Shown here: positions 1 through 64,000 of the stretch, piece by piece
Numbering within the stretch: the stretch's first letter is position 1
Layout of the letters: every line of letters starts with the position of its first letter
Assembly (NCBI GenBank): GCA_002842095.1
Contig: PHCB01000002.1
Span: forward strand, 1 to 64,000
Direction of reading: 5' to 3'
Source of the DNA: a candidate division BRC1 bacterium HGW-BRC1-1
Lineage (GTDB): Bacteria > Sumerlaeota > Sumerlaeia > Sumerlaeales > Sumerlaeaceae
Length of the DNA: 64,000 nucleotides
Program-made: the position numbers and the translations under genes
Notes under the pieces: model-generated
Databases searched by the model: none
What the model saw: the letters and a program-made list of their open reading frames with translations, nothing else
What the model was told of the DNA's origin: nothing

Positions 1-6
1 ATTACA

Positions 7-303
7 GACTCTTGGTGCGGTGGGGTGTCGAATTGTGACCGCCCATCCCTGATGTTAGGTGGCACCCACCGCCTCGCCCGGGCGCCCGATTCTACCGCCT
101 CAAACTTGCCCACTTGCTGGCGGATGGCAACCCCGGTGCGACCGGCGTGCAACCGGCGTGCAACCGGTGTGCAAGCGGTGTGCAAGCGGTGTGCAAGCGG
201 CGCAACCGACGCGCAATCGACAAGCCATTATCCGTATAAAGATGTGCCTCAGGGCCCCCACGCGACCTCCAGTTTGCCCTGCACGCACAGTCGCCCCGAA
301 CCC
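7..303 (+). repeat. Dispersed ~290-bp repeat, copy 1, with six 11-bp tandem units
   Basis: This stretch is repeated in the same orientation at 29273-29546; both copies begin at GACTCTTGGTGCG and end at CGCCCCGAACCC. Most of the length is conserved at roughly 80 percent by eye. Inside is a tandem array of 11-bp units of the type GTGCAAGCGGT: six units at 136-201 here against four in copy 2. No terminal inverted repeat or convincing ORF is visible. It could be a non-autonomous mobile element, a structured RNA or a protein-binding array; the sequence does not decide. Confidence 0.85.
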
Positions 304-386
304 CCGGACTTCTGAGACAGCCTACCGTCTGGCGCTGATAGGCACGCCCTCTATTACACACAACACCCTTAAATCAGGTCCAACGC

Positions 387-412
387 ATGTGGGACCGGCG
401 CCCCCGCCGGTC
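387..412 (+). repeat. Short hairpin repeat, ATGTGG-GACCGGCG type, copy 1
   Basis: ATGTGG is followed by a perfect 8-bp stem, GACCGGCG and CGCCGGTC, around a CCCC loop. The same ATGTGG-GACCGGCG unit occurs inverted at 34159-34184 with a slightly different second arm. Both copies lie outside genes, as expected for a small REP-like extragenic palindrome. Confidence 0.6.
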
Positions 413-654
413 GCCGCCAGACGTTCTCCCCCGGCCAAATCGTTTTTCAGCAACCCTGCCTTTACCCCCCGGAGGGGGCGTCGGCACGTAGCCGGGCGGT
501 GGAGGGAGCGCAGCGACCGGAACCCCCGGACCACCCCAAAAAAGTTCAGCCCCGGAGGGGCGCAGGAATATGCCGACGCTTAATTCTGTTCAATCAAAAG
601 CTGCATGGATCTCGGCCCCCAACTCGGGTAGAGCTTATCAGCCCATAGGCGCGA
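413..654. other. Non-coding GC-rich stretch
   Basis: No plausible gene is seen. Two small G+C palindromes of the CCCCGGAGGGG type lie at about 466-480 and 549-560. ORFs crossing this region have biased, repeat-derived translations rich in Arg and Pro and no ribosome binding sites. Confidence 0.5.
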
Positions 655-656
655 AG

Positions 657-730
657 GCGCAAGCATGGCTTGCGCAGTCCAGAGGGCGCCAAAGCTATAC
701 GAATGTGGAGTGCGGCAGCCATGCTGCCGC
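657..730 (+). repeat. REP-like paired palindromes, copy 1
   Basis: Two perfect palindromic hairpins with 8-bp stems and 3-nt loops, GCGCAAGCATGGCTTGCGC at 657-675 and GCGGCAGCCATGCTGCCGC at 712-730, are separated by 36 nt. The same pair with the same flanks recurs at 14517-14593. Paired palindromes in intergenic DNA are the layout of REP/BIME elements. No RAYT-type transposase is encoded in this window. Confidence 0.8.
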
Positions 731-818
731 CTTGTGGGGCGCAGAACACCGCGCCAAGATTCCAAACCCAAGTCGATGTCCGGTCGAGTGTGCATAATGG
801 ACAATATCAACTTCCCTG

Positions 819-1232
819 TTACATTGAAGGGGCAGCCGCATCGACCCACTCAACAATATCACGAATGCATGTGGGGCGAAAAAACTCGGCATCGCGTAGT
901 TCCACATTAAGTTCTTTCTCAATCCTGATAACAAACAACTCCAGACACATCGAATCCAACCCTGCAACGTCCTCAAATGCTATGCGGGCATCGGGGTGGA
1001 GCAGCGACAGATCAACCGGCATCGCCTCCTTTAGCGCTTGGTATACAGCAACTGCTATTTGCTTCTGACGTGCGGTCTCAAAATAGTCTGTAACATCACA
1101 ACGATCTTCAGATGTTGAATGACGCAACCCGAGAGTCCTTTCAAGCTTAGACTTCCGGACCCGATCTACGACCCAAATGGCTGCAGCCAATATCATTACC
1201 AAGACAATAAACCAAGCTGTAGCAGGTTCCAT
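819..1232 (-). CDS. Membrane-anchored acyl-carrier-protein-like protein
   Basis: The 137-residue product has one N-terminal membrane helix (about 5-23), a short basic stretch, and a C-terminal domain (about 70-135) that reads like an acyl carrier protein. It has the expected D-S-M/L site context (GLDSMCLELFVIRIEKELNV), in which the Ser would carry phosphopantetheine, followed by an acidic helix. ACPs are normally free cytosolic proteins or modules of large synthases, so a membrane-tethered stand-alone copy is unusual. It is the last gene of a minus-strand run of unknown small genes, with 22 nt between it and the gene upstream. The ACP fold is inferred from motif spacing only; substrate and pathway are unknown. 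Confidence 0.6.
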   Translation of the reverse strand: MEPATAWFIVLVMILAAAIWVVDRVRKSKLERTLGLRHSTSEDRCDVTDYFETARQKQIAVAVYQALKEAMPVDLSLLHPDARIAFEDVAGLDSMCLELFVIRIEKELNVELRDAEFFRPTCIRDIVEWVDAAAPSM

Positions 1233-1254
1233 GGCGCACTTCCTATCTGCTGCG

Positions 1255-1485
1255 CTATTTTTTACGTCGCTTTGATATTATGAAATGCTTCAATGAAGGA
1301 ACCACTGCAACCATCAGACCGACAAAAACGGAAGATTTAAGTTCCCGTATTAGAGGCTCGTTTTCGGATAAATCGTACTGAAGCATATACCATGATGAAG
1401 ACGATATTAATAATCCCACGATTACTGACACATAAATAATTAGCGGGAGGCGGTCGGGGGACTTTGCGATGACAGGCTTTGGCAT
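1255..1485 (-). CDS. Small two-helix membrane protein
   Basis: The 76-residue product has two predicted membrane helices (about 14-34 and 50-66) joined by a short acidic loop, and a basic C-terminal tail (KRRKK) that should face the cytosol. I do not recognise a family. It starts 3 nt after the stop of the gene at 1489-1884, so the two are almost certainly co-transcribed and probably translationally coupled. Together with its neighbour and the membrane-anchored ACP-like protein it would form a group of three small inner-membrane proteins. Confidence 0.6.
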   Translation of the reverse strand: MPKPVIAKSPDRLPLIIYVSVIVGLLISSSSWYMLQYDLSENEPLIRELKSSVFVGLMVAVVPSLKHFIISKRRKK

Positions 1486-1488
1486 TCG

Positions 1489-1884
1489 TCACATCTCCTT
1501 CCTGCCCATATTATGGGCCTTCTCGTCTGCGGTTATCGAGCTTTCTGCGGTGGTGACATAGCCACTCAAACCTTCAGTTTCCGACTTATCTTCCAAACTT
1601 CGCAGCCGTTGTCTGCGAGACTCAAAAAACCTCGCGTTTAGAAAATTAACAATAACAATAACGATAGACCCAACGACGGCGAGAATCACAAACGATCTCA
1701 AATACGGAGAAAACATGTTTTCGTTCAGTGCGGTATCCCGAAGCCCGATCATCCCTGTCATGTACCACAACAAAGAAATACCCAGATGAAAAAGCAGCAT
1801 ACATCCGCACCAAACCACGATAGCATGCTTCGACTTCATGCCCACCCTGTAAAAAAATCCGACGTTTGCTTTCGATCGGGTCAT
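1489..1884 (-). CDS. Small membrane protein of unknown function
   Basis: The product has 131 residues from the longest start; an internal Met at residue 16 (MKSKHAIVV) is an alternative that directly precedes the first helix. Two membrane helices (about 20-43 and 62-84) are followed by a hydrophilic tail of about 45 residues rich in charged and Ser/Thr residues. No family is recognised. It belongs to the minus-strand cluster 819-3377, tightly spaced to the gene at 1255-1485. Confidence 0.6.
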   Translation of the reverse strand: MTRSKANVGFFYRVGMKSKHAIVVWCGCMLLFHLGISLLWYMTGMIGLRDTALNENMFSPYLRSFVILAVVGSIVIVIVNFLNARFFESRRQRLRSLEDKSETEGLSGYVTTAESSITADEKAHNMGRKEM

Positions 1885-1935
1885 TTGTCGCCTCTCACAG
1901 AATTCGTTAGGATTAAAGGAGTAATCAAGCCCCCA

Positions 1936-2235
1936 TCAGAGGTTAACGACAACAGCTTCAATTACCTCGTGTGCGGTTCCCTTGAAGAACTCTGGTCCCG
2001 AGCATCCAAAGTCTTTTACCAGAACTCCATGAGTAGAATGACCTGACGCCCCATCGCGAACCTGGCGCATTGTAAACTTTTCTGTGCGCCACCTCTCTGG
2101 GTAGTAGTATCCCTTTTCTCGATTATAATAGACTTCAATCCGCATGAGCAGCGGTTCATAGTTGAGGCAGTTGATCGGGTCTAAGTCAACGGTCATGACC
2201 AGCTTATCAAAACTCAATGTGCTCACAGGTTCCAC
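1936..2235 (-). CDS. Small unknown protein, paralogue of the next gene upstream
   Basis: The 99-residue soluble protein has no signal peptide or membrane helix. It probably starts at the GTG at 2235, 14 nt after the stop of the gene at 2250-2585. The two align over nearly their whole length: L-V-x-T-V-x-L-D near the N-terminus, then RIEV, then FTMR, and a shared end pattern (A-x-EVI-x-x-VV-x-x-L). They are therefore an ancient tandem duplication. The family is not recognised. Confidence 0.6.
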   Translation of the reverse strand: MEPVSTLSFDKLVMTVDLDPINCLNYEPLLMRIEVYYNREKGYYYPERWRTEKFTMRQVRDGASGHSTHGVLVKDFGCSGPEFFKGTAHEVIEAVVVNL

Positions 2236-2249
2236 CTTAATAGGATTCC

Positions 2250-2585
2250 TTATTCCGGTTGGATTTCATCTGATTCAGGCAAACACAACTGCGTCTCCAG
2301 TGTCGCGACTACTGATGCAATCACCTCGCTCGCACTATCTTTCACAAAACAAGGAAGGTCAAAGGCACAGTCCTGCACAAAAACGCTTTCCTGACTATAG
2401 CGTATAGCAGAACTTTCAAACGGACGCATTGTGAACATATTTTCGACCCACACCTTCGGGAAGAATTGCCTGCTGCCACGATTCTGAAACACCTCAATCC
2501 GAACGCACATCGGTGCGTAGCAATCAAATTCTGAGGTGTCCAGATGGACAGTCTCAACCAAGACACTCCAAGAGAGTTTTTCCAT
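2250..2585 (-). CDS. Small unknown protein, tandem paralogue
   Basis: The product has 111 residues from the ATG at 2585, chosen because it aligns with the N-terminus of the paralogue at 1936-2235; a TTG at 2603 is also possible. It is soluble, with no signal peptide, and shares the RIEV, FTMR and A-x-EVI-x-x-VV signatures with the paralogue. It has an extra acidic C-terminal tail of about 15 residues. No domain is recognised. It is part of the unknown cluster 819-3377. Confidence 0.6.
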   Translation of the reverse strand: MEKLSWSVLVETVHLDTSEFDCYAPMCVRIEVFQNRGSRQFFPKVWVENMFTMRPFESSAIRYSQESVFVQDCAFDLPCFVKDSASEVIASVVATLETQLCLPESDEIQPE

Positions 2586-2642
2586 TAATTGGCCATTCTG
2601 CAAGTTAACTTTCGTCGTTGTGAGCGATTTTCAAGGGCGAGA

Positions 2643-3377
2643 TCACTCTTGTCCTTCCGGAATCATCTCAAGAAAATACCGGTGCCTCTCAACCATCTGT
2701 CTCCATGTAATGACCATTCCGCCGGCTTGGCCGAATGCCTTCTGATGCACCAGGGGTTGCAGTTCGATCAATGTCTGTACGTGCTTGTCAGTCAACTGAG
2801 ATAGGGTATCTTGTACAAGCTCTACGAAGCAATTGTCTCCAATCAGCCCGTGCATTAATGTGATCAGATCCTCATCGCCAAAGATCCATGCGTCCGGGTT
2901 GGCGATTCGCTCCCTCTGCCACTTGCTTTCCATCACGGCAGGCCTGCAAGCTTCTAGTTCGTCGCAGATGCGTTCGGTCATATCGCACCATTGCAGCCTC
3001 ATCGCGAGGAGGATATCACACAGCACCTTGTCTTCAACCATGGAGCCATAGGTGCCACCCAATAAAGCCATTGTGGAAAATGCGTGACCCTCGTCATAGC
3101 GATTCTCAACCGTAACAGTGTCAACCCATCGCCGAAGCGTCGCCATGTCTTTTTCGCTAAAGGAATCCATCGCCAACCGCGTGGCGCATTCGTTTAGAGA
3201 TTCCTGACGTTCCCAGCGATCCCGGTCATTGAACTCGTCCAGGACGCCTTGCAGTCGCTCCTGAAATCCTTCGGGCTTGTTCACGAAAAGCCAGAAGAAG
3301 CGCCGCATATCCCACGAGCAATCCAAGGACAGAAACTCCCACGTCTCAACCCACGCCTGAACATTGTTCATTTGCAT
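2643..3377 (-). CDS. Unknown alpha-helical cytosolic protein
   Basis: The 244-residue product lacks a signal peptide and membrane segments. It is rich in Trp, Arg, Glu and Asp and looks mostly helical. It is the first gene of the minus-strand cluster 819-3377 and is divergent from the secreted-protein pseudogene at 3584, so the promoter should lie at about 3378-3480. Two Met codons, at 3377 and 3371, are possible starts. I do not recognise a family. Its position suggests it works with the paralogue pair and the membrane proteins downstream. Confidence 0.55.
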   Translation of the reverse strand: MQMNNVQAWVETWEFLSLDCSWDMRRFFWLFVNKPEGFQERLQGVLDEFNDRDRWERQESLNECATRLAMDSFSEKDMATLRRWVDTVTVENRYDEGHAFSTMALLGGTYGSMVEDKVLCDILLAMRLQWCDMTERICDELEACRPAVMESKWQRERIANPDAWIFGDEDLITLMHGLIGDNCFVELVQDTLSQLTDKHVQTLIELQPLVHQKAFGQAGGMVITWRQMVERHRYFLEMIPEGQE

Positions 3378-3583
3378 TCTTCATTCTCAGGGAAAAGGGA
3401 AATTGCAATCAAATTGAAGTTCTGATCTTTGGAAGTGCAGAGCCTCATCGCATGACAATGTTTTAGCTTACTGCCCCGACTCCCACCGGCCTTTCCGTGC
3501 GCGCCAATTCCGTCCTTGCGTGTTGCCGTCAAGGCGTTATTACGGAGGTGAACTATCCAACCGCATTTTCGAGGAGTTCCTCC

Positions 3584-5808
3584 ATGTCGTTCTGGCGCCC
3601 CGTTGCCTGTCTGATGCTTGTCTTCGCCGTGCTTCTGCACGCGCCTGCGGCCGTTGCACAGCCCCTGATACTCGACACGTTCGATGACCTCAGCTACACG
3701 ACCAGCGTGGCGCTTGCAGGCGAGGCGGTGTCTTTGTATTCCAGTAGCGAGCACTCCGAGGGTGCAAGCTCGCTGCTGGTCGACTATGACTACCTGCCCG
3801 GCGGCGTGTACACGAAGGACGCCCGCATCACCCGCACCTTTCCGGCGCCGGTCGACCTCAGCGGCCTTGCCTCTCTCGCTTTCGACATGAGCGTCGTCAC
3901 GCCTCACGCGCAAATGACACTCATCTTCGTCCTGATCGACTCAGCGGGCAATGAGACGCGCATCGTGTTGAGCAACGCCCTGGCCAGCGCCGCCACGTTG
4001 AAGACATGGCTCTTCTCGAACTCCGCCCTGGAAAAGAGCCGGTGGGCCTCTGGGGGGCGGGCCTTCAACCTGCGCGAGGTGAGCAAGATTGCATTCCGTC
4101 TGCAGAACAATGCCGACTTCACCGCCGCCGGCTCGGTGATGTTCCGCCTCGACAACCTGCGCGTGGTGAATCAGTCCAACCTGCAGCAAGCGATTTGGTC
4201 GGAGGATTTCGCCTCGTACGCCGACACCGCCGCGGTGGCCGCCGCGTGGCAACCCGCCACCGCGGGCGTAACGGCGGAGTTGGACACCGCGTCGGGCGCT
4301 GCGCTTCGCGTGCGTGCGGACGTTTCGGCCCGCTGGACCAACTATCTTGTGGCGCGCACACTGGCCGCGCCTGTCGACGTGACCGCCATGACCCACCTGG
4401 GCGTGCGGGTGAAGGGCGACACCCGTCTGGCGGCATTGGCGCCCCTGGCCAAGGTTTTCCTTGAGGATACGTCGGGCAATCGCATCATCGCGATGGTGCC
4501 CACGTGGGCCGGCATCGACCGGTGGAGCGACCTCTACCTGCCGCTGCAACGCGACGGTATCGAGAGCTTCACGGCCGCAAGCACCCTGTCGATGGGCGGT
4601 GCAAGCTGCTGGCGTCAGGACACCTACGACGCCGGCGGCTGGAGCGTCGACGCCGATCTGACCCGCATCAGCCGCGTGCTCGTGGGCGTCGAGACCCAAG
4701 CCACCGGGGCCTATCCGGTGGCCGGTGCCACGCTGCTTTTCGACGACATCCGCTTCGCCACACCCGCCGCCGTGGACACGCCGGCGGCGCTCTCTGCCGC
4801 GCTGGAGAGCGCCTCTGCGGGCGCGCTCATGTCGCTCGGCTTCGGCTCGGGGGTGTTCGGCAACGGAACCTTCCTCAATCAGGCACCCAACATGATGCAG
4901 GACGTGGCGGGGCTTATGTCTACCACACCAACGAGACCGCCGCCGCGGCCAAGATCACCGCCGTGCTGCAAAACGCCGGGGCGGCAGACGCCCACGTCAC
5001 CTTCCACCGCCGCGCCTTCCCGACTCCATCAGGCAACTACGTTCAGGTGGGCAAGAATGCGCTGCAGCAATACTATTCCACCACCGCGCCGCCGGCGTCG
5101 CTGACCATCGCGCCCGGCGCCGCCGCACTGCTGGACGCGCCCATGGACAGCACATCCGTGGCGCGCTACGCGCTGTTGCATACGATCCACGAGTTCACCA
5201 GCGACCAGCCTCTCACGTTCACCTCGGTGCTGCTGCCCGCCGCAACCAACACCCTTGCCGCGTTCCCCGGCCTCGTTTTCTCTCCCGATGATACCCATAA
5301 GCGCGAAGGCACCTTCACCACGCTGGGCCGGGCCAATGCCACGCCCTATGCCTACGACACTGCCGGCGGCATCGGGCGCGTACGCGTGGCCGACTGGGGC
5401 ACGTCGGTGGATCCTTTCGTGGAAGGGGTGGATGCCGAGACGGGCGCGGCAAGCCGACTGCTGGGCAACTACGGCGTCACCTACAACATTCGTGTTGCGC
5501 TGAGCAGCAGCGACGGGCGCAGCCTGGCGGTGATGTTTGCGCCGCCGGACAACTCATGCGGCTACGGCACCTATACCCGTTGGCAGTATCCCGACACGGG
5601 CGCCGTCGGCACGGGACTCTTTGTGCCAACCAGCGGCACCGCCCAGCCGGGCCAGGCGGGGCTCATGTGCAAGGTGTCGCCCGGAACAACGCCGCAGGTG
5701 CTGCGCATCGACACAATCCCCGCCGGATCCATGTGCCTTCCATTCGACATCCTTCTGGTGCCGTACGGAGCAGCAACCTCCGACGTGGCGGGGTGGGAGG
5801 TCTACTGA
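3584..5808 (+). pseudogene. Secreted tandem beta-sandwich protein with internal deletion and frameshift; ends GWEVY
   Basis: The ATG at 3584 has a good ribosome site (GAGGAG at 3571-3576) and starts a clear signal peptide ending in AVA-Q. The reading frame follows the intact 783-residue paralogue at 15010-17361 through two carbohydrate-binding-like beta-sandwich modules to about 4911. It then shifts frame at about 4912 and continues to the TGA at 5808. At the junction 28 residues present in the paralogue are missing, so this is a deletion of about 84 nt plus or minus one or two, not a single-base slip. The downstream frame is well conserved and ends in VAGWEVY. An assembly error is possible; a recent natural deletion is more likely because the missing block is long. 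Confidence 0.8.
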
Positions 5809-5940
5809 CCCCAGCCATGAGCGCCGTGAGGATGGCGCCGCTTCCGCAGGCCTGGGGCATCCACCGTTGGTGATGGCTGCGGCAAAGCGCATCGGGGAAC
5901 ACAGCGAGTTGAAACCAGCGCCTGCGTTAAGGCACCAGGG

Positions 5941-6954
5941 TCATTTCAAGGCCTTGTCCGGGGAAATGCCTTCCTCCAGTTTGGTCGGGAGCCGTTTGAT
6001 CACGGCATTTGTGGTCTTGTCCAATATCACAACGTGGCCGTGTCCATCGCCATAATGATCTTTATCAGATTCAAAGAATGTAACATAATGGGAGTTTACC
6101 TCGAGTAAACCTTTCCACCGCTTACCCGGGTAAACAACGGACTCTTTCCCCGACGGGTCAATCCGGATCACTCCTTGGTCAGTAATGCCCCACAATTCGC
6201 CCGTGGGTGTAAGTTCTGGTTCATAAATATCGCGGCCAGTCCACGGAAACGATTTTAGTGTGCGTGTTGTGAGGGTGTCCAGAGACAGGCGATTGGCGGA
6301 GATCGTCGGATTGTATCCCCATGTTGTGGTCCAGTAGATCACGCTGTCATCGGCGGCACACCGGCTGTTGAAATGCGTGATTTTGTAATCATCGCAGTCC
6401 GTGTCGAGCATATGCCACTCACCTTTTTTGTCACGCACCCACAAGGTTTGCTCCACTGGCCCGGCGGCAGCAATCACCGCAGCAAGCCCTTTGCTGTTAA
6501 CACAGTAGTCCCAGATATAGGAAGCCCACTCCGTGTGCCATTCGAATTTCTTGCCGTGTGGAGGCAGGCTTTCTACCACTTGCAAATTCCACGGCGGATC
6601 GTCCTCCGTCAAGAAAAACACACCCCTGTCGACAGGATTGGCGGGATCTTTGAGATAGCTTGATGATCGCGCTCGAATGCTCAATCGATCATCGGGAAGA
6701 TCGTATTGAAGAAGCAGAAATGTCTCTCCCTGCATTCCCGTATAATACAATCTCTTATTGGTCGGGTCAAAACATGAGGACCCAAAGCTTGTGCCAATAT
6801 TTGAATGTATAGTCTGCGTACGAAACCCGTTGGCCTCGTAAGGCTCCAGGATGGGTGTAGTCACCGAATCAGTGATCCAGCCCCACGACACACCCGTGCC
6901 TCCGAAGGCGATCATTAAGAAAACGATCGTGCACGTGATATTCCCGATTCTCAT
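5941..6954 (-). CDS. Secreted protein, probably beta-propeller-like
   Basis: The 337-residue product has a signal peptide (about 1-24, ending VSWG). The remainder consists of short repeated beta-rich segments with Trp and Gly-Asp turns, such as RLYYTG, GELWGITDQGVIRIDPSG and HVVILDKTTNAVI, as seen in extracellular beta-propellers. A GGAAAGG ribosome site lies about 10 nt upstream of the ATG. It is convergent with the pseudogene upstream. A decayed copy of its first 20 codons lies at 8203-8261. The exact propeller family and any ligand are not identifiable. Confidence 0.6.
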   Translation of the reverse strand: MRIGNITCTIVFLMIAFGGTGVSWGWITDSVTTPILEPYEANGFRTQTIHSNIGTSFGSSCFDPTNKRLYYTGMQGETFLLLQYDLPDDRLSIRARSSSYLKDPANPVDRGVFFLTEDDPPWNLQVVESLPPHGKKFEWHTEWASYIWDYCVNSKGLAAVIAAAGPVEQTLWVRDKKGEWHMLDTDCDDYKITHFNSRCAADDSVIYWTTTWGYNPTISANRLSLDTLTTRTLKSFPWTGRDIYEPELTPTGELWGITDQGVIRIDPSGKESVVYPGKRWKGLLEVNSHYVTFFESDKDHYGDGHGHVVILDKTTNAVIKRLPTKLEEGISPDKALK

Positions 6955-7020
6955 AACACTCGACCTTTCCGAAAGATAAAATTGCGTTTGCTTTCGTTAT
7001 GATTCGATTGATTTGGCTAC

Positions 7021-7626
7021 TTATGATCCGTGCTTGGAGTTAATGGTAGTTACCGCAACTGGGATTTGTTTTCGGGCGAATCTGTGCAAGGTCAACATCA
7101 ACAGGAAATCGTAAAGGGACAAGGCTCCTAATATAGTGAACAGCATAACTGCGTACTCACTCCACGTCTTGTTTACGATCAGCGTAATTATAAAACAGAT
7201 CATCATTAGTGTTGGAGCCTCACGTGTTACATAAAGTAGATACTCACTCACAGAACCGCGAAGGACTATGTACAGATAAGCAAAATCTTGTGAGAACCAA
7301 TAATCCTCTGAAAACGAACTCCCGTCGATCAGATTGCGTTCCGCAGGCTGTGCCTTTATGGTGAGAGGAGTGGCGAGGAGATTAATATTAAGCGACTGGG
7401 CCAGATCGATTTGGTCAATCGTTGATTTCCACCATAATAAAAAACAAATCCAGGAGATGTGGTACGCTTCCCAGAGTACCGAATTCATTACCCACTTATA
7501 CTCTTCCTGCACATGTGTACTAAAAATGGCAACGATCAAGACCAGAGCAAAGATTGCCAATAACGACACCCCAACATTATGCGCGGTTCCTTTAGTACAT
7601 AACGATGGTTGAGTTGGTGAGTTCAT
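7021..7626 (-). CDS. Four-helix integral membrane protein, unknown
   Basis: The 201-residue product has predicted membrane helices at about 19-37, 48-66, 135-155 and 158-178. A hydrophilic segment of about 60 residues lies between helices 2 and 3. There are no catalytic motifs and no signal peptide beyond the first helix. It lies between the propeller-like gene and another unknown gene, all on the minus strand but with gaps of 66 and 120 nt, so operon membership is uncertain. Confidence 0.5.
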   Translation of the reverse strand: MNSPTQPSLCTKGTAHNVGVSLLAIFALVLIVAIFSTHVQEEYKWVMNSVLWEAYHISWICFLLWWKSTIDQIDLAQSLNINLLATPLTIKAQPAERNLIDGSSFSEDYWFSQDFAYLYIVLRGSVSEYLLYVTREAPTLMMICFIITLIVNKTWSEYAVMLFTILGALSLYDFLLMLTLHRFARKQIPVAVTTINSKHGS

Positions 7627-7746
7627 ATCGAATCCCGAATTAAAGCAATCGGAGTACTTGAGCGCGTCCGTCGAGGGCGCACCCGGTGCGTGAGGATGAA
7701 AATAAAATACTCTCAGGATCTGGGGTGCTCATACGTTGTTCACATT

Positions 7747-8151
7747 TTACCCTTCATCTGCTGTCTTTCCCAAATTCTTCAGGTATGATCTGAATTGAGG
7801 GTCAGTATCTATTGAAGCCTGGAGCACGTCCGCGTTTGGCATAGGGTCTAAGGTCCTCGCACCTTCGATATTTATTAGAAGAACATCCACGTTGTCCGTC
7901 AGAAACCCCTCAAGGTGCATGTGGGCATTAACAAGAGATGGTGGGTCTGGGAAAAAACGCGCAAACTCCGGCATCTCGATCATCGTATTAAATGCATCTG
8001 TTAGAGCTTCGTGAAGCTGATTCGCAGAGTGAATACCACGATATTTATCAGGCTCTGCCGCAACACACGATGAGAGAACCGTCTGAACGGCCCAGAGCGT
8101 CGTTGTGTCCCAGCATTTTGGGGGATCAGTATTGGAAAAAAGAGAATACAT
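7747..8151 (-). CDS. Unknown 134-residue protein
   Basis: The open frame extends to 8394, but its first 81 codons are basic, low-quality coding sequence that reads antisense-like through a decayed leader copy (8203-8261). I therefore place the start at the ATG at 8151 (MYSLFSN). No ribosome site is obvious. The remaining product is soluble, acidic and Leu-rich, and no family is recognised. It may itself be a fusion of a fragment to surrounding DNA, so the call is weak. Confidence 0.35.
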   Translation of the reverse strand: MYSLFSNTDPPKCWDTTTLWAVQTVLSSCVAAEPDKYRGIHSANQLHEALTDAFNTMIEMPEFARFFPDPPSLVNAHMHLEGFLTDNVDVLLINIEGARTLDPMPNADVLQASIDTDPQFRSYLKNLGKTADEG

Positions 8152-8202
8152 CACAGTGCAGGGACGAGGCTGAACGCCCTTCCTCCTGTCTGGACCACAC
8201 CG

Positions 8203-8261
8203 TTGCGCCCGAAGGCGATCGCCAAGTGAGCGATCGTGCACTTGCAGTTTCCGGTTTTCAT
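8203..8261 (-). pseudogene. Decayed duplicate of a signal-peptide coding region
   Basis: Read on the minus strand from the CAT at 8259-8261, this matches without gaps the first ~20 codons of the gene at 5941-6954. Roughly three quarters of 60 positions are identical, including ACGATCG and GCGATCGCC-type blocks. The decayed copy reads MKTGNCKCTI and then CTIAHLAIAFG where the intact gene reads CTIVFLMIAFGG. It ends at a stop after about 36 codons. It marks a partial duplication in the interval 5.9-8.3 kb. Confidence 0.55.
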
Positions 8262-8432
8262 GACTTTGACCCGCCTTCCTCCGCCAATCTGACGGAAACG
8301 AACGGTGTGGGAAAACGCTGGCGATAAGATGTTTTTGTTGCTTGTCAGAATCCAGTTGCCGGATAATTCGATTTGTCAATAGCTGTTTCGGCATCCGAAC
8401 CCACCATCTCGAAGCGCCCTTGTTTGGGGGTG

Positions 8433-9323
8433 TCAGCTTCGCGCGATAGCAGCGGAGAGATAGCCTACCACGTAGTCTTCGCTGCGGGGGGATACTTCGT
8501 GGCTGGTGGTTACGGCGAGGATTTCGGGGTGGTGGTGGGTGAGGGCGGCGGCGGTGTTCAGGGTTATCAGGATGGGTCCGGCGCCGCAGGCTTGGGCTTC
8601 GCCGGATTCGAGCGCGGTTGCCACCTCGACGGGGTTGCCGGTGGCCACGGCTTGGGCGGTGCGGCGGCTTACTTCCATGGCCAGCGCGGCTCCGGGGCCG
8701 TGGTAGAGGTCGGTGCTGGCTACGATCAGTGTGTCGGCGGGGGCCGCGCCGTCGCTTTGCAGGGCGCGCAGCAGGCCGTCGGCCAGGCGGCGGCAGTTCT
8801 CGGGGCGGTAATCATGGATGAGCGCGGTGACCAGCTTGAACCCGGGGGCGAGCACGTGCTGGAGGAACGGGATCTGCATTTCCACGCTGTGTTCCTGCTC
8901 CTCGGCGCGGGGCACGGAGGCCCATCCGGTGTTGGTGGCGAGCAGGGTCCGGCAGAATTCGTGGTCAACGGGGCAGAGGCCGAGGGGCGTTTCGTAGGCA
9001 TCGGCGGTCAGCAGCGCGGCACCGGGGAAGCGTTCGTAATGGCTGGGTCCGAGGACGACGACGCGTTTAAACGCCGCGCCGCGCACCAGCGCATAGGCCC
9101 GGGCTGCGGTGGGGCCACTGTAGGAGTAGCCCGCGTGAGGCACAATAATGGCCAGCGGAAGGGCGGCGATGTCGGGTGTGACGTCGCCCAGCATCTGGTC
9201 GAGCTTCGCGCGCAGTTGCACGGGGTTGGTCGGGTAAAACCCACGGGGACCGGCCACCATGCGGCGCACGCCGGGCACGTGGTTCGAGTTGATGGAAGCG
9301 GGGTCGGTCATTTCCCCGACCAC
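8433..9323 (-). CDS. amrB: MEMO1-family protein (AmmeMemoRadiSam system protein B)
   Basis: The 296-residue product shows the MEMO hallmarks: an IIVPHAGYSYSG segment, VVVLGPSHY, an EHSVEMQIPFLQ segment, then STDLYHG and CGAGP. The conserved His, Asp and Cys residues match the metallo-dioxygenase-like (LigB-related) fold. In many bacteria this gene accompanies an AMMECR1-like gene and a radical SAM gene; neither is adjacent here. It lies 37 nt downstream of nuoH on the same strand. The start may be the GTG at 9323 or the ATG at 9311. The reaction in bacteria is not established. Confidence 0.85.
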   Translation of the reverse strand: MVGEMTDPASINSNHVPGVRRMVAGPRGFYPTNPVQLRAKLDQMLGDVTPDIAALPLAIIVPHAGYSYSGPTAARAYALVRGAAFKRVVVLGPSHYERFPGAALLTADAYETPLGLCPVDHEFCRTLLATNTGWASVPRAEEQEHSVEMQIPFLQHVLAPGFKLVTALIHDYRPENCRRLADGLLRALQSDGAAPADTLIVASTDLYHGPGAALAMEVSRRTAQAVATGNPVEVATALESGEAQACGAGPILITLNTAAALTHHHPEILAVTTSHEVSPRSEDYVVGYLSAAIARS

Positions 9324-9360
9324 TTAACGCAAACCGGTACGCCGAGGCAACCGTGAAAGG

Positions 9361-10578
9361 CTAAGCGGTTTGGCCCGCCGGTTGGGTTGCTCTGACTTTT
9401 TCAATGCGACGGCCGGTGATGGTGATTCCCGTTACGATGGCCGCGAAGACGATCCACATGATCCAGGCCGGCACGCCCACCACTTGCAGGGTTGCGCCTA
9501 TCAGGCAGACCAGCGCCATGGGCAGCAGCACCTTCAGGCAGATGTACATCACCTGATCGATGCGCACCCGGGGGATGGTCCAGCGGACCCAGATCATCAC
9601 AAACAACAGCGCGGCCACCTTCACGAACAATTGCCCCGCGCCCAGCCACGGGCTGGTGTCGGCGCGGAAGGGGAAGTTCCATCCGCCCAGAAAGACGATG
9701 GCCCCGATGGCGCTCAGCACCACCATGGAGGTGTACTCGGCCAGGAAAAAGTAGGCGAACCGCATGCCGCTATATTCCGTGTGGAAGCCCGAGACCAGCT
9801 CGCTTTCCGCCTCGGGCAGATCGAACGGCGCGCGCTTGGCGCTGGCCAGGGCCGAGATGTAGAACAGGAAGAACGCGACCAGCGCCCAGGGCGACTGTAT
9901 GACAAAGGGGATGTATAGCTGCTGGTTGGCGATCTCGCTCATGTTCAGGCTGCCCGCCAGCGCCACGACCACCAGCACCGACAGGCTGAGGGGGATTTCG
10001 TAGCTCATCATCTGGGCACCCACGCGCATGCCGCCGTACAGCGACCACTTGCTGCTGGTGGCCCATCCGGCGGCCAGCACGCCGATGACTTCGAGACTGG
10101 CGAAGGCGAGGATGTAAAACAGCCCGAGGCTCATGTTGGCCACCACCACGTTGGGCGCAAAGGGAATGGCCGCGAAGGGCGTGAGAGCGCCCACAAAAAC
10201 CAGCACGGGGGCGAAGGAATAGAGAAACCGGTGGGAGGCATCGGGCACGAGATCCTCTTTGAAGAGGAGCTTGATGGCATCGGCGATGGACTGAAGGATG
10301 CCGTGCCAGCCGGTGCGCATGGGGCCGAGGCGGCTCTGGATGTGACCGGAAATTTTGCGTTCGAGATAAATGAGCACCATGGCCGACACGGCGATGAAAC
10401 CAAGCACGGCGGCACAGGCGGCCAGCATGGCCAGCGGAAAGATGACCCAGTCGGGCAGGTGCGCGCCGGGCCACGGGCCCATGGGCTGGGTGAGGGCCTG
10501 CTGGGTGGTGGCGATGAGATCGCCAAAGGGGTTGGGAGGGGCGGCAAAGGCCGCAGTGGCTGTTGTCATTTCGGGCAT
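9361..10578 (-). CDS. nuoH: NADH-quinone oxidoreductase subunit H
   Basis: This membrane subunit of complex I carries part of the quinone site next to the peripheral arm. The product has about 406 residues and eight or nine helices. Diagnostic stretches are LIYLERKISGHIQSRLGPMR, the ADAIKLLFKEDLVP loop, and PFDLPEAESELVSGFHTEYSGMRFA, all typical of NuoH and its Frh/Ech relatives. It stands alone here, without nuoG or nuoI, between a MEMO gene and a P-II gene. The rest of complex I must be elsewhere if it is present. The start is placed at the ATG at 10578; 10569 is equally possible. Confidence 0.92.
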   Translation of the reverse strand: MPEMTTATAAFAAPPNPFGDLIATTQQALTQPMGPWPGAHLPDWVIFPLAMLAACAAVLGFIAVSAMVLIYLERKISGHIQSRLGPMRTGWHGILQSIADAIKLLFKEDLVPDASHRFLYSFAPVLVFVGALTPFAAIPFAPNVVVANMSLGLFYILAFASLEVIGVLAAGWATSSKWSLYGGMRVGAQMMSYEIPLSLSVLVVVALAGSLNMSEIANQQLYIPFVIQSPWALVAFFLFYISALASAKRAPFDLPEAESELVSGFHTEYSGMRFAYFFLAEYTSMVVLSAIGAIVFLGGWNFPFRADTSPWLGAGQLFVKVAALLFVMIWVRWTIPRVRIDQVMYICLKVLLPMALVCLIGATLQVVGVPAWIMWIVFAAIVTGITITGRRIEKVRATQPAGQTA

Positions 10579-10687
10579 TTTAATGTTCCGAAAGCGACTT
10601 GAACAGCCCACGAAAGGCGATTGCAACAGGGGAAACGATTATTTGGCGCGGGAAATTTGCGATGCGAGGAGGAAGGCCGCGCGGCGG

Positions 10688-11026
10688 CTACAGCGCGTCG
10701 GGGCCTTCCTCGCCGGTGCGGATGCGGATGGCGTTGTGAACGTCCATGAGGAAAATCTTGCCGTCGCCGATGTGGCCCGTGCGCGCGTTCTCCAGCACGG
10801 CCTTCACGGCGGCGTCCACCATGGGTTCGTCCAGCACCACTTCGATCTCGATCTTCGGCAGGAAGAAGATGTTGTACTCAAGGCCCCGGTAGATTTCCTT
10901 GTGGCCGCGCTGGCGTCCGTAGCCCTTCACCTCCGTGATGGTCATGCCCTTGATGCCAACATCGTTCAGGGCGTCCTTCACCTCTTCGAGGCGGTGGGGC
11001 TGGATGATACATTTGAGAAGCTTCAT
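10688..11026 (-). CDS. glnB: P-II nitrogen regulatory protein
   Basis: The 112-residue product is the standard P-II length and aligns end to end with GlnB/GlnK. Tyr51 of the T-loop (YRGLEY) is present, so uridylylation is possible. The ATP-binding GKIGDGKIF-like block (here GHIGDGKIF) and the C-terminal RIRTGEEG are intact. A ribosome site (AGGAAAG) precedes the ATG. It lies 48 nt downstream of amtB, the reverse of the usual glnK-amtB order but the same functional pairing: P-II binds AmtB to block ammonium uptake when nitrogen is plentiful. It may be a GlnK rather than a GlnB. Confidence 0.95.
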   Translation of the reverse strand: MKLLKCIIQPHRLEEVKDALNDVGIKGMTITEVKGYGRQRGHKEIYRGLEYNIFFLPKIEIEVVLDEPMVDAAVKAVLENARTGHIGDGKIFLMDVHNAIRIRTGEEGPDAL

Positions 11027-11074
11027 CGTGTGCTTTCCTGTCGTGTGTGTGTTGCGCTCATGCTATATTCGTGT

Positions 11075-12484
11075 TCAGCTCGAGTAAGCGGCTTCGCCAT
11101 GTTGTGTGAGGTCAAGGCCCATCTCTTCGTCGTCGTGCGCGACTCGGAGGCCCATGGTCAGGTCGAGGACCTTCAGAATCACCCAAGATACAACGAGTGT
11201 GTATACCAGCGTCACTATCACGGCTAAAAACTGTACGATCAGCAAACGGAACCCGCCGTGAATCAGCCCCTCGTTGCCCGCAATGGCAGGGTTGAGGTAG
11301 GCGGATGCAAAAACGCCGGTAAGCAGCGCGCCCAGTGTGCCGCCCACGCCGTGAACTCCGAAAGCGTCGAGCGCATCGTCGATTCCCCGCCGCGCACGCC
11401 ACGTGACGACATAAGCGCACAGAACCCCTGCGGCCACGCCAATGGCGAAACCACTCAGCGGACCCACAAAACCCGATGCCGGCGTAACGGCCACCAAGCC
11501 CGCCACGGCGCCCGATCCCGCGCCGAGCAGCGTGGGCCGATCCTTGAGCAGCCAGTCATAACAGGTCCATGACAACGCACCGCCCGCAGCAGCGCAATGG
11601 GTGGCAAGAAATGCCACGACCGCAAGCTGCCCCGATCCGATGGCGCTGCCTCCGTTAAAGCCGAACCAACCCATCCACAAAAGCCCCACGCCCAATAGGG
11701 TAAGCACGAGATTGTGAGGGATAAACGCCTGGCGCGGAAAGCCACGGCGAGGACCCACCATGATGGCGGCCGCCAACGCAGTGAAGCCGGAGGTCATGTG
11801 CACCACCGTGCCTCCGGCGAAGTCCAGCGAGCCAATCTTACGCAGCCAACCGTTCTCGCTCCAAACCCAGTGCGCCACCGGACAGTAGACCAGCGTGGCC
11901 CAGAGGACGACGAAAACGAGGTAGGTCTTGAATTTCATCCGCTCGGCGAATGCCCCGGAAATGAGTGCCGGAGTAATAATGGCAAACATGCACTGGTACA
12001 GCATAAACAGTCGATGCGGCACCGTCGGGCAATACACTGCGTGGGGCGCCATGCCCACGTTGCGCACGCCAGCCCAGTCGAGCGAGCCGATCAGGCCGTA
12101 GCCGCCTATCGACAGGATGGAGGGCGAAAACGCGAGGGAATAGCCATAGAGCAACCAAATCAGCGTTATCACGCCCAACGCGATGAAGCTCTGCATGATA
12201 ATGGAGAGCACATTTTTCGAGCGAACGAGTCCGCCATAGAAAAGGGCCAATGCGGGTGTCATCAGCATGACCAAAGCCGTGCTGATGAGCATCCAGGCGG
12301 TGTCGCCCGTGTCAATTGCGTCGGCGCCGAGGTGCTGGTCGGCATGACCGGCTGCGCTGCAGCCAGTGAGAGCGAGGATGGCGAAGGATGCGAAGGCTCC
12401 GCGCAAGAGTTGGACGCGTCGGAGTCGCTGCCATAGAAAAGCTGCCGGGTGCTGACCAAGGCATCGATCTTTCAGATTATTCAT
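11075..12484 (-). CDS. amtB: Ammonium transporter
   Basis: This is the Amt/Mep/Rh family channel for ammonium. The product has about 469 residues from the ATG at 12484, chosen because AAGGAG lies 9 nt upstream. Eleven or so helices are expected. Family signatures seen are TPALALFYGGLVRSKN, the GGTVVHMTSGFTAL segment with the pore His, and DDALDAFGVHGVGG with the second pore His. The N-terminal extension contains a signal-peptide-like helix ending in LTGC, which resembles a lipobox. E. coli AmtB also has a cleaved signal, but a Cys at this position is unusual. It is followed by the P-II gene, with which it should be co-regulated. Confidence 0.93.
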   Translation of the reverse strand: MNNLKDRCLGQHPAAFLWQRLRRVQLLRGAFASFAILALTGCSAAGHADQHLGADAIDTGDTAWMLISTALVMLMTPALALFYGGLVRSKNVLSIIMQSFIALGVITLIWLLYGYSLAFSPSILSIGGYGLIGSLDWAGVRNVGMAPHAVYCPTVPHRLFMLYQCMFAIITPALISGAFAERMKFKTYLVFVVLWATLVYCPVAHWVWSENGWLRKIGSLDFAGGTVVHMTSGFTALAAAIMVGPRRGFPRQAFIPHNLVLTLLGVGLLWMGWFGFNGGSAIGSGQLAVVAFLATHCAAAGGALSWTCYDWLLKDRPTLLGAGSGAVAGLVAVTPASGFVGPLSGFAIGVAAGVLCAYVVTWRARRGIDDALDAFGVHGVGGTLGALLTGVFASAYLNPAIAGNEGLIHGGFRLLIVQFLAVIVTLVYTLVVSWVILKVLDLTMGLRVAHDDEEMGLDLTQHGEAAYSS

Positions 12485-12818
12485 TCGCATAAACTCCTTC
12501 AGGCCCATCTCGCCCGCTGTGATGGCTTTGCTTTGAGGAGCAATAGGTGGTGCGGCGGAGGTGCTCATTACAAGAAGAATGTGCGCCATGAATTAAAAAT
12601 ATTAGCGTTCCTTCTTCGGTTTTATGGTTCTTTTTGATCTGTTGTTGATTTCGTGTCGATCCGATATTTGAAGGGAAAGATGGAAAAGTCGGATTTCTGA
12701 GGCGGAGGGCCGATTGCTTTGTCCAATCACGTGTGTTACGAATCACGATTTCCCTTGGCGGCACTCCTCTTTGACCCAGCGGATGAAGCCGCCGCACTTA
12801 ACATGACGAGGTGATGCG
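12485..12818. promoter_or_regulatory. Divergent intergenic region between amtB and the hydrolase-MsrA gene
   Basis: This 334-nt AT-richer gap must hold the promoters of both divergent genes. The amtB ribosome site is CTCCTT (reverse strand) at 12494-12499. I looked for a sigma-54 -24/-12 pair, which would suit nitrogen control, and for NtrC-like dyads, and saw none that I trust. Confidence 0.4.
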
Positions 12819-14399
12819 ATGCGGTTTGGTTGGCTGGTGGCAGGTATGTTGTGCGGGGCGCTCGTCGAGCCCGGGATGGGTGCGCCGCTGGCGGCGCCGC
12901 TAACGCTGGACGTGAACACGCCGCTGGAGGCGGGGATCATCGTGACCAGCGCCACCAAAGATTTCGCGCCCGGTCTGTTGGGCAAGCTGGAGCAGATCGT
13001 TGCCGGGCACGAGGGCCGCATGGGCCTGAGTGTCGTGAACGAAGACACCGGCGAGACCTTCGAGGTGAATGCCGATGCGGAATTTGTGACGGCCAGCACC
13101 ATCAAGCTGGGCGTGCTGGGCACGGCGTTTGACCTGCTCACTTCCCCGTCCGCGACCACGTTCAAGAGCTACTATTCCACCATGGTTTACGACGGATCGA
13201 CCAGCGCCGCAGGGGCGGGGTTTATCCAGAATTACAAGCTGGGCACGCGGATTGAACTGAAGGAACTGGTTCATTTCATGATCACCGCCAGCGATAACAC
13301 GGGTACCAACATGCTGACCAAATGGGTCGGCGGGCCGCAGGCGGTCAACGCGTGGCTGGCATCGAAGGGACTGGCGCGCACCCGCATGAACGCCACCATC
13401 GGAGGCGGGCAGGTGGCCGACCAGGCGCTGCGCGAGAAGTGGGGGCTGGGCGTAACGACCCCCGCAGAAATGCGACGGCTGATGCAAATGTACGCCGAGG
13501 GGAAGGCGGTCGACTCGACCACCGCTTCCGAGGAAATCCTGCGCGTGCTGGGTCACCAGTATTTCGACGACGACATTGCAAGCCAGGTGCCGCCCACGAT
13601 GTGGGTGGGCAGCAAAAGCGGCGCAGTGAACGCGTCGCGCAGCGACGTGGCCATCATGTCAACACCGGGTGGGCTGATCGTGATGGCGGTTTATACCGAC
13701 AACAATCGCGACCAACGCTGGGAGGATGACAACGCCGGCGAGGTCTCGATCCGTCGCGTGGCGAAGGAGGTCTTCGACCACTTCAACCCGGATACCAAAC
13801 CCGGAAAAGCGCAGAAGAAAACTTCGGCAGTTACATCCCCCGCAGCTCCCCGCGAGGCGCTGGGTGGGGGAGAAGCCGCTGCCGGTGCAGCAACCGATTC
13901 AACAACGACAACCACCAAAGGAGAAGTGCGCATGGAAACAGCAACGTTTGGCATGGGATGCTTTTGGGGGCCCGATGAATTGTTCCGCAAGACGCCCGGC
14001 GTGATGGAAACGGAAGTGGGTTATGCGGGCGGCGCCAAGACCAACCCCACCTATAGCGATGTATGCAACGGGAACACCGGCCACGCTGAAGTGGTTCAGG
14101 TGAAATTCGACCCGGAGAAGATCAGCTACGCGAAGTTGCTTGAGATTTTCTGGAAGTCCCACAACCCGACGACCCTCAACCGGCAAGGCCCGGACGTGGG
14201 CAGCCAGTACCGCTCGGTCATTTTCTTCCACTCGCCCGAACAAGAGAAGGCCGCCAAAGAAAGCGTGAAGCAGGCCTCGCTGATCGGTGGCTGGAAGAAC
14301 CCCGTTGTGACGCAGATTCTCCCCGCCCAGGAATTCTGGAAGGCCGAGGACTACCACCAGAAATATCTGATGAAACGCGGGCAGGACGTCTGCCACTAA
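12819..14399 (+). CDS. msrA: Exported serine hydrolase (class A beta-lactamase fold) fused to peptide methionine sulfoxide reductase A
   Basis: One 526-codon frame encodes two enzymes. Residues 1-21 are a signal peptide. Residues ~50-330 are a class A beta-lactamase/DD-peptidase-like domain with STIK (Ser93, Lys96), SDN (158-160) and KSG (266-268). The omega-loop E-x-x-L-N that supplies Glu166 in true class A enzymes is not visible, so hydrolysis of beta-lactams is doubtful. A linker rich in Ala, Gly and Thr (~335-370) leads to MsrA (372-526) with GCFWG (catalytic Cys381), DVGSQYRS and the C-terminal EDYHQKY. A strong internal ribosome site (AAAGGAG, 13917-13923) lies 8 nt before the in-frame ATG at 13932, so a cytosolic MsrA could also be made separately. 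The gene symbol refers to the second domain only. Confidence 0.88.
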   Translation: MRFGWLVAGMLCGALVEPGMGAPLAAPLTLDVNTPLEAGIIVTSATKDFAPGLLGKLEQIVAGHEGRMGLSVVNEDTGETFEVNADAEFVTASTIKLGVLGTAFDLLTSPSATTFKSYYSTMVYDGSTSAAGAGFIQNYKLGTRIELKELVHFMITASDNTGTNMLTKWVGGPQAVNAWLASKGLARTRMNATIGGGQVADQALREKWGLGVTTPAEMRRLMQMYAEGKAVDSTTASEEILRVLGHQYFDDDIASQVPPTMWVGSKSGAVNASRSDVAIMSTPGGLIVMAVYTDNNRDQRWEDDNAGEVSIRRVAKEVFDHFNPDTKPGKAQKKTSAVTSPAAPREALGGGEAAAGAATDSTTTTTKGEVRMETATFGMGCFWGPDELFRKTPGVMETEVGYAGGAKTNPTYSDVCNGNTGHAEVVQVKFDPEKISYAKLLEIFWKSHNPTTLNRQGPDVGSQYRSVIFFHSPEQEKAAKESVKQASLIGGWKNPVVTQILPAQEFWKAEDYHQKYLMKRGQDVCH

Positions 14400-14516
14400 T
14401 CCGTCAGCCTTAAACTTGAAACAAGAGCGTTCTGGCTTAAGTTCGTGAAGGAGTAACCCGGTGAGCGCTTAGCATGATGGGAATGGGAAGCGCGCGTCTA
14501 AGGCTGATTCGGCAAG

Positions 14517-14593
14517 GCGCAAGCATGGCTTGCGCAGTCCAAAGCCAACTCGAGGGTGTGCAATCTTTGGGAGTGCGGCAGCCATGCTGCCGC
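14517..14593 (+). repeat. REP-like paired palindromes, copy 2
   Basis: The same two 19-nt palindromes as at 657-730 occur here at 14517-14535 and 14575-14593, with a 39-nt spacer. The flanks AAG before the first and GCAGTCCA after it are also shared. The spacer sequences differ, so the palindromes are the conserved part. Confidence 0.8.
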
Positions 14594-14653
14594 TTTTGAA
14601 GCCATGAGGCGGCGGGGCGTGTACGCGCGGCACCATCTCAAACACTCCACCCC

Positions 14654-14718
14654 CCTATGGCGCAGCAACCGCGGGTGCGGCGGGTTGGGAAATGTATTAG
14701 CGCGGGCCGCGTTCTTGA
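14654..14718 (+). pseudogene. Remnant of the 3' end of a GWEMY-family secreted-protein gene
   Basis: These ~65 nt nearly match the last ~15 codons and following ~18 nt of the intact gene ending at 17361. They include GCGGGTTGGGAAATGTATTA (with TAG in place of TAA) and the downstream GCGGGCCGCGTT. In frame it reads PYGAATAGAAGWEMY-stop. The rest of the gene is absent. It lies just upstream of the intact family member, so it is probably a relic of a tandem duplication or of recombination between 3' ends. Confidence 0.75.
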
Positions 14719-14761
14719 ACGCTGGTTGAAGGACTACCGAGGTCTCTCATAATCTCCCATT

Positions 14762-14830
14762 CCAGTATTCTGGAAGCTAAAGGACCAGCACCAGAAATAC
14801 CTCAAGATATGCGAATAGCATGTCTGCCGC
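14762..14830 (+). pseudogene. Decayed msrA 3'-end remnant
   Basis: In one frame these bases read PVFWKLKDQHQKYLKICE, stop, then HVC. The end of the intact MsrA at 14330-14399 reads FWKAEDYHQKYLMKRGQDVCH. The similarity is clear in both protein and DNA, with an in-frame stop and missing codons. It shows that a second copy of the msrA tail once followed a GWEMY-family tail here. Confidence 0.6.
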
Positions 14831-15009
14831 CCATAGTCAGTTTCTCTTGCAAATGGGATTTCATTGGATTGCGATTAGATTCGATGATGGCGATGCGAAA
14901 AGTTTTCACGCTTTGCTCGTGTCTCATCCCACTAACTTGCAGTTTTTTTACGACTGCCCGTTTGCACGCATGGACGATGCAGTGAGGGAATTGCACAAAG
15001 GATTCCGCA

Positions 15010-17361
15010 ATGAGTCGACATCTTAATGCCATTTTCTTCGGATTGATTCTTTTACTTTGTTCGGCTTCCCCCGGCGGAGCCGCCACCACGGAAGTCCTTA
15101 TCGACGGCTTCGAGGACACCAATTACAACGTCGTAAACGCTGTACCTGGTGATTCTGTCACGCTGCAAAAGCTCTCTGCGCTCAGCCAAGGCACTTCCTC
15201 CCTTCGGTTGCGCTATAGCTATCAACCGGGTGCAGCTTGGACCAAGAGCGTATCCATCGAGAAAGTACTGTCTTCGCCGGTAGATATCTCAGGAGTGGGG
15301 AAGGTGATTCGGTTCGATGTGAGTAATTTCTGGTTCGTGAATACCGAAGTTCTGCAGCGTGATGAGCCTTTGACGCTTAATCTCGTGCTTATTGACACGG
15401 CTGGTAATGAATCGCGTGTTGTCATTCCAGAGGTTTTCAAGTGGGGGTCAATAATTAAAACTTTCGCTTTCTCAACTGGTGAGTTTACGAAGTCCCAATT
15501 GGCTACCGGTGGTCGCGCGTTTAATCTGAAGGAAATTGAGCGGGTGGCATTTCGCATTCAGAACCACAGCGACATATCAGCCCCGGGAGTGGTCAATCCG
15601 AGTTTTGATAATCTGTGTGTCGTGAGCAATCCGGATCTTTCCGAGACGAAAACCGCCGACAATTTTAACGCTTATTCTGATACCTCCGCGCTACAAAGCG
15701 TTTGGCAACCGGAAAGCCCCGCCACCAGTTTGGGCCTTGGGCCGGACGATTCCGGCGGAAGCGCTCTGCAGATGAGCGCGGATATTACCGGGCCTTCACT
15801 CACCTACTGGGTAGCTCGCAACCTGTCGGTCGAAATAGATTTGCGGAACATGACTCATATGCGCGTCCGGATGAAAGGGGATTCGCGCCTGGCTTCCTTC
15901 AACCCCTCGGCTAAGATTTTTCTCGAGGATGTATCCGGCAATCGTGCCCTGGCTTATATCGATAACTGGGGCGGAGTTGACCGCTGGAGTGACAACCATC
16001 TGCCTTTGCAGAACGATGGAATTGAACCGTTAGTAGGTGGGGGAGTGGGTGCGTTTGGCGGTGCCAGTTGCTGGCGTCAGGATTTGAATGATGCGGGTGG
16101 ACAGGCTGGAAATATTAATCTTCAGCGCGTCACAAGGATTGGCTTGGGTATCGGAACCCGGAATGCCGGGGCTTATCCCCTGACGGGAATCAACCTCGTC
16201 TTTGATGACGTGTTGTTTGGGTTCTCCCCGCATATGGAGACGCCCCAGAATCTAGCCCTTGCCCTGGAAACAGCCTCCGCCGGCGCCCCGATTCCGCTTG
16301 GATTTTCCTCCACGGATTTCGGTACAGATCGGTTTCTAAACCAAGGTCCCACCCGATTAAACGATGTGCCCGGAACATTGATCTACAGCAGTGATCCACA
16401 AAGACCTTTTTACGAGTGGGGTCTCTATTACACACCCGTCCCGGCTGGTGTTGTAAGAACTTATCTTCATCATGCGAGCCAGTTACAACAAGAGGCTAAA
16501 ATTGCAGCCACACTACGTAACCCCGGGGAAAATATAGCTCACATTAGTTTCCAGCGCCGATCGGTTCCGCCTGCGTCTGCAGACTATCTCTTGGTTGCGC
16601 GCGAAGGCGTACGTCGTTATTATGAAAATGTTTCGATGCCAGTTCCTCTTACACTGGCCCCCGGCGAGATTGCCTTGCTTGACCCCGAACTGGAAGATAG
16701 GGGTGCTTATGCTGGCCAGCTCTTGCACGCCATTCACGAATTCACGACAGATCAACCCCTCGAGTTCAAAAGCCAGATGGTCGAAAAGTCCGCTAATTCA
16801 TTAACTGTATATACGGTTTTTTATAATACTGATACTCAGCATCGAGAGGGTACCTTTGCCATGTTGGGACGCGAAAACCTCGTACCTCTGGTGTATGACA
16901 CCGCGAGTGGTATCGGTCGCGTGCGGATCGCGGATTGGGGCAGTGAAGTGGATCCCTTCTTTGAAGGGATGGATGCTACAACTGATAAGAATAGGCGCTT
17001 GTGGGGCAACTATGGGGGTACATACAAAGTTCGTTTGAATCTAACGGCGAGCGATGGGCGTTCCGTTGCCGTGGTTCAGGCTCCATCGCGTCACTCCAAG
17101 GGTTATGCAGCATATGTCCGCTGGGAAGCACCCGACACCGGTGGTGCAGGGGTTGAGCAATTTGCGCCGGCCACTGGCATGGTGGGACCTAGGCAAGGGG
17201 CTGTCGTTTGCAAATTGAGCCCGGGAAACAATCCGCTTACGCTTCGCATGGATACCATTCCCACCGCTCCAATTCCCGATGGGTCCTTGCCTGAACCAGT
17301 CGATTTCCTGCTGATTCCTTATGGCACAACCGCGGGCGTGGCGGGTTGGGAAATGTATTAA
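15010..17361 (+). CDS. Large secreted tandem beta-sandwich protein ending GWEMY
   Basis: The 783-residue intact protein has a signal peptide (about 1-24) and AAAGGA upstream of the ATG. It contains two related carbohydrate-binding-like beta-sandwich modules (about 30-205 and 210-405). Each begins with an F-[DE]-D/F-x-x-Y motif and contains an L-x-L-x-L-I-D-[TS]-[AG]-GN or F-L-E-D-x-SGNR strand. A middle region follows (about 410-600), then a C-terminal beta domain (about 600-770) that is also found alone at 36310-36858. It closes with VAGWEMY. The closest relative in the window is the deleted copy at 3584-5808. The function is unknown; surface glycan binding is a guess from the fold. It is followed by a SpoIID-like gene on the same strand. 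Confidence 0.8.
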   Translation: MSRHLNAIFFGLILLLCSASPGGAATTEVLIDGFEDTNYNVVNAVPGDSVTLQKLSALSQGTSSLRLRYSYQPGAAWTKSVSIEKVLSSPVDISGVGKVIRFDVSNFWFVNTEVLQRDEPLTLNLVLIDTAGNESRVVIPEVFKWGSIIKTFAFSTGEFTKSQLATGGRAFNLKEIERVAFRIQNHSDISAPGVVNPSFDNLCVVSNPDLSETKTADNFNAYSDTSALQSVWQPESPATSLGLGPDDSGGSALQMSADITGPSLTYWVARNLSVEIDLRNMTHMRVRMKGDSRLASFNPSAKIFLEDVSGNRALAYIDNWGGVDRWSDNHLPLQNDGIEPLVGGGVGAFGGASCWRQDLNDAGGQAGNINLQRVTRIGLGIGTRNAGAYPLTGINLVFDDVLFGFSPHMETPQNLALALETASAGAPIPLGFSSTDFGTDRFLNQGPTRLNDVPGTLIYSSDPQRPFYEWGLYYTPVPAGVVRTYLHHASQLQQEAKIAATLRNPGENIAHISFQRRSVPPASADYLLVAREGVRRYYENVSMPVPLTLAPGEIALLDPELEDRGAYAGQLLHAIHEFTTDQPLEFKSQMVEKSANSLTVYTVFYNTDTQHREGTFAMLGRENLVPLVYDTASGIGRVRIADWGSEVDPFFEGMDATTDKNRRLWGNYGGTYKVRLNLTASDGRSVAVVQAPSRHSKGYAAYVRWEAPDTGGAGVEQFAPATGMVGPRQGAVVCKLSPGNNPLTLRMDTIPTAPIPDGSLPEPVDFLLIPYGTTAGVAGWEMY

Positions 17362-17461
17362 CGCGGGCCGCGTTTTTGATGGTTAAATGCGGTTGCAGAT
17401 CGTGCAATCCATCTGCGTTAATCACGCTACCAATTCATTGCACGATAGGCGGAATTTTCTC

Positions 17462-19279
17462 ATGCTCAACTACAGCAACTCTCTCGGCCCGGCAGTTCGC
17501 ATCGGGGTGCTTCAGCATCAACAGGAGATGCGCTTGTCGTTGCGCGGCGCTTATCGGGTGATTTCGTCAGTGGACGAGCCTGAGATTGAAGCCGGTGCAG
17601 GAATCAGTTTCCAGTTCTCCATCGCTTCGGCGCAGCCGGCCAGGCTGCAATATCGTCTGGTTTTTCTGAAGGAGACCACGCCGGAACTGGCTGAGGCGGC
17701 TGAGTTGCCCTCGGATGATTTGGGCCCGCTTGTTACAGTTCGGCTGGGCTACACCCTCGGCACCGTGGCCAGCACGGTGGAGTATTGGCGCTGTTCGCGC
17801 CCGTTCGCCACGCAGAAAGAGGCCGAGGAGGCCCGCGCGGCGCTGCCCCAGAACGAGCGTATCAGCATTCTTGAGGAACGGCTTGACGAGCCTTCGGGCG
17901 AGATTAAAATGGTGTGGGCCGGCGGTGAGAAGGTCCTGCGCGATTGCGTCCGTTTCGAGCCCGTTAACGCCCAGACGGGGCGCGTGGTGGTGCACGATGT
18001 TATTGTGGGTGTGGGTTTCCACTGGCAGCACGAGGAGCGCCAACGGTTCCGGGGCGCCGTGGAAGTGCGCATCGATAACCGCGGCCTGCTGACCGGCGTC
18101 AACGAACTGGCCGCCGAGGAATATCTGTTTTCGGTTAACTCCAGCGAGATGATGAGCGTCATGCCCGAGGAACTTCTGAAGGCGCAAACCGTGGCGGCCC
18201 GCAACACGCTGTTCGCCACCATGGGCAAGCACCACTACTCGGACTCGTTCCACCTGTGTGCCGACGACCATTGCCAGTGCTACCGCGGTTCGTCGCGCGA
18301 GACGCCCGATTCGCGCCGCGTGACCCTGGCCACCGTGGGCGAGGTGCTGGTTTACGAGGGGCAGGTGTGCGACGCGCGCTACTCGAAGATGTGCGGCGGC
18401 ATCATGGAGAGTTTTGAGAGCGTGTGGAACGAGGATCCGCGGGGGTATCTGCCCGCCGGGGTGGACGCCCCCAAGGGGAGCGACGCCCACGCATGGTTCC
18501 CGGTGACGGAGGAATCGGCCCGCACGTACATCGACGCGCGCCCCGAGTGCTGGTGCAACACCACGGGCGACGACGTGCCGCCCTACCTGCGCTACAGCGC
18601 GCCCTATTTCCGCTGGGAGATGCGTTACCCGCGGGCGGAGGTGCAGGAGATGCTGACCCGCTATTTCGGGCGCGAAGTGGGTGAACTGCTGGAACTGGTG
18701 CCGCTGTCGCGGGGCGCATCGGGGCGCATCGAGTACCTGAACGTGCGCACCACGCAGGGCGAGTTTACGGTGGGAAAAGAGTATCAGATCCGAAAGATGC
18801 TGGCGAAGAAGTTCCTGTATAGCTCGTGCTTTGTGGCCGACTACGAGCGCGCCAAGGATGGCAGTGTGGAACTGCTGATCCTGAAAGGCGGCGGCTGGGG
18901 CCACGGCGCGGGGCTGTGTCAGGTGGGCGCCACCATGATGGCCTACAAAGGCCGCGGCTATAAGGAGATTCTCGATCACTACTACCCGTTCACCCAGGTC
19001 GTATCGCCCGGCACCCCGCTGCCCCCGGCGCGGGCGGATGTGGTAATCAACCACGTGGAAAGTCGCGTGGGAGAACAGTGCTACGAGTACTACAACTGCT
19101 ACGCCGTAGCCGACTGCCCGGTCTACCTCGACCGCGTGAGATTCGAAGCCGGTGCCGAGGCAGAAGACGGCATAGGCTTCGCCCAACCCGCCGGTGCCCC
19201 GGGAGTAGACCTCGAAAAACTGGAAATCCCCTGCGAATTCATAACCTTCACCGGCGCAAAGGGCAAAGCGAAGGGGTAG
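17462..19279 (+). CDS. SpoIID/LytB-domain protein
   Basis: The product has about 605 residues from the ATG at 17462. SpoIID-family proteins bind or cleave glycan strands of peptidoglycan. The signature is seen as EEYLFSVNSSEM near the domain start, the catalytic-type Glu context in MPEELLKAQTVAARN, and LKGGGWGHGAGLCQVGA near the end. A Cys-rich insert (CADDHCQC, then PECWC) sits inside the domain and may bind metal or form disulfides. The N-terminal ~200 residues are beta-rich and unassigned. No signal peptide is visible, which is odd for an enzyme of the cell wall. There is no other sporulation gene nearby, so a role in spores is not implied. The C-terminal ~60 residues contain further Cys and acidic residues. 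Confidence 0.8.
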   Translation: MLNYSNSLGPAVRIGVLQHQQEMRLSLRGAYRVISSVDEPEIEAGAGISFQFSIASAQPARLQYRLVFLKETTPELAEAAELPSDDLGPLVTVRLGYTLGTVASTVEYWRCSRPFATQKEAEEARAALPQNERISILEERLDEPSGEIKMVWAGGEKVLRDCVRFEPVNAQTGRVVVHDVIVGVGFHWQHEERQRFRGAVEVRIDNRGLLTGVNELAAEEYLFSVNSSEMMSVMPEELLKAQTVAARNTLFATMGKHHYSDSFHLCADDHCQCYRGSSRETPDSRRVTLATVGEVLVYEGQVCDARYSKMCGGIMESFESVWNEDPRGYLPAGVDAPKGSDAHAWFPVTEESARTYIDARPECWCNTTGDDVPPYLRYSAPYFRWEMRYPRAEVQEMLTRYFGREVGELLELVPLSRGASGRIEYLNVRTTQGEFTVGKEYQIRKMLAKKFLYSSCFVADYERAKDGSVELLILKGGGWGHGAGLCQVGATMMAYKGRGYKEILDHYYPFTQVVSPGTPLPPARADVVINHVESRVGEQCYEYYNCYAVADCPVYLDRVRFEAGAEAEDGIGFAQPAGAPGVDLEKLEIPCEFITFTGAKGKAKG

Positions 19280-19320
19280 GGACAGAAAGTTTTACAGAGG
19301 TAAAGATTCGGGGTCCTTCT

Positions 19321-19384
19321 ATCTGCGCAAATCTGCGTCATCTGCGGAAAACAATAAACCACAGATGACACAGATTACGCAGAT
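19321..19384. repeat. Long imperfect inverted repeat of TCTGCG units, copy 1
   Basis: Arms of about 27 and 26 nt made of ATCTGCG/CGCAGAT-type units flank an 11-nt A-rich loop at 19348-19358. It lies between convergent genes (stops at 19279 and 19424), so it may act as a bidirectional terminator or barrier. A close relative is at 23736-23799, and a single arm is at 59725-59751. Confidence 0.75.
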
Positions 19385-19423
19385 AAGAATGTGACTGGTT
19401 CAAGCTTTAGCGGTCCGTCCAAT

Positions 19424-21385
19424 TTATATCGGATAAAGGAACCAGTTGTTGGTTTCGTCGGTTTCGGGGGTCAGGTCGGTTGAGTCGGCGATTACGCCTA
19501 TTACCCACGATCCGTTGGGGATGTTGCCTGTTATGGTTATGTTGGTGGATGCACCGGTTCCCATTCTGGTGGAACGGGTGCCGCCTCCTATTTGTCCGTG
19601 AGGCGTGAACGCCCCGGTTTGTGGATCAACCAGCCCGTAAAATGCTTCGGTCCAGAATGCGGTAGAAATCCCTGTTCCTGCGTTTTTAATGGTTCCGGTT
19701 ACAGTTATCAGGTTGTTCGCGCCTCTGGTTATTACATGGCTCTCCCATCTGAGGTTGGCTTTGGGCGTTGCCGGATTTTTCAAAATGACACGCCCGGGGA
19801 GTCGATAAAGGTTGTCGCCGTTGGCGCCATACGGATTTGAGTCGCCCGGATTATCGGCAACGCCACAGCGGTTAATGACGCCGACTACGGAATAGATACC
19901 ATCGGGGATTGCCTCAAAATACAAGGGTATGGTATAGGGCGATGTTGAATTTGCGGGAATAGATATCTTCTTTGATTCAAACAGTGGAACTCCGGATCTG
20001 ATCGTGCTCAATCCGCCCGTCTCAGATGCGAAAAACTCAATCCATACCCAATCGGAAGTAACTGAACTTCTGTTGATGACGTTGAAGGAGACTGTCACGG
20101 TTCCGGCGGGGTCAAGCTCCGTGGGTGCAAGTTTTTCGGCTGCGATGGAAGCATTCAGAATACCCAGGTCCAGGTTCGTTCCACAAGCGGGGGGAAGAAA
20201 TCCGTTGTATTTCCAGTTGTCGCGTTCCTCCGTTTCGGGGATCACGTCCGTGGAATCGGCCATGATGGCCAGCGTGGTGCGGAGTGGGGCGGTTCCTGTT
20301 TGCGAATAATTATAGACCCCATTGGGGGCCAGCGCGCCCACTTTTACGCCGCCGGCGATATAGCCCTCCTGCGTAAAATTGCCTTCTGCGCTGAGTGAGC
20401 CGTAGGCGGTTTCTATCCAGAAGCCGTAAGCGGGCGTTGCGCTGGAGCCGGTGTTGCGCACGGTACCGGTCACGGAGATCGCTGTGCCATTGCGCGTGAA
20501 AGTCGGATTCTGCAGCACAAGGTTGCTGATGGGCGTTTGGGTGTTGCGCACTCGCAGGCGTTTCCCTGCCAGGGGAGCCCAGTTGTCCGCATAATTGGAT
20601 TCTGTCGGCCCCCCGGTGCCGGGACGGTTGGCGAACCCGACGATGGTATAAATCCCATCGGGAAGCCAGTTGAGAGTCTGGCTCGGGGTGGCCGTCTGTG
20701 TACCCTGCGTAAATCCGTTCAGCACGTGGGAATTGGTGATGGTGCCGCCGAAACGCGAGAGAGTGAAGCCACCGGTTTTGGATGCGAACAACTCCAGCCA
20801 CACTGGCTTCGTCGTAGTTACTCCCTTAATTCTCCATGAGGAGAGGGCCAATGGGCTGCCCGGCTGGGCGGGGTCAGGAGCGGCGGGATTAAAATCAACC
20901 GCCTCCAGTTTGAAGTTGTCGTTCCTCAGATCCCAGGAGAGGCTGATGTCACCAGAGGCAGGCCAAATTCCAGCCACCGCAATTTTATAGTTGGTGCCGG
21001 CTACCACATCGAACGACACAGAAGACTGGGTCCCGCAGAAATCGTTATTGGATGCGACCTTTACAAGGGTTGATATTGTGTTGCCTGTGTAAGCGGCCAG
21101 CAAAGTGTCAAAACTGCTGCCGCATGTACTGAACGTGACCTGGCCGGCACCGGGGGCTGTCCATTGCCACCAGACTGATTTGCCCTGGATTATTCCAGCG
21201 ACATGCTGTACCTCACCTGTCTCGAGCGTCGCATCTACGTTCGTTGCATCAACGTTTCCGGAGGAATCGGAGATGGTTATCCGATTTATAAAATAATCGT
21301 TAGCAGGGGGAGACGCTTGCGCCATTGAGGCGCCGAGCAACAAGATGGAGAATAAAGCTATCAGCCTCTTCGCAACCGTTCGCAT
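19424..21385 (-). CDS. Secreted protein with PPC-like and CARDB-like repeats, copy B
   Basis: The product has about 653 residues from the ATG at 21385 (AAAGGTGG just upstream) and a signal peptide ending QAS. The N-terminal ~140 residues resemble a bacterial pre-peptidase C-terminal (PPC) domain: CGSSFDTLLAAYTG, then a V-x-x-GTNYKIAVAG strand. Four CARDB-like Ig-fold repeats follow (from about 160, 290, 405 and 545), each with a G-I-Y-x-[IV]-V-G or ADSTD-[VL]-x-PETEE-x-[DN]NW signature. No catalytic domain is visible, so adhesion or scaffolding is likely. It is a tandem duplicate of the gene at 21551-23521. The end, NNWFLYPI, is the last CARDB signature plus a few residues. Confidence 0.75.
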   Translation of the reverse strand: MRTVAKRLIALFSILLLGASMAQASPPANDYFINRITISDSSGNVDATNVDATLETGEVQHVAGIIQGKSVWWQWTAPGAGQVTFSTCGSSFDTLLAAYTGNTISTLVKVASNNDFCGTQSSVSFDVVAGTNYKIAVAGIWPASGDISLSWDLRNDNFKLEAVDFNPAAPDPAQPGSPLALSSWRIKGVTTTKPVWLELFASKTGGFTLSRFGGTITNSHVLNGFTQGTQTATPSQTLNWLPDGIYTIVGFANRPGTGGPTESNYADNWAPLAGKRLRVRNTQTPISNLVLQNPTFTRNGTAISVTGTVRNTGSSATPAYGFWIETAYGSLSAEGNFTQEGYIAGGVKVGALAPNGVYNYSQTGTAPLRTTLAIMADSTDVIPETEERDNWKYNGFLPPACGTNLDLGILNASIAAEKLAPTELDPAGTVTVSFNVINRSSVTSDWVWIEFFASETGGLSTIRSGVPLFESKKISIPANSTSPYTIPLYFEAIPDGIYSVVGVINRCGVADNPGDSNPYGANGDNLYRLPGRVILKNPATPKANLRWESHVITRGANNLITVTGTIKNAGTGISTAFWTEAFYGLVDPQTGAFTPHGQIGGGTRSTRMGTGASTNITITGNIPNGSWVIGVIADSTDLTPETDETNNWFLYPI

Positions 21386-21550
21386 CACAACCACCTTTTT
21401 TCCGACTGAATTCGCACCAGTTCACCTGCGCTTTTGGTACGCTATATCCGTGGTAAAGATGATGTTTTGTGTCTTGGCTGAAGTCAAACAAGTAATTGAA
21501 AGCGGACTGATTTGGTCGGTATTTTCGAGCCCGTAAGTTTGCCTGCGACA

Positions 21551-23521
21551 TTAATCATTACTGCTAATTACCCAGTTGTTGGTTTCGTCTGTTTCGGGTG
21601 TCAGGTCTGTAGAGTCTGCGATGAAACCGATTGCCCAATTCCCCGTGGGGACGGCGCCTTCAATTTGCACCGAGGTTGTTGCACCGGCGGTTAATTGACT
21701 GGTGTATACACCGCCGCCGATCTGACCGTGGGGTGTGAATGCCCCGGTCAGAGGATCAACGAGGCCGTAAAATGCTTCTGACCAAAATGCGCCTGTAGGC
21801 CCTGCTCCCGTGTTTTTTACAGTAGCATTCACGCTAACCTTATTTGGCAATCGGTTTGTTCCGTAACCCAGTACATCGAGGTCGCTTGTGGCAACGGCGT
21901 CATTTTTCAGAACGATACGGCCCGGGATTCTGAGCAGATTATACCCTCCGTTCCCGAAGGGTATTGTGTCGCCCGGATTGTCGGCCACTCCACAGCGATT
22001 TACAATCGCCACTACGGAATAAATACCGTCGGGAATACGTTCGAAGCCAAAGTCCATCGAGTAAGACTGCGTTCTGTTGGGTCCAATGCTGACCTTTTGA
22101 GATTGAAGAAGAGGAACTCCGGAGCGAAGCGTGCTTAAGCCCCCAGTCTGGGATGCAAAAAACTCAATCCACATCATGCCAGACGAAACAGGACTTCTGT
22201 TGATAAGGGTAAAATTCACTTTCAATTTATCGGATGGGCTGAGTTCCGTTGGGGCGAGTTGCGTTCCCAAAATGGATGCACTTACGATGCCGACGTCCAG
22301 GTTTGTTCCACAAGCAGATGGAGTGTTTCCGCTAAAGTGCCAGTTGTCTCGTTCCTCTGTCTCGGGCACAAGGTCGGTTGAATCGGCCATTATCGCCAGG
22401 GCGGTGTTAGTGGGGGCTGTTCCGGTTTGGGAATAACTAAATGTTGCGTTGGGCGCAAGACGTCCCACCTTGACGCCCCCGCCTATATAACCAGCGGGGA
22501 TAAAATTCCCTTCAGCGCTTAAAGACCCGTAGGCCGTCTCAATCCAGAAGCCGTAATCGGGCGTAGCAGAGGGTCCATTATTTTTAACGGTTCCTGTTAC
22601 GGTTACGGCGCTCCCATTACGAGCATAGGTTGGGTTTTGGAGCACGATGTTACTATTGGCTGCCTGGGTATTGCGTACCCTCAAACGTTTCCCTGCTAAC
22701 GGGGCCCAGTTGTCGGAGTATCTGTATTCTGTGGGCCCACCTGTTCCCGGTCGGTTGGCAAACCCTACAATGGTGTAAATGCCATCTGGCAGCCAATTGA
22801 GAGTTTGGGGAAGAGTGAAAGTATAGACGCCGCCTCCAAAGCCGTTGAGGGCCTGAGAATTCGTAACGGTGCCACCAAAACGTGACAGTGTGAATCCACC
22901 GTTATTGGATGCAAAAAATTCCGGCCAGATCGGTTTGTCTGTGCTCGGCCCTTTAACTTTCCATGTTGCTGAGGTTAGCAAAGTGCCGGGTTGTGCTGAA
23001 GCGGGGGCCGCGGGGCTGAAATCAAGCGACATCAAATCGATATTATCGCTTTCGAAAGTCCAATTAAGAACAATGGCTCCGGTTGATTGGTTGAAAGCGG
23101 CAACGGCGATTTTATAAGTAGTGTTGGGAACTGTATTGAATGTAACCGCACTTTGGGCCGGAGAACATGCATCATCGCTCGAGGCAATCTTGATCAGGGT
23201 TGCAAGTGTATTGCCTGTGTAAACGGCAAGCACGGTATCAAAATTACTGCCGCAGGTTGTAATGGTCATCTTGCCTAAGTCTGGACAGTACCAAGACCAC
23301 CAGACTGAAGCCCCTGAGCCGCTGCCTGTGTAGTGTATGGGCTCTCCCGCTTCGCGAGTCGCCTCCACGTTCGTGGCATCCAGTTGTCCGGAAGAGCCAA
23401 CAAGCGCAACCCGACTGGCAAACATATCATTGACAGGGGCCGCGGCCTGAGCCAGCGAGGCTGTGAGCAGAAAAAAAGAGAGCAAGGCTAAAGGTAGACA
23501 CGCAAATTTTTGCATCATCAT
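21551..23521 (-). CDS. Secreted protein with PPC-like and CARDB-like repeats, copy A
   Basis: The 656-residue product has the same architecture and length as its downstream neighbour at 19424-21385: signal peptide (ending AQA-A), a PPC-like domain with CGSNFDTVLAVYTG, then four CARDB-like repeats ending NNWVISSND. The two proteins align without large gaps and look well over half identical. They are separated by 165 nt, indicating a tandem gene duplication. Three consecutive Met codons make the exact start uncertain. Similar proteins are typically surface or secreted adhesins; no enzyme motif is seen. Confidence 0.75.
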   Translation of the reverse strand: MMMQKFACLPLALLSFFLLTASLAQAAAPVNDMFASRVALVGSSGQLDATNVEATREAGEPIHYTGSGSGASVWWSWYCPDLGKMTITTCGSNFDTVLAVYTGNTLATLIKIASSDDACSPAQSAVTFNTVPNTTYKIAVAAFNQSTGAIVLNWTFESDNIDLMSLDFSPAAPASAQPGTLLTSATWKVKGPSTDKPIWPEFFASNNGGFTLSRFGGTVTNSQALNGFGGGVYTFTLPQTLNWLPDGIYTIVGFANRPGTGGPTEYRYSDNWAPLAGKRLRVRNTQAANSNIVLQNPTYARNGSAVTVTGTVKNNGPSATPDYGFWIETAYGSLSAEGNFIPAGYIGGGVKVGRLAPNATFSYSQTGTAPTNTALAIMADSTDLVPETEERDNWHFSGNTPSACGTNLDVGIVSASILGTQLAPTELSPSDKLKVNFTLINRSPVSSGMMWIEFFASQTGGLSTLRSGVPLLQSQKVSIGPNRTQSYSMDFGFERIPDGIYSVVAIVNRCGVADNPGDTIPFGNGGYNLLRIPGRIVLKNDAVATSDLDVLGYGTNRLPNKVSVNATVKNTGAGPTGAFWSEAFYGLVDPLTGAFTPHGQIGGGVYTSQLTAGATTSVQIEGAVPTGNWAIGFIADSTDLTPETDETNNWVISSND

Positions 23522-23735
23522 CCGCCATTTCCGGCACGCCGTGCTCCCCTTGGAATTTGCATCAAGGAAGCTTTAGTCCGTGCCTTAACTGCGACGTTTT
23601 AACATTTATTCCGCGGATAAAACGATCTTGGGTGGATGTCGCGAAGTCAAACAATTAATTGAAAGCAGACTGATTCGGTTCGGTTTATGGGGTGAGCGCC
23701 GCTGATGTTGAAGGGAAAATAATCCGAGCATTGTT

Positions 23736-23799
23736 ATCTGCGAAATTCTGCGCCATCTGCGGTTGATTGCTTTCCGCTGATGCGCAGATTTACGCAGAT
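23736..23799. repeat. Long imperfect inverted repeat of TCTGCG units, copy 2
   Basis: Arms at 23736-23762 and 23774-23799 flank an 11-nt loop, built from the same ATCTGCG units as copy 1. It lies between the stop of cysS (23808) and the start of the CARDB-like gene (23521), on the 3' side of cysS. Confidence 0.75.
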
Positions 23800-23807
23800 A
23801 TTCTTGG

Positions 23808-25280
23808 TCAGTCCCTTAGCCAGATTGTCCCGGTGGGGTGGTCTTGCAGGCGGATGTTCATGGCGGCGAGTTGGTCGCGGATGTGGTCGGCGAGGGCGAA
23901 TTGTTTGGCGGATTTCGCCATGGCGCGGGCCTCGATGAGGAGGTCGATCAGCTTGCCCATCTGGTCGGTGTCGCCGCCGGTCGCGTTTGCGTCGGTGCCG
24001 GCCGCTTCGTTTCCGGCGTTGAAGATCAGCGCATCCAGTCCCAGCGGTTCCAGCATGCTGTGGATGACGGCGGCCAGCGCGGCACAGGTGCGGCGTGCGG
24101 CGGCGGCTTCTTCGGGTGCGCCGGAACTCATGCCCTTGCGGGCTTCGTTCAAGGTCGCGACGGTTTCGAAGATCACGCCGATGGCGCGCTGGGTGTTGAA
24201 GTCGTCGTCCATGCCCGTCGTGAATGCGTCGAGCGCGGCGTCGGCCTGTTGTTTTTCCGTCGTGCCGGGGGCGGGGGAATTGCTGCCCAGCAACTTCTCG
24301 GCGGTTTGCACCGCTTCGCGGATGCGTGCGATGGCGGCGGAAGCTTCTTTCAGGGCGGTTTCGCTGTAGTCGATGGGGTGGCGATAGTGCGCCGAGATGA
24401 GGGCGAAACGCACCGATGCGGCGGGGTACTTTTCCAGCACCTCGTTGATAGTGAAAAAGTTGCCGAGGGACTTCGACATTTTTTCCGCGTCGCGGGTTAC
24501 GAAACCGTTGTGCAGCCAGTAGCGCACGAACTCGTGGCCGGTGGCGCCTTCGCTTTGGGCGCGCTCGTTTTCGTGGTGGGGAAATACGAGATCGATTCCG
24601 CCGGAGTGGATGTCGATGGTCTCACCCAGATGGTGCATGCTCATGGCCGAGCATTCGATGTGCCAGCCGGGGCGGCCGGGGCCCCAGGGGCTGTCCCAGC
24701 TTGGCTCGCCGGGTTTGGTGGCCTTCCACAGGGCGAAGTCCAGCGGGTCTTCCTTCTGGTCGGCGGTTACGTCCACGCGCGCGCCCTCCAGCAGGTCGTC
24801 CACGTTGCGGCCGGAGAGTTTGCCGTAGGAATCGAACGCGCGCACGCGATAGTAAACATCGCCGCCGCGGGCGTAGGCCAGGCCCTTCGCCTCAAGCTGC
24901 TGCACGAGGGCGATCATGTGGGGGATGTGGTCGGTGGCCTTGGGATGGATGTCGGCGCGCATGACGCCGAGGGCTTCGGCCATCTGGAAATAGTAATCCG
25001 TAAAGCGCTGGGCGAGGTGGTCCCACGCCTCGCCGCGTTCGGCGGAACGGTTGATGATCTTGTCGTCGATGTCCGTGAAATTTTGCGCGAACCGCACGTC
25101 GTAGCCGCGGAAGATCAGGTAGCGGCGCACGGTGTCCACCACCACAAAATTGCGCGCGTTGCCGATGTGGAAGTAGTCGTACACCGTCGGGCCGCAGTTG
25201 TACATGGTGACGGCGGGGGGGTGGAGGGGAGCGAAGTCTTCTTTGGTGCGCGTGGCCGTGTTGTAAATTTTCAAAGACAT
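23808..25280 (-). CDS. cysS: Cysteinyl-tRNA synthetase
   Basis: This class I aminoacyl-tRNA synthetase charges tRNA-Cys. At 490 residues it has the usual length. The HIGH motif is HIGN (38-41) and KMSKS is at 267-271. All four zinc ligands are present: Cys29, Cys210, His235 and Glu239. The C-terminal DALR-type anticodon-binding region is present (about 370-470). The downstream end borders the inverted repeat at 23736-23799. A small membrane-protein gene lies 23 nt upstream on the same strand and may be co-transcribed. A long ORF antisense to this gene is a shadow. Confidence 0.97.
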
Positions 25281-25303
25281 GGGTGTGTTGGTCGGGCTCC
25301 CGG

Positions 25304-25519
25304 TTAGTTATTCCAGAGGCAATATGAGCTGCCGATGGCGGCAACAATGGCGCCCCATCCGGTCCACCAAAACGCAACGGGCGCGCTGGGCGAGTCTGCC
25401 ATGAGGATGATGACGCACGCCAGCAGCAGCAGGATGGTGACGAGCACCATCAGAACCACGCGGGTGGGCGCGAAGGTGGCTTGTCCGCGCACCAGTTGTT
25501 TTTTATCGGAATTGGCCAT
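25304..25519 (-). CDS. Small two-helix membrane protein upstream of cysS
   Basis: The 71-residue product has two helices (about 20-41 and 48-66) and a short basic N-terminus. AGGAG lies about 10 nt before the ATG, supporting expression. It ends 23 nt before the cysS start on the same strand, so it is probably the first gene of a two-gene unit. No family is recognised. Confidence 0.6.
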   Translation of the reverse strand: MANSDKKQLVRGQATFAPTRVVLMVLVTILLLLACVIILMADSPSAPVAFWWTGWGAIVAAIGSSYCLWNN

Positions 25520-25771
25520 GGGGGTGAAGCTCCTCTGTGTTTGGGTTGAAGCGTGCAGGCGATGTCAACAAACCACGTTGGATGGTTGGCGTGTCAAGCC
25601 CTCACGTGATAAAAATTTGCGATGAGGTTCGTGGCTGCCTTGAAAGCAAAAAAAGGAAAAGGGCGACGCACCCCCGGTCCCCGCGAAGGGAACTGAGGCT
25701 GCACCGCCCGAAAAAAGCGTGGTGATCCGGCGTGGAGAAACAACTTTCGCGGCCCGAAGGAGGCCGCCAGC

Positions 25772-26059
25772 TCAGTAGCTGGAGCGCTGGTACAGGTCTG
25801 CGTCGCCGACGTAATCGTCGGTGCGCGGTTGCGATACTTTGCCGAACACGTTCCGCATTTTCGGACGTGAAACGAACCAGTGGATGGGACGCGTAACTAC
25901 AGTTTCGATGCCCTTGCCCACAGCATGGAAGGCATAGCCGGCGTAACGGATCGGATGATCCGAGTCGTCCGGATCATAGGACTCTGCCCGCACGGGGGAG
26001 GCGAAACTTGCGAGGCAGAGAGCAGCCCCGGCCACGAGTAGAATGCGTGTTGCTTTCAT
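25772..26059 (-). CDS. Small exported protein, unknown
   Basis: The 95-residue product has a clear signal peptide (about 1-25, ending VRA-E). The mature part of about 70 residues is basic and aromatic, with HPIRYAGYAFHAVGKGIETVVTRPIHW, and ends in YQRSSY. A GAAGGG ribosome site lies about 11 nt upstream. It is monocistronic, with about 150 nt before the tRNA-Ala gene on the other strand and 250 nt to the next minus-strand gene. The family is not recognised; the size and conserved amphipathic segment suggest a periplasmic or surface-associated protein. Confidence 0.6.
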   Translation of the reverse strand: MKATRILLVAGAALCLASFASPVRAESYDPDDSDHPIRYAGYAFHAVGKGIETVVTRPIHWFVSRPKMRNVFGKVSQPRTDDYVGDADLYQRSSY

Positions 26060-26212
26060 CAGACGGTAATCCCTTCAGCTTTACTGAGTCTCTTTTTTTG
26101 AGAAGATGGAGGGTGGAAGTAAAGCAAAAAATGGGTGGGGTCGGGTTGCGGTGAACGGCGTGAAAATAAAAGCGTGAGGAACGTGTAAACCGCCATGCCT
26201 CATTCCCAAAGT

Positions 26213-26288
26213 GGGGGCGTAGCTCAGCTGGGAGAGCATCAGGCTGGCAGTCTGAGGGTCAGGGGTTCGAGCCCCCTCGCCTCCACCA
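26213..26288 (+). tRNA. tRNA-Ala(GGC), CCA encoded
   Basis: All four arms fold. The acceptor is GGGGGCG with CGCCTCC (one G-T pair), the D-arm stem is GCTC/GAGC, the anticodon loop is CTGGCAG with anticodon GGC, and the T-arm is AGGGG-TTCGAGC-CCCCT. Discriminator A is at 26285 and CCA at 26286-26288. No integrase gene or attachment-site duplication is seen next to it. Confidence 0.96.
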
Positions 26289-26359
26289 CTTTTTTCCAAC
26301 TCTTACAGCGGTTCTTGGCGGGGGAGTTGCGCCGCATGGTCGGGGGCCTTACGTGATTT

Positions 26360-26458
26360 GGTGTGGAATGAAAGGCGCGATATCCGGGGGCAGTCCGCCC
26401 GTCTGTGGGCGTTGTACCGCGTGCGAATCATGTTGCTATATCGCGCCTTTATCACACC
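26360..26458. other. Large imperfect inverted repeat downstream of tRNA-Ala
   Basis: GGTGTG plus AAAGGCGCGATAT (26360-26383) is mirrored by ATATCGCGCCTTT plus CACACC (26438-26458) around a 54-nt GC-rich loop. It sits 60 nt before the start of the gene at 26519. It could be an mRNA leader structure or a small RNA, or a relic of an element bounded by inverted repeats. It is not followed by a T-run, so it is not a simple terminator. Confidence 0.6.
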
Positions 26459-26518
26459 TAATATACCGCTCGGGTAAACTGGGTGGTCTTATGTCGGACT
26501 TTATGCGAGGTGCTTGCG

Positions 26519-27478
26519 ATGAAATGCATGTTGCGTGGGTTTTTGGCAGGAGTGCTGGCAGTGGCAGCGGCACAGGCGGGGGCGGATTGCGGTAGCATCC
26601 CCTACTCGGCACCTTTGCGTTCTGCCGTCGAGGTCATCAGTGTGAAGGATTCGGAGGCTGCGTCCGTCGTTTTCGATCCGTTGAAGGTGTCGGTTTTTGA
26701 GCCGAAACAGCGCGCGCTGATCCTGTGGAATGGTGAGGAGGAAATTCTGCTGCTGTCCACGGACCAGAGGGCCACTCGTGCCTCGGCGGTGTTGGAAGTG
26801 ATTCCGCTGCCGGCAGAACCGCAGGTGCGGCTGGGCTCGTTTGAGACGTTTAAGAATGCGCAAAAATTAGTGGTGCAGAAGCGCATGTGGGCCTGTGCCC
26901 ACGGGGGGGCGCGCGCGGGAGCGGTGCCGGTGCCGGCCGATGCCGGGCGCATCACCTTCCACGCCAAGCTGGGCGTGCACGACCTGACCGTGGCCCAGGT
27001 ACTCGACGCGGGGCACTTCGTGGAGTTCGTGCAGAAGCATCTCCACGAACACTACCAGACGCCCGACGCGCCTATCGATCCCCGGTTTGTGAAGGTCATT
27101 GAGAGTTACCTCGACGCCGGGTTCCGGTGGTTCACGTTCGACTCGATCGACCTCAATGAGAAGCTCCAAAGCCGCGATCCGGTGGAGTATCGCTTCAAGA
27201 GCGACAAGGTTTACTATCCGTTGCGCATTTCCACTCTGGAGCAGGGACGCACCGAGCTGGACCTGCTCGTGTTTACGGCGAACGGCGTGTCGCGTTTCGA
27301 GGGTGTGTCTGCCGCCGAACTCAATCGCGAAGAGCCTCTACCCGTGACACCGGCGGAGGTGGGGGGCATCGAGCCCACGTGGCAGGAGTTCTTCGGCGAT
27401 GACGATGAACTTGTCATGGATCAGTGGACGATTGAGGGCGAGAGCAGCAAGCTTGTGCGCGACGTCCTGGTGAAATGA
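26519..27478 (+). CDS. Exported protein resembling DUF2330
   Basis: The product has about 319 residues from the ATG at 26519 (GAGG upstream), with a signal peptide of about 22 residues. The mature N-terminus has Cys, then a segment (QRALILWNGEEEILLLST, followed by VLEVIPLPAEPQV) typical of DUF2330-type secreted proteins. The middle is rich in His (HEHYQ), and the C-terminus is acidic. The stop codon overlaps the start of the M50B-like gene (ATGA), so the two are translationally coupled and probably work together. The family call is tentative and the function is unknown. Confidence 0.55.
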   Translation: MKCMLRGFLAGVLAVAAAQAGADCGSIPYSAPLRSAVEVISVKDSEAASVVFDPLKVSVFEPKQRALILWNGEEEILLLSTDQRATRASAVLEVIPLPAEPQVRLGSFETFKNAQKLVVQKRMWACAHGGARAGAVPVPADAGRITFHAKLGVHDLTVAQVLDAGHFVEFVQKHLHEHYQTPDAPIDPRFVKVIESYLDAGFRWFTFDSIDLNEKLQSRDPVEYRFKSDKVYYPLRISTLEQGRTELDLLVFTANGVSRFEGVSAAELNREEPLPVTPAEVGGIEPTWQEFFGDDDELVMDQWTIEGESSKLVRDVLVK

Positions 27479-28371
27479 CCCCGCCCTATCGGCGCGGCGG
27501 CGGCAGCGCTGCGCCCAAGCGCCCGCCGGGTGTGCATCCGGCGTTGTTGGAAGCGCACCGCGCCGACTGGAAGAAAGCCAGGGCGCTGCCTTTCGTGCGC
27601 CGTTCGGTGTTCGTGCAACTGGGCATGTTTGCCGTGGTTCTGGCCGTGTGGCACGTTCCGGTTTTCAACCCCATCAAACTGCTGGTGGTGCTCTTCCACG
27701 AGATGTCGCACGTGGTGGCTGCCTGGCTGACGGGCGGCGTGGTGTTCGGCATTGCGGTGGACCCGGGCGGTGCGGGCATTACGCTGGGCATGGGTGGGTC
27801 GCCCCTGGTGATCATGGCGGCGGGCTACGCCGGCAGCCTCGCGGTGGGTTGCCTGCTGTATTACCTGAGCGCACGGTGGGACGCCACCCAGGTGTGGATG
27901 GTGCTCATTGCCATCTCCTGCCTGTCGCTGCTGATGGGTTGGTTGAACGATTTCACAGCGACCTTCGGCGTGGGCACGCTGGTGCTGATGGTGCTGGGCA
28001 CGGTGATGCTGCGTGAAAAGGGCAAAACGCTGGTGCTGCGCCTGATCGCGACAACGAGTTGCCTGTACTCGCTCATCGATGTGGCGGGCGAGTTGCAGAT
28101 GACGCCCGACGGCTTTCAGCTTCGCGGCCAGACGATCGGAAGCGACGTGGGGCAACTGGCCACACTCACGGGGCTGCCTGCCGGGTTGATTGCCGGGGCA
28201 TGGATTCTGGTGGGAGTTGTGGCCATTCCGCTGCTCGTGCGCTACTCCGCCCGTGCCGAGGCGAACAACGAGGTTAAGATGCGCTTCCGCCGCCCGCGCC
28301 TGCACCAGCTACGCCACGGACTGTACGACCCTGACAACATCGACACCATTCCCGAGCATACCATCCGCTGA
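27475..28371 (+). CDS. M50B-like integral membrane zinc peptidase
   Basis: The 298-residue product has a basic, Pro-rich cytosolic N-terminus (about 40 residues) and then six or so membrane helices. HEMSH (75-79) is the HExxH zinc motif in a membrane helix, followed by the G-rich segment GSPLVIMAAGYAGSLAVG typical of the M50B-like group. A candidate third ligand is Asp in WLNDFTATFG (about 160). Proteins of this group cut membrane substrates, but many in this subfamily have no known target. It is coupled by a 4-nt overlap to the exported DUF2330-like gene upstream and is convergent with the next gene, 4 nt away. Confidence 0.8.
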   Translation: MTPPYRRGGGSAAPKRPPGVHPALLEAHRADWKKARALPFVRRSVFVQLGMFAVVLAVWHVPVFNPIKLLVVLFHEMSHVVAAWLTGGVVFGIAVDPGGAGITLGMGGSPLVIMAAGYAGSLAVGCLLYYLSARWDATQVWMVLIAISCLSLLMGWLNDFTATFGVGTLVLMVLGTVMLREKGKTLVLRLIATTSCLYSLIDVAGELQMTPDGFQLRGQTIGSDVGQLATLTGLPAGLIAGAWILVGVVAIPLLVRYSARAEANNEVKMRFRRPRLHQLRHGLYDPDNIDTIPEHTIR

Positions 28372-28375
28372 GGGG

Positions 28376-28777
28376 CTATTTCAGCGGCCGCCACGTCATT
28401 TCGTAGATGAGCCACTCGTCGTTGATCTTTTCCAGGTTCATGTTCACGTCCATGAAAAGATTCTTCTGCTTACCGCAGCAGAGGCCGCGGGCTGAAACGC
28501 GTCCGCCACCTCCGACTCCGCCGGTGTCTGTGGTGAACGCCGCGAATTCGCTGGGCTCGGCGGCGATGGCTACCAACAGGCCATGGCACTGACTTATCGC
28601 CTGTCCGGTACAGAGCGACTGCATCTTGGGTTCATTGCTGCGCATGGTGGCGTCCATGAACAGAGTCACGGTTCCGTGATGGGATTTTGTGGATGCCTCG
28701 CCGACAAAAATCTCGGGGTGTTGCATCAAGTAATACACGCCGCCTGCAATGAGCAGAAGGGCAAAAATCCATTTCAT
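28376..28777 (-). CDS. Small membrane-anchored protein, unknown
   Basis: The 133-residue product has one N-terminal helix (about 3-19) that may be an uncleaved anchor. The soluble part has several Cys (CTG, QCHG, LCCGK) and a C-terminal W-x-I-Y-E-M-x-W strand pattern like those of small NTF2-type domains. GGAAGG precedes the ATG. It is convergent with the M50B-like gene, 4 nt apart. Confidence 0.55.
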   Translation of the reverse strand: MKWIFALLLIAGGVYYLMQHPEIFVGEASTKSHHGTVTLFMDATMRSNEPKMQSLCTGQAISQCHGLLVAIAAEPSEFAAFTTDTGGVGGGGRVSARGLCCGKQKNLFMDVNMNLEKINDEWLIYEMTWRPLK

Positions 28778-28889
28778 GGTGGTTCCTTCCCTGGGTGCGC
28801 TTGAACTGGAGGCGCGTCAACGCGTCGGCACCCAAGCGAGCATGCTTCTGGAAAGGTCGGCCGAAACGCAAGGGCGAATCGGGCCGGGG

Positions 28890-29168
28890 TCAGGGAACCG
28901 CGAGTAGCGCGCGCGGTGCTCGTTCGAGTCGATCAAGTCGCTCGACGATGTCATCGAGCTTCTGTTCCACGCGGAAAAATTGCGGGGCGGCATAGCGGCT
29001 GCGTTCGATATCACCTCGCACAGCGTCGATCTTGCGGTCGAGGTCATCGATCTTATTATTGAGCTTCTTCATCTCCGACTTGTCGTTGCTGCCGGAGAAG
29101 ATCATGACAATGATGGCGATGACGATGAGGGTTCCGCACCCGAGTTGAGCCTTGCTGGTTTTTTCCAT
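28890..29168 (-). CDS. Small membrane protein with coiled coil
   Basis: The product has 92 residues from the ATG at 29168. One membrane helix (about 9-25) is followed by a heptad-rich charged segment (about 30-85; KKLNNKIDDLDRKIDAVRGD and EQKLDDIVERLDRLER) that should form a coiled coil. No family is recognised. It lies upstream of the small anchored protein on the same strand, 112 nt apart. The reading start with Met at 29210 is less likely because it would place charged residues before the helix. Confidence 0.55.
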   Translation of the reverse strand: MEKTSKAQLGCGTLIVIAIIVMIFSGSNDKSEMKKLNNKIDDLDRKIDAVRGDIERSRYAAPQFFRVEQKLDDIVERLDRLERAPRALLAVP

Positions 29169-29272
29169 GGGCGTGTTGGTTTCCTTGCGCGAGGTGAAAT
29201 GCCTGCCCATTGGACAGCAGGGCGGGGGCGTTGGTTCTGGATGTTAGGGCGTTTTCGATTCAAATGATTCCG

Positions 29273-29546
29273 GACTCTTGGTGCGCTGGGATATTGAATT
29301 GTGACCGCCCATCTCTGGCGTAGGGTGGCTATCACGGCCTCGCCCGGGCGCCCGATTCTACCGCTTCCCACTTGCCCACTTGCTGGCTGATGGCAACCCT
29401 GGTGCGACCGGCGTGCAACCGGTGTGCAAGCGGTGTGCAAGCGGTGCAACTATCGCGCAATCGGCAGGCCAGTATCCATAAAGATATCTGCCTCAGGCCT
29501 CCACGCGGCCTCCCGTTTGCCCTGCACGCACAGTCGCCCCGAACCC
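29273..29546 (+). repeat. Dispersed ~290-bp repeat, copy 2, with four 11-bp tandem units
   Basis: This matches copy 1 (7-303) in the same orientation. The 11-bp array at 29402-29445 has four units against six. The blocks CCTCGCCCGGGCGCCCGATT and CTTGCCCACTTGCTGGC are identical in both. It lies in a gap of about 530 nt between genes; nothing else is seen in that gap except the terminator at 29641. Confidence 0.85.
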
Positions 29547-29640
29547 AATGTGCCAACTATTTCGAGATTGTAGGATATGTTAACACTTACATCAAAACCG
29601 CTCGAAGCAATCGGTGTGGTGGATTTATGAGTCTTCGCAT

Positions 29641-29681
29641 AAAAAAATGGCGCTGGTGGGGATGCTCTCCCGCCAGCGCCA
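29641..29681 (-). terminator. Rho-independent terminator of the large repeat-protein gene
   Basis: Read on the minus strand, a TGGCGCTGG/CCAGCGCCA stem with a 16-nt interior is followed by seven T. It starts 18 nt after the stop at 29699. Confidence 0.85.
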
Positions 29682-29698
29682 GGTGTTGCAGTTAAAGC

Positions 29699-32600
29699 TT
29701 AGAAAAGCATCCAGTCGTTGACCGACGAGGTGAGGGCAGCGGGTTCGCCGACGGTCCAGATGGACAGTCCGGTGATGCCACTGACGGTTGCCTTGTGGTT
29801 GACCGTATCGATGGTTGAGGTTCCGGGGGCAGACCAGATGCCGTTGTTGCGCAGGGCAACGAAGTTGGCTTCTGTGCCGCCGGTTACATCGCCTGCCGGG
29901 TACTGGAAGACCAGTTCGGCTGTGTAGCCACTGATGCCCGAAGCGTTGAGGTTCCAGTGGCGATCGATGGCGAGCAGTGGCTGGGTCAGCCCTGCTGCGT
30001 CTGTCGCTACGGTCTCAGCACTTACGGTGCCAGTGCCTGTGCCCGCGCCTGTGATGTTGATGCTGGCAGGAGCATACGCGCCGGTGGTGCCGACGGGGAA
30101 TTCGCGAACGCCGGTTACGGACGCATCGATGTTGCGCGAAAGGGTTCCGTTGACGAAACCAGCGGTGCGGGTGACGCTGCCGGCGACGTCGACGGTGAGG
30201 CTGTTCGATCCGGTGGCCAATTCTCCTGATTCAAGAACAAGGGAGGCACTGGTTACAAGGGGATCGGTCAGCGTTACGCCAGCGGGGTTGTTGATGGTCA
30301 AGCTGTCTACTGTCGATGGCAATGCGTTGCTGAGCACCTGGGGCATCGTTCCGTTGTAAACGAACTTTGCCGCGCCGTCATAGGTTTTGGCGCCTGCAAC
30401 GGCAACCTGAGTGGCGAGGCCACCGGCGGTTTTGACGTTCAGTGTGCCACCGGCGAGAACGGAAAGGGCACCCGCGCCACCGATGGGGTTAATGCTGGGG
30501 TTAAGCAGACCAGCCACGCTGAGTGTGCCGGCCACGGTCATGGCCGAGTCAGTGTTCAACGTGCCAAGCACCGAGGCGGTCTTTGTGGCAGGTACCGTGA
30601 TGTCCACGCCGGAGAGCGTGAGCGTCTTGCCCGCGTTCACCGTGTAGCCGGTGGCGAGGGTGTTGCCCAGGCTGGAGCCGCTGTAGGTCGTGTTGCCGTT
30701 GAACTGCACGGCGGGGTTTGCGCCCGTTTGCAGGGAGAGGCCGGTGGCGTTACCGTTGTTCGTCACGTCGCCTTCCAGCAGCACGTTGGCGCTGGTCTGG
30801 ATGGTAAGTGATGAGCCGGCTCCGATGTTCAGGTTGCCCTTCACACGAAGCGAGGTGGCGTTCGCTACGTTGGAGTAATTGGACGCCAAGCCCAAGCCTG
30901 CGTAGGAGTTGCGAACCTCGAGTCCACCGAACTGCATCGAACGGAAGACCGTCGGGTAGTTAGCCGGCACGGCAGCGGCGCCCGATGGGTACGTGTCGGT
31001 TACGTTGTTGCTGGCCGTATCCCAGGTTGTTGCACCGTCAAACACCGGGTAGCTAATCGGAGCGGCTGTCCAATCGGAAGGCCATTGTGTGGAAACGGCG
31101 ATGATGCCAGCTCCGTGCACATAGGTGCCTGCCGCGCCGAAGAAGCACGTGTTGCCGCCGCCCCAAACGTTGAAGGTCTGGGGAACGTAGGCGAAGCGCG
31201 ACGTGACATAGTTCTCAAGCACGCCGCCGTTTTGCACTACCACGTCGTTGGCGGCGGTACCGTCGCCCTTGATCACGAGGGCGTTGCCCACGGACTTCGG
31301 GTTGAAGATCCATGCGTCGCCGGTGTTGTGGCCGGTGGCCGCGGCGAATTGGACGCTGAAGCCGTCGGACATGGGGATGGGTGTTGCTGCTGCGATGGCA
31401 ACGCCGGTGGCTCCGGCCTGACCGAAGATACCAGCGGCACCGTTAGCGAACACAGTAGCGGAACCGATGTTGTTCCAGCGGATGGTCTCGATGGCGGGGG
31501 CCACGGTACCATAAGCAGGTCCGACTACCACGTCGGCGTTGGTTTTCGCATAGCTGACGCTTGCCGCGGCAACTGCGGTTACGGTGTAAGTTCCGTCGAA
31601 CGCGGGGTCAGCCGGGTTGAGGGCGACGGTAATCGTGTCACCTATGGCCAGGTTGTTTGCGTTCGTGGCAAATGCGGACAACGTGCCCAGCGTGGCCACG
31701 TTGGCGGTGATTGCCTTGGTCGTGACGGCGCTGATGCCCTTCAGGATTTCCACGCGGAAGCGGGGCGCGGTGCTGTCATCCTTGGTGGCGGGCAGCGCGT
31801 AGGCGCCGGTCACAGAGATGTCGCTGAGGCCTGCACCGTTGAACTGGAGAGGCGTGCCGCAAGCTTCACCTTCGCCCGATGCGCGCAGTTTGATGGTGGC
31901 TGCGTTGGCGGCGTCGATGGTGAGTGTGCGGCAGATGACGGTGTGAAGACCGGCGATTTGAACGGTGTAGGCACCGGCCACACTGCTGTGGTCGAGCACT
32001 ACGTCGTTATTGGTGGTGGGCACGCCGTCGGGGTTCCAGTTGGCGCCATCGGTCCATTTGTTGCTGCTTGCGCCACCGTCCCACGTCTTGGCGGAGGGAG
32101 CGACGACGGCCGGCACCGAGTAGGAACCGACATACTGGCAGGTGGGCATGGCAAAGAAGCGGCCGCTGCGGGCGGTCTGGTCGTCCCAGGCGATGTCGCC
32201 GCTGCCGTTGCCGTTGCTACGTACCCAGTTTTCACGGGCGCCCGTGTTGTCGACATACGCAGCCGAGGGATACCCGGCGGTGACGTCGGCGAGAGCTGCA
32301 CGACCGTAGCCATTGATGGCGTCGGGGTGGCCGGAGGTACCGCGCTCGATGTAGGCGTAATACTTCTTGCCGCTCACGGTTTCTGCACGGCCACCGGAGT
32401 TGCTGGTAATCACGCCGCTGTTGTAGTCGCCAGGCGACACGGCTTGAAGCGTGGGTGTGCGGGCTGCACCGGCGTTATCCCACGTGCCGGTTTCTGCACT
32501 TGTGGAAACGATGATGTTGCCGCCCATGCCTTCGACGAAAATTCCACCAGCGTTCGCGCTTACGTTGTTGGGGCAGTTTCCGGTCAACGTGATCTCGTTG

Positions 32601-33718
32601 GCGGCGCTTACCGCTGCTGTGTTTTCCGTGTAAAGGAGCTTGTAAACCCGGCTGAGAGGTGCCGCGGCTCCCTGGTAGGGGCGCAGAGTGTAAAGCTCCA
32701 CCGCACCCAGGCCGTCTGCAACGACGTCGAACGTGTCGCCGATGCGGGCGTTGTTAGCAGCGATGGCTGCGGCGGCAGGTAGACGTGGACCCACAGCAAA
32801 GGTAGAAGGTCCTGTCGCACTGAGGGCGGTGTTCCGCTGGATGACCACCGGGACGGCGCTTTCGCTGGCCCAGTAATATACGGCGAACACGTCCGTGAGG
32901 CTGTTGGTGTTGATCGAGAGCGAACAGGCGTAAATCTTGCCGTTCACCGCGCGAATCTTGTCCAGCGACACCGTGCCTGTGACAGCGATGTTCGTGGTGC
33001 CGCCGGTCGGAGTGGCTGCGATGTCCGCACCCGTCTTGGCGAATGTGAAGTCATTGGCCGTCGGAACGCCGGTCACCGTCACCACGCCGTCGATGGTTGT
33101 ATCGGGCGGGTTACACATGACAAACACCGATTGGTTCAATGCGAGGCCGTGGGGCTGGACTGTGGTCAGGGTAACCACGTTGGTGGCGCGTGCCTTCGAG
33201 GAAATGTCGGCTCCCATCTTCAACTCGCCAACGTCGGTGCCGTCGAAGTTGACGGCATGAACACCAGCGGTCAATGCAGCCTGGCCGCGCGCCACGAGGA
33301 CGTGACCGGTGGCTTGGTTAAACGCCAGACCGCGGTTTTCGTAGCTGGTGCCCAGCCAGAAAACACGGGCTGTGCCAGCCACGCTGGTCAGCGGACTGTT
33401 AGCCGCCGTGCGGGCATAAGTGAAACTCGTGGCTGAAGGAACGGCGACGATGGAGAATGCGGCATCCTTCGGGGCGATGTTATCTGTGACAGCAGAACCA
33501 TCGGTGGTCACGTAGACTTGCTCACCGATGGCGAAATTATGCGGGGCCGCGGTGTTGATGGTCACCACGTTCGCTGTGAGTTGCTTGGATACGATGGTGG
33601 CGCTTTTAAGAACTTGAGGCGCCTCCAATTTCCAATTTTCCGTCAATGCCCCCAAGCTGGGCGTTGCCGGTACCACCAATGCCATTAATAAAAGCAGTAA
33701 AAGGCTTTTGCGTTTCAT
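29699..33718 (-). CDS. Very large secreted repeat protein ending NDWMLF
   Basis: The product has 1339 residues from the ATG at 33718, with a signal peptide (MKRKSLLLLLLMALVVPATP). Three modules of about 70 residues, beginning near 45, 178 and 665, share A-N-V-V-T-[IL] / G-x-x-V-T-V-x-x-V-P-[ST]-A-x-x-F-[TS]-[YF]-A-[KR]-T. Further on is a parallel-beta-helix-like region with T-, G- and N-rich strand repeats (about 850-1200), and a final beta domain. It closes with VNDWMLF. The composition (Ala, Thr, Gly, Val, Asn) and lack of Cys are typical of cell-surface proteins. The gene is followed by its own terminator. No enzymatic motif is seen. It may be an adhesin or surface-layer component. Confidence 0.75.
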   Translation of the reverse strand: MKRKSLLLLLLMALVVPATPSLGALTENWKLEAPQVLKSATIVSKQLTANVVTINTAAPHNFAIGEQVYVTTDGSAVTDNIAPKDAAFSIVAVPSATSFTYARTAANSPLTSVAGTARVFWLGTSYENRGLAFNQATGHVLVARGQAALTAGVHAVNFDGTDVGELKMGADISSKARATNVVTLTTVQPHGLALNQSVFVMCNPPDTTIDGVVTVTGVPTANDFTFAKTGADIAATPTGGTTNIAVTGTVSLDKIRAVNGKIYACSLSINTNSLTDVFAVYYWASESAVPVVIQRNTALSATGPSTFAVGPRLPAAAAIAANNARIGDTFDVVADGLGAVELYTLRPYQGAAAPLSRVYKLLYTENTAAVSAANEITLTGNCPNNVSANAGGIFVEGMGGNIIVSTSAETGTWDNAGAARTPTLQAVSPGDYNSGVITSNSGGRAETVSGKKYYAYIERGTSGHPDAINGYGRAALADVTAGYPSAAYVDNTGARENWVRSNGNGSGDIAWDDQTARSGRFFAMPTCQYVGSYSVPAVVAPSAKTWDGGASSNKWTDGANWNPDGVPTTNNDVVLDHSSVAGAYTVQIAGLHTVICRTLTIDAANAATIKLRASGEGEACGTPLQFNGAGLSDISVTGAYALPATKDDSTAPRFRVEILKGISAVTTKAITANVATLGTLSAFATNANNLAIGDTITVALNPADPAFDGTYTVTAVAAASVSYAKTNADVVVGPAYGTVAPAIETIRWNNIGSATVFANGAAGIFGQAGATGVAIAAATPIPMSDGFSVQFAAATGHNTGDAWIFNPKSVGNALVIKGDGTAANDVVVQNGGVLENYVTSRFAYVPQTFNVWGGGNTCFFGAAGTYVHGAGIIAVSTQWPSDWTAAPISYPVFDGATTWDTASNNVTDTYPSGAAAVPANYPTVFRSMQFGGLEVRNSYAGLGLASNYSNVANATSLRVKGNLNIGAGSSLTIQTSANVLLEGDVTNNGNATGLSLQTGANPAVQFNGNTTYSGSSLGNTLATGYTVNAGKTLTLSGVDITVPATKTASVLGTLNTDSAMTVAGTLSVAGLLNPSINPIGGAGALSVLAGGTLNVKTAGGLATQVAVAGAKTYDGAAKFVYNGTMPQVLSNALPSTVDSLTINNPAGVTLTDPLVTSASLVLESGELATGSNSLTVDVAGSVTRTAGFVNGTLSRNIDASVTGVREFPVGTTGAYAPASINITGAGTGTGTVSAETVATDAAGLTQPLLAIDRHWNLNASGISGYTAELVFQYPAGDVTGGTEANFVALRNNGIWSAPGTSTIDTVNHKATVSGITGLSIWTVGEPAALTSSVNDWMLF

Positions 33719-34218
33719 GATACTTGTTTTGATCCTCCGGATCGAGTATGAACAGCGACTCCCCATTTGAGCTGTTCGAGTGCCGACGAAGGCGGCCCTT
33801 TGCTAAAAAACCGCAGCGGCTGCACAAGGGGCTGAAATGTTGAAAAACGTTTAACCCGTGAAAGGATGATTTACAAGCGGATTTTTTGATTTGATAGTGG
33901 GATGTCTGCCCAAGGATTGAGTGACCATGAACTCCAATCTCCCATGAATAAAGGACGAAACCTAAAGAAGGGCGGGGGGGTATCGGGCAGTTTTACAACG
34001 TCGCAAAAATATCAGGTCGGCTTAGATTTCCAGCGGTGCCTATAAGATTTTGTCCGTCCGAATGAGGCAATAGCGCCCGCTCCTCCCGTGATAATGCTAA
34101 AGAGATGGATGGTCGCTTGAGAGGTCAGGCAGAACGCGTGGCGTATGCGCTTTGAGGTGACCAGCGAAGGCGCCGGTCCCACATTTCAAAGCACGGATGA
34201 TTAACATCCTGAGGGGTT
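33719..34218. other. 500-nt gap upstream of the large repeat-protein gene
   Basis: It holds the leader of the gene starting at 33718 and the inverted copy of the GACCGGCG hairpin repeat (34159-34184). No ORF with a credible start or composition is seen. Confidence 0.5.
34159..34184 (-). repeat. Short hairpin repeat, ATGTGG-GACCGGCG type, copy 2
   Basis: On the minus strand this reads ATGTGG-GACCGGCG-CCTT-CGCTGGTC, an 8-bp stem with one G-T pair. It shares the first 14 nt with the copy at 387-412. Confidence 0.6.
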
Positions 34219-34249
34219 AAAAAAAGAGGCAGGCACGGATGCCTACCTC
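34219..34249 (-). terminator. Terminator of the phosphodiester glycosidase gene
   Basis: On the minus strand, GAGGTAGGCA/TGCCTGCCTC (one mismatch) with a CCG-type loop is followed by TTTTTTT. It lies 19 nt after the stop at 34268. Confidence 0.8.
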
Positions 34250-34267
34250 CTTATGTTGTTTTGCAGA

Positions 34268-36091
34268 TTAGTACAGCGACCAATCCGGAACTGTTGCCAG
34301 CGGGCTGACGTAGTCGAACCGCAGGGCGCCGGAGTAGTAGCGGTTGCCTGTGATGGTTTCGTTAATGATGCGGACGGAGTGCACGCCCACGCTGCCGCTG
34401 GAGCCGGTGCCGAAGGCAAACTGGCCCAGAGTCTGCCAAGTGTTGGCGCCCACGAGCTGGTTCAGCGAGACGGTGTTGGAGCCGCTGAGGTGGTTCACCT
34501 TGTATTGCACTGAGTTCAGATTGTTTGTGCTGGCCGGGTAGGTGGCTTCGACTTTGTATACTCCGGCCACGTCGAAGATGGGTTTGAAGTCGGCATACTT
34601 GCCCAGCGTGGAAGCGCCCGTGTAGCGCTGGGAGCCGCCGTTGCTGACGCCGGTGGCGGTGAAGCTGACGGTGGAGTTAGCCCACTGGCCGGCCGGCTCC
34701 ACGAGCCACTGGTTATTGGGTCCGGTGGGGGTTCCCTGTACGATGATGAGCGGCGGAGCGCCCCCCAGCGGCGGACGCACCGTCACGCGCACGCGCAGCT
34801 CGTTGTCGGCGGGGCCGAAATATCCGCTGGTGGTGTTCCACAGGGCGAAATTCTCCTCCATAAAGGTGTCGCTGGCCACGGTGGGCGACTTCAGCGCCAG
34901 GGTGAAGACGCCGGTCTGATCCGGAGCCACGGTGGTGGGGCTGAGGGAATAGAACGTGTTGAGTTGCCCCGCGGGGATGAAGGCGCTGGTGCGCCCGAAC
35001 GCACGGCTGGGCACCACGGCCACATTGGCGGCGGTCCACGTCTCGGTGCCGATGTTCGTGTAGGTGGCCGTGACGGTCAGCGTTTCGTCGCTGCGGGTGA
35101 GGGTGTTGTAGCTGAGGTTGGTGAGCCGCCCGTCCCAAGCGAGGGGGGCGACAGCGGTGGACTTGACCACGAGGGAGTTGGCGGCGCCGCGCTCGCCTTG
35201 GTGGTCGTAAGCGCTGTTGTCGCTGGGGTAGTTCACGACGCCGTTAAACGGCTCGCCTGCGGCCCACATGGTGGTGGAGCCGCCGCCGTCGAGGTTCATG
35301 GCGTTGTCGCAGCCGATGGCCTGCATCACCTGGGCCAGTTCGGTGCATGACATGCCTGCGGCCTCGGCGGTGCGTCCGTCCACGGTGAGCAGCACGAGGG
35401 TATTGGAGGCATTGATCTTGCCCACGGCGGTGCGCGGGTGGCGCAGGTTGGCGTGGTCGTTGGTCGGGTCGTAGGTCTCGATGACGCCATTGTCGATGAG
35501 GATGGGGCCGGAGATCATCATGTTCTGCCACGAGCCGACGCGGTTGATCCACCCGCCCGACTTGCGCATGATGGTCACGTCGCTGGTGTTGTTGAACACG
35601 AGGCCCTGGAGGAAATTGTTCACGTTGGTCCCGTCGAACGTGTGCACCGTGGTGCCGGCCGCGCGCAGGAAGGTGGTGCCGCCGCCCCAGGGGAGGGTGG
35701 GCTGGGTCGAGTCGTAGCTCAGCGTATTGAAGTAAGTGCCGTTGATTGCCGCCTTCGCGCCGGTGACGGTGGGCGCCATGGTGCTGGTGGGTGCGCGCGG
35801 ATAGTCGGGGCTGCTGACTCCGGGGCTGGGGCCAACATAGGAGTTGCGATAGGTGATAGCCATATCCACGTTGGGGTTGTTGAGATCTACCAGCATGTAC
35901 GAGACGCTTTGCTTGGCGGAGAAGAGGCTGTTAAACTGATAATAACGCCAGATGATGCCGTCGCCCACGGGGCGCTCGAACCAGATGGCGCTGTTCCAAT
36001 TGGCCGGCTGAGCCTGCGCGAAAGAAGTGAGAAGCAGCGCAACGCCCAGGGATAATAAGAGGCCGAAGCGGGGGAGAAAAGATTGTTTCAT
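34268..36091 (-). CDS. Secreted phosphodiester glycosidase (NAGPA-like) ending PDWSLY
   Basis: The 607-residue product has a signal peptide ending AQA. Residues ~60-310 match the NAGPA/phosphodiester glycosidase domain: AAINGTYF, then RTAVG, LLTVDGRT, and AMNLDGGGSTTM at about 262-275. This family uncaps or hydrolyses sugar-1-phosphodiester linkages in surface polymers or lysosomal tags. A CARDB- or FN3-like domain follows (about 320-450), then a golvesin/xanthan-lyase-type beta-sandwich (about 470-592) with VAGVYKVEATYPAS and a YYSGALRFDYV end. It closes with TVPDWSLY. GGAAAGGTGA is a good ribosome site. Its own terminator follows. Confidence 0.85.
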   Translation of the reverse strand: MKQSFLPRFGLLLSLGVALLLTSFAQAQPANWNSAIWFERPVGDGIIWRYYQFNSLFSAKQSVSYMLVDLNNPNVDMAITYRNSYVGPSPGVSSPDYPRAPTSTMAPTVTGAKAAINGTYFNTLSYDSTQPTLPWGGGTTFLRAAGTTVHTFDGTNVNNFLQGLVFNNTSDVTIMRKSGGWINRVGSWQNMMISGPILIDNGVIETYDPTNDHANLRHPRTAVGKINASNTLVLLTVDGRTAEAAGMSCTELAQVMQAIGCDNAMNLDGGGSTTMWAAGEPFNGVVNYPSDNSAYDHQGERGAANSLVVKSTAVAPLAWDGRLTNLSYNTLTRSDETLTVTATYTNIGTETWTAANVAVVPSRAFGRTSAFIPAGQLNTFYSLSPTTVAPDQTGVFTLALKSPTVASDTFMEENFALWNTTSGYFGPADNELRVRVTVRPPLGGAPPLIIVQGTPTGPNNQWLVEPAGQWANSTVSFTATGVSNGGSQRYTGASTLGKYADFKPIFDVAGVYKVEATYPASTNNLNSVQYKVNHLSGSNTVSLNQLVGANTWQTLGQFAFGTGSSGSVGVHSVRIINETITGNRYYSGALRFDYVSPLATVPDWSLY

Positions 36092-36309
36092 GGGAAGCCA
36101 TCACCTTTCCGGTGAAATATTTTTGGGTCGACATCACAGACTTCAGCGCGAGATCGCCAGGTGCGATGGGGAAAGATGACAGGTCGGCAGAGGCACCATG
36201 GGGACGCCCGCAATGCGGTTTGGGAGATCAAACCAAATGGGGCAGGCGGTGAGAGTGATATGTCAAAGAAAAATGGGGTGTTAGAGAGCTAAAGCCGGAT
36301 CAGTGGTAA

Positions 36310-36858
36310 AATCCTGAAACCCGTTGCAGAACAAGAGTGATGCCGAGGGATGGGTTCAACCGGCAGGGGACGTTCCTCTCGTATGCAAAGGAAAACGCCA
36401 CGCCCTACAGCTGGACGTCGGCCAATGGCATGCGGCTCTTCAAGATCGGGAATCCCCTGGCGGCTTACGATCCCGACATTGCGGGCTATGACGCCGAGCG
36501 GTCGGCTGCGACGCAGCTGCGGGGAAGTTACGCGGTGACTTATAAAATCCGGGTGAACGTATCGAGCAGCAACGGCAAGCGTCTGGCAGTGTTGCTTAAC
36601 CCGCGAGGGGGGGCGTATGCAGGTTACATCCGCACGTCGCTGGCGGGTGGTCCGTCCACGGGACAGCTCCTGCCGTCGGCGACATTGAACATGGGCGATA
36701 ACACCAAGGCGATCGTTTGCGCAAAGATACCGTTGTCGTCCACGCCGCAAACGCTGCTCATCGAACTGATTCCCGCCGGAGCATCGAGCCTTCCCTTCGA
36801 GTTGATTCTCACCCCGTATTCGGCACCGGCGCAAGTGGACGATTGGACCCTATATTGA
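36310..36858 (+). pseudogene. Truncated 3' fragment of a GWE[VM]Y-family gene, ending DDWTLY
   Basis: This is an open frame without a credible start; a stop lies in frame at 36307. It encodes about 170 residues homologous to the last domain of the 783-residue protein: REGTF versus RQGTF, then the shared GNYG-x-TYK-[VI]-R / GSYAVTYKIRVN segment, SSSNGKRLAV, and a PFELILTPY end. It finishes with QVDDWTLY. About 600 N-terminal residues, including the signal peptide, are missing. It may be a pseudogene left by deletion; expression as a short protein from the GTG at 36337 cannot be excluded. Confidence 0.7.
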
Positions 36859-36931
36859 ATGTCCAACAACACGGTGGGTTTTTGAAGACAGGGATTTCTC
36901 GATTTTCCAAAAACTCAATGAAAGCGGCACT

Positions 36932-38113
36932 ATGAAAGTCATAAAGAGTGTTTCCTTATTAGCGGTCGGATTTGCGGCGGCAGCATTTTGCAGTACTGCA
37001 CAGGCTCAAAACAAACAGGCGAAAAATGTCATCCTCTTCATTGGCGACGGCATGGGCCATGCTCAGGTTGAGGCAGCGGTTTTTCAGAAATACGGCACGA
37101 AGCGTGATGATCAGGGCAATCCCCCGAAGCTCTCTTTTGAGAAGTTCCCCTTCCTGGGTTACACGACCAACTTTTCATCGGATAGTTTCGTTACGGATTC
37201 CTCGGCGGCTGGAACGGCTTTGGCCTCGGGGCAAAAGACCAATAACGGTGTGTTGGGCGTCACGCCCGATGGCCGCAAGCCCGACACGATTGCAGATATA
37301 GCCAAGGCGCAGGGTCAGGCCGTCGGTATTTTATCCTCGGTCGGTTTCAACCACGCTACTCCGGGGGCGTTTTTTGCGCATTCTGACAGCCGCAACGATT
37401 ACGACGAAATCACCAGCCAGGTGTTTACAGCCGATAACCCCGCCGATGTTTTGATCGGCGGCGGCATTTACAGCAAAACGTGGACCGATGATCTGCTGGA
37501 AGCGGAAGCCGCAAAAAACGACATCAAGATTTTTACCATCGACAACCTCAACGATCTGACGCCGGACAAGGTGGGCAAGTCGCGGGTATTGGGATATTTC
37601 GACGAAACCAACAACAAGCAGTTGGACTACATCACCAGCCGCACGGCGGCCAGCCGCGAGCCGCGTCTGGTGGAACTGACCACGCGCACGCTGGACCTGC
37701 TCATGGCGCGCGCCGACGACAAGGGTTTCTTCCTCATGGTTGAGGGCGGATCCATCGACTGGGCCTGCCACGCCAATATGGCCGGACCCGCCATCGGCGA
37801 GGTTTTGGAATTCGACGCTGCAATTGCTGCAACGCTTGAGGTGCTGAAGCAACGCAACGAACTTGAGAACACGATGATCGTGGTGACGGCGGACCACGAG
37901 ACGGGTGGCCTGACACTGGTCGGCCCTTACAAGAAGACCCTCGAGCAGGCTCCGGTGCAGTACAATTTCTCCAGTACCAACCACACGGGCATTCCTGTAA
38001 TGGTATGGGCGCAGGGCCCTGGCGCTCAGACGCTTAACGGCAAGAATGACCAGACCCACGTCTTTGAAGCCATGAAGGCAGCGATTACTCCGCAGGCGGG
38101 CATGGGACGCTAA
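36932..38113 (+). CDS. phoA: Alkaline phosphatase
   Basis: The 393-residue product has a signal peptide ending AQA-Q. It carries the alkaline phosphatase metal and nucleophile sites: FIGDGM (Asp39), TDSSAAGTA with nucleophile Ser90 (the usual next Ala is Ser), FLMVEGGSIDWACHAN, and TADHETGG. It should release phosphate from monoesters in the periplasm using zinc and magnesium. It is followed by a strong terminator and lies after the gene fragment at 36310, so it is monocistronic. No Pho box was recognised. It does not carry the W-x-[LVM]-Y tail of its neighbours. Confidence 0.92.
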   Translation: MKVIKSVSLLAVGFAAAAFCSTAQAQNKQAKNVILFIGDGMGHAQVEAAVFQKYGTKRDDQGNPPKLSFEKFPFLGYTTNFSSDSFVTDSSAAGTALASGQKTNNGVLGVTPDGRKPDTIADIAKAQGQAVGILSSVGFNHATPGAFFAHSDSRNDYDEITSQVFTADNPADVLIGGGIYSKTWTDDLLEAEAAKNDIKIFTIDNLNDLTPDKVGKSRVLGYFDETNNKQLDYITSRTAASREPRLVELTTRTLDLLMARADDKGFFLMVEGGSIDWACHANMAGPAIGEVLEFDAAIAATLEVLKQRNELENTMIVVTADHETGGLTLVGPYKKTLEQAPVQYNFSSTNHTGIPVMVWAQGPGAQTLNGKNDQTHVFEAMKAAITPQAGMGR

Positions 38114-38161
38114 GTTTACAAGCCCTGCGAGTATGCGGGGCGGTTTGGCTCGATTGAAACT

Positions 38162-38215
38162 ATCGGCGCGTTTGGATGTGACAAGATGTCGCATTCGGAC
38201 GCGCCGATTTTTTTT
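38162..38215 (+). terminator. Terminator of the alkaline phosphatase gene
   Basis: A 10-bp stem, ATCGGCGCGT/ACGCGCCGAT, encloses a second stem (ATG and GACA with TGTC and CAT), and eight T follow. The remaining ~190 nt to 38408 show nothing beyond the leader of the ABC gene. Confidence 0.9.
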
Positions 38216-38407
38216 GGGGACGCACACCGTTGACCTTGCGGATGACAAACGGTTGGATTTTCCATGGGTTCGTGAGAAGTGCTGCAACGGGTACAGATCC
38301 TGCTTGTCAGTGCCCGGGCTTTTGCCAAGCCCTCCGTATTTCTGATGACTCGCGACGTTTGATCGCGCCTTTGCGGTGTGGTTTAAACGGGCGAACAAAG
38401 AGAAGCC

Positions 38408-39334
38408 ATGATCGAAGTCGACAACATCACGAAGAGTTATGGAACCACCCGGGCTTTAACCGGAGCGTCGTTCCGCATCAGCAAGGGGGAGATCGTCGGT
38501 TTTCTCGGGCCGAATGGCGCGGGTAAAAGCACGACGATGAAAATCCTCACGTGTTACATTCCGGCGGATTCGGGCCGCGCCACGGTGGCGGGTCACGATG
38601 TCTTCACCGACTCGCTGGAAGTGCGCCGCCGCATTGGTTACCTGCCCGAGAACACGCCACTCTACATGGAAATGTTGGTGGTGGATTTCCTGCGTTTTGT
38701 AGGCGGGATGCGGGGCCTCAAGGGCGCTCGCCTGAAGAAACGGGTGGGCGATGTGATCGGTCTGACCGGTCTCGAGGGAGCGGTCGGCAAGTACATCGGC
38801 GAGCTTTCCAAGGGTTACCGCCAGCGTGTGGGTTTGGCTCAGGCGCTCATCCACGAGCCGGATATTCTGGTGCTGGATGAGCCGACAAGCGGCCTAGACC
38901 CGAATCAGATCAAAGACATCCGCGACCTCATCCGTGAAATCGGACGTGAGAAAACGGTCATCCTTTCCACGCACATTCTTCCTGAAGTAACGGCCACCTG
39001 TGACCGTGCCATCATCATCAGCGACGGGCGGGTGGTGGCCTCGGGAACACCCCAGGAACTGACCTCGCGCGGGCGCGGAGAGCAACACGTGACCGCATCG
39101 GTGCGCGGGCCGCGGCCGGATGTTGAGGCGAAGTTGCGCAAGCTGGCGGGCGTTCAAGAGGTCTCCGTGCTCGACGTGCAGGACGGCGTGGTGCGACTGG
39201 AGTTGCGCGGTGCCAAGGGCGACGGACTCTCGGAGCGCGTCTACGAGGCGGTTAGTTCCAACCAGTGGGGCCTCGTGGAATTGCGCCGCGAACGCGCTAC
39301 ACTGGAACAGGTTTTTACAGATTTGACCACATGA
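38408..39334 (+). CDS. ABC transporter ATP-binding protein (GldA-like)
   Basis: The 308-residue product has Walker A GPNGAGKST (34-42), signature LSKGYRQR (133-140), Walker B ILVLDEP (Asp157, Glu158) and a switch His in STHILPE. The C-terminal ~70 residues beyond the core match the extended GldA/CcmA type. It is the first gene of a cluster with a small lipoprotein, a permease, a GldG-like protein and a DUF4340 protein, which together form an export-type ABC complex. GldA in Bacteroidetes supports gliding, but most such clusters occur in non-gliding bacteria, so motility is not implied. Confidence 0.92.
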   Translation: MIEVDNITKSYGTTRALTGASFRISKGEIVGFLGPNGAGKSTTMKILTCYIPADSGRATVAGHDVFTDSLEVRRRIGYLPENTPLYMEMLVVDFLRFVGGMRGLKGARLKKRVGDVIGLTGLEGAVGKYIGELSKGYRQRVGLAQALIHEPDILVLDEPTSGLDPNQIKDIRDLIREIGREKTVILSTHILPEVTATCDRAIIISDGRVVASGTPQELTSRGRGEQHVTASVRGPRPDVEAKLRKLAGVQEVSVLDVQDGVVRLELRGAKGDGLSERVYEAVSSNQWGLVELRRERATLEQVFTDLTT

Positions 39335-39345
39335 GGAGAGACAAC

Positions 39346-39603
39346 ATGACAAAGCACTTGATGGCAATTTCTGCGGCAGCGATGCTGGTTCTGCCCGTAC
39401 TGACGGGTTGTGAGAAGCATTCCACGACGGGCCCGGCTGCAATGGGTTCGGAGACGACGATGACCCTTGAAGCTCAGTCCACGCAGGTTGAGGGCGCGCC
39501 CCCCGCGGCAGCAGCGGCACCGGAAGTCGTTGCCACACCCATCGCGTCCGACGCCGGCGTTGTGGTGGAGACGACTACCACAACCACCACCATTGCCCCC
39601 TGA
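39346..39603 (+). CDS. Small lipoprotein inside the ABC cluster
   Basis: The 85-residue product has a lipoprotein signal with lipobox LTGC (Cys at about 21). The mature part is low-complexity, rich in Thr, Ala, Pro and Val, with runs of Thr near the end (ETTTTTTTIAP). It starts 11 nt after the ATPase stop and is followed by the permease 46 nt later, so it is co-transcribed. No domain is seen. A disordered periplasmic tether is the likeliest reading; this gene is not usual in GldA-type clusters. Confidence 0.7.
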   Translation: MTKHLMAISAAAMLVLPVLTGCEKHSTTGPAAMGSETTMTLEAQSTQVEGAPPAAAAAPEVVATPIASDAGVVVETTTTTTTIAP

Positions 39604-39649
39604 ACGGGCTTAGCACACACATCATTTAAATCAGACGGAATTTCTTTCG

Positions 39650-40378
39650 ATGGCCAACATCTATCGCATTTTCAAAAAAGAAGTGGGCGGGTATATGAAC
39701 TCCGCCTCGGCGTATGTTTTCCTCATCGTGTTTCTTGCGCTGGGGGCCACGCTGTTTTTCACGCAGGGCGGCTTCTTTCTCAACCGCCAGGCGAGCATGG
39801 GCGGGTTCTTTGTGTTCGTTCCGTGGCTCTTCCTCTTCTTTGTGCCGGCCATAGCCATGCGCATCTGGGCTGAGGAAAAGAAGGCTGGCACGGAGGAACT
39901 TCTCATGACCATGCCCGTGCGGGATTACGAAGTGGTGATGGGCAAGTATTTAGCGGCCCTGCTGCTGCTGGTTGTGGCGCTGCTGCTTACGTTTCCTTTG
40001 CCGCTTACGGTGCGCCACTTCGCGGATCCGAAGACTCCTGTCGATTGGGGTCCTGTGGCGGGCGGTTACACGGCGTCCATCCTTTTCGGGGCCATGGTGC
40101 TGGCCATTGGAACCTGGTCGAGCAGCCTCACGCGCAATCAGATCATCGCGTTCATCCTCGGATGCGCCATCACGTTCGTGACCATCGTGCTGGGTTTCCC
40201 GGCGGTTTACGAAGTGCTGCCCTTCGGACAGTTCCTGGCGTCGCTCAGCCCGTGGACGCGCTACGTGAGCATGTACAGCGGCGCCATCAGTCTGGCCGAT
40301 GTGGTCTATTATCTGTCCGCAGTGGCGCTGTTTCTTTACCTAAATATTCGCACAGTCGAGAGCAGGAAGTGGATGTGA
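39650..40378 (+). CDS. ABC transporter permease (GldF-like)
   Basis: The 242-residue product has six membrane helices and the family segments IFKKEVGGYMNSASAYVF near the start and RIWAEEKKAGTEELLMTMPV after helix 2. It is the membrane partner of the ATPase at 38408. It lies 46 nt after the lipoprotein gene and 3 nt before the GldG-like gene, so the cluster is one operon. Confidence 0.88.
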   Translation: MANIYRIFKKEVGGYMNSASAYVFLIVFLALGATLFFTQGGFFLNRQASMGGFFVFVPWLFLFFVPAIAMRIWAEEKKAGTEELLMTMPVRDYEVVMGKYLAALLLLVVALLLTFPLPLTVRHFADPKTPVDWGPVAGGYTASILFGAMVLAIGTWSSSLTRNQIIAFILGCAITFVTIVLGFPAVYEVLPFGQFLASLSPWTRYVSMYSGAISLADVVYYLSAVALFLYLNIRTVESRKWM

Positions 40379-40381
40379 ACC

Positions 40382-42049
40382 ATGGCTTTGAACGCTGAAA
40401 ACAGCTCGCGCGGAAGCCGCGCTTTCAAGTACGGTGCCAACGTGTTGATCGGCACGGTGTTGTTTCTCGCCATTCTCGGTGCCATCAATTTCATGGCGTC
40501 GAAGTCGGCCATGCGGGTCGACCTGACCCGCAACAAACAATTCACCCTGAGCGAGGGAACTCGCGAGATTCTGCGCGGGTTGAAAAGCGAAGTCACCGTG
40601 ACGGTTTATGTGACCGAGGACGGCGTGCCCGCGGAGATGGTTGAGCAACGCAAACGATTGCGCAGCCTGCTGATGGAATATCGCGCGGTGTCGGGCAACC
40701 GCATTAACTTCACTTTCAAAGACCCCAGCACGGACCCTGAGGCGTTGCGCAAGGCCGAGCAGGCGGGTGTGCCCCCGGTGCAGATGCAGACCATGGGCAA
40801 CGCAGAGTACTCGGTAAAGGAAGGCTACTTCGGTCTGGTGCTTCAGTATCAGGGTAAGAACCAGGCGATTCCCGTGGTGCAGCCGAACCTCTCACTTGAA
40901 TACGCGATGACGAACGCCATCAACAAACTGGCGCAGGTTAACGTGCCGGTGGTGGGTGTGGTTGCGGCTGCAGGCAATCCATTCATGGGCGAGCAGGGAC
41001 AGTTTCAGTCCGTGGCCAGGCTGATGCAGGAAGAGGGTTACACGGTTAAGAGTATCGATCCGACCCGTATGCGCGACAGCGATACGTCGGGCGTGAAGTT
41101 GCTGATGGTGATGCAGCCCGATGAACTGAGCGAGGAGGCGTTGTATCGCATCGATCAGTTCGTCATGGATGGCGGCAAGTTGTTCGTGGCCACGTCCGGT
41201 GTGCAGCTTGATCAGCAAAGCGGCAATGCCATGCCGCGCTCACCCAACATCAATTCGTTGCTGGAAAATTACGGAGTCCGTATCGAGCAGGATCTGCTCG
41301 AGGATTGGGGCAACGGCCGTCAACGCGCCTTCATGACCCAGCGTGGTCCGGTGCGGCGCACGGACCCCTTTACCATCGAGGCGACTGATTTGAACGAAAC
41401 CGCGACCATCACGGCGAAGTTGCCCAGTTTTGTTTTGTTGTTCCCTTCGAGCATCACGCGCAGCGCTCAGGGCACCAGCGGCACGGTGGAGGCTCTTATA
41501 TCCACTTCGGCGCGCACACGGCGGCAGGAGACGATGTTTAACATGCAGGGCGATCGTCTCACGCCACCTTCCAGCGAGGAACTGAGTGGGCTGAAATCCT
41601 ATGACGTGGGCGTTCATGTGAAGGGTGCGTTGAAGAGCCGTTTCGCCTCGGTGGATCCGCCGGTGGTGACCAACGACGACGGCAGCACGCGCGCTGTGGC
41701 GGTGAGCACCGTGAAGCATGAAAGCCCCGAGACGGCAGAAGTTGTGGTGGTGTCGAGCCCTTTCTCTTTCATCGATGAGGTGCTTGGGGCCGGGGGCGCT
41801 ACGCTGGCCAATGCGGTGTTCCTTCTGAACACGGCCGATGCTCTGACCCGTGGCGGCGAGATTATCGCTCTGCGCAGCAAGCAGGCCGAGTTTGCCTCGC
41901 TGCGCAAAGTGGAAGAAAGCGAAGCGCGCACGACGAAGGCGCTGGTCATCATCGGTATGCCGATGCTCCTGGCACTGCTGGGTCTTGTCCGCCTTGGTTG
42001 GAACCGTTACAGGCGCAACCGCTGGCAGGATATCTACGGGGTGAAGTGA
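40382..42049 (+). CDS. GldG-family ABC-associated protein
   Basis: The 555-residue product has an N-terminal helix (about 20-40) and a large periplasmic part with the GldG signature: VDLTRNKQFTLSEGTREIL, then VTVYVTEDGVP, a disulfide-free beta/alpha fold, and a C-terminal helix (about 520-540) followed by a basic tail. Such proteins are thought to form the periplasmic side of the ABC complex with GldF. It follows the permease by 3 nt and precedes the DUF4340 gene by 77 nt. Confidence 0.88.
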   Translation: MALNAENSSRGSRAFKYGANVLIGTVLFLAILGAINFMASKSAMRVDLTRNKQFTLSEGTREILRGLKSEVTVTVYVTEDGVPAEMVEQRKRLRSLLMEYRAVSGNRINFTFKDPSTDPEALRKAEQAGVPPVQMQTMGNAEYSVKEGYFGLVLQYQGKNQAIPVVQPNLSLEYAMTNAINKLAQVNVPVVGVVAAAGNPFMGEQGQFQSVARLMQEEGYTVKSIDPTRMRDSDTSGVKLLMVMQPDELSEEALYRIDQFVMDGGKLFVATSGVQLDQQSGNAMPRSPNINSLLENYGVRIEQDLLEDWGNGRQRAFMTQRGPVRRTDPFTIEATDLNETATITAKLPSFVLLFPSSITRSAQGTSGTVEALISTSARTRRQETMFNMQGDRLTPPSSEELSGLKSYDVGVHVKGALKSRFASVDPPVVTNDDGSTRAVAVSTVKHESPETAEVVVVSSPFSFIDEVLGAGGATLANAVFLLNTADALTRGGEIIALRSKQAEFASLRKVEESEARTTKALVIIGMPMLLALLGLVRLGWNRYRRNRWQDIYGVK

Positions 42050-42126
42050 TTCGCACCGCAGTTGAGCAAATGTTTTGCACTGTTTAACAAATAAAATATC
42101 AGCAAATTAACAACGGAACTTCAACG

Positions 42127-43197
42127 ATGAACAACAAACACACGATGGTTCTTCTGGTGTTGGCGGTGGTGCTCGTGGCCGCGGCTTATTATTATAGCAG
42201 CTCGAATGATGCGGCGGTGCGCGCCAGCGCGCCGGCCTTCCGCACGGTGTCGGAGGGTGTCACGTCTTCCACGGTGGCGCGCATCGACATCGTTCCCGCA
42301 GGAGAGCGGGCGGTGGCCATCGTAAAACGTGATGCCGTGTGGTACACCGACCCCGAAAAAGATCAGCGGGCCGACAAGGCCCTGATCAGTGGCCTGTTCG
42401 GCGCGCTGGAGAATCGCCTGGAGGGGCAGGTCGTCTCCACAAATCCCGAATCCTTTGCGGGCTATGAAGTGACCGAGACAAGCGGCACGCATTTGAAACT
42501 GTCCGGCCAGGATGGCAAGGTGCTCACCGATGTCATGGTGGGAAAAGCCGGCCCGGGATTCTCCACAACATTTGTGATGACGCCCGACGCCAAAGAGGTG
42601 GTGGAGGCCGAGGCCTCGCTGTCCTATCTGGTGAACCGCCCCGAGGGATGGCGGGATATGAACGTGTTCGATCTGCGCAGTGACGCCATCACGGCCGTGA
42701 AAAGCGAGGGCACCTCGGCCACGTGGGCGTTGATGCAGGACGGTGGCAAGTGGACCATGACCGAGCCGTTTGCCCGCGAGGGTGACGCGGACAAGGTGCA
42801 GTCGCTGCTGTCTGGGATCGCCACGTTGAAGGCGACGAAATATGTGGATACCACCAAGAATGCATCGTTGGAAAGCTACGGTCTGGACAAGCCCGCGCAA
42901 ACCGTGGAGATAAGCTACACGATGAGCGAAGGCGACGCGCCAACGACGGTCACACGCAAGCTGATGATCGGCACGGCGGCCCCCGGCGACCAGATGGGCC
43001 ATTACGCGCGTCGCGACGACAAGGATGAGGTGTTTGTTATGCCTCAGTTCAACGTGAATCAGTTGATCAGCAAGCCCGAGGAATTGAGCGTTCTGCCCCC
43101 CGTGGTGAGCGATGAGGGGACAACGGAAACCGTCGTTGTTGAAGAGCCGACCTCAGGCACCATCTCCGAGACAGAACCAACCACAGCGGCGATGTAA
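42127..43197 (+). CDS. DUF4340-family protein
   Basis: The 356-residue product has one N-terminal membrane helix (about 8-26) and a periplasmic domain with two repeats of the DUF4340 type: VARIDIVPAGERAVAIVKRD, then DLRSDAITAVKSEG and a second IATLKATKYVDTTKN block. These genes commonly sit at the 3' end of ABC-permease-GldG clusters, as here. The C-terminus is a low-complexity acidic tail (E-x-T-T-x repeats). The function is unknown beyond the association. Confidence 0.82.
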   Translation: MNNKHTMVLLVLAVVLVAAAYYYSSSNDAAVRASAPAFRTVSEGVTSSTVARIDIVPAGERAVAIVKRDAVWYTDPEKDQRADKALISGLFGALENRLEGQVVSTNPESFAGYEVTETSGTHLKLSGQDGKVLTDVMVGKAGPGFSTTFVMTPDAKEVVEAEASLSYLVNRPEGWRDMNVFDLRSDAITAVKSEGTSATWALMQDGGKWTMTEPFAREGDADKVQSLLSGIATLKATKYVDTTKNASLESYGLDKPAQTVEISYTMSEGDAPTTVTRKLMIGTAAPGDQMGHYARRDDKDEVFVMPQFNVNQLISKPEELSVLPPVVSDEGTTETVVVEEPTSGTISETEPTTAAM

Positions 43198-43261
43198 CCC
43201 AGACCCCTATCATCTGCTGGTTCTGGGAGGACGGAATTATTGAAGCTCTCAGCATTCGGTG

Positions 43262-43807
43262 CTACTTCCCAGCGGCAGAAGTCTTAACCAATATCTTTGC
43301 CAACGCCGGATCCAGCGCCAGGAAGATGCCGGCCATTCCCTGGGGTTTGTCGTCGTTCCAAGAGAGGCCCACGCAGGCGCTTTTTTTCATGCGGATTTCA
43401 TGGGGATCGGAGCCCAGCGCTGCCATGATCATCTGCGAGAGATTGGGTTGGTGGCCCACGGCGAAGAGCACGGCTTCTTTGTCGCCCTTCCTTCCGGCAA
43501 GCTGCACACCGTGGCGCGCAATTTCGTGGCGCAGGTCGGCCCAGGACCCTTCGGGTGTCAGCGCGTCGGTCTCCAATGGTTCGGGACAACGCTTCATATT
43601 CTCCATGATAACGTCAGCGGTTTCCCTCGCACGAACCAGGGGGCTGGTCAGCAGGATGTCGGGTCGCAACCGCAACCGGGCAAGCGCGAGGGCGAGGTGG
43701 CGGGTCTGGGTGGCACCCGGTTTCACGATGCGTCTCAGTTCATCGAGACCCGGCTTTCCGTGGCCGAGTTCTTCGGCGAGGGCGTGACGAATGAAAATGA
43801 TTTTCAT
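43262..43807 (-). CDS. sixA: SixA-type phosphohistidine phosphatase
   Basis: The 181-residue product is a histidine-phosphatase superfamily protein with RHA (His8) near the N-terminus, TSPLVRARETAD and AVGHQPNLS (second catalytic His). This matches SixA, which dephosphorylates phosphohistidine in HPt or PTS proteins. It is divergent from the cytidylate-kinase-like gene at 43986 and convergent with the DUF4340 gene. There is no partner kinase nearby. Confidence 0.87.
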   Translation of the reverse strand: MKIIFIRHALAEELGHGKPGLDELRRIVKPGATQTRHLALALARLRLRPDILLTSPLVRARETADVIMENMKRCPEPLETDALTPEGSWADLRHEIARHGVQLAGRKGDKEAVLFAVGHQPNLSQMIMAALGSDPHEIRMKKSACVGLSWNDDKPQGMAGIFLALDPALAKILVKTSAAGK

Positions 43808-43985
43808 GGCGACATCCTTTTCCCGCCGTGCTGTCCGGGGCGCGGAAGCGCGACGTTAACCATCAGTACCTCTTTTGTGGGACACCAGGCGTGACCTGAC
43901 AACTCAAATTGTCGCTCGACAAAGAATGTCGTCCGCCCCACGATGACTTAAACATCCACAACGGTTACACGCAGGAGGCGCCCCC

Positions 43986-44663
43986 ATGAAGGGAATGACG
44001 GAATTTATCAAAGCGTACAGTTCGACTCTGCCTCACGACCAACAGGGCGGAGATCAACCCCGTCCGTTTAAAATGCCCATCGCCATATCGCGACAAATCG
44101 GCAGCGGGGGGCGTTTGGTGGCGGCCCGCCTGTCTGAGCGACTGGGTTTGGAACTCGTGGGAAAAAGTATCATTGAAGAGATTTCTCATCGGACCAAGGT
44201 ACCCACGGATTTGTTGAACCTGTTGGATGAAAAACCGGGCCGGGCGATGGAGCTGTTTGGGGCGGGGTTGCTGCGGGGCGCATCCATTACGGAGTCTGAC
44301 TATGACCGGGTTTTGAAGGCGACCATTTCCACCTTCCTCGAATTAGGCAATGCAATCATTCTCGGGCGTGGATCGGTATTTGTCGCGGTTCCCGGGCGGG
44401 CGCTGCGGTTATTGATCATGGCTCCGATGGAGAACCGCATTGAAGCCATGACGCGCTATGAGGATCTCACGCCGCAAAAGGCCCGGGCGCGGGTGCTCGA
44501 GATAGACGCTGAGCGCAGGCAATTCAACAAGCGTCACTTTGGTCACGAGGAAGCCTCGGCCGAACATTACGATCTGGTTGTGAACACCGCTTTGTTTTCC
44601 ATCGACGAGGCTGCGGAAATAGCTATTTGCGCTTATCAAAAGATGGTGGAAGCGCATCGTTGA
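43986..44663 (+). CDS. Cytidylate kinase-like protein
   Basis: The 225-residue product has a P-loop-type N-terminus, ISRQIGSGGRLVAARLSERLGLELV, followed by lid-like helices with conserved Arg (GRGSVFVA, then RYEDLTPQKARARV). This is the cytidylate-kinase-like family (AAK6-like), not canonical Cmk; its substrate is not established. It lies ~190 nt before the ATP synthase operon on the same strand. GGAGG precedes the ATG at about 43974. Confidence 0.8.
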   Translation: MKGMTEFIKAYSSTLPHDQQGGDQPRPFKMPIAISRQIGSGGRLVAARLSERLGLELVGKSIIEEISHRTKVPTDLLNLLDEKPGRAMELFGAGLLRGASITESDYDRVLKATISTFLELGNAIILGRGSVFVAVPGRALRLLIMAPMENRIEAMTRYEDLTPQKARARVLEIDAERRQFNKRHFGHEEASAEHYDLVVNTALFSIDEAAEIAICAYQKMVEAHR

Positions 44664-44851
44664 TCGTAGCCTTTTGCCAGCTTCGATCAGTATGGGCTGG
44701 CGATAGTGTACCGAATTAGCCGTATTTTTGAATGCTAAAGAAAATAAGCGACGAACGAAGTTGTCTGGCTTGGCGGACCCTTCGGGCATCGGCTGATGCA
44801 GGGCGCGCGCGGTTGAAGCGCAACCGGCAGGTGAGAGAGTGAGGCAACGCC

Positions 44852-45139
44852 TTGGATGGTTCGCAAAAGAATGAAAAACCCGACGCCGAAGCTGGCGCGG
44901 AGCAGTCTTCCGGCAGCAATGCACGGAAGGAAACTCCTGTCGGCAAGGCGACGATGGCGATCATGATTCCCACTACTCTCGCAGCGAGCGTGTTGGTGGG
45001 GGTTTTTGTCGGCAACTGGCTGGATACAAAGTTCGGAACCGGGCCGTGGTTGATGATTTTGTTTATTGTGATGGGTTCGGTAGCGGGAATTCGGCAAACG
45101 AAACAGATTCTCAAGCGCATAGAAGACAGCGAGAAGTGA
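44852..45139 (+). CDS. atpZ: AtpZ/AtpI-family protein, TTG start
   Basis: The 95-residue product has two membrane helices (about 31-50 and 62-79) and a hydrophilic, acidic N-terminus. It fits the AtpZ/AtpQ group that often opens ATP synthase operons and is linked to c-ring assembly or magnesium uptake. The start is TTG at 44852, with GTGAGG about 8-12 nt upstream; no ATG suits. The stop overlaps the next gene (TGATG), coupling the two. Confidence 0.82.
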   Translation: MDGSQKNEKPDAEAGAEQSSGSNARKETPVGKATMAIMIPTTLAASVLVGVFVGNWLDTKFGTGPWLMILFIVMGSVAGIRQTKQILKRIEDSEK

Positions 45140-45570
45140 TGCCGCGTTTCGTCAGACAAGTTTTGGGAGCATCGTTTCTGCTCTCGGTTATATTTTCAGC
45201 CTACTGGGCCAGTCATGATATGGGCGCCGGAGTGGCTTTTGGCATTGCGGCAGCGTGGGCCATGGCAAATATTGTGGTGTGGTCGGGTTTGGTGTTGAGT
45301 TTTCTGCGTCCTGAACCACGCAATGCTTTGGTCATCCTCGGATGGCTCTCGGCGAAATTTCTCCTTTTGGGAGGTGGTTTCGCCGGTTTGGTGATGGCGG
45401 CACCGCTTCGGCGCGGCACGGCTTTGGGCGTGACGGCAGGAGTGTCGATGGTTTTGTTGGTAATCGTCTTAACGGCTTTGGGTGCTGCTATCAGCGGCGT
45501 CGATTTGTTGAAGGGCGGCCAGCCTCGCGGTGCGGGGGCGGTCGAGGATGAAAGTCAGAGGATTTCATGA
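45139..45570 (+). CDS. atpI: ATP synthase subunit I-like protein
   Basis: The 143-residue product has four membrane helices and an acidic C-terminal tail. Position and topology match AtpI (F0 chaperone for c-ring assembly). The start is the ATG at 45139, which shares its A with the stop of atpZ. It overlaps atpB by 4 nt (ATGA). Sequence similarity to well-known AtpI proteins is weak, so the name rests on context. Confidence 0.7.
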   Translation: MPRFVRQVLGASFLLSVIFSAYWASHDMGAGVAFGIAAAWAMANIVVWSGLVLSFLRPEPRNALVILGWLSAKFLLLGGGFAGLVMAAPLRRGTALGVTAGVSMVLLVIVLTALGAAISGVDLLKGGQPRGAGAVEDESQRIS

Positions 45571-46634
45571 GAAGCAGGATTGTGCAGAAGGTTACGGATC
45601 AGCAAGCGGGTGCCTTAATTCTTCGGGCCATGATGCGCACCCGCGGGTTGGCTGGCGCGTGTCTTGTTCTTTTTCTTCTCATAGGCTCGGCGACGGCGTG
45701 GGCTGTCAACCCGGTGACAGACGCTCACGGGCATGCTGTCACAGCGATTCATGCGCCCGATGGTGAGGTTCATGGTGAGGTTCTTCATGACGGCGGCCAT
45801 GCCGCCGAGGCAACCAGTCCCGAGCTTCCCAACATCATTACCATCGCATTAAAGCTGAAGGTGAACGGCAAGACCCTTGAGGATGTTGCGCCCGCAACCG
45901 CGCACTTTCTTCACGCTTACGAATATCAGATTTTTGCCGTCTTCATTGCGTTTGTCAGTGCGCTGTTCATCTTTGGTACGCTGAGGCTGAGGGCCGAGCG
46001 GCCCGGCAAGATGCAGGCCTTCCTCGAAGTGATCGTGGAAGGATTCTATAATTTCGTCACGAGTATTCTGGGCGAGCGGGGCAAGAAGTACGTGCCGTTC
46101 TTCGCGTCGCTGTTCATGTTCATCTGGCTGAATAACATGTTCGGCATTATCCCGCTGTTCACGGGTGCCACCTCGAAACTGCAAACGACGGGCACGCTGG
46201 CGATGTTCGTCTTCTTCTATGTGAACTTTTATGGTCTGGTGGAGAGCGGCCCCTGGGCTTTCTTCAAGCACATGTGCGGCAGCCCCGAGGGCGTGTTGCA
46301 GTGGATTATTGGCGTCGTGCTGATCTTCCCTGTGGAACTGATCGGGTTGTTTGCCAAGCCGCTGTCGCTGGCGCTTCGTCTTTTCGGTAACATCATGGGC
46401 GAACATATTCTCAGCGGGGTGTTCCTCATGTTGGGTATCTCGCTGATGACGTTCTTCTGGCCGTCAGCGCCCGTTGGAATTCCGCTGCACCTGCCTTTCC
46501 TTTTCCTGTCGTTGCTCGTGGGCACCATTCAAGCGCTGGTGTTCACGCTCCTCGGCATGATTTATCTGTTGATGGTTCTGCCCCATGAGCACGACGACCA
46601 CCATGGTCATGTTGCGGAGGTAGAGGGGCACTGA
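45567..46634 (+). CDS. atpB: ATP synthase F0 subunit a
   Basis: This is the proton-channel subunit. At 355 residues it is longer than the E. coli protein (271) because of an N-terminal ~70-residue extension with a hydrophobic signal-like helix (about 28-46) and a His-rich stretch (HGHAV, HGEVLHDGGHA). The essential Arg lies in SLALRLFGNIMGEH, and the C-terminal helices QALVFTLLGMIYL match the family. A His-rich C-terminal tail (HEHDDHHGH) is present. It is coupled to atpI upstream. Confidence 0.95.
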   Translation: MRSRIVQKVTDQQAGALILRAMMRTRGLAGACLVLFLLIGSATAWAVNPVTDAHGHAVTAIHAPDGEVHGEVLHDGGHAAEATSPELPNIITIALKLKVNGKTLEDVAPATAHFLHAYEYQIFAVFIAFVSALFIFGTLRLRAERPGKMQAFLEVIVEGFYNFVTSILGERGKKYVPFFASLFMFIWLNNMFGIIPLFTGATSKLQTTGTLAMFVFFYVNFYGLVESGPWAFFKHMCGSPEGVLQWIIGVVLIFPVELIGLFAKPLSLALRLFGNIMGEHILSGVFLMLGISLMTFFWPSAPVGIPLHLPFLFLSLLVGTIQALVFTLLGMIYLLMVLPHEHDDHHGHVAEVEGH

Positions 46635-46674
46635 TGTTTTTCGCCTGAAGGTGGGGCGGTTTTGATGATAATTT

Positions 46675-46739
46675 TTGCAACACCCGGCAACTCCGGTTCT
46701 CTCCCCTCGGGCAGGGAGCGGCGGCGGCGGGTATTGCAA
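46675..46739 (+). promoter_or_regulatory. Intercistronic hairpin between atpB and atpE
   Basis: TTGCAA plus CCCG (46675-46686) pairs with CGGG plus TTGCAA (46728-46739), each broken by a 2-nt bulge. An inner CTCxCCCC/GGGxGAG-type stem fills much of the 41-nt interior. It ends 45 nt before the atpE start and has no T-run. It may protect or process the message so that atpE is made in excess. Confidence 0.6.
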
Positions 46740-46784
46740 GCATGAGCAACAACCACTAATTGATTCGCTACAGAGAGGACAAAG

Positions 46785-47021
46785 ATGGACAAGATCACCG
46801 CCATCGCATTGGCATATCCGCTTGGACTGGGCCTTGCGGCACTGGGTTCGGCATTCGGCCTGGGCCGTGCTGTGGGAGCGGCCATGGAGGCCATGGGGCG
46901 TCAGCCCGAAGCAGCAGGCAAGATTCAGACGGCGATGATCATCGGCGCGGCCTTTATCGAGGCTCTTACGATTTACGCGCTGATTTCTCCGTTCATTGCT
47001 CAGGCGACCTTCCTGAAGTAG
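46785..47021 (+). CDS. atpE: ATP synthase F0 subunit c
   Basis: The 78-residue hairpin protein forms the rotor ring. Helix 1 (7-28) contains the GxGxGxG-like [14 protein letters not shown] pattern, the polar loop is RQPEAAGK, and the ion carboxylate is Glu59 in [11 protein letters not shown]. The residue after Glu59 is Ala and helix 1 lacks the Gln seen in sodium-type rings, so proton coupling is likely. It lies 150 nt after atpB and 108 nt before atpF. Confidence 0.96.
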
Positions 47022-47129
47022 TTGTCGGTGCCAGATGATTTTCCGCAGTGAAAGCGGCCGGGACCCGGGCGAGAATCAGCCCGGTGTCTCGCCGCATCCG
47101 CACCGGTACCACAATGAGGAGAAGGCACC

Positions 47130-47612
47130 ATGAACCAAATGATCATCCAGGTCGCCACGACCGCATTGGCGTTCCTGATCTTCTTTTGGGTTTCGAAGAA
47201 GTTGTTCTGGACGAGCATCCTCCAGACCATCGAAGCCCGGCAGTCGCGCATTCGGGGCGAGTTCAATCGCATCGATGAATTGCGCGCACAGGTGGAGGCG
47301 CTCGAGGCCAACTACAAGGCCAAGCTCTCGGAGATAGACGCCGAGGCGCGCAACCGCATGCAGGAAGCGGTGGCTCACGGGCGCGACCTGGCCGAGGAGA
47401 TCGCGGAAACATCGCGGCGCGAGGCCAACGAGGCGCTGGAGCGCAACAAGCAGATCATCGCCATTGAGATGGAGAAGGCTCGCGAGGTGCTTCGCCAGGA
47501 GGTTGTGGAGATGACCCTGACAGCGACCGACAAGATCATCAAGGAACGGCTTGACGATTCGAAACACCGGCAACTGGTGTCGGGATTTGTTGAGGAGTTG
47601 GGGCGCAAGTGA
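47130..47612 (+). CDS. atpF: ATP synthase F0 subunit b
   Basis: The 160-residue product has one N-terminal helix (about 5-23) followed by a long charged coiled coil (about 30-150), which forms the peripheral stalk to F1. AGGAGA lies upstream. Its stop overlaps the GTG start of atpH (GTGA). Only one b-type gene is present, so the stalk should be a homodimer. Confidence 0.93.
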   Translation: MNQMIIQVATTALAFLIFFWVSKKLFWTSILQTIEARQSRIRGEFNRIDELRAQVEALEANYKAKLSEIDAEARNRMQEAVAHGRDLAEEIAETSRREANEALERNKQIIAIEMEKAREVLRQEVVEMTLTATDKIIKERLDDSKHRQLVSGFVEELGRK

Positions 47613-48163
47613 AGTATTTCGATCCCATCGTAACGGAGCGCTACGCGCAGGCTTTGTTTGAGGTGGCTCGCCGCCAGGGCAAGCTGCAGGTGATCTGCGA
47701 CGCCATCAACTCGTTGCATGGTCTCGAGTCGTTATCGAACAAACTGTCCGTCTTTCTCGACAGCCCGCAGATCTCCACCGAGGACAAGCTGGCACTGTTT
47801 GAGAAGTCCATGCGTGGTCGCGTGGATGATCTGCTCGTGGACTTTATGGACCTGCTTTTGCGCAAGCAGCGGATCGATCACCTCCGGCCCATCTTCAAAC
47901 GGTACGACGTGCTGGTGCAGGAGGATCAGGGGCTGCATGCGGGGACGGTCAACACGGCGGTTCCGCTGGATGACGCCCAGAAGGCAACGCTGAAAGAGTC
48001 CCTCGAACGGTACATGGGCAAGCGTCTCGTGGTGAAATGGAAAGTTGACCCGGCCGTGGTGGGGGGCGTGCGGTTTAAGTCGGGCGATTTGTTGCTCGAT
48101 GACACCGTGCAGGGCAAACTTCAAAAGCTGCGTGAGCGGCTGGAGGAAAGGTTGAAGCAATGA
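47609..48163 (+). CDS. atpH: ATP synthase F1 subunit delta, GTG start
   Basis: The 184-residue product matches the delta/OSCP family: RYAQALFEVARRQGKL near the N-terminus and a C-terminal GGVRFKSGDLLLDDTVQGKLQKLRE. It links the b dimer to the top of F1. The GTG start at 47609 overlaps the atpF stop, and its own stop overlaps the start of the DinB-like gene by ATGA, so all three are translationally coupled. Confidence 0.93.
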   Translation: MKYFDPIVTERYAQALFEVARRQGKLQVICDAINSLHGLESLSNKLSVFLDSPQISTEDKLALFEKSMRGRVDDLLVDFMDLLLRKQRIDHLRPIFKRYDVLVQEDQGLHAGTVNTAVPLDDAQKATLKESLERYMGKRLVVKWKVDPAVVGGVRFKSGDLLLDDTVQGKLQKLRERLEERLKQ

Positions 48164-48654
48164 ACGATATCTCGCCCGCCCGTTTTGTGTTGGACTTCAA
48201 CACGAACGCGCTGCGCACCGTGCGACTGGTGCGTACATTCACCGATGCCGATCTCGACCTTCGTCCCGGTGAGGGAAGCATGACAACGGCAGAGCAGTTC
48301 AATCACCTTTGCGCGTGCCACAATTTCATGCGTGGAGTGCTGGAGGATGAGAGTCCCACCACGGAACTCTTCCATAAAAGTTACGATGTGAGCAGCGTGA
48401 AGGCTGCAATTGCATCGCTGGGTGGAAGCATCGGGCAGGTGCAGAGCGCCGCCTCGCGGGTAACGCAGGGCATGTGGGAAGAAAAAATTTCGCCCTTTGG
48501 GTTGGACTGGCTTATGACCCGCGGGCAGATGGCTTATCTGATGATCGAGCACGAGGTGCATCATCGCGGCCAGTTGACGGTTTACGCCCGCGTAGCGGGC
48601 CACACGCCGGTAAATCTTTACCTGCCTGTGGACGATACAGTTTTAAACATCTGA
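48160..48654 (+). CDS. DinB-fold protein embedded in the ATP synthase operon
   Basis: The 164-residue four-helix-bundle protein has the DinB metal triad pattern: His49 in FNHLCACH, and His131 and His135 in [12 protein letters not shown]. DinB-superfamily members include bacillithiol- and mycothiol-dependent transferases and many proteins of unknown role. Its start overlaps the atpH stop (ATGA) and it ends 22 nt before atpA, so it is translated with the F1 genes. It is not a known ATP synthase component. Whether the link is functional or accidental cannot be told from one genome. Confidence 0.85.
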
Positions 48655-48676
48655 CAACGGGAATAGGAAACGACGC

Positions 48677-50227
48677 ATGGCGATTCGCGCTGAAGAAATT
48701 ACAAATGTCATAGAGCGGGAACTGGAAGGTTACCGCGCGCAACTGGACGTTGAAAAAGTTGGCACGATCCTGCGCGTGGGTGACGGCATCGCGACCATTT
48801 ACGGTCTGTCGGAAGTGATGGCAGGCGAGTTGCTGGAGTTTCCCGGCGGCGTGATGGGCATGGCGCTGAACCTCGAAGAGTCCAGTGTGGGTGCCGTGCT
48901 TTTCGGCAGCGACGTGGACATCAAAGAGGGCGACACGGTGCGCCGCACAGGCCGCATTGCAAGCGTTCCCGTGGGCCCGGAACTTGTGGGCCGCGTGGTG
49001 AATGCGCTGGGTCAGCCCATCGATGGTAAAGGGCCCATCACCTCCAAGGAATTCCGTCCCATCGAATCGCCCGCGCCCAACGTCATCGCGCGCCAGAGCG
49101 TGAAGCAGCCGCTGATGACCGGCATCAAGGCCATCGACTCGATGATCCCCATCGGCCGTGGTCAGCGCGAGTTGATCATCGGTGACCGCCAGATCGGCAA
49201 GACCGCCGTGGCCCTCGATACGATCATCAACCAAAAGGGACAGGACGTCATCTGCATTTACGTCGCCATTGGCCAGAAGACCTCGACCGTGGTGGACATC
49301 GTGGAAACCCTCACGAAAGCGGGCGCGATGGAATATACCATCGTCGTCAATGCGTCTGCCGAGGATGCAGCATCGCTGCTCTACATCGCGCCATACGCAG
49401 GCTGTGCCATGGGTGAGTACTTCATGTATAATGGCAAACATGCGCTATGCATTTACGACGATTTGTCGAAGCAGGCCGTGGCCTATCGGCAGTTGTCGCT
49501 GTTGCTGCGCCGTCCGCCGGGCCGTGAGGCTTATCCCGGCGACGTCTTCTATCTCCACTCGCGGTTGCTGGAGCGTGCGGCAAAGTTGAGCGAGGACATG
49601 GAAATTCTGAAAGAATCCTGCCCCCAGGCCAAGGCTCCCGGCGGTTCTCTGACAGCATTGCCCATCATCGAAACGCAGGCTGGCGACGTGTCGGCGTACA
49701 TTCCGACCAACGTGATTTCCATCACCGACGGCCAGATTTATCTGGAGCCGGATCTCTTTTACTCGGGCGTTAAACCCGCCGTGAATGTGGGCCTCTCGGT
49801 CAGCCGCGTGGGTGGCAACGCTCAGACGAAGGCCATGAAGAAGGTGGGCGGCAAGTTGCGCCTCGATCTGGCACAATACCGCGAACTGGCAGCCTTTGCC
49901 CAGTTCGGTTCCGACCTCGACGCCGCCACCAAGGCTCAGCTTATGCGCGGCGAGCGCTTGGTTGAGGTGCTGAAACAAAACCAATTCACTCCGCAGTCTT
50001 TGTGGCGTCAGGTGATTATTCTCTTCGCCGCCACGCAGGGCTTTCTCGATGACATCGTAGTGGATCGCATTCGTGATTTCGAGTCGACGTTGTATGACTT
50101 CGTCGAGTCACGTTACGCAGACATCCCCACGACGATCGAGCGGGAAAAAGACCTCACGGACAAGCTGCAGGATACCATGCGCAAGGCCGTGACGGAGTAC
50201 AAAGCGGAGTTTAACAAGCAGGCATAA
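48677..50227 (+). CDS. atpA: ATP synthase F1 subunit alpha
   Basis: The 516-residue subunit is the non-catalytic nucleotide-binding subunit of F1. It contains the P-loop [22 protein letters not shown], the [42 protein letters not shown] block and the late [14 protein letters not shown] segment. It is the last gene of the operon; a strong terminator follows at 50280, and atpG, atpD and atpC are absent from this window. Those genes must be encoded elsewhere. Confidence 0.97.
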
Positions 50228-50279
50228 CCATGGTGTTGCGGGCGAGAGGTATCGCCGCAATAGTCCGAAAAAATAAGCC

Positions 50280-50316
50280 CCGCCTGCCGTCTCTGTTGAA
50301 CGGCAGGCGGGATTTT
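50280..50316. terminator. Bidirectional terminator after atpA
   Basis: An 11-bp stem, CCGCCTGCCGT/ACGGCAGGCGG, with a 9-nt loop is flanked by a T-run on the right and an A-run on the left. It serves the convergent atpA and the esterase gene, whose stop overlaps its right edge. Confidence 0.9.
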
Positions 50317-51104
50317 TATTTCTTCGTGGTGTCGACGTCCGGCGGAAGTTGCTGCTGGAGCATCCAATCAAAAACTTCCGGATTGTCGTAAGTGCGCGAC
50401 CAGCTGTCATGCGTGGCATCAGGATATATCGTCAGTTTCGCTGCACCACCCGCGGCATTGATGGCGGCTACCATCTCTTCGCTTTCCCGGGGATTAACCG
50501 CCTTGTCCTTCGCGCCATGAAATGCCCACACAGGCATGTGCGCGATGAGTCTGGCCATCCAGGGTCGGCCACCGCCGCAAATAGGCACGATGGCGGCGAA
50601 GCGGTTGGGTTGGGTGAGGGCCAACTCCCATGTGCCGTAGCCACCCATGCTGACACCCGTCACGTAGATGCGCGACTTATCGACACGCAGACACGATTGG
50701 ACGTTATCCAGAAGCATTGTGAGCGCTTCCATGTTCCACCATTTCCCATCGGGGCATTGCGGGCTGACGAGGATGAACGGGAATTTCGCACCGTTCTCGA
50801 TCAGCTTGGGCGGGCCGTGGGTCTTCACTTTTTCGAGGTCGTTGCCCCGCTCCCCAGCGCCATGCAGGAAGAGCACGAGCGGGAATTTCGTCGTCGTGGT
50901 TCCGTAGTCGTCGGGCAGGTACAGCAGGTAATTCAGTTCCACAGTCTTGGTGACTCGTTTGGAGAATTTCGCGGGTTTCTGCACGGAAGATGTCGTCGGA
51001 CTATCCTTCGAAGGAGATGATTTTTTTGCGGCATCGGCAGTGGCCGAACCCAGCAGCAGCGCCGCAGCGAGGGCGGCATGGAGAAGATAACGCATCGTTT
51101 TCAT
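50316..51104 (-). CDS. Exported alpha/beta-hydrolase (esterase/feruloyl-esterase-like)
   Basis: The product has about 262 residues from the ATG at 51104 (MKTMRYLLH) and a signal peptide. The alpha/beta-hydrolase core shows LVLFLHGAGERG (oxyanion), GVSMGGYG with the nucleophile Ser, then DKAVNP (Asp) and DATHDSW (His). This pattern is typical of the polyhydroxybutyrate-depolymerase/dienelactone-hydrolase-like secreted esterases. The substrate is unknown. The mature N-terminus is Ser- and Lys-rich and probably flexible. Confidence 0.8.
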   Translation of the reverse strand: MKTMRYLLHAALAAALLLGSATADAAKKSSPSKDSPTTSSVQKPAKFSKRVTKTVELNYLLYLPDDYGTTTTKFPLVLFLHGAGERGNDLEKVKTHGPPKLIENGAKFPFILVSPQCPDGKWWNMEALTMLLDNVQSCLRVDKSRIYVTGVSMGGYGTWELALTQPNRFAAIVPICGGGRPWMARLIAHMPVWAFHGAKDKAVNPRESEEMVAAINAAGGAAKLTIYPDATHDSWSRTYDNPEVFDWMLQQQLPPDVDTTKK

Positions 51105-51159
51105 AAGGCAAACTTGTGCGGTGACATTTTTCAATCAAGGGGAAATTCGGGAAGGAGAG

Positions 51160-53598
51160 TCACTCCGCCGTGACGTTGAAGGCAACCTCGTCGGCGCGCC
51201 CCAGATCGTCGGCGCAGCGCAGGCGATGACTGCCGGGTTGGAGGATCAGGAAAGCATCCGTGCCCGGCGTGACGGAGGCGATGAGTTGGCCGTCGAGGAA
51301 CCAATAAAGCAGTGACCCGGCAGCCGGAGCCACAGCGCGCAGCGCGATCTTTTGCGCCTCGGCGGGGCGCCCCGGTTGCACCAGAAAAGCGTCGCCGTTG
51401 GTGGGTGAGACGATGCGCGGTGCCACCAGTCCGGCTCGCGTGGCGCAGCCGGAAAAGTGGGGCGGCGGAGCGTTCTCCTCTATTTGGTGATCGCGAAACC
51501 ATTGCGACACACGCGCTGGCCAGACCGCGAAAACTTTTTCCTCGCACGCGTGACCTTCTGCGCAGCGGGGGCAGAGCACCTGGCTGGTGGCCGTGTCGAT
51601 GCTCATGCGTTGGTGTATCCGGCATGAAACAGGAAGTCGCGCCGCATTGGCAATGGCCATGACGGAGCGTGTCGTGGGGCAATCCGGCGAGGAGGGCGCG
51701 CCCGTTACCGCGCAAACATTAATGTGCGTGATGCCACCGGGGTTGCGGGGCCATCGCGGGTCGCGGGTTTCGCGATGGTTCTGCAACCACACGGCCATGG
51801 TCAGGGCGGGCGGTGCTGCGGCGCGGGCACCTGTGATGCCCGGCGATGGGCGTCCGTCAAAATTCCCCAGCCAGACTGCCGTGGTGTGGGTGCGGGTGCA
51901 CGCAATTGTCCACGCGTCGCGAAACCCGCTGCTGGTGCCGGTTTTCCACGCGATGCCTTCCATGTCCTTCAGCGCCAGAGCCACTTCCTCGGGAGGTCGA
52001 AGGGTGGCGTCGGCCAGCGCGCGCAGAGCGAAATAGGCTGCTTGGGGGCTGAGCAAATGTCGCGGGGGACTGGCGATGGAAGATGAGCGTATGGACATGG
52101 TTTGGGTTGTAAGGCGGGCAGGTTCGGGGCGTGTGATGCGGGTCCCCTCGATCATCACCTTGGGAGCGAGAGCATCTCCGCCCCGGGCGAGCATGGCGTA
52201 GGCTCCGGCCAGATCGAGGAGCGTTACACCGCAAGTGCCCAGGGCCAGCGAGAGACCGTATTCGCCGGCGGGTTTGTCGAGCGTGGCGAGGCCGGCGTTA
52301 CGCATGAAACTAACAGCGCGGTTTAATCCGGTCGATTGCAGCAGTTCGATGGCCGGGATGTTGAGGCTCCAGGCCATTGCCTTGTCGGCGGATACGAGAC
52401 CCTGGCAGGCGTGGTCGAAATTCTCCGGGTGATAACCGCCATAGAAGGTGGGAACATCCAGCAGGCGCGTGTCGGGAAGCGCAGCCCCTTCGCTGAAGGC
52501 GAGCGCATACAACAACGGCTTGAGGGCAGAGCCGGGCGACCGCGGCGACGTGGCCCCATTCACCTGGCCCTGGGTGGAGACGGCCGTGTAGTCGGCCGAC
52601 CCGACCATAGCCAGAACCTCGCCGGTGTCGTTTTGCAAAACCACCGCCGCGCCGTTGGTTACGCCGAAGGCCGCGTTCGATCGCACCGCCTCGGCTACCA
52701 GAGCCTCGGCGCGTTGCTGCACTTCGAGATCGAGAGTCGTCCGGATGCGCGTCATGCGCGGATAGGCTTCGTGCACGAGATCCGTGAAGTGAGGCGCGAG
52801 GCCGGGGGCGTCGTGGCTTCCTACGAGAGGATGTCGTGTGAGGGCACGGTCGTATTCCGGGAGGGTGATTTTGTCATCCTCCAGCATCCGGATCAGCACG
52901 GTGTTGCGCCGCGCAAGGGCCGCCTTGGGGAACCGGTCTGGCCGAAGGCGCGCGGGGGATTGGGGGATGCCGGCCAAAAGCGTGGCTTCATCCAGCGTGA
53001 GAGCCGCGGCGGACTTGCCGAAATAGCGCTGCGCCGCCGCTTCAATCCCGCAGATGTTACCACCGTAGGGCGCGTAGGTCAGGTACAGTTCCAGAATGCG
53101 CTGCTTGCTCAGCACGCGCTCAGCCTGCAACGCGCGAAAAGCCTGGCGAAGTTTGCGTCCCAGCGTGCGTTCGCGGGAGGCGCTCAGGCCAACCACTTGC
53201 ATCGTAATCGTGGAGGCTCCGCTGATGATGCGCCCGCCGCGAAGGTTGCTCAGGGAGGCCCGCAAAATAGCGACGGGGTCGACCCCCCAATGGGTGAAGA
53301 ACCGTTTATCTTCCACCGCAACGATGGCGTTCACCACATGGGTTGAAACTTCGTCGAGGTGGACAGGCACACGCCACTGTTCATCCGTGCCCAGAAACGC
53401 GCGAAGGGGGCGTCCGTTACGATCAAAGAGGAAGCTGGAGGTTTCGGGCGATTCCAGCGATTTCGCATCGAAGGGCACCCATCGCACGGCTGCTACAAGC
53501 ACCAGCAGGGCGATGAGACACACGGCTGCAAGCAGAAGAGACGCCACTGCGGACCAGCGCAGAAGTCGCCTCAGCACAGCGCGCAAACGGATGCTCAT
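51160..53598 (-). CDS. pbpC: Penicillin-binding protein 1C
   Basis: This bifunctional class A PBP polymerises and cross-links peptidoglycan. The product has about 812 residues from the ATG at 53598. The order is membrane anchor (about 15-40), glycosyltransferase domain with VAVEDKRFFTHWGVDP (catalytic Glu near 96), ASTITMQV and GNICGIEAAAQRYFGK, then the transpeptidase domain with SPGSALKPLLYAL (SxxK), SLNIPA (SxN) and WKTGTSSG (KTG). The C-terminal ~100 residues match the PBP1C extra domain (BiPBP_C). A CNVCAVTG-like Cys region (NVCAVTGAPSSPDC) is present. The gene stands with an esterase downstream and a prepilin upstream on the same strand. Confidence 0.92.
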   Translation of the reverse strand: MSIRLRAVLRRLLRWSAVASLLLAAVCLIALLVLVAAVRWVPFDAKSLESPETSSFLFDRNGRPLRAFLGTDEQWRVPVHLDEVSTHVVNAIVAVEDKRFFTHWGVDPVAILRASLSNLRGGRIISGASTITMQVVGLSASRERTLGRKLRQAFRALQAERVLSKQRILELYLTYAPYGGNICGIEAAAQRYFGKSAAALTLDEATLLAGIPQSPARLRPDRFPKAALARRNTVLIRMLEDDKITLPEYDRALTRHPLVGSHDAPGLAPHFTDLVHEAYPRMTRIRTTLDLEVQQRAEALVAEAVRSNAAFGVTNGAAVVLQNDTGEVLAMVGSADYTAVSTQGQVNGATSPRSPGSALKPLLYALAFSEGAALPDTRLLDVPTFYGGYHPENFDHACQGLVSADKAMAWSLNIPAIELLQSTGLNRAVSFMRNAGLATLDKPAGEYGLSLALGTCGVTLLDLAGAYAMLARGGDALAPKVMIEGTRITRPEPARLTTQTMSIRSSSIASPPRHLLSPQAAYFALRALADATLRPPEEVALALKDMEGIAWKTGTSSGFRDAWTIACTRTHTTAVWLGNFDGRPSPGITGARAAAPPALTMAVWLQNHRETRDPRWPRNPGGITHINVCAVTGAPSSPDCPTTRSVMAIANAARLPVSCRIHQRMSIDTATSQVLCPRCAEGHACEEKVFAVWPARVSQWFRDHQIEENAPPPHFSGCATRAGLVAPRIVSPTNGDAFLVQPGRPAEAQKIALRAVAPAAGSLLYWFLDGQLIASVTPGTDAFLILQPGSHRLRCADDLGRADEVAFNVTAE

Positions 53599-53664
53599 GG
53601 GACGCCCGGAGATCATGTTGCTTTGGTTTATGCCAGAGGTCGGCCGCCGCCGCAAGAAAGGTTG

Positions 53665-54285
53665 TTACTGGGTCGTGCCTTGCGAACGATAAATATCGCC
53701 GGTCGAAACCGTGCCGTTGGTCGAATCGTAGCGTGTTCCAAAACCGAAGAAATCTGCGGTGGTATCCACGAACACCAGATCGGGTCCGCAGCTTCCGATC
53801 TTCCACTGGCTGTAGCCGAACGCGCGCAACCAGCGTGCGGTTGAGGCGGCATCGCCTCCCACCCCGTGCCACTCCGCCGTGCCATAATCGTAAGCGTGGC
53901 GGGTGTTGTTGCCGTTCACATAAAATGACGTATTGGGCGCCGGGGAGCTGCTCAAGAGTGAAGCATCTTGAAAGACATCCGGAAGCAGGGATGTGAGATA
54001 GGAGATCGGTGTGGTCAGGCCGGTTTGGACCGTTGCCCATCCGCGATGGTCGCCGCCACGGGCCCCATCGAAGGGGGGGCGGTTGTTGTCGATGGTGTAG
54101 GATTCAATGCCCGTGGCGAGGGTGCGGAGGTCCGAGCGCACGCGGGAAACTTTCGATCGGACCTGCGCCTCAAGAAAGTTTGGGACCGCGATGGCCGCCA
54201 GGATTGCGATGATGGCGACAACAACAAGCAACTCGATGAGTGTGAAAGCGCGGGAAATTGAAGAGCGAGAAGGGGAGGTTCTCAT
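53665..54285 (-). CDS. Type IV/II prepilin-like protein (class III leader)
   Basis: The 206-residue product has the leader RAF-TLIELLVVVAIIAILAAIAVPN, cut in 20-residue terms before the Phe: the run from FTLIELLVV to AVPNFLEAQ is the canonical N-methylation and pilin-helix pattern. The rest is a large, Asn- and Ser-rich globular domain with SKVSRVRSDLRTLATGIESY after the helix, as in GspG-like or DUF1559-like pseudopilins. It is probably a minor pilin or pseudopilin for a type II-like secretion or fibre system; no other such gene is nearby. Confidence 0.85.
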   Translation of the reverse strand: MRTSPSRSSISRAFTLIELLVVVAIIAILAAIAVPNFLEAQVRSKVSRVRSDLRTLATGIESYTIDNNRPPFDGARGGDHRGWATVQTGLTTPISYLTSLLPDVFQDASLLSSSPAPNTSFYVNGNNTRHAYDYGTAEWHGVGGDAASTARWLRAFGYSQWKIGSCGPDLVFVDTTADFFGFGTRYDSTNGTVSTGDIYRSQGTTQ

Positions 54286-54424
54286 GAGTGGGAAATGACC
54301 TCAATTGGGATGATCGATCAAATTCGAACCGATGCTTCGTTTGAGGCGACTGCAAGCAAAAGCGGTGATGAGATCAGGTGAGAGATAGGCTCCCGTAACA
54401 GTCTGAGTTGAAGGACACGGATTT

Positions 54425-54502
54425 GGGGGGCAGGAATGCCCCCCCTCGTGTCAAGCCATCGACAGACCCCCTTTTAAAGGAGCGGGGGCATTCCTGCCCC
54501 CG
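54425..54502. repeat. Paired inverted GC hairpins (CGGGGGCA type)
   Basis: GGGGGGCA-GGAA-TGCCCCCC (54425-54444) and CGGGGGCA-TTCC-TGCCCCCG (54483-54502) are two hairpins in opposite orientation, about 38 nt apart. Each is the reverse complement of the other apart from the outermost pair. This is a BIME-like arrangement between the prepilin and serine hydrolase genes. No second copy is in this window. Confidence 0.7.
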
Positions 54503-54518
54503 TAAACCTTGCGATGCG

Positions 54519-55667
54519 TCACAGCCCTGAAATTTTCATGTCCTCATACAACGCTGTCGCGAAGTTGCGGATGCGGCGGCTGTGGCGGGCGTCGCCGGGG
54601 GTGCCGTTGAATACCACCGCCACCGACAGACCCACATCGGGGTCGGTGAAGCTGCTCGACGATTGCGACCCTCCGTGCCCAAAAGTGCGCGGCGAGGCGA
54701 GGCGCCCGAAACCATAGGGCACCGTGTCGGCACCGTGGCGGTTTGAGTTGATGATAAAACCCAGACCCCAATCCATGCCGTGCATGAAGGTCTCGTCCTG
54801 CAATCCCACGCGGTGGCGGACCGTGATGGCCTCGACGGTTTGCGGTAAGAGGATTCGCGTTCCATCCAATTCTCCGCCGCGCCGCAGTGCTTCGTAAAGC
54901 CGCCCCAGTTGCTCCATGGGGCCATGACCGCTGCTACCGGGACTGCTAAGGGTAACGGCCTCGCCCGAGAAAAATGGGTCGGGGCGGGGGGGCTGATGGG
55001 AGGTATCCCACAGTATCCCTATTCGGCTTTCTTTCGCATCAAATTCTTCGTCCGACATGCCGATGTAACAGTCGTCCATGCCCAGCGGCAGAAATATTTC
55101 GTCGCGGATGTACTGCTCGAAGGAGCGTCCATCGATCACGCGCACAATCTCGCCGAGGAGAAACCAACTCGACCGCACATGGTAAGCGGCGCGGCGGCCG
55201 GGACGCCAGTCGGGTTCCAGTGTCACTTCCGCGATGCGGCGGATGATGGTGTCCCAATCGCCCATGGGATCATCGAAGGCCACGTGGCGGATGCCTGCTG
55301 TATGCGTGAGGATGTGGCGGATGGTTATGCCGGCCTTTCCACCCATCTCAAAATCGGGGATAAAATCCGCGACCGGTTGGTCGAGCTTGAGCGCGCCCTT
55401 CTCCCACAACTGCGCCATGGCTATGGCAGCTATGGGTTTGGAGCAGGAGCGCCAGGGCATGATCGTATTGTGCAACATGGGCACCCCGTCGCGGGCTTCT
55501 CCGAGCGCGAAATTTGCGCGCACTTCGCCTTTCAGCGAAACCCATAGCTGCAACCCCCGTTGCTGGCCGGCGACAACCCCCTCGCTGTATACGCGGCAGG
55601 TGTTCGGAAACTTAGATGCAAAATCGGGATGTTGGGGGGTGGAAGCGGTATCCAGGGGGAGAGTCAT
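54519..55667 (-). CDS. Serine hydrolase (class C beta-lactamase/EstB-like)
   Basis: The 382-residue product has the class C beta-lactamase/esterase fold: SCSKPIAA gives SxxK, AAYHVRSSWFLLGEIV supplies the Tyr motif (YxS/N), and FGHGGSQSSSS supplies HGG. No signal peptide is seen, so it is cytosolic. This group includes EstB-type esterases and D-aminopeptidases; the specific substrate is not evident. It lies on the minus strand 30 nt downstream of the FmdB-like gene. Confidence 0.85.
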   Translation of the reverse strand: MTLPLDTASTPQHPDFASKFPNTCRVYSEGVVAGQQRGLQLWVSLKGEVRANFALGEARDGVPMLHNTIMPWRSCSKPIAAIAMAQLWEKGALKLDQPVADFIPDFEMGGKAGITIRHILTHTAGIRHVAFDDPMGDWDTIIRRIAEVTLEPDWRPGRRAAYHVRSSWFLLGEIVRVIDGRSFEQYIRDEIFLPLGMDDCYIGMSDEEFDAKESRIGILWDTSHQPPRPDPFFSGEAVTLSSPGSSGHGPMEQLGRLYEALRRGGELDGTRILLPQTVEAITVRHRVGLQDETFMHGMDWGLGFIINSNRHGADTVPYGFGRLASPRTFGHGGSQSSSSFTDPDVGLSVAVVFNGTPGDARHSRRIRNFATALYEDMKISGL

Positions 55668-55697
55668 GGTGAATGGGGTAGCAGCTTTCTGAGATTG

Positions 55698-56036
55698 TTA
55701 GTCGGAAATTTTGCCCTTCAGGTTGGGCATGGTCGACGCATCGCCGGCGTTCATGTAGCGGCTTTCGTCTCTCGAGGCGGTTACGTTTTCATACACGCCG
55801 GTGTCGCGTTTCACCAGTTTGGTGAAACCCATTTCCTTCAACTTCACATCGCCGGCGGGAGTCGAGATGCCCGGCAAGAAGATCAATTTCTGAACCGGAG
55901 AAGTGCCCGGCGTGTTACCCATGGGTATTTCGGCAAGTTCGCAGAGACGACCCCACGTTTTCACGCTTTCCGACATGGGATGGATCACTTCCACGGTTTG
56001 CCCGTTTTCGGGGCAGATGTATTCATAAACCGGCAT
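55698..56036 (-). CDS. FmdB-like small protein with degenerate zinc ribbon
   Basis: The 112-residue product begins MPVYEYICPENG, the FmdB start in which the second position of CxxC is normally Cys. Here the pairs are lost: only one Cys is in the first site and the second pair is replaced by a longer insert. Zinc binding is therefore doubtful. The downstream region is hydrophilic (GDVKLKEMGFTKLVKRDTG). The gene is 30 nt upstream of the serine hydrolase. It may be a diverged regulatory or chaperone-like small protein. Confidence 0.65.
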   Translation of the reverse strand: MPVYEYICPENGQTVEVIHPMSESVKTWGRLCELAEIPMGNTPGTSPVQKLIFLPGISTPAGDVKLKEMGFTKLVKRDTGVYENVTASRDESRYMNAGDASTMPNLKGKISD

Positions 56037-56144
56037 GGCGGGTGGTTTCCTCCCTGGATGAATTGGTCGCGCATTTTTTCACGAAGCGGCATACAAAATA
56101 ACACTACACTCTGCGGGGGTGGGTCTATCGGGTTTGACTGATGC

Positions 56145-57542
56145 TCATTTGTCACGCACCAGCATCGCCACCTCGAAACCGTCCACGGCGGGCATCGTTG
56201 GCCAGGTGCGCAGGTGCCCGTCCCCGTCATCGCGCAGGTGCTGAAAAGCCTCTGGCCAGGCTTCAGCCGGCGCATGATGGAAGTCGGGGTTCGCTTTTAG
56301 AAAATCAGAAATAAGGTCGCGGTTTTCCAGATGCGTGAAAGAACAAGTGCTGTAAATGAGCCGACCGCCGGGGCGGACCACCGAGGCCACCGAATCGATG
56401 ATGACCCGCTGCAGGGTGCCGGCGGCGCGCAGGCCCGCGCGCGACAGGCGACGGGCCACTTCGGGGTGACGGCGCAGGGTTCCCAGGGCGGAACAGGGCG
56501 CGTCGATCAGCACGGCATCATAGCCTTCTCCGGCCATGGCAATGGCCCCGGCGGGCGTGGAGATTTCAATCGCCGGCGAACCGAGGCGGTCGATGTTGTC
56601 TTTGAGGAACTTCGTTCGCTCGGACGAGATTTCCGCAGCCGTAATGTGAGCTTCACCCCTGCCAAGCTCAGCCAGATGCGTGGCCTTGCCGCCCGGTGCG
56701 GCACAGTAGTCGAGGATCCGTTCTCCGGACCGTGGCGCGACCACCATGGCAACCGCCTGGCTTGCTTCGTCCTGAATGTAGAAACGCCCTTCCGCAAAGG
56801 CCGGAGAGGCGAGCAACTCGGCCAATGCGCCCGACCGCGTGACACGCAGGGCGTCGGGCGATAGCAAGCCCGGCTCTGTGGGGATGTCCATCCCGGCCAG
56901 TGTCTCGGCCAGTTCCTCGGGGGTGTTGCGCAGGCGATTGGCACGCAGTGTCAGGGTCGGTTCCTGTGCGAGGGCCTGGCTCAGGGCGTGGGCGTCCTCG
57001 GTGGTAAAGCGCTCCAGCATCATGCGACTGATCCATTGCGGGAGCGAGCAGCTCAGTTCGATGCACCGCCAATCGGGGGCGTCTGCGGGGCCTTGGTTGG
57101 GCTCGCTTCGCTGGGTGAGGCGACGAACCACGGCATTGATGAAGCCGCTCTGATAATGATCCATACCCAGCGCCTGAGCCAGCCTCACGCTGTCGTCGGT
57201 GATGGCGTGGGGTGGCACGCGATCCATGAGCGTGTGTTGGGCGGCAGCCAGCCGCAGAATCACCAGGGCGCGGTCGTCGAGTTGGTCGATGGGTTGCGAC
57301 AACAGGTCTTCAAATTGCAAGTCCAGCCATGCAGAACGCCGAAGGGCCGTCATAACCAATGCCGTGGCAAGACGCGCGTCGCGCGGATCAAGGGGCGTGG
57401 TGTGCATCTGCGCTTCCAGCAGTTCGGAGGCATCGTAGGTCGTGGATAAGCGCAGGCTCAGCAGCACGCGTGCTGCAACCAATCGTGGTAGTGAGGGGGC
57501 CTGACTTTTGCGGGAGGGGGGTGGTTGTTTATCTGAAGTCAT
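56145..57542 (-). CDS. rsmB: 16S rRNA (cytosine-967-C5) methyltransferase
   Basis: The 465-residue product has an N-terminal NusB-like RNA-binding domain (about 20-160) and a C-terminal class I SAM-dependent methyltransferase. PGGKATHLAE is the SAM-binding loop. DAPCSALGTLRRHPE and the second catalytic region YSTCSFTHLENRD carry the two Cys of the m5C mechanism. It modifies C967 of 16S rRNA. It is monocistronic on the minus strand and divergent from the PIN-TRAM gene. Confidence 0.93.
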   Translation of the reverse strand: MTSDKQPPPSRKSQAPSLPRLVAARVLLSLRLSTTYDASELLEAQMHTTPLDPRDARLATALVMTALRRSAWLDLQFEDLLSQPIDQLDDRALVILRLAAAQHTLMDRVPPHAITDDSVRLAQALGMDHYQSGFINAVVRRLTQRSEPNQGPADAPDWRCIELSCSLPQWISRMMLERFTTEDAHALSQALAQEPTLTLRANRLRNTPEELAETLAGMDIPTEPGLLSPDALRVTRSGALAELLASPAFAEGRFYIQDEASQAVAMVVAPRSGERILDYCAAPGGKATHLAELGRGEAHITAAEISSERTKFLKDNIDRLGSPAIEISTPAGAIAMAGEGYDAVLIDAPCSALGTLRRHPEVARRLSRAGLRAAGTLQRVIIDSVASVVRPGGRLIYSTCSFTHLENRDLISDFLKANPDFHHAPAEAWPEAFQHLRDDGDGHLRTWPTMPAVDGFEVAMLVRDK

Positions 57543-57694
57543 GATGTTTTTCTTTTCTTGGGAGCCTGAGGGTGAAGGCGACGATCCTGTCAGGGAATTT
57601 AGTTGCTTGTGTGATGATAATATCTCGAAGGTGATGAGCGGCCTAGGTTTTTTTATTAGGGGCTTAAATTGTTCTCTTAGGACAGTGGGGAATT

Positions 57695-58774
57695 ATGTTT
57701 TTCTTACGAAATCCGATATATGTTACCCGAATCTTTTTCGTGCTTATCACGACACTTATCGGCTACTGGGTGGGACGAGGTCACACACCGTCGCTGGGAC
57801 CTCAATATTCGGCTCTGTCACTGGCATTTGCCATCCTGCTGGTGCTGGTCGAGGTGTCGACAAATATCATCAGTTCCAAAAAAATCATTCTCGCTTCCAT
57901 CGGCCTCACCTGCGGACTCATCATCGCATGGTTTGTTTATCCCACCATACCGGTTGCCCTTTTTGGTGACAGAGATCCTTCCACGGCCCAACTGAAAGCT
58001 CGCATTATCTGCAATTTGTTGTTTGGTTATCTTGGCATTATATTAGCGATTAAACATGCGAACCGGTTCAGCTTCTCGCGGCTCAATTTCATCATGGCCT
58101 CGCCCAATGAACAGGCGCGCATTCTCGACACCAGCGTTATTGTGGATGGTCGCATCAAGGATCTCATGGCGGGTCATTTCCTCCAGGGGAACTTTATCAT
58201 CCCCGAGTTTGTGCTTATGGAACTTCAGCGGGTGGCCGACAGCGCCGACGCCAAGAAACGTTCGCGCGGGCGGCGGGGTCTGGAAATGCTCGACGACATC
58301 CGCGAGGCGGCGCCCCGGTTGATCATCTGGGAGAAGGACTACCCGGACATCAAAGACGTGGATCACAAGCTCATCGCGCTGGCCAAGGAACTGGGTGGCG
58401 AGGTGGTGACGAACGATTACAACCTGCAGAAAATCGCGGAGCTGCACACCGTCCGCGTGCTGAACATCAACGAACTTGCGAACATGCTCAAGCCATCTGT
58501 TTTCATCGGCGAGACACTGCCGATCTTCGTGAGCAAAGAGGGCAAGGAGCAGCATCAGGGCGTGGGTTATCTGGAAGACGGCACCATGGTGGTCATCGAA
58601 GAGGGACGGCAGTATATCGGGTCGGAACTCGAAGTCGCGGTAACCAGCATCCTCCAGACACCTGCGGGGCGTATGATTTTTGCACGCATCAGTGATGCAT
58701 CCATCACCCCCATGGACTTGCGGGCTGTTCGCAATGGCGAGCCGCAGCCGCGGCGCCAGCGCGAGAAGGTCTGA
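57695..58774 (+). CDS. PIN-TRAM membrane protein (YacL-like)
   Basis: The 359-residue product has four N-terminal helices (about 5-125), then a PIN nuclease domain (about 145-270) with ILDTSVIVDGR and acidic residues in the later EKDYPDIKDVDHKLIALA, and a C-terminal TRAM RNA-binding domain (about 290-345; GVGYLEDGTMVVIEEGRQYIG). This matches YacL-type proteins found mostly in Gram-positive bacteria and cyanobacteria. It is likely a membrane-bound RNA-cleaving or RNA-sensing protein; the target is unknown. GGGGAA lies just upstream of the ATG. Confidence 0.87.
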   Translation: MFFLRNPIYVTRIFFVLITTLIGYWVGRGHTPSLGPQYSALSLAFAILLVLVEVSTNIISSKKIILASIGLTCGLIIAWFVYPTIPVALFGDRDPSTAQLKARIICNLLFGYLGIILAIKHANRFSFSRLNFIMASPNEQARILDTSVIVDGRIKDLMAGHFLQGNFIIPEFVLMELQRVADSADAKKRSRGRRGLEMLDDIREAAPRLIIWEKDYPDIKDVDHKLIALAKELGGEVVTNDYNLQKIAELHTVRVLNINELANMLKPSVFIGETLPIFVSKEGKEQHQGVGYLEDGTMVVIEEGRQYIGSELEVAVTSILQTPAGRMIFARISDASITPMDLRAVRNGEPQPRRQREKV

Positions 58775-58905
58775 CCGCGCGAAGAGATCCAAGCGCGGCG
58801 GCAGAACTGTGCATGATTCTTGCTGTGTAAGGAGTGTGTGACGGGTTGATGTATGCGAGCCCTTCGCGCAACTTCAACAACGACAACAAGGAGCCATAAA
58901 CAACC

Positions 58906-59658
58906 ATGTCCAATAACAGAACTTCCCGTCGTTCCTTTATCTCACGGTGCGCGGCCATAGTGCCCGCAGTCTGGGCAGCGCCGGCGCTGATGGCAATGGC
59001 CGCAGACAATGCCACCACATCAACCGCCGCAGCGGGTGCCACGGCGGGTACCGGACCATTCAAACTTCCCCCCCTGGGTTATGCATACGATGCCCTGGAA
59101 CCCCACGTTGACGCCAAAACCATGACCATCCACCACGACAAGCATCATGCCGGTTATGTGGCCAAGCTCAATAAAGCCGTGGAAGGGCATTCCGATCTCA
59201 CCAAGAAATCGGTGGATGAACTGCTCAAGGACCTTGCAGCAATTCCCGAGTCCATTCGGACCGATGTTCGCAATAATGGTGGGGGACACTCCAACCACTC
59301 GATGTTCTGGCAGATCATGAAGCCGGGCGGCCCCAAGGCTCCCTCGGGTGATCTGGCCGATGCCATCAATTCGAGTTTTGAAAGCATGGAGAAATTCCAG
59401 CAACAGTTTGAGGATGCCGGCGCAAAACGGTTCGGTTCCGGCTGGGTCTGGCTGGTAAAGGGCGATGACGACAAACTGAAGATCGTCAGCACAGCCAATC
59501 AGGATTCGCCCATTTCGGACGGCATGAAAATCGTCATGGGCAACGATGTGTGGGAACACGCCTATTATCTGAAGTATCAGAACAAGCGCGGGGATTACCT
59601 GAAGGCCTGGTGGAACGTATTGAACTGGGACGAGGTTGCAGCGCGGTTCGCGAAGTAG
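58906..59658 (+). CDS. sodA: Exported Fe/Mn superoxide dismutase with Tat-like signal
   Basis: The 250-residue product is an Fe/Mn superoxide dismutase with a long N-terminal leader, [19 protein letters not shown], that has a twin-arginine motif. Metal ligands are His76, His131, Asp214 and His218. The active-site signatures [10 protein letters not shown] and NQDSPISDG favour Mn or cambialistic enzymes. A short Ala/Thr-rich spacer separates leader and enzyme. Bacterial Fe/Mn SODs are usually cytosolic, so export is notable. AAGGAG lies upstream, and a terminator follows. Confidence 0.9.
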
Positions 59659-59687
59659 AAGTTCGGTAAAATGGTAAATTGAAAAAA

Positions 59688-59715
59688 CGCCCATCTTCGG
59701 ATGGGTGTTTTTTTT
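59688..59715 (+). terminator. Terminator of the superoxide dismutase gene
   Basis: An 8-bp stem, CGCCCATC/GATGGGTG (one G-T-type pair), with a TTCG tetraloop is followed by eight T. It lies 30 nt after the stop. Confidence 0.9.
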
Positions 59716-59724
59716 GCGATTACC

Positions 59725-59751
59725 CTCTGCGTTAATCTGCGTCCCCGGCGG
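59725..59751. repeat. Single arm of the TCTGCG repeat
   Basis: CTCTGCGTTAATCTGCG is one arm of the family seen complete at 19321 and 23736. No second arm follows within 100 nt, although a small TTTCCGC-GCGGAAA hairpin is nearby. It is probably a decayed copy. Confidence 0.4.
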
Positions 59752-59890
59752 ATTGCATCCCTTGCTTTTCCGCTTTGCGGAAATGGACTTGATTTTTACG
59801 GGCTTGGGCGCGTGCATTGATTTCCGGGTTGCCCGGACATCTCGCCGTCGCTTCCCGGAATCATAATCCAGTTTATCAGGAACCCGACCC

Positions 59891-60442
59891 TTGGCTGAGA
59901 ATTTTCCCGTCTTGCGCAGTTTGATGAGCGCCGATGACCTTGATCGCGCCATCACGCTTCTCGCAGCACACATTCACCGCGACTTCCCCTTCGATCCCGA
60001 TCTTGTGTTTCTTGGCATTAAAACCCGCGGCATTTTTATCTCCCAGCGACTGGCTCGCAAGATGGAGCAGAACCACAAACAGACGGTCGCCACGGGTGAG
60101 TTGGACATCACGCTATATCGTGACGATCTTTCCACCCTCGGCTCCCAGCCGGTGGTGGGCAAGACCTCCATCGATTTCGATGTGACGGATAAAAAGATCA
60201 TTCTTATCGACGATGTTCTTTTCACCGGCAGAACCATCCGCGCCGCCCTCGACGAGATTGTCGACTTCGGCCGCCCCCGCCTTATCCGGTTGCTGGCTAT
60301 TGTTGATCGCGGGTTGAGGGAATATCCCATCCAGCCCGAGTACATTGCGCACCGCCTGGATACCGACCTGACCGAGGTCGTTCAAGTGCGTCTGGAAGAG
60401 GTTGACGGGGACGACGGCGTGTTGCTCTGCCGGCGCCCCTGA
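59891..60442 (+). CDS. pyrR: PyrR bifunctional regulator/uracil phosphoribosyltransferase
   Basis: The 183-residue product has the PRPP-binding motif ILIDDVLFTGRTIRAALD (about 101-118) and a conserved GIKTRGIFISQRLA segment, as in PyrR. PyrR binds pyr mRNA leaders with UMP, or acts as a UPRTase; here no pyr operon or leader is in the window, so a regulatory target cannot be shown. The start is TTG at 59891, or the ATG at 59924. A bidirectional terminator follows at 60481. Confidence 0.87.
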   Translation: MAENFPVLRSLMSADDLDRAITLLAAHIHRDFPFDPDLVFLGIKTRGIFISQRLARKMEQNHKQTVATGELDITLYRDDLSTLGSQPVVGKTSIDFDVTDKKIILIDDVLFTGRTIRAALDEIVDFGRPRLIRLLAIVDRGLREYPIQPEYIAHRLDTDLTEVVQVRLEEVDGDDGVLLCRRP

Positions 60443-60480
60443 GCCATCCGCCCGGTTACATATTTGGGACATTAAAAAAA

Positions 60481-60513
60481 ATCCCCCTTCCGCCGATCAG
60501 ACGGGAGGGGGAT
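60481..60513. terminator. Bidirectional terminator between pyrR and the golvesin-like gene
   Basis: ATCCCCCT plus CCG pairs with CGG plus AGGGGGAT across a short loop, with A-run on the left and T-run on the right. It ends pyrR and the convergent gene at 60550. Confidence 0.9.
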
Positions 60514-60549
60514 TTTTATTGCTGTGTGAAATGGAGCGCTGGGTGCGTG

Positions 60550-61536
60550 CTACTGAACCCGCAGCCGGGCTGCCAACTCGTCGGCCGTCAGGCGCTCGGT
60601 GATGTGCATCACCGGGCTGCCGTCGCTTTCGTAGAGGCCGATGGTGCCGCCTTTGAAGATCTGGAGTTGATAAGCCATCTGGCTGTTCTGGCTGAAATCC
60701 ATCCGAACGGGGATATACATGCTGTTCACAATGCCGCGCACGATGGGCGAATTCAGAGTGTCATCCACCTTCATGGATGCGGCGTTGCCCGGCAGGAAGA
60801 AGTAGAGCAGAATGCGTTTCTTCTGGGTCTTGGCGGCGTTTTGCGCGGAGGTTATGTCGAACATCCAGTTGATGGGCGTTGTGGAGGCGCCTGGTGCCAC
60901 CTGGGGGGCAGCGGACACCGGAGCGGCGCCCTTCATGGCCGCAGGACCCAGAGGCTCTACGGTAAAGCGTACGGCGTCGGAATAGTATTGCGTGTTGGCG
61001 GCACTACCCACCGCCTTGACTTTTGCGTCGGTGCGAATTTCAACATATTGATCCGCGCCGCTGTTAAAGTTGAACGCACCCAATGGCACCCACTGATCTG
61101 CGTTGCCTCCGCGGATCTGATTGCCCCAGCCGTCTTGAATCAGGTCTACCGTTTCCTCACCATCGGCGTGCTTGATGACGTAATGAACCGGCATGGCGTT
61201 CGAGGCACTTGGCCAGGTGGCGTATACATTCATTTTGGCGGGCGCAGATAGCTTGGGAAAGAAACGGGCGGCAGTGGGAAGAAAGGCCACCGTGGAAGAA
61301 GTACCGGCTATCTGAAAGAGAACCTTACGCGCGCCGATCGTTTGGGCGCTAAGGCCGGGTGCAGAACTTTTCGCTCGGATAACGGGTTCATTACTGTCGA
61401 GCCATTTCCCCTCGAGTTCCTGATAGTTTTGAAAATTCTGGCCCTCAGGTCTTGATTCGATGATGATGTCCTGGGCTTGAGCACAAATGCTGAGGCTCAG
61501 TATGGCGAGAATGGCCGTTGCGATGCTTTTATGCAT
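60550..61536 (-). CDS. Exported golvesin-like plus thioredoxin-like protein
   Basis: The 328-residue product has a signal peptide ending AQA-Q. Residues about 30-190 match the golvesin/xanthan-lyase type beta-sandwich (YATWPSASN, then VHYVIKHADGEETVDLIQDG and a W-V-P-L-G-x-F-N-F strand, ending YYSDAVRFTVE). After a Pro/Ala-rich linker, residues about 225-325 form a thioredoxin-like domain (KKRILLYFFLPGNAASM) in which the usual CxxC is replaced by GNAA, so redox activity is unlikely. It is a lone gene, convergent with pyrR, 140 nt downstream of glgC on the same strand. A binding or scaffold role is likely. Confidence 0.75.
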   Translation of the reverse strand: MHKSIATAILAILSLSICAQAQDIIIESRPEGQNFQNYQELEGKWLDSNEPVIRAKSSAPGLSAQTIGARKVLFQIAGTSSTVAFLPTAARFFPKLSAPAKMNVYATWPSASNAMPVHYVIKHADGEETVDLIQDGWGNQIRGGNADQWVPLGAFNFNSGADQYVEIRTDAKVKAVGSAANTQYYSDAVRFTVEPLGPAAMKGAAPVSAAPQVAPGASTTPINWMFDITSAQNAAKTQKKRILLYFFLPGNAASMKVDDTLNSPIVRGIVNSMYIPVRMDFSQNSQMAYQLQIFKGGTIGLYESDGSPVMHITERLTADELAARLRVQ

Positions 61537-61675
61537 GCTGATGTTTTCCCCTTAGGTCTGACCTACGCTCCGATGTGAGGACTTATCTCACCGGTTATGC
61601 ACACAAATGCAAATGCAATTGGACTGTGGGACCTGCGTAAATCAATGTCAATTATTTTGATGATTGCATTATCAC

Positions 61676-62971
61676 TCAGAGGACAGTCCCCGGTGGGATG
61701 GTGGCATCTTTGGGTATGATGACGATGCCATCGCGCACCCAATGGTGTGAGCTTTCTCCATTCTGCACACCGGCCTCGTTGAGGATGCGCACCCCATCCC
61801 CGATTCGAGCGTTCTTGTCGATGATGGCATTTCTAACGATCACATCGCGCCCCACACCCAACCCGATGTTGTCATGGTCACGGTATTGGCGGTCGTCATC
61901 GTAGTAGTCCGCACCCATCATCACCACGTTTTCGAGGCGTGATCCGTCACCGATAACGGATCGGATTCCAATGACAGAATTATGAACTTCGGCCCGGCGG
62001 ATAATGCATCCCTCCGCAACGAGAACGCGGTTCAGGATGGCATCGTCCATGGCACTGGACGGCAGCGTCCGTGCTCGTGTGAAGACCGGAGACTGCGGAT
62101 CGTAGAAGTCGAACTTGGGTTGGTCCGACACGAGATCAAGGGTTGAATCAAAGAAGCTGCGGATGGTCCCGATGTCCTCCCAGTAGCCGGCGAAAAGGTG
62201 TGCATGAACCCTGCGGCGGGATATGGCATTGGGGATCAGCTGGCGTCCGAAGTCTTCGTTTTCCATATCGTTGAGCATTTCCAACAACACGTCGCGGTGG
62301 AATAGATAGGTTCCCATGCTGGCGAGGTATGGGCGTGCGGGGTCGTCCATGTCCCACCGCCTCATCAAACCGGGATCCGCGCGGTGAGCGTGCAGTTCTT
62401 CGGGCGGTGGCTTCTCGTGAAATTCGGTGATGCGGCTCTGGGCGTCCACCGATACGAGCCCCAGAGAGGACGCGCGATCTTCGCCCACCATGCCGCAGCA
62501 GACGGTTATCTCCGCTTCATCCCGCAGATGTTGCTCCAACACCTTGCCCAGATCCATCCTGTAGATCGTGTCACCCGACATGATGAGGATATACTCGGGG
62601 TTGGTGTTGAGGATGTGGCGCAGGCTTTTTCGCACGGCGTCGGCGGTGCCCTGAAACCAATTTTCCGTTTCATGGGTTTGTTCGGCGGCAAGGATTTCCA
62701 CGAAGCCATCGGTGAACTGATCGAAGCGATATGTGTTGGAAACGTGGCGGTTCAGGGAGGCCGAATTGAATTGGGTGAGTACGAAAATATTGCGCAGGCC
62801 GGAGTGAATGCAATTGCTCACGGTGACGTCGATGAGGCGATATTTCCCGGCGACGGGCACCGCGGGTTTGCTGCGAAAATGTGTGAGGGGGAAGAGTCGT
62901 GTGCCACGTCCGCCCCCAAGAATCACGGCCACCATGCTTTGTCTCAGGTGTTTGCCGGTGAGGAATTCCAT
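61676..62971 (-). CDS. glgC: Glucose-1-phosphate adenylyltransferase
   Basis: The 431-residue product makes ADP-glucose for glycogen. It carries the nucleotide-binding GGGRGTRLFPLTHFRSKPAVP start, the SNCIHSGLRNI segment, catalytic-region EKP, and the C-terminal left-handed beta-helix with hexapeptide-like repeats (about 300-425). No other glycogen gene is adjacent; the next upstream minus-strand gene is a glycosyltransferase. A Lys in GKYRLIDV (activator/regulatory region) is present. Confidence 0.95.
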   Translation of the reverse strand: MEFLTGKHLRQSMVAVILGGGRGTRLFPLTHFRSKPAVPVAGKYRLIDVTVSNCIHSGLRNIFVLTQFNSASLNRHVSNTYRFDQFTDGFVEILAAEQTHETENWFQGTADAVRKSLRHILNTNPEYILIMSGDTIYRMDLGKVLEQHLRDEAEITVCCGMVGEDRASSLGLVSVDAQSRITEFHEKPPPEELHAHRADPGLMRRWDMDDPARPYLASMGTYLFHRDVLLEMLNDMENEDFGRQLIPNAISRRRVHAHLFAGYWEDIGTIRSFFDSTLDLVSDQPKFDFYDPQSPVFTRARTLPSSAMDDAILNRVLVAEGCIIRRAEVHNSVIGIRSVIGDGSRLENVVMMGADYYDDDRQYRDHDNIGLGVGRDVIVRNAIIDKNARIGDGVRILNEAGVQNGESSHHWVRDGIVIIPKDATIPPGTVL

Positions 62972-63093
62972 AAGATCTTCACCCTGTGCGATGTTTGGAT
63001 TTCGCCGGATTAAAACACCACTTTAAATATGGGAGCAAGAGTGAAAATCGGAGACAGCGGAGGAAAGGCGGTCGTCTCCGGTGTGGTTGAAAC

Positions 63094-64000
63094 TCAAGGT
63101 TGGGTTGGGGCTGAGGGGCGGCTCAGAAGATCGAGATAAAGATTCTCGATGTCGCTGACCATCGAGTCGAGACCAAAGGCCCGGACCCGGGCGAAGGCAC
63201 CGGCTCCGAGGCGAAGGCGGAAGTCATCGTCGGTGAGGAGTCGTTTCATGTGGCGAATGAATTGTCCTGCGTTCACCGAGACAGTTTCGCTTTCTCTCTC
63301 CACATCGATGACGTAGCCGTTCAGGCCGCGTTCGATAATTTCGCGCGCACCCCCCACGTCGCTTGCCACCACGGGCAGGCCGCAGGCCATGGCTTCGAGG
63401 ATGGCATTGGAAAAGCCCTCCTTCAGCGAGGGAAGCATGAAGATGTCGGCGGCAGAGAGCAGGCGTGGGATGTCATCGCGTCGCCCCAGGAAGGTGACGC
63501 GGTCCGCAATTCCAAGGCTCCCGGCCAGGGTTTCCAGGTTTTCCAGTTCGGGACCCGCCCCGGCAAAAATACAACGGGCGCGCGGAGCATCGCGAAAAAT
63601 TTCTGGTAGTTGCTTCAGCACGAATGCGTGGTTTTTTTGCGGCACCAGGCGCGCGGCCATCAGTATGATGCGCGTTCCCGCGGTCCATCCCATCTGGGTG
63701 CGGATGGCGTGGCGTTCCACGGCAGAGACGGTGTGGAAGCGTTCAAGATCGACACCGTTGTGGAGAGTGCGGATGAGCGCGGGTGGCAGGGAAAGACGAT
63801 GAATCACGTTTTCCCGGACCGCATTACTGACGGCGACATTCATATCGCGCCGGCGGGCCATCCATGCATCCAGGCGGGCCTGACGTCGGGTTTCCCAAGT
63901 GTCCACATTGTGGTAATGGCCCACCACGCGGAGGTTGGGTAGTCGCAACTTGAGGACCGTGGCGGGCACGTTGGACCGGTACATGTGGCTGTGGACCAGA
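63094..64000 (-). CDS. Glycosyltransferase family 4-type, partial
   Basis: The reading frame enters from beyond the window at 64000, where it reads LVHSHMYRSN, so the N-terminal domain is cut off. About 300 residues are seen, covering the C-terminal GT-B domain: the AARLVPQKNH segment, VTFLGRRDDIPRLLSAADIFMLPSLKEGFSNAILEAMACGLPVVAS with the E-x(7)-E motif, and a DVGGAREIIE end. The fold is a retaining GT4 (glycosyltransferases group 1). The donor and acceptor are unknown; adjacency to glgC does not by itself imply glycogen. Confidence 0.9.
   Translation of the reverse strand, partial: LVHSHMYRSNVPATVLKLRLPNLRVVGHYHNVDTWETRRQARLDAWMARRRDMNVAVSNAVRENVIHRLSLPPALIRTLHNGVDLERFHTVSAVERHAIRTQMGWTAGTRIILMAARLVPQKNHAFVLKQLPEIFRDAPRARCIFAGAGPELENLETLAGSLGIADRVTFLGRRDDIPRLLSAADIFMLPSLKEGFSNAILEAMACGLPVVASDVGGAREIIERGLNGYVIDVERESETVSVNAGQFIRHMKRLLTDDDFRLRLGAGAFARVRAFGLDSMVSDIENLYLDLLSRPSAPTQP

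Follow-up and report, generated by a model that had tools for sequence, protein, structure and literature searches.

The window analysed here, a stretch of 64,000 nucleotides from contig PHCB01000002.1 of the candidate division BRC1 bacterium HGW-BRC1-1 (Sumerlaeota), contains five reading frames which end in the strict motif V-x-[D/E/G]-W-x-[L/V/I/M]-[Y/F] directly before the stop codon. The first of these to be considered, identified from its ORF and by comparison with its paralogues, encodes an exported protein of 783 aa of a tandem beta-sandwich family on the forward strand (15010..17361), with a signal peptide and the C-terminal tag VAGWEMY (17338..17358). Profile scans of this protein returned no Pfam or NCBIfam matches, a first homologue scan with it as query returned no relatives, and its AlphaFold model was shallow (pLDDT 45). 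A frameshifted paralogue lies at 3497..5808 on the same strand (frame 3497-5104, then frame 4465-5808) and ends in VAGWEVY (5785..5805), and a 5'-truncated paralogue without a signal peptide lies at 36337..36858, also on the forward strand, and ends in VDDWTLY (36835..36855). These two damaged copies may reflect paralogue decay or an assembly error. On the reverse strand, an exported protein of 1355 aa (29699..33766), for which every Pfam family was below the cut-off in the profile scan, ends in VNDWMLF (29702..29722). The fifth frame, also on the reverse strand (34268..36091), encodes an exported phosphodiester glycosidase of 607 aa, in which the Pfam scan detected a NAGPA domain (PF09992) and a Golvesin_C domain (PF25275), followed by the tag VPDWSLY (34271..34291). 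All of these C-termini, read from the translations, were as listed in the first-pass annotation of the window.

Among named homologues of the NAGPA protein, the closest belongs to a Candidatus Sumerlaeota genome (58% identity), and homologues of this protein keep the tag while the flanking sequence varies. In the AlphaFold model of this protein the tag lies beyond the folded C-terminal domain, in a region with a pLDDT below 50 (overall pLDDT 56, from a shallow alignment). The tail with the tag is probably exposed and flexible.

The first-pass annotation had described the motif as shared by unrelated secreted proteins. This was found to hold for three independent tagged families and not for five carriers, as sequence comparison placed the proteins ending at 5808, 17361 and 36858 in a single homologous family. 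A sixth occurrence, previously noted as a remnant, is a 53-bp stretch on the forward strand (14666..14718) ending in AAGWEMY with a stop codon at 14698-14700; it is 92% identical to 17327-17379 through the tag, the stop codon and the 3' flank, and is a DNA duplicate, not an independent carrier. As three of the carriers are homologous, two of these being damaged, and the remnant arose as a copy of the DNA, the window by itself is weaker evidence than it first appeared, and it is the genome-wide picture that makes the case. Other features were observed in the window. A repeat of about 84 bp is present at 14514-14596 and 654-733 (80% identical), and the frame at 12819-14399 appears by eye to fuse a serine beta-lactamase-like domain to a peptide methionine sulfoxide reductase (GCFWG motif). 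The CARDB-like proteins of the window form a tandem pair of equal length (19424-21394 and 21551-23521) and lack the tag, as had been stated.

The 3.77 Mb host genome was surveyed by sampled stretches and by pattern searches, with genes and signal peptides called by simple scripts (signal peptides by a home-made rule, not by SignalP). Thirty-six ORFs with the strict C-terminal motif were found, falling into 29 sequence-unrelated groups. When the pattern plus a stop codon was searched in the DNA there were 33 matches, compared with none for the reversed-pattern control, and the synonymous codons varied between the matched genes. Among 652 sampled host proteins the strict motif ended 23, compared with 0.01 expected from shuffled tails, a count that includes some stretches picked for holding a tag. 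In the window and 20 pre-set stretches taken together, the tag was present on 3 of 97 signal-peptide genes, all three within the window, and on none of 277 others. The motif is also tightly bound to the end of the chain: in 915 sampled proteins (330,669 residues), 50 of its 52 occurrences were at the exact C-terminus and another was one residue before it. When the pattern was relaxed to a W-x-[LVIMF]-[YF] ending, nearly all of the long frames still had a signal peptide, and they kept the V at -7. The first-pass annotation had made its proposal depend on enrichment at the C-terminal end of exported proteins, and genome-wide the motif was strongly concentrated at exactly this position.

Altogether, 114 carriers fell into 66 unrelated groups. 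With one representative taken for each group, the information was confined to the last 9-10 residues, and no conserved positions were found upstream of about -10. The conserved positions are -7 (V), -5 (D/E/G), -4 (W), -2 (L/V/I/M) and -1 (Y/F), five positions for which the search pattern itself selects; position -9, which is outside the search pattern, was A, S, T or V in 65 of the 66 representatives. The consensus, as read from these sequences, is [A/S/T]-x-V-x-[D/E/G]-W-x-[L/V/I/M]-[Y/F]-COOH. A tagless paralogue (L104:6434-7855) stops exactly where its tagged paralogues run on into the tag. Descent of the carriers from one C-terminal domain, or the spread of a mobile DNA repeat, would explain the three paralogous carriers and the duplicated remnant of the window. 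Genome-wide this explanation is contradicted by the 66 unrelated groups, by the differing synonymous codons and by the lack of conservation further upstream, and it is considered highly improbable. A single homologous C-terminal domain, which had been named as the alternative to a tag, was likewise not borne out, as a Pfam scan of 97 carriers detected 42 families, each in at most 6 carriers.

The carrier domains include Golvesin_C, beta-helices, CBM9, LamG, NAGPA, M23, S8, deacetylase, amylase and RCC1. A signal peptide was called in 76 of 83 complete carriers by the home-made rule; of the seven negatives, two were the damaged genes of the window, and in the other five a signal peptide is visible by eye. 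A further membrane helix was present in 1 of 76 carriers, compared with 92 of 230 untagged signal-peptide-like proteins, and the two matches to a lipobox regex among the carriers were not convincing. No hydrophobic 17-mer was found in the last 45 residues of any of the 114 carriers, and 15 of them have any K or R in the last 9 residues. Carrier genes are mostly solitary, with a median upstream gap of 211 bp compared with 66 bp, and no common upstream DNA motif, of the kind present at PEP-CTERM genes, was found at them. As a motif, the tag is short, modular and strictly C-terminal, occurs on exported proteins that are soluble, and is conserved across lineages.

As the tag ends in an aromatic residue, it might be read as a beta-signal for the BAM complex, with the carriers being outer-membrane barrels. 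However, the spacing differs, as stated in the first-pass annotation, and the BamA proteins encoded in these genomes have the classical beta-signal at their C-terminus (IFHFTLSSAF in the host). Those carriers whose domains are known are enzymes, lectins, propellers and Ig-like proteins, with no barrels among them. The beta-signal reading is contradicted by these BamA ends and carrier domains, and its probability is virtually negligible. The free C-termini of typical PDZ ligands have hydrophobic or aromatic residues. The free C-terminus of the tag is of this kind, which would be compatible with a C-terminal degron or PDZ ligand recognised by a periplasmic protease in quality control. However, the tag is limited to long and diverse exported enzymes and binding proteins, the constraint extends nine residues inward, and it is implausible that some 35 secreted proteins would all bear a constitutive degron; this function is therefore very unlikely.

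Of the 40 Sumerlaeota genomes, 28 contained the strict tag. It was also present in 13 of 14 genomes of a second phylum (that of genome G319), and in a third lineage represented by genome G304. These were the only three lineages standing out in the 386 genomes scanned, and the reversed-pattern control was near zero across genomes. There were 33 tags in the host genome, 45 in G003 and up to 34 per genome in the second phylum, a multiplicity that resembles that of known sorting tags. No tag was found in small samples of the Sumerlaeota families f2, f8, f10 and f11. Relaxed forms were observed in genomes in which the strict form was absent, namely IEDWHLY, TVEDWMLFEY and STDHWQLYK in G039 (L306-L309), SVREWMLWDE in G020 (L310) and SAYWHLY in G015 (L318). 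Relaxed tags have a shifted spacing or 1-3 (rarely more) residues past the motif (e.g. VEDWMLFEY, VREWMLWDE), and as such residues follow the motif in other families, a free terminal carboxylate is not required everywhere. In family f3 (L292-L305; G018 and G009), exported proteins end in [VI]PA[EG][LVI]xx[LF]xx[ED], an ending that is borne by Golvesin_C, carboxypeptidase-regulatory-like and lectin-like proteins and may be a diverged form of this tag. Golvesin_C (PF25275) is amplified in the 40 Sumerlaeota genomes, with up to 45 matches per genome. A very long exported protein of G015 (L318:13800-18153) has a dockerin-like C-terminus, DVNGDGTVDVGDVMMLINQI.

No description of such a tag was found in a literature search or in Pfam and NCBIfam, and the papers on Sumerlaeota that were consulted made no mention of one. 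The last 35 residues of 10 tails gave no NCBIfam match at E-values up to 10, although the HMMER filters weaken a search with sequences this short. Together with the lack of a helix and of a basic tail, this agrees with the earlier statement that the motif differs from the known C-terminal tags.

Candidate machinery was also searched for. The exosortase family PF09721 was detected in 4 of 40 Sumerlaeota genomes, of which two are among the 28 with the tag; the strongest exosortases were those of G008 and G023, both without the strict tag. In the host genome (L230, G000:C23:29426-30151) and in G005 (L231) the exosortase adjoins a PEP-CTERM protein. At both loci a divergent exosortase and a single PEP-CTERM protein (PEPETWA, a helix and a basic tail) form an apparent one-to-one pair, besides which the two genomes otherwise use the new tag. 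An exosortase as partner of the tag was ruled out by this distribution and by the pairing with its own PEP-CTERM protein. SprA_N (PF14349) had no matches in the 40 genomes, but it had none in the control genomes either, so that there was no positive control. The neighbouring genes of the carriers included no recurrent dedicated partner, no receptor, protease or transporter for the tag was found among the candidates searched for, and type II pseudopilins were not consistently enriched near tags.

These results bear on the possibility of covalent processing, in which an enzyme would cut near the V-x-D-W core and attach a lipid or glycan anchor at the C-terminus so formed, in the manner of sortases, exosortases and the type IX sortase. 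The presence of one motif on many unrelated substrates per genome is consistent with such an enzyme, and the small residue at -9 could be its cleavage site. However, the transmembrane helix and the basic tail needed by the known membrane transpeptidases were absent from all 114 carriers, and neither the exosortase distribution nor the SprA_N result, read without its positive control, favours processing of this type, which is regarded as rather unlikely. A tag that plugs non-covalently into a common surface scaffold, as a dockerin-like assembly motif and not a secretion signal, might account for the fixed hydrophobic and aromatic residues of a probably exposed tail (in a low-confidence model), and for the dockerin-like C-terminus in the related genome G015, from which strict tags are absent. 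As no scaffold candidate was found and the exact terminal position would be unusual for a docking module, docking is given a still lower probability.

The reading that we favour, and consider fairly probable, is that the tag is a short sorting signal without a helix, placed at the C-terminus of soluble proteins exported by Sec and recognised by a receptor in the envelope, which either delivers these proteins to the cell surface or retains them there. The existence of the tag is well supported, and from it we infer the receptor and the destination. Carriers would be exported by Sec and their signal peptide removed, as suggested by the signal peptides and by the lack of a lipobox and of membrane helices. 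The folded protein would then reach the periplasm with the tag on a flexible tail, as in the low-confidence model. At the end of the chain, the tryptophan and the last, aromatic residue would be bound by an envelope receptor, most likely one that lies in the outer membrane or close to it, a step proposed because the spacing is fixed and the position exactly terminal. This receptor would finally either bring the protein through the outer membrane or retain it at the surface, as the types of carrier, judged by their domains, suggest. The same domain families bear lineage-specific versions of the tag, which suggests that receptor and tag change together. More tentatively, and with somewhat less confidence than in the sorting signal itself, the tag might belong to an undescribed secretion or surface-anchoring pathway that reads a helix-free C-terminal peptide on soluble periplasmic proteins in Sumerlaeota and at least two other lineages, where co-divergence of tag and receptor would have given variants such as VPA[EG]LxxLxxE in f3. 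The cautious wording of the first-pass annotation, a tag for surface sorting, anchoring or processing, is supported as far as the tag is concerned, and its function would be one of these.

A short C-terminal motif on many unrelated exported proteins of one genome is the general mark of a sorting signal, and the tag presents exactly this pattern. In type I secretion, acidic and then hydrophobic residues are found at the extreme C-terminus of substrates that have no signal peptide. The new tag also ends the chain with acidic and then hydrophobic residues, whereas its carriers have signal peptides. In type IX secretion (T9SS) the signal is a folded domain of about 80 residues; like the new tag it is a C-terminal signal on soluble Sec-exported proteins, with similar carriers (hydrolases and lectin-like domains), but the new tag is conserved over about the last 9-10 residues and is not a folded domain of that size. 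The PEP-CTERM/exosortase (EpsH) system shares with it the presence of one C-terminal motif on many unrelated signal-peptide proteins and genes that are often solitary (PMC1569441), but the new tag has no Pro-Glu-Pro, transmembrane helix or basic tail, and exosortase is missing from 26 of the 28 tagged genomes. MYXO-CTERM/myxosortase and GlyGly-CTERM/rhombosortase likewise mark many surface proteins per genome or phylum (PMC11980579, PMC3237569); their signals are tripartite with a helix, whereas the new tag is a linear stretch of 7-9 residues at the chain end. It would mark the likely surface and extracellular proteome of poorly known bacteria. The sortase, exosortase, rhombosortase, myxosortase and type IX export systems were all traced from C-terminal tags that are helix-anchored or full domains, and a helix-free linear tag of 7-9 residues, on unrelated proteins in more than one phylum, implies a new reader in the envelope.
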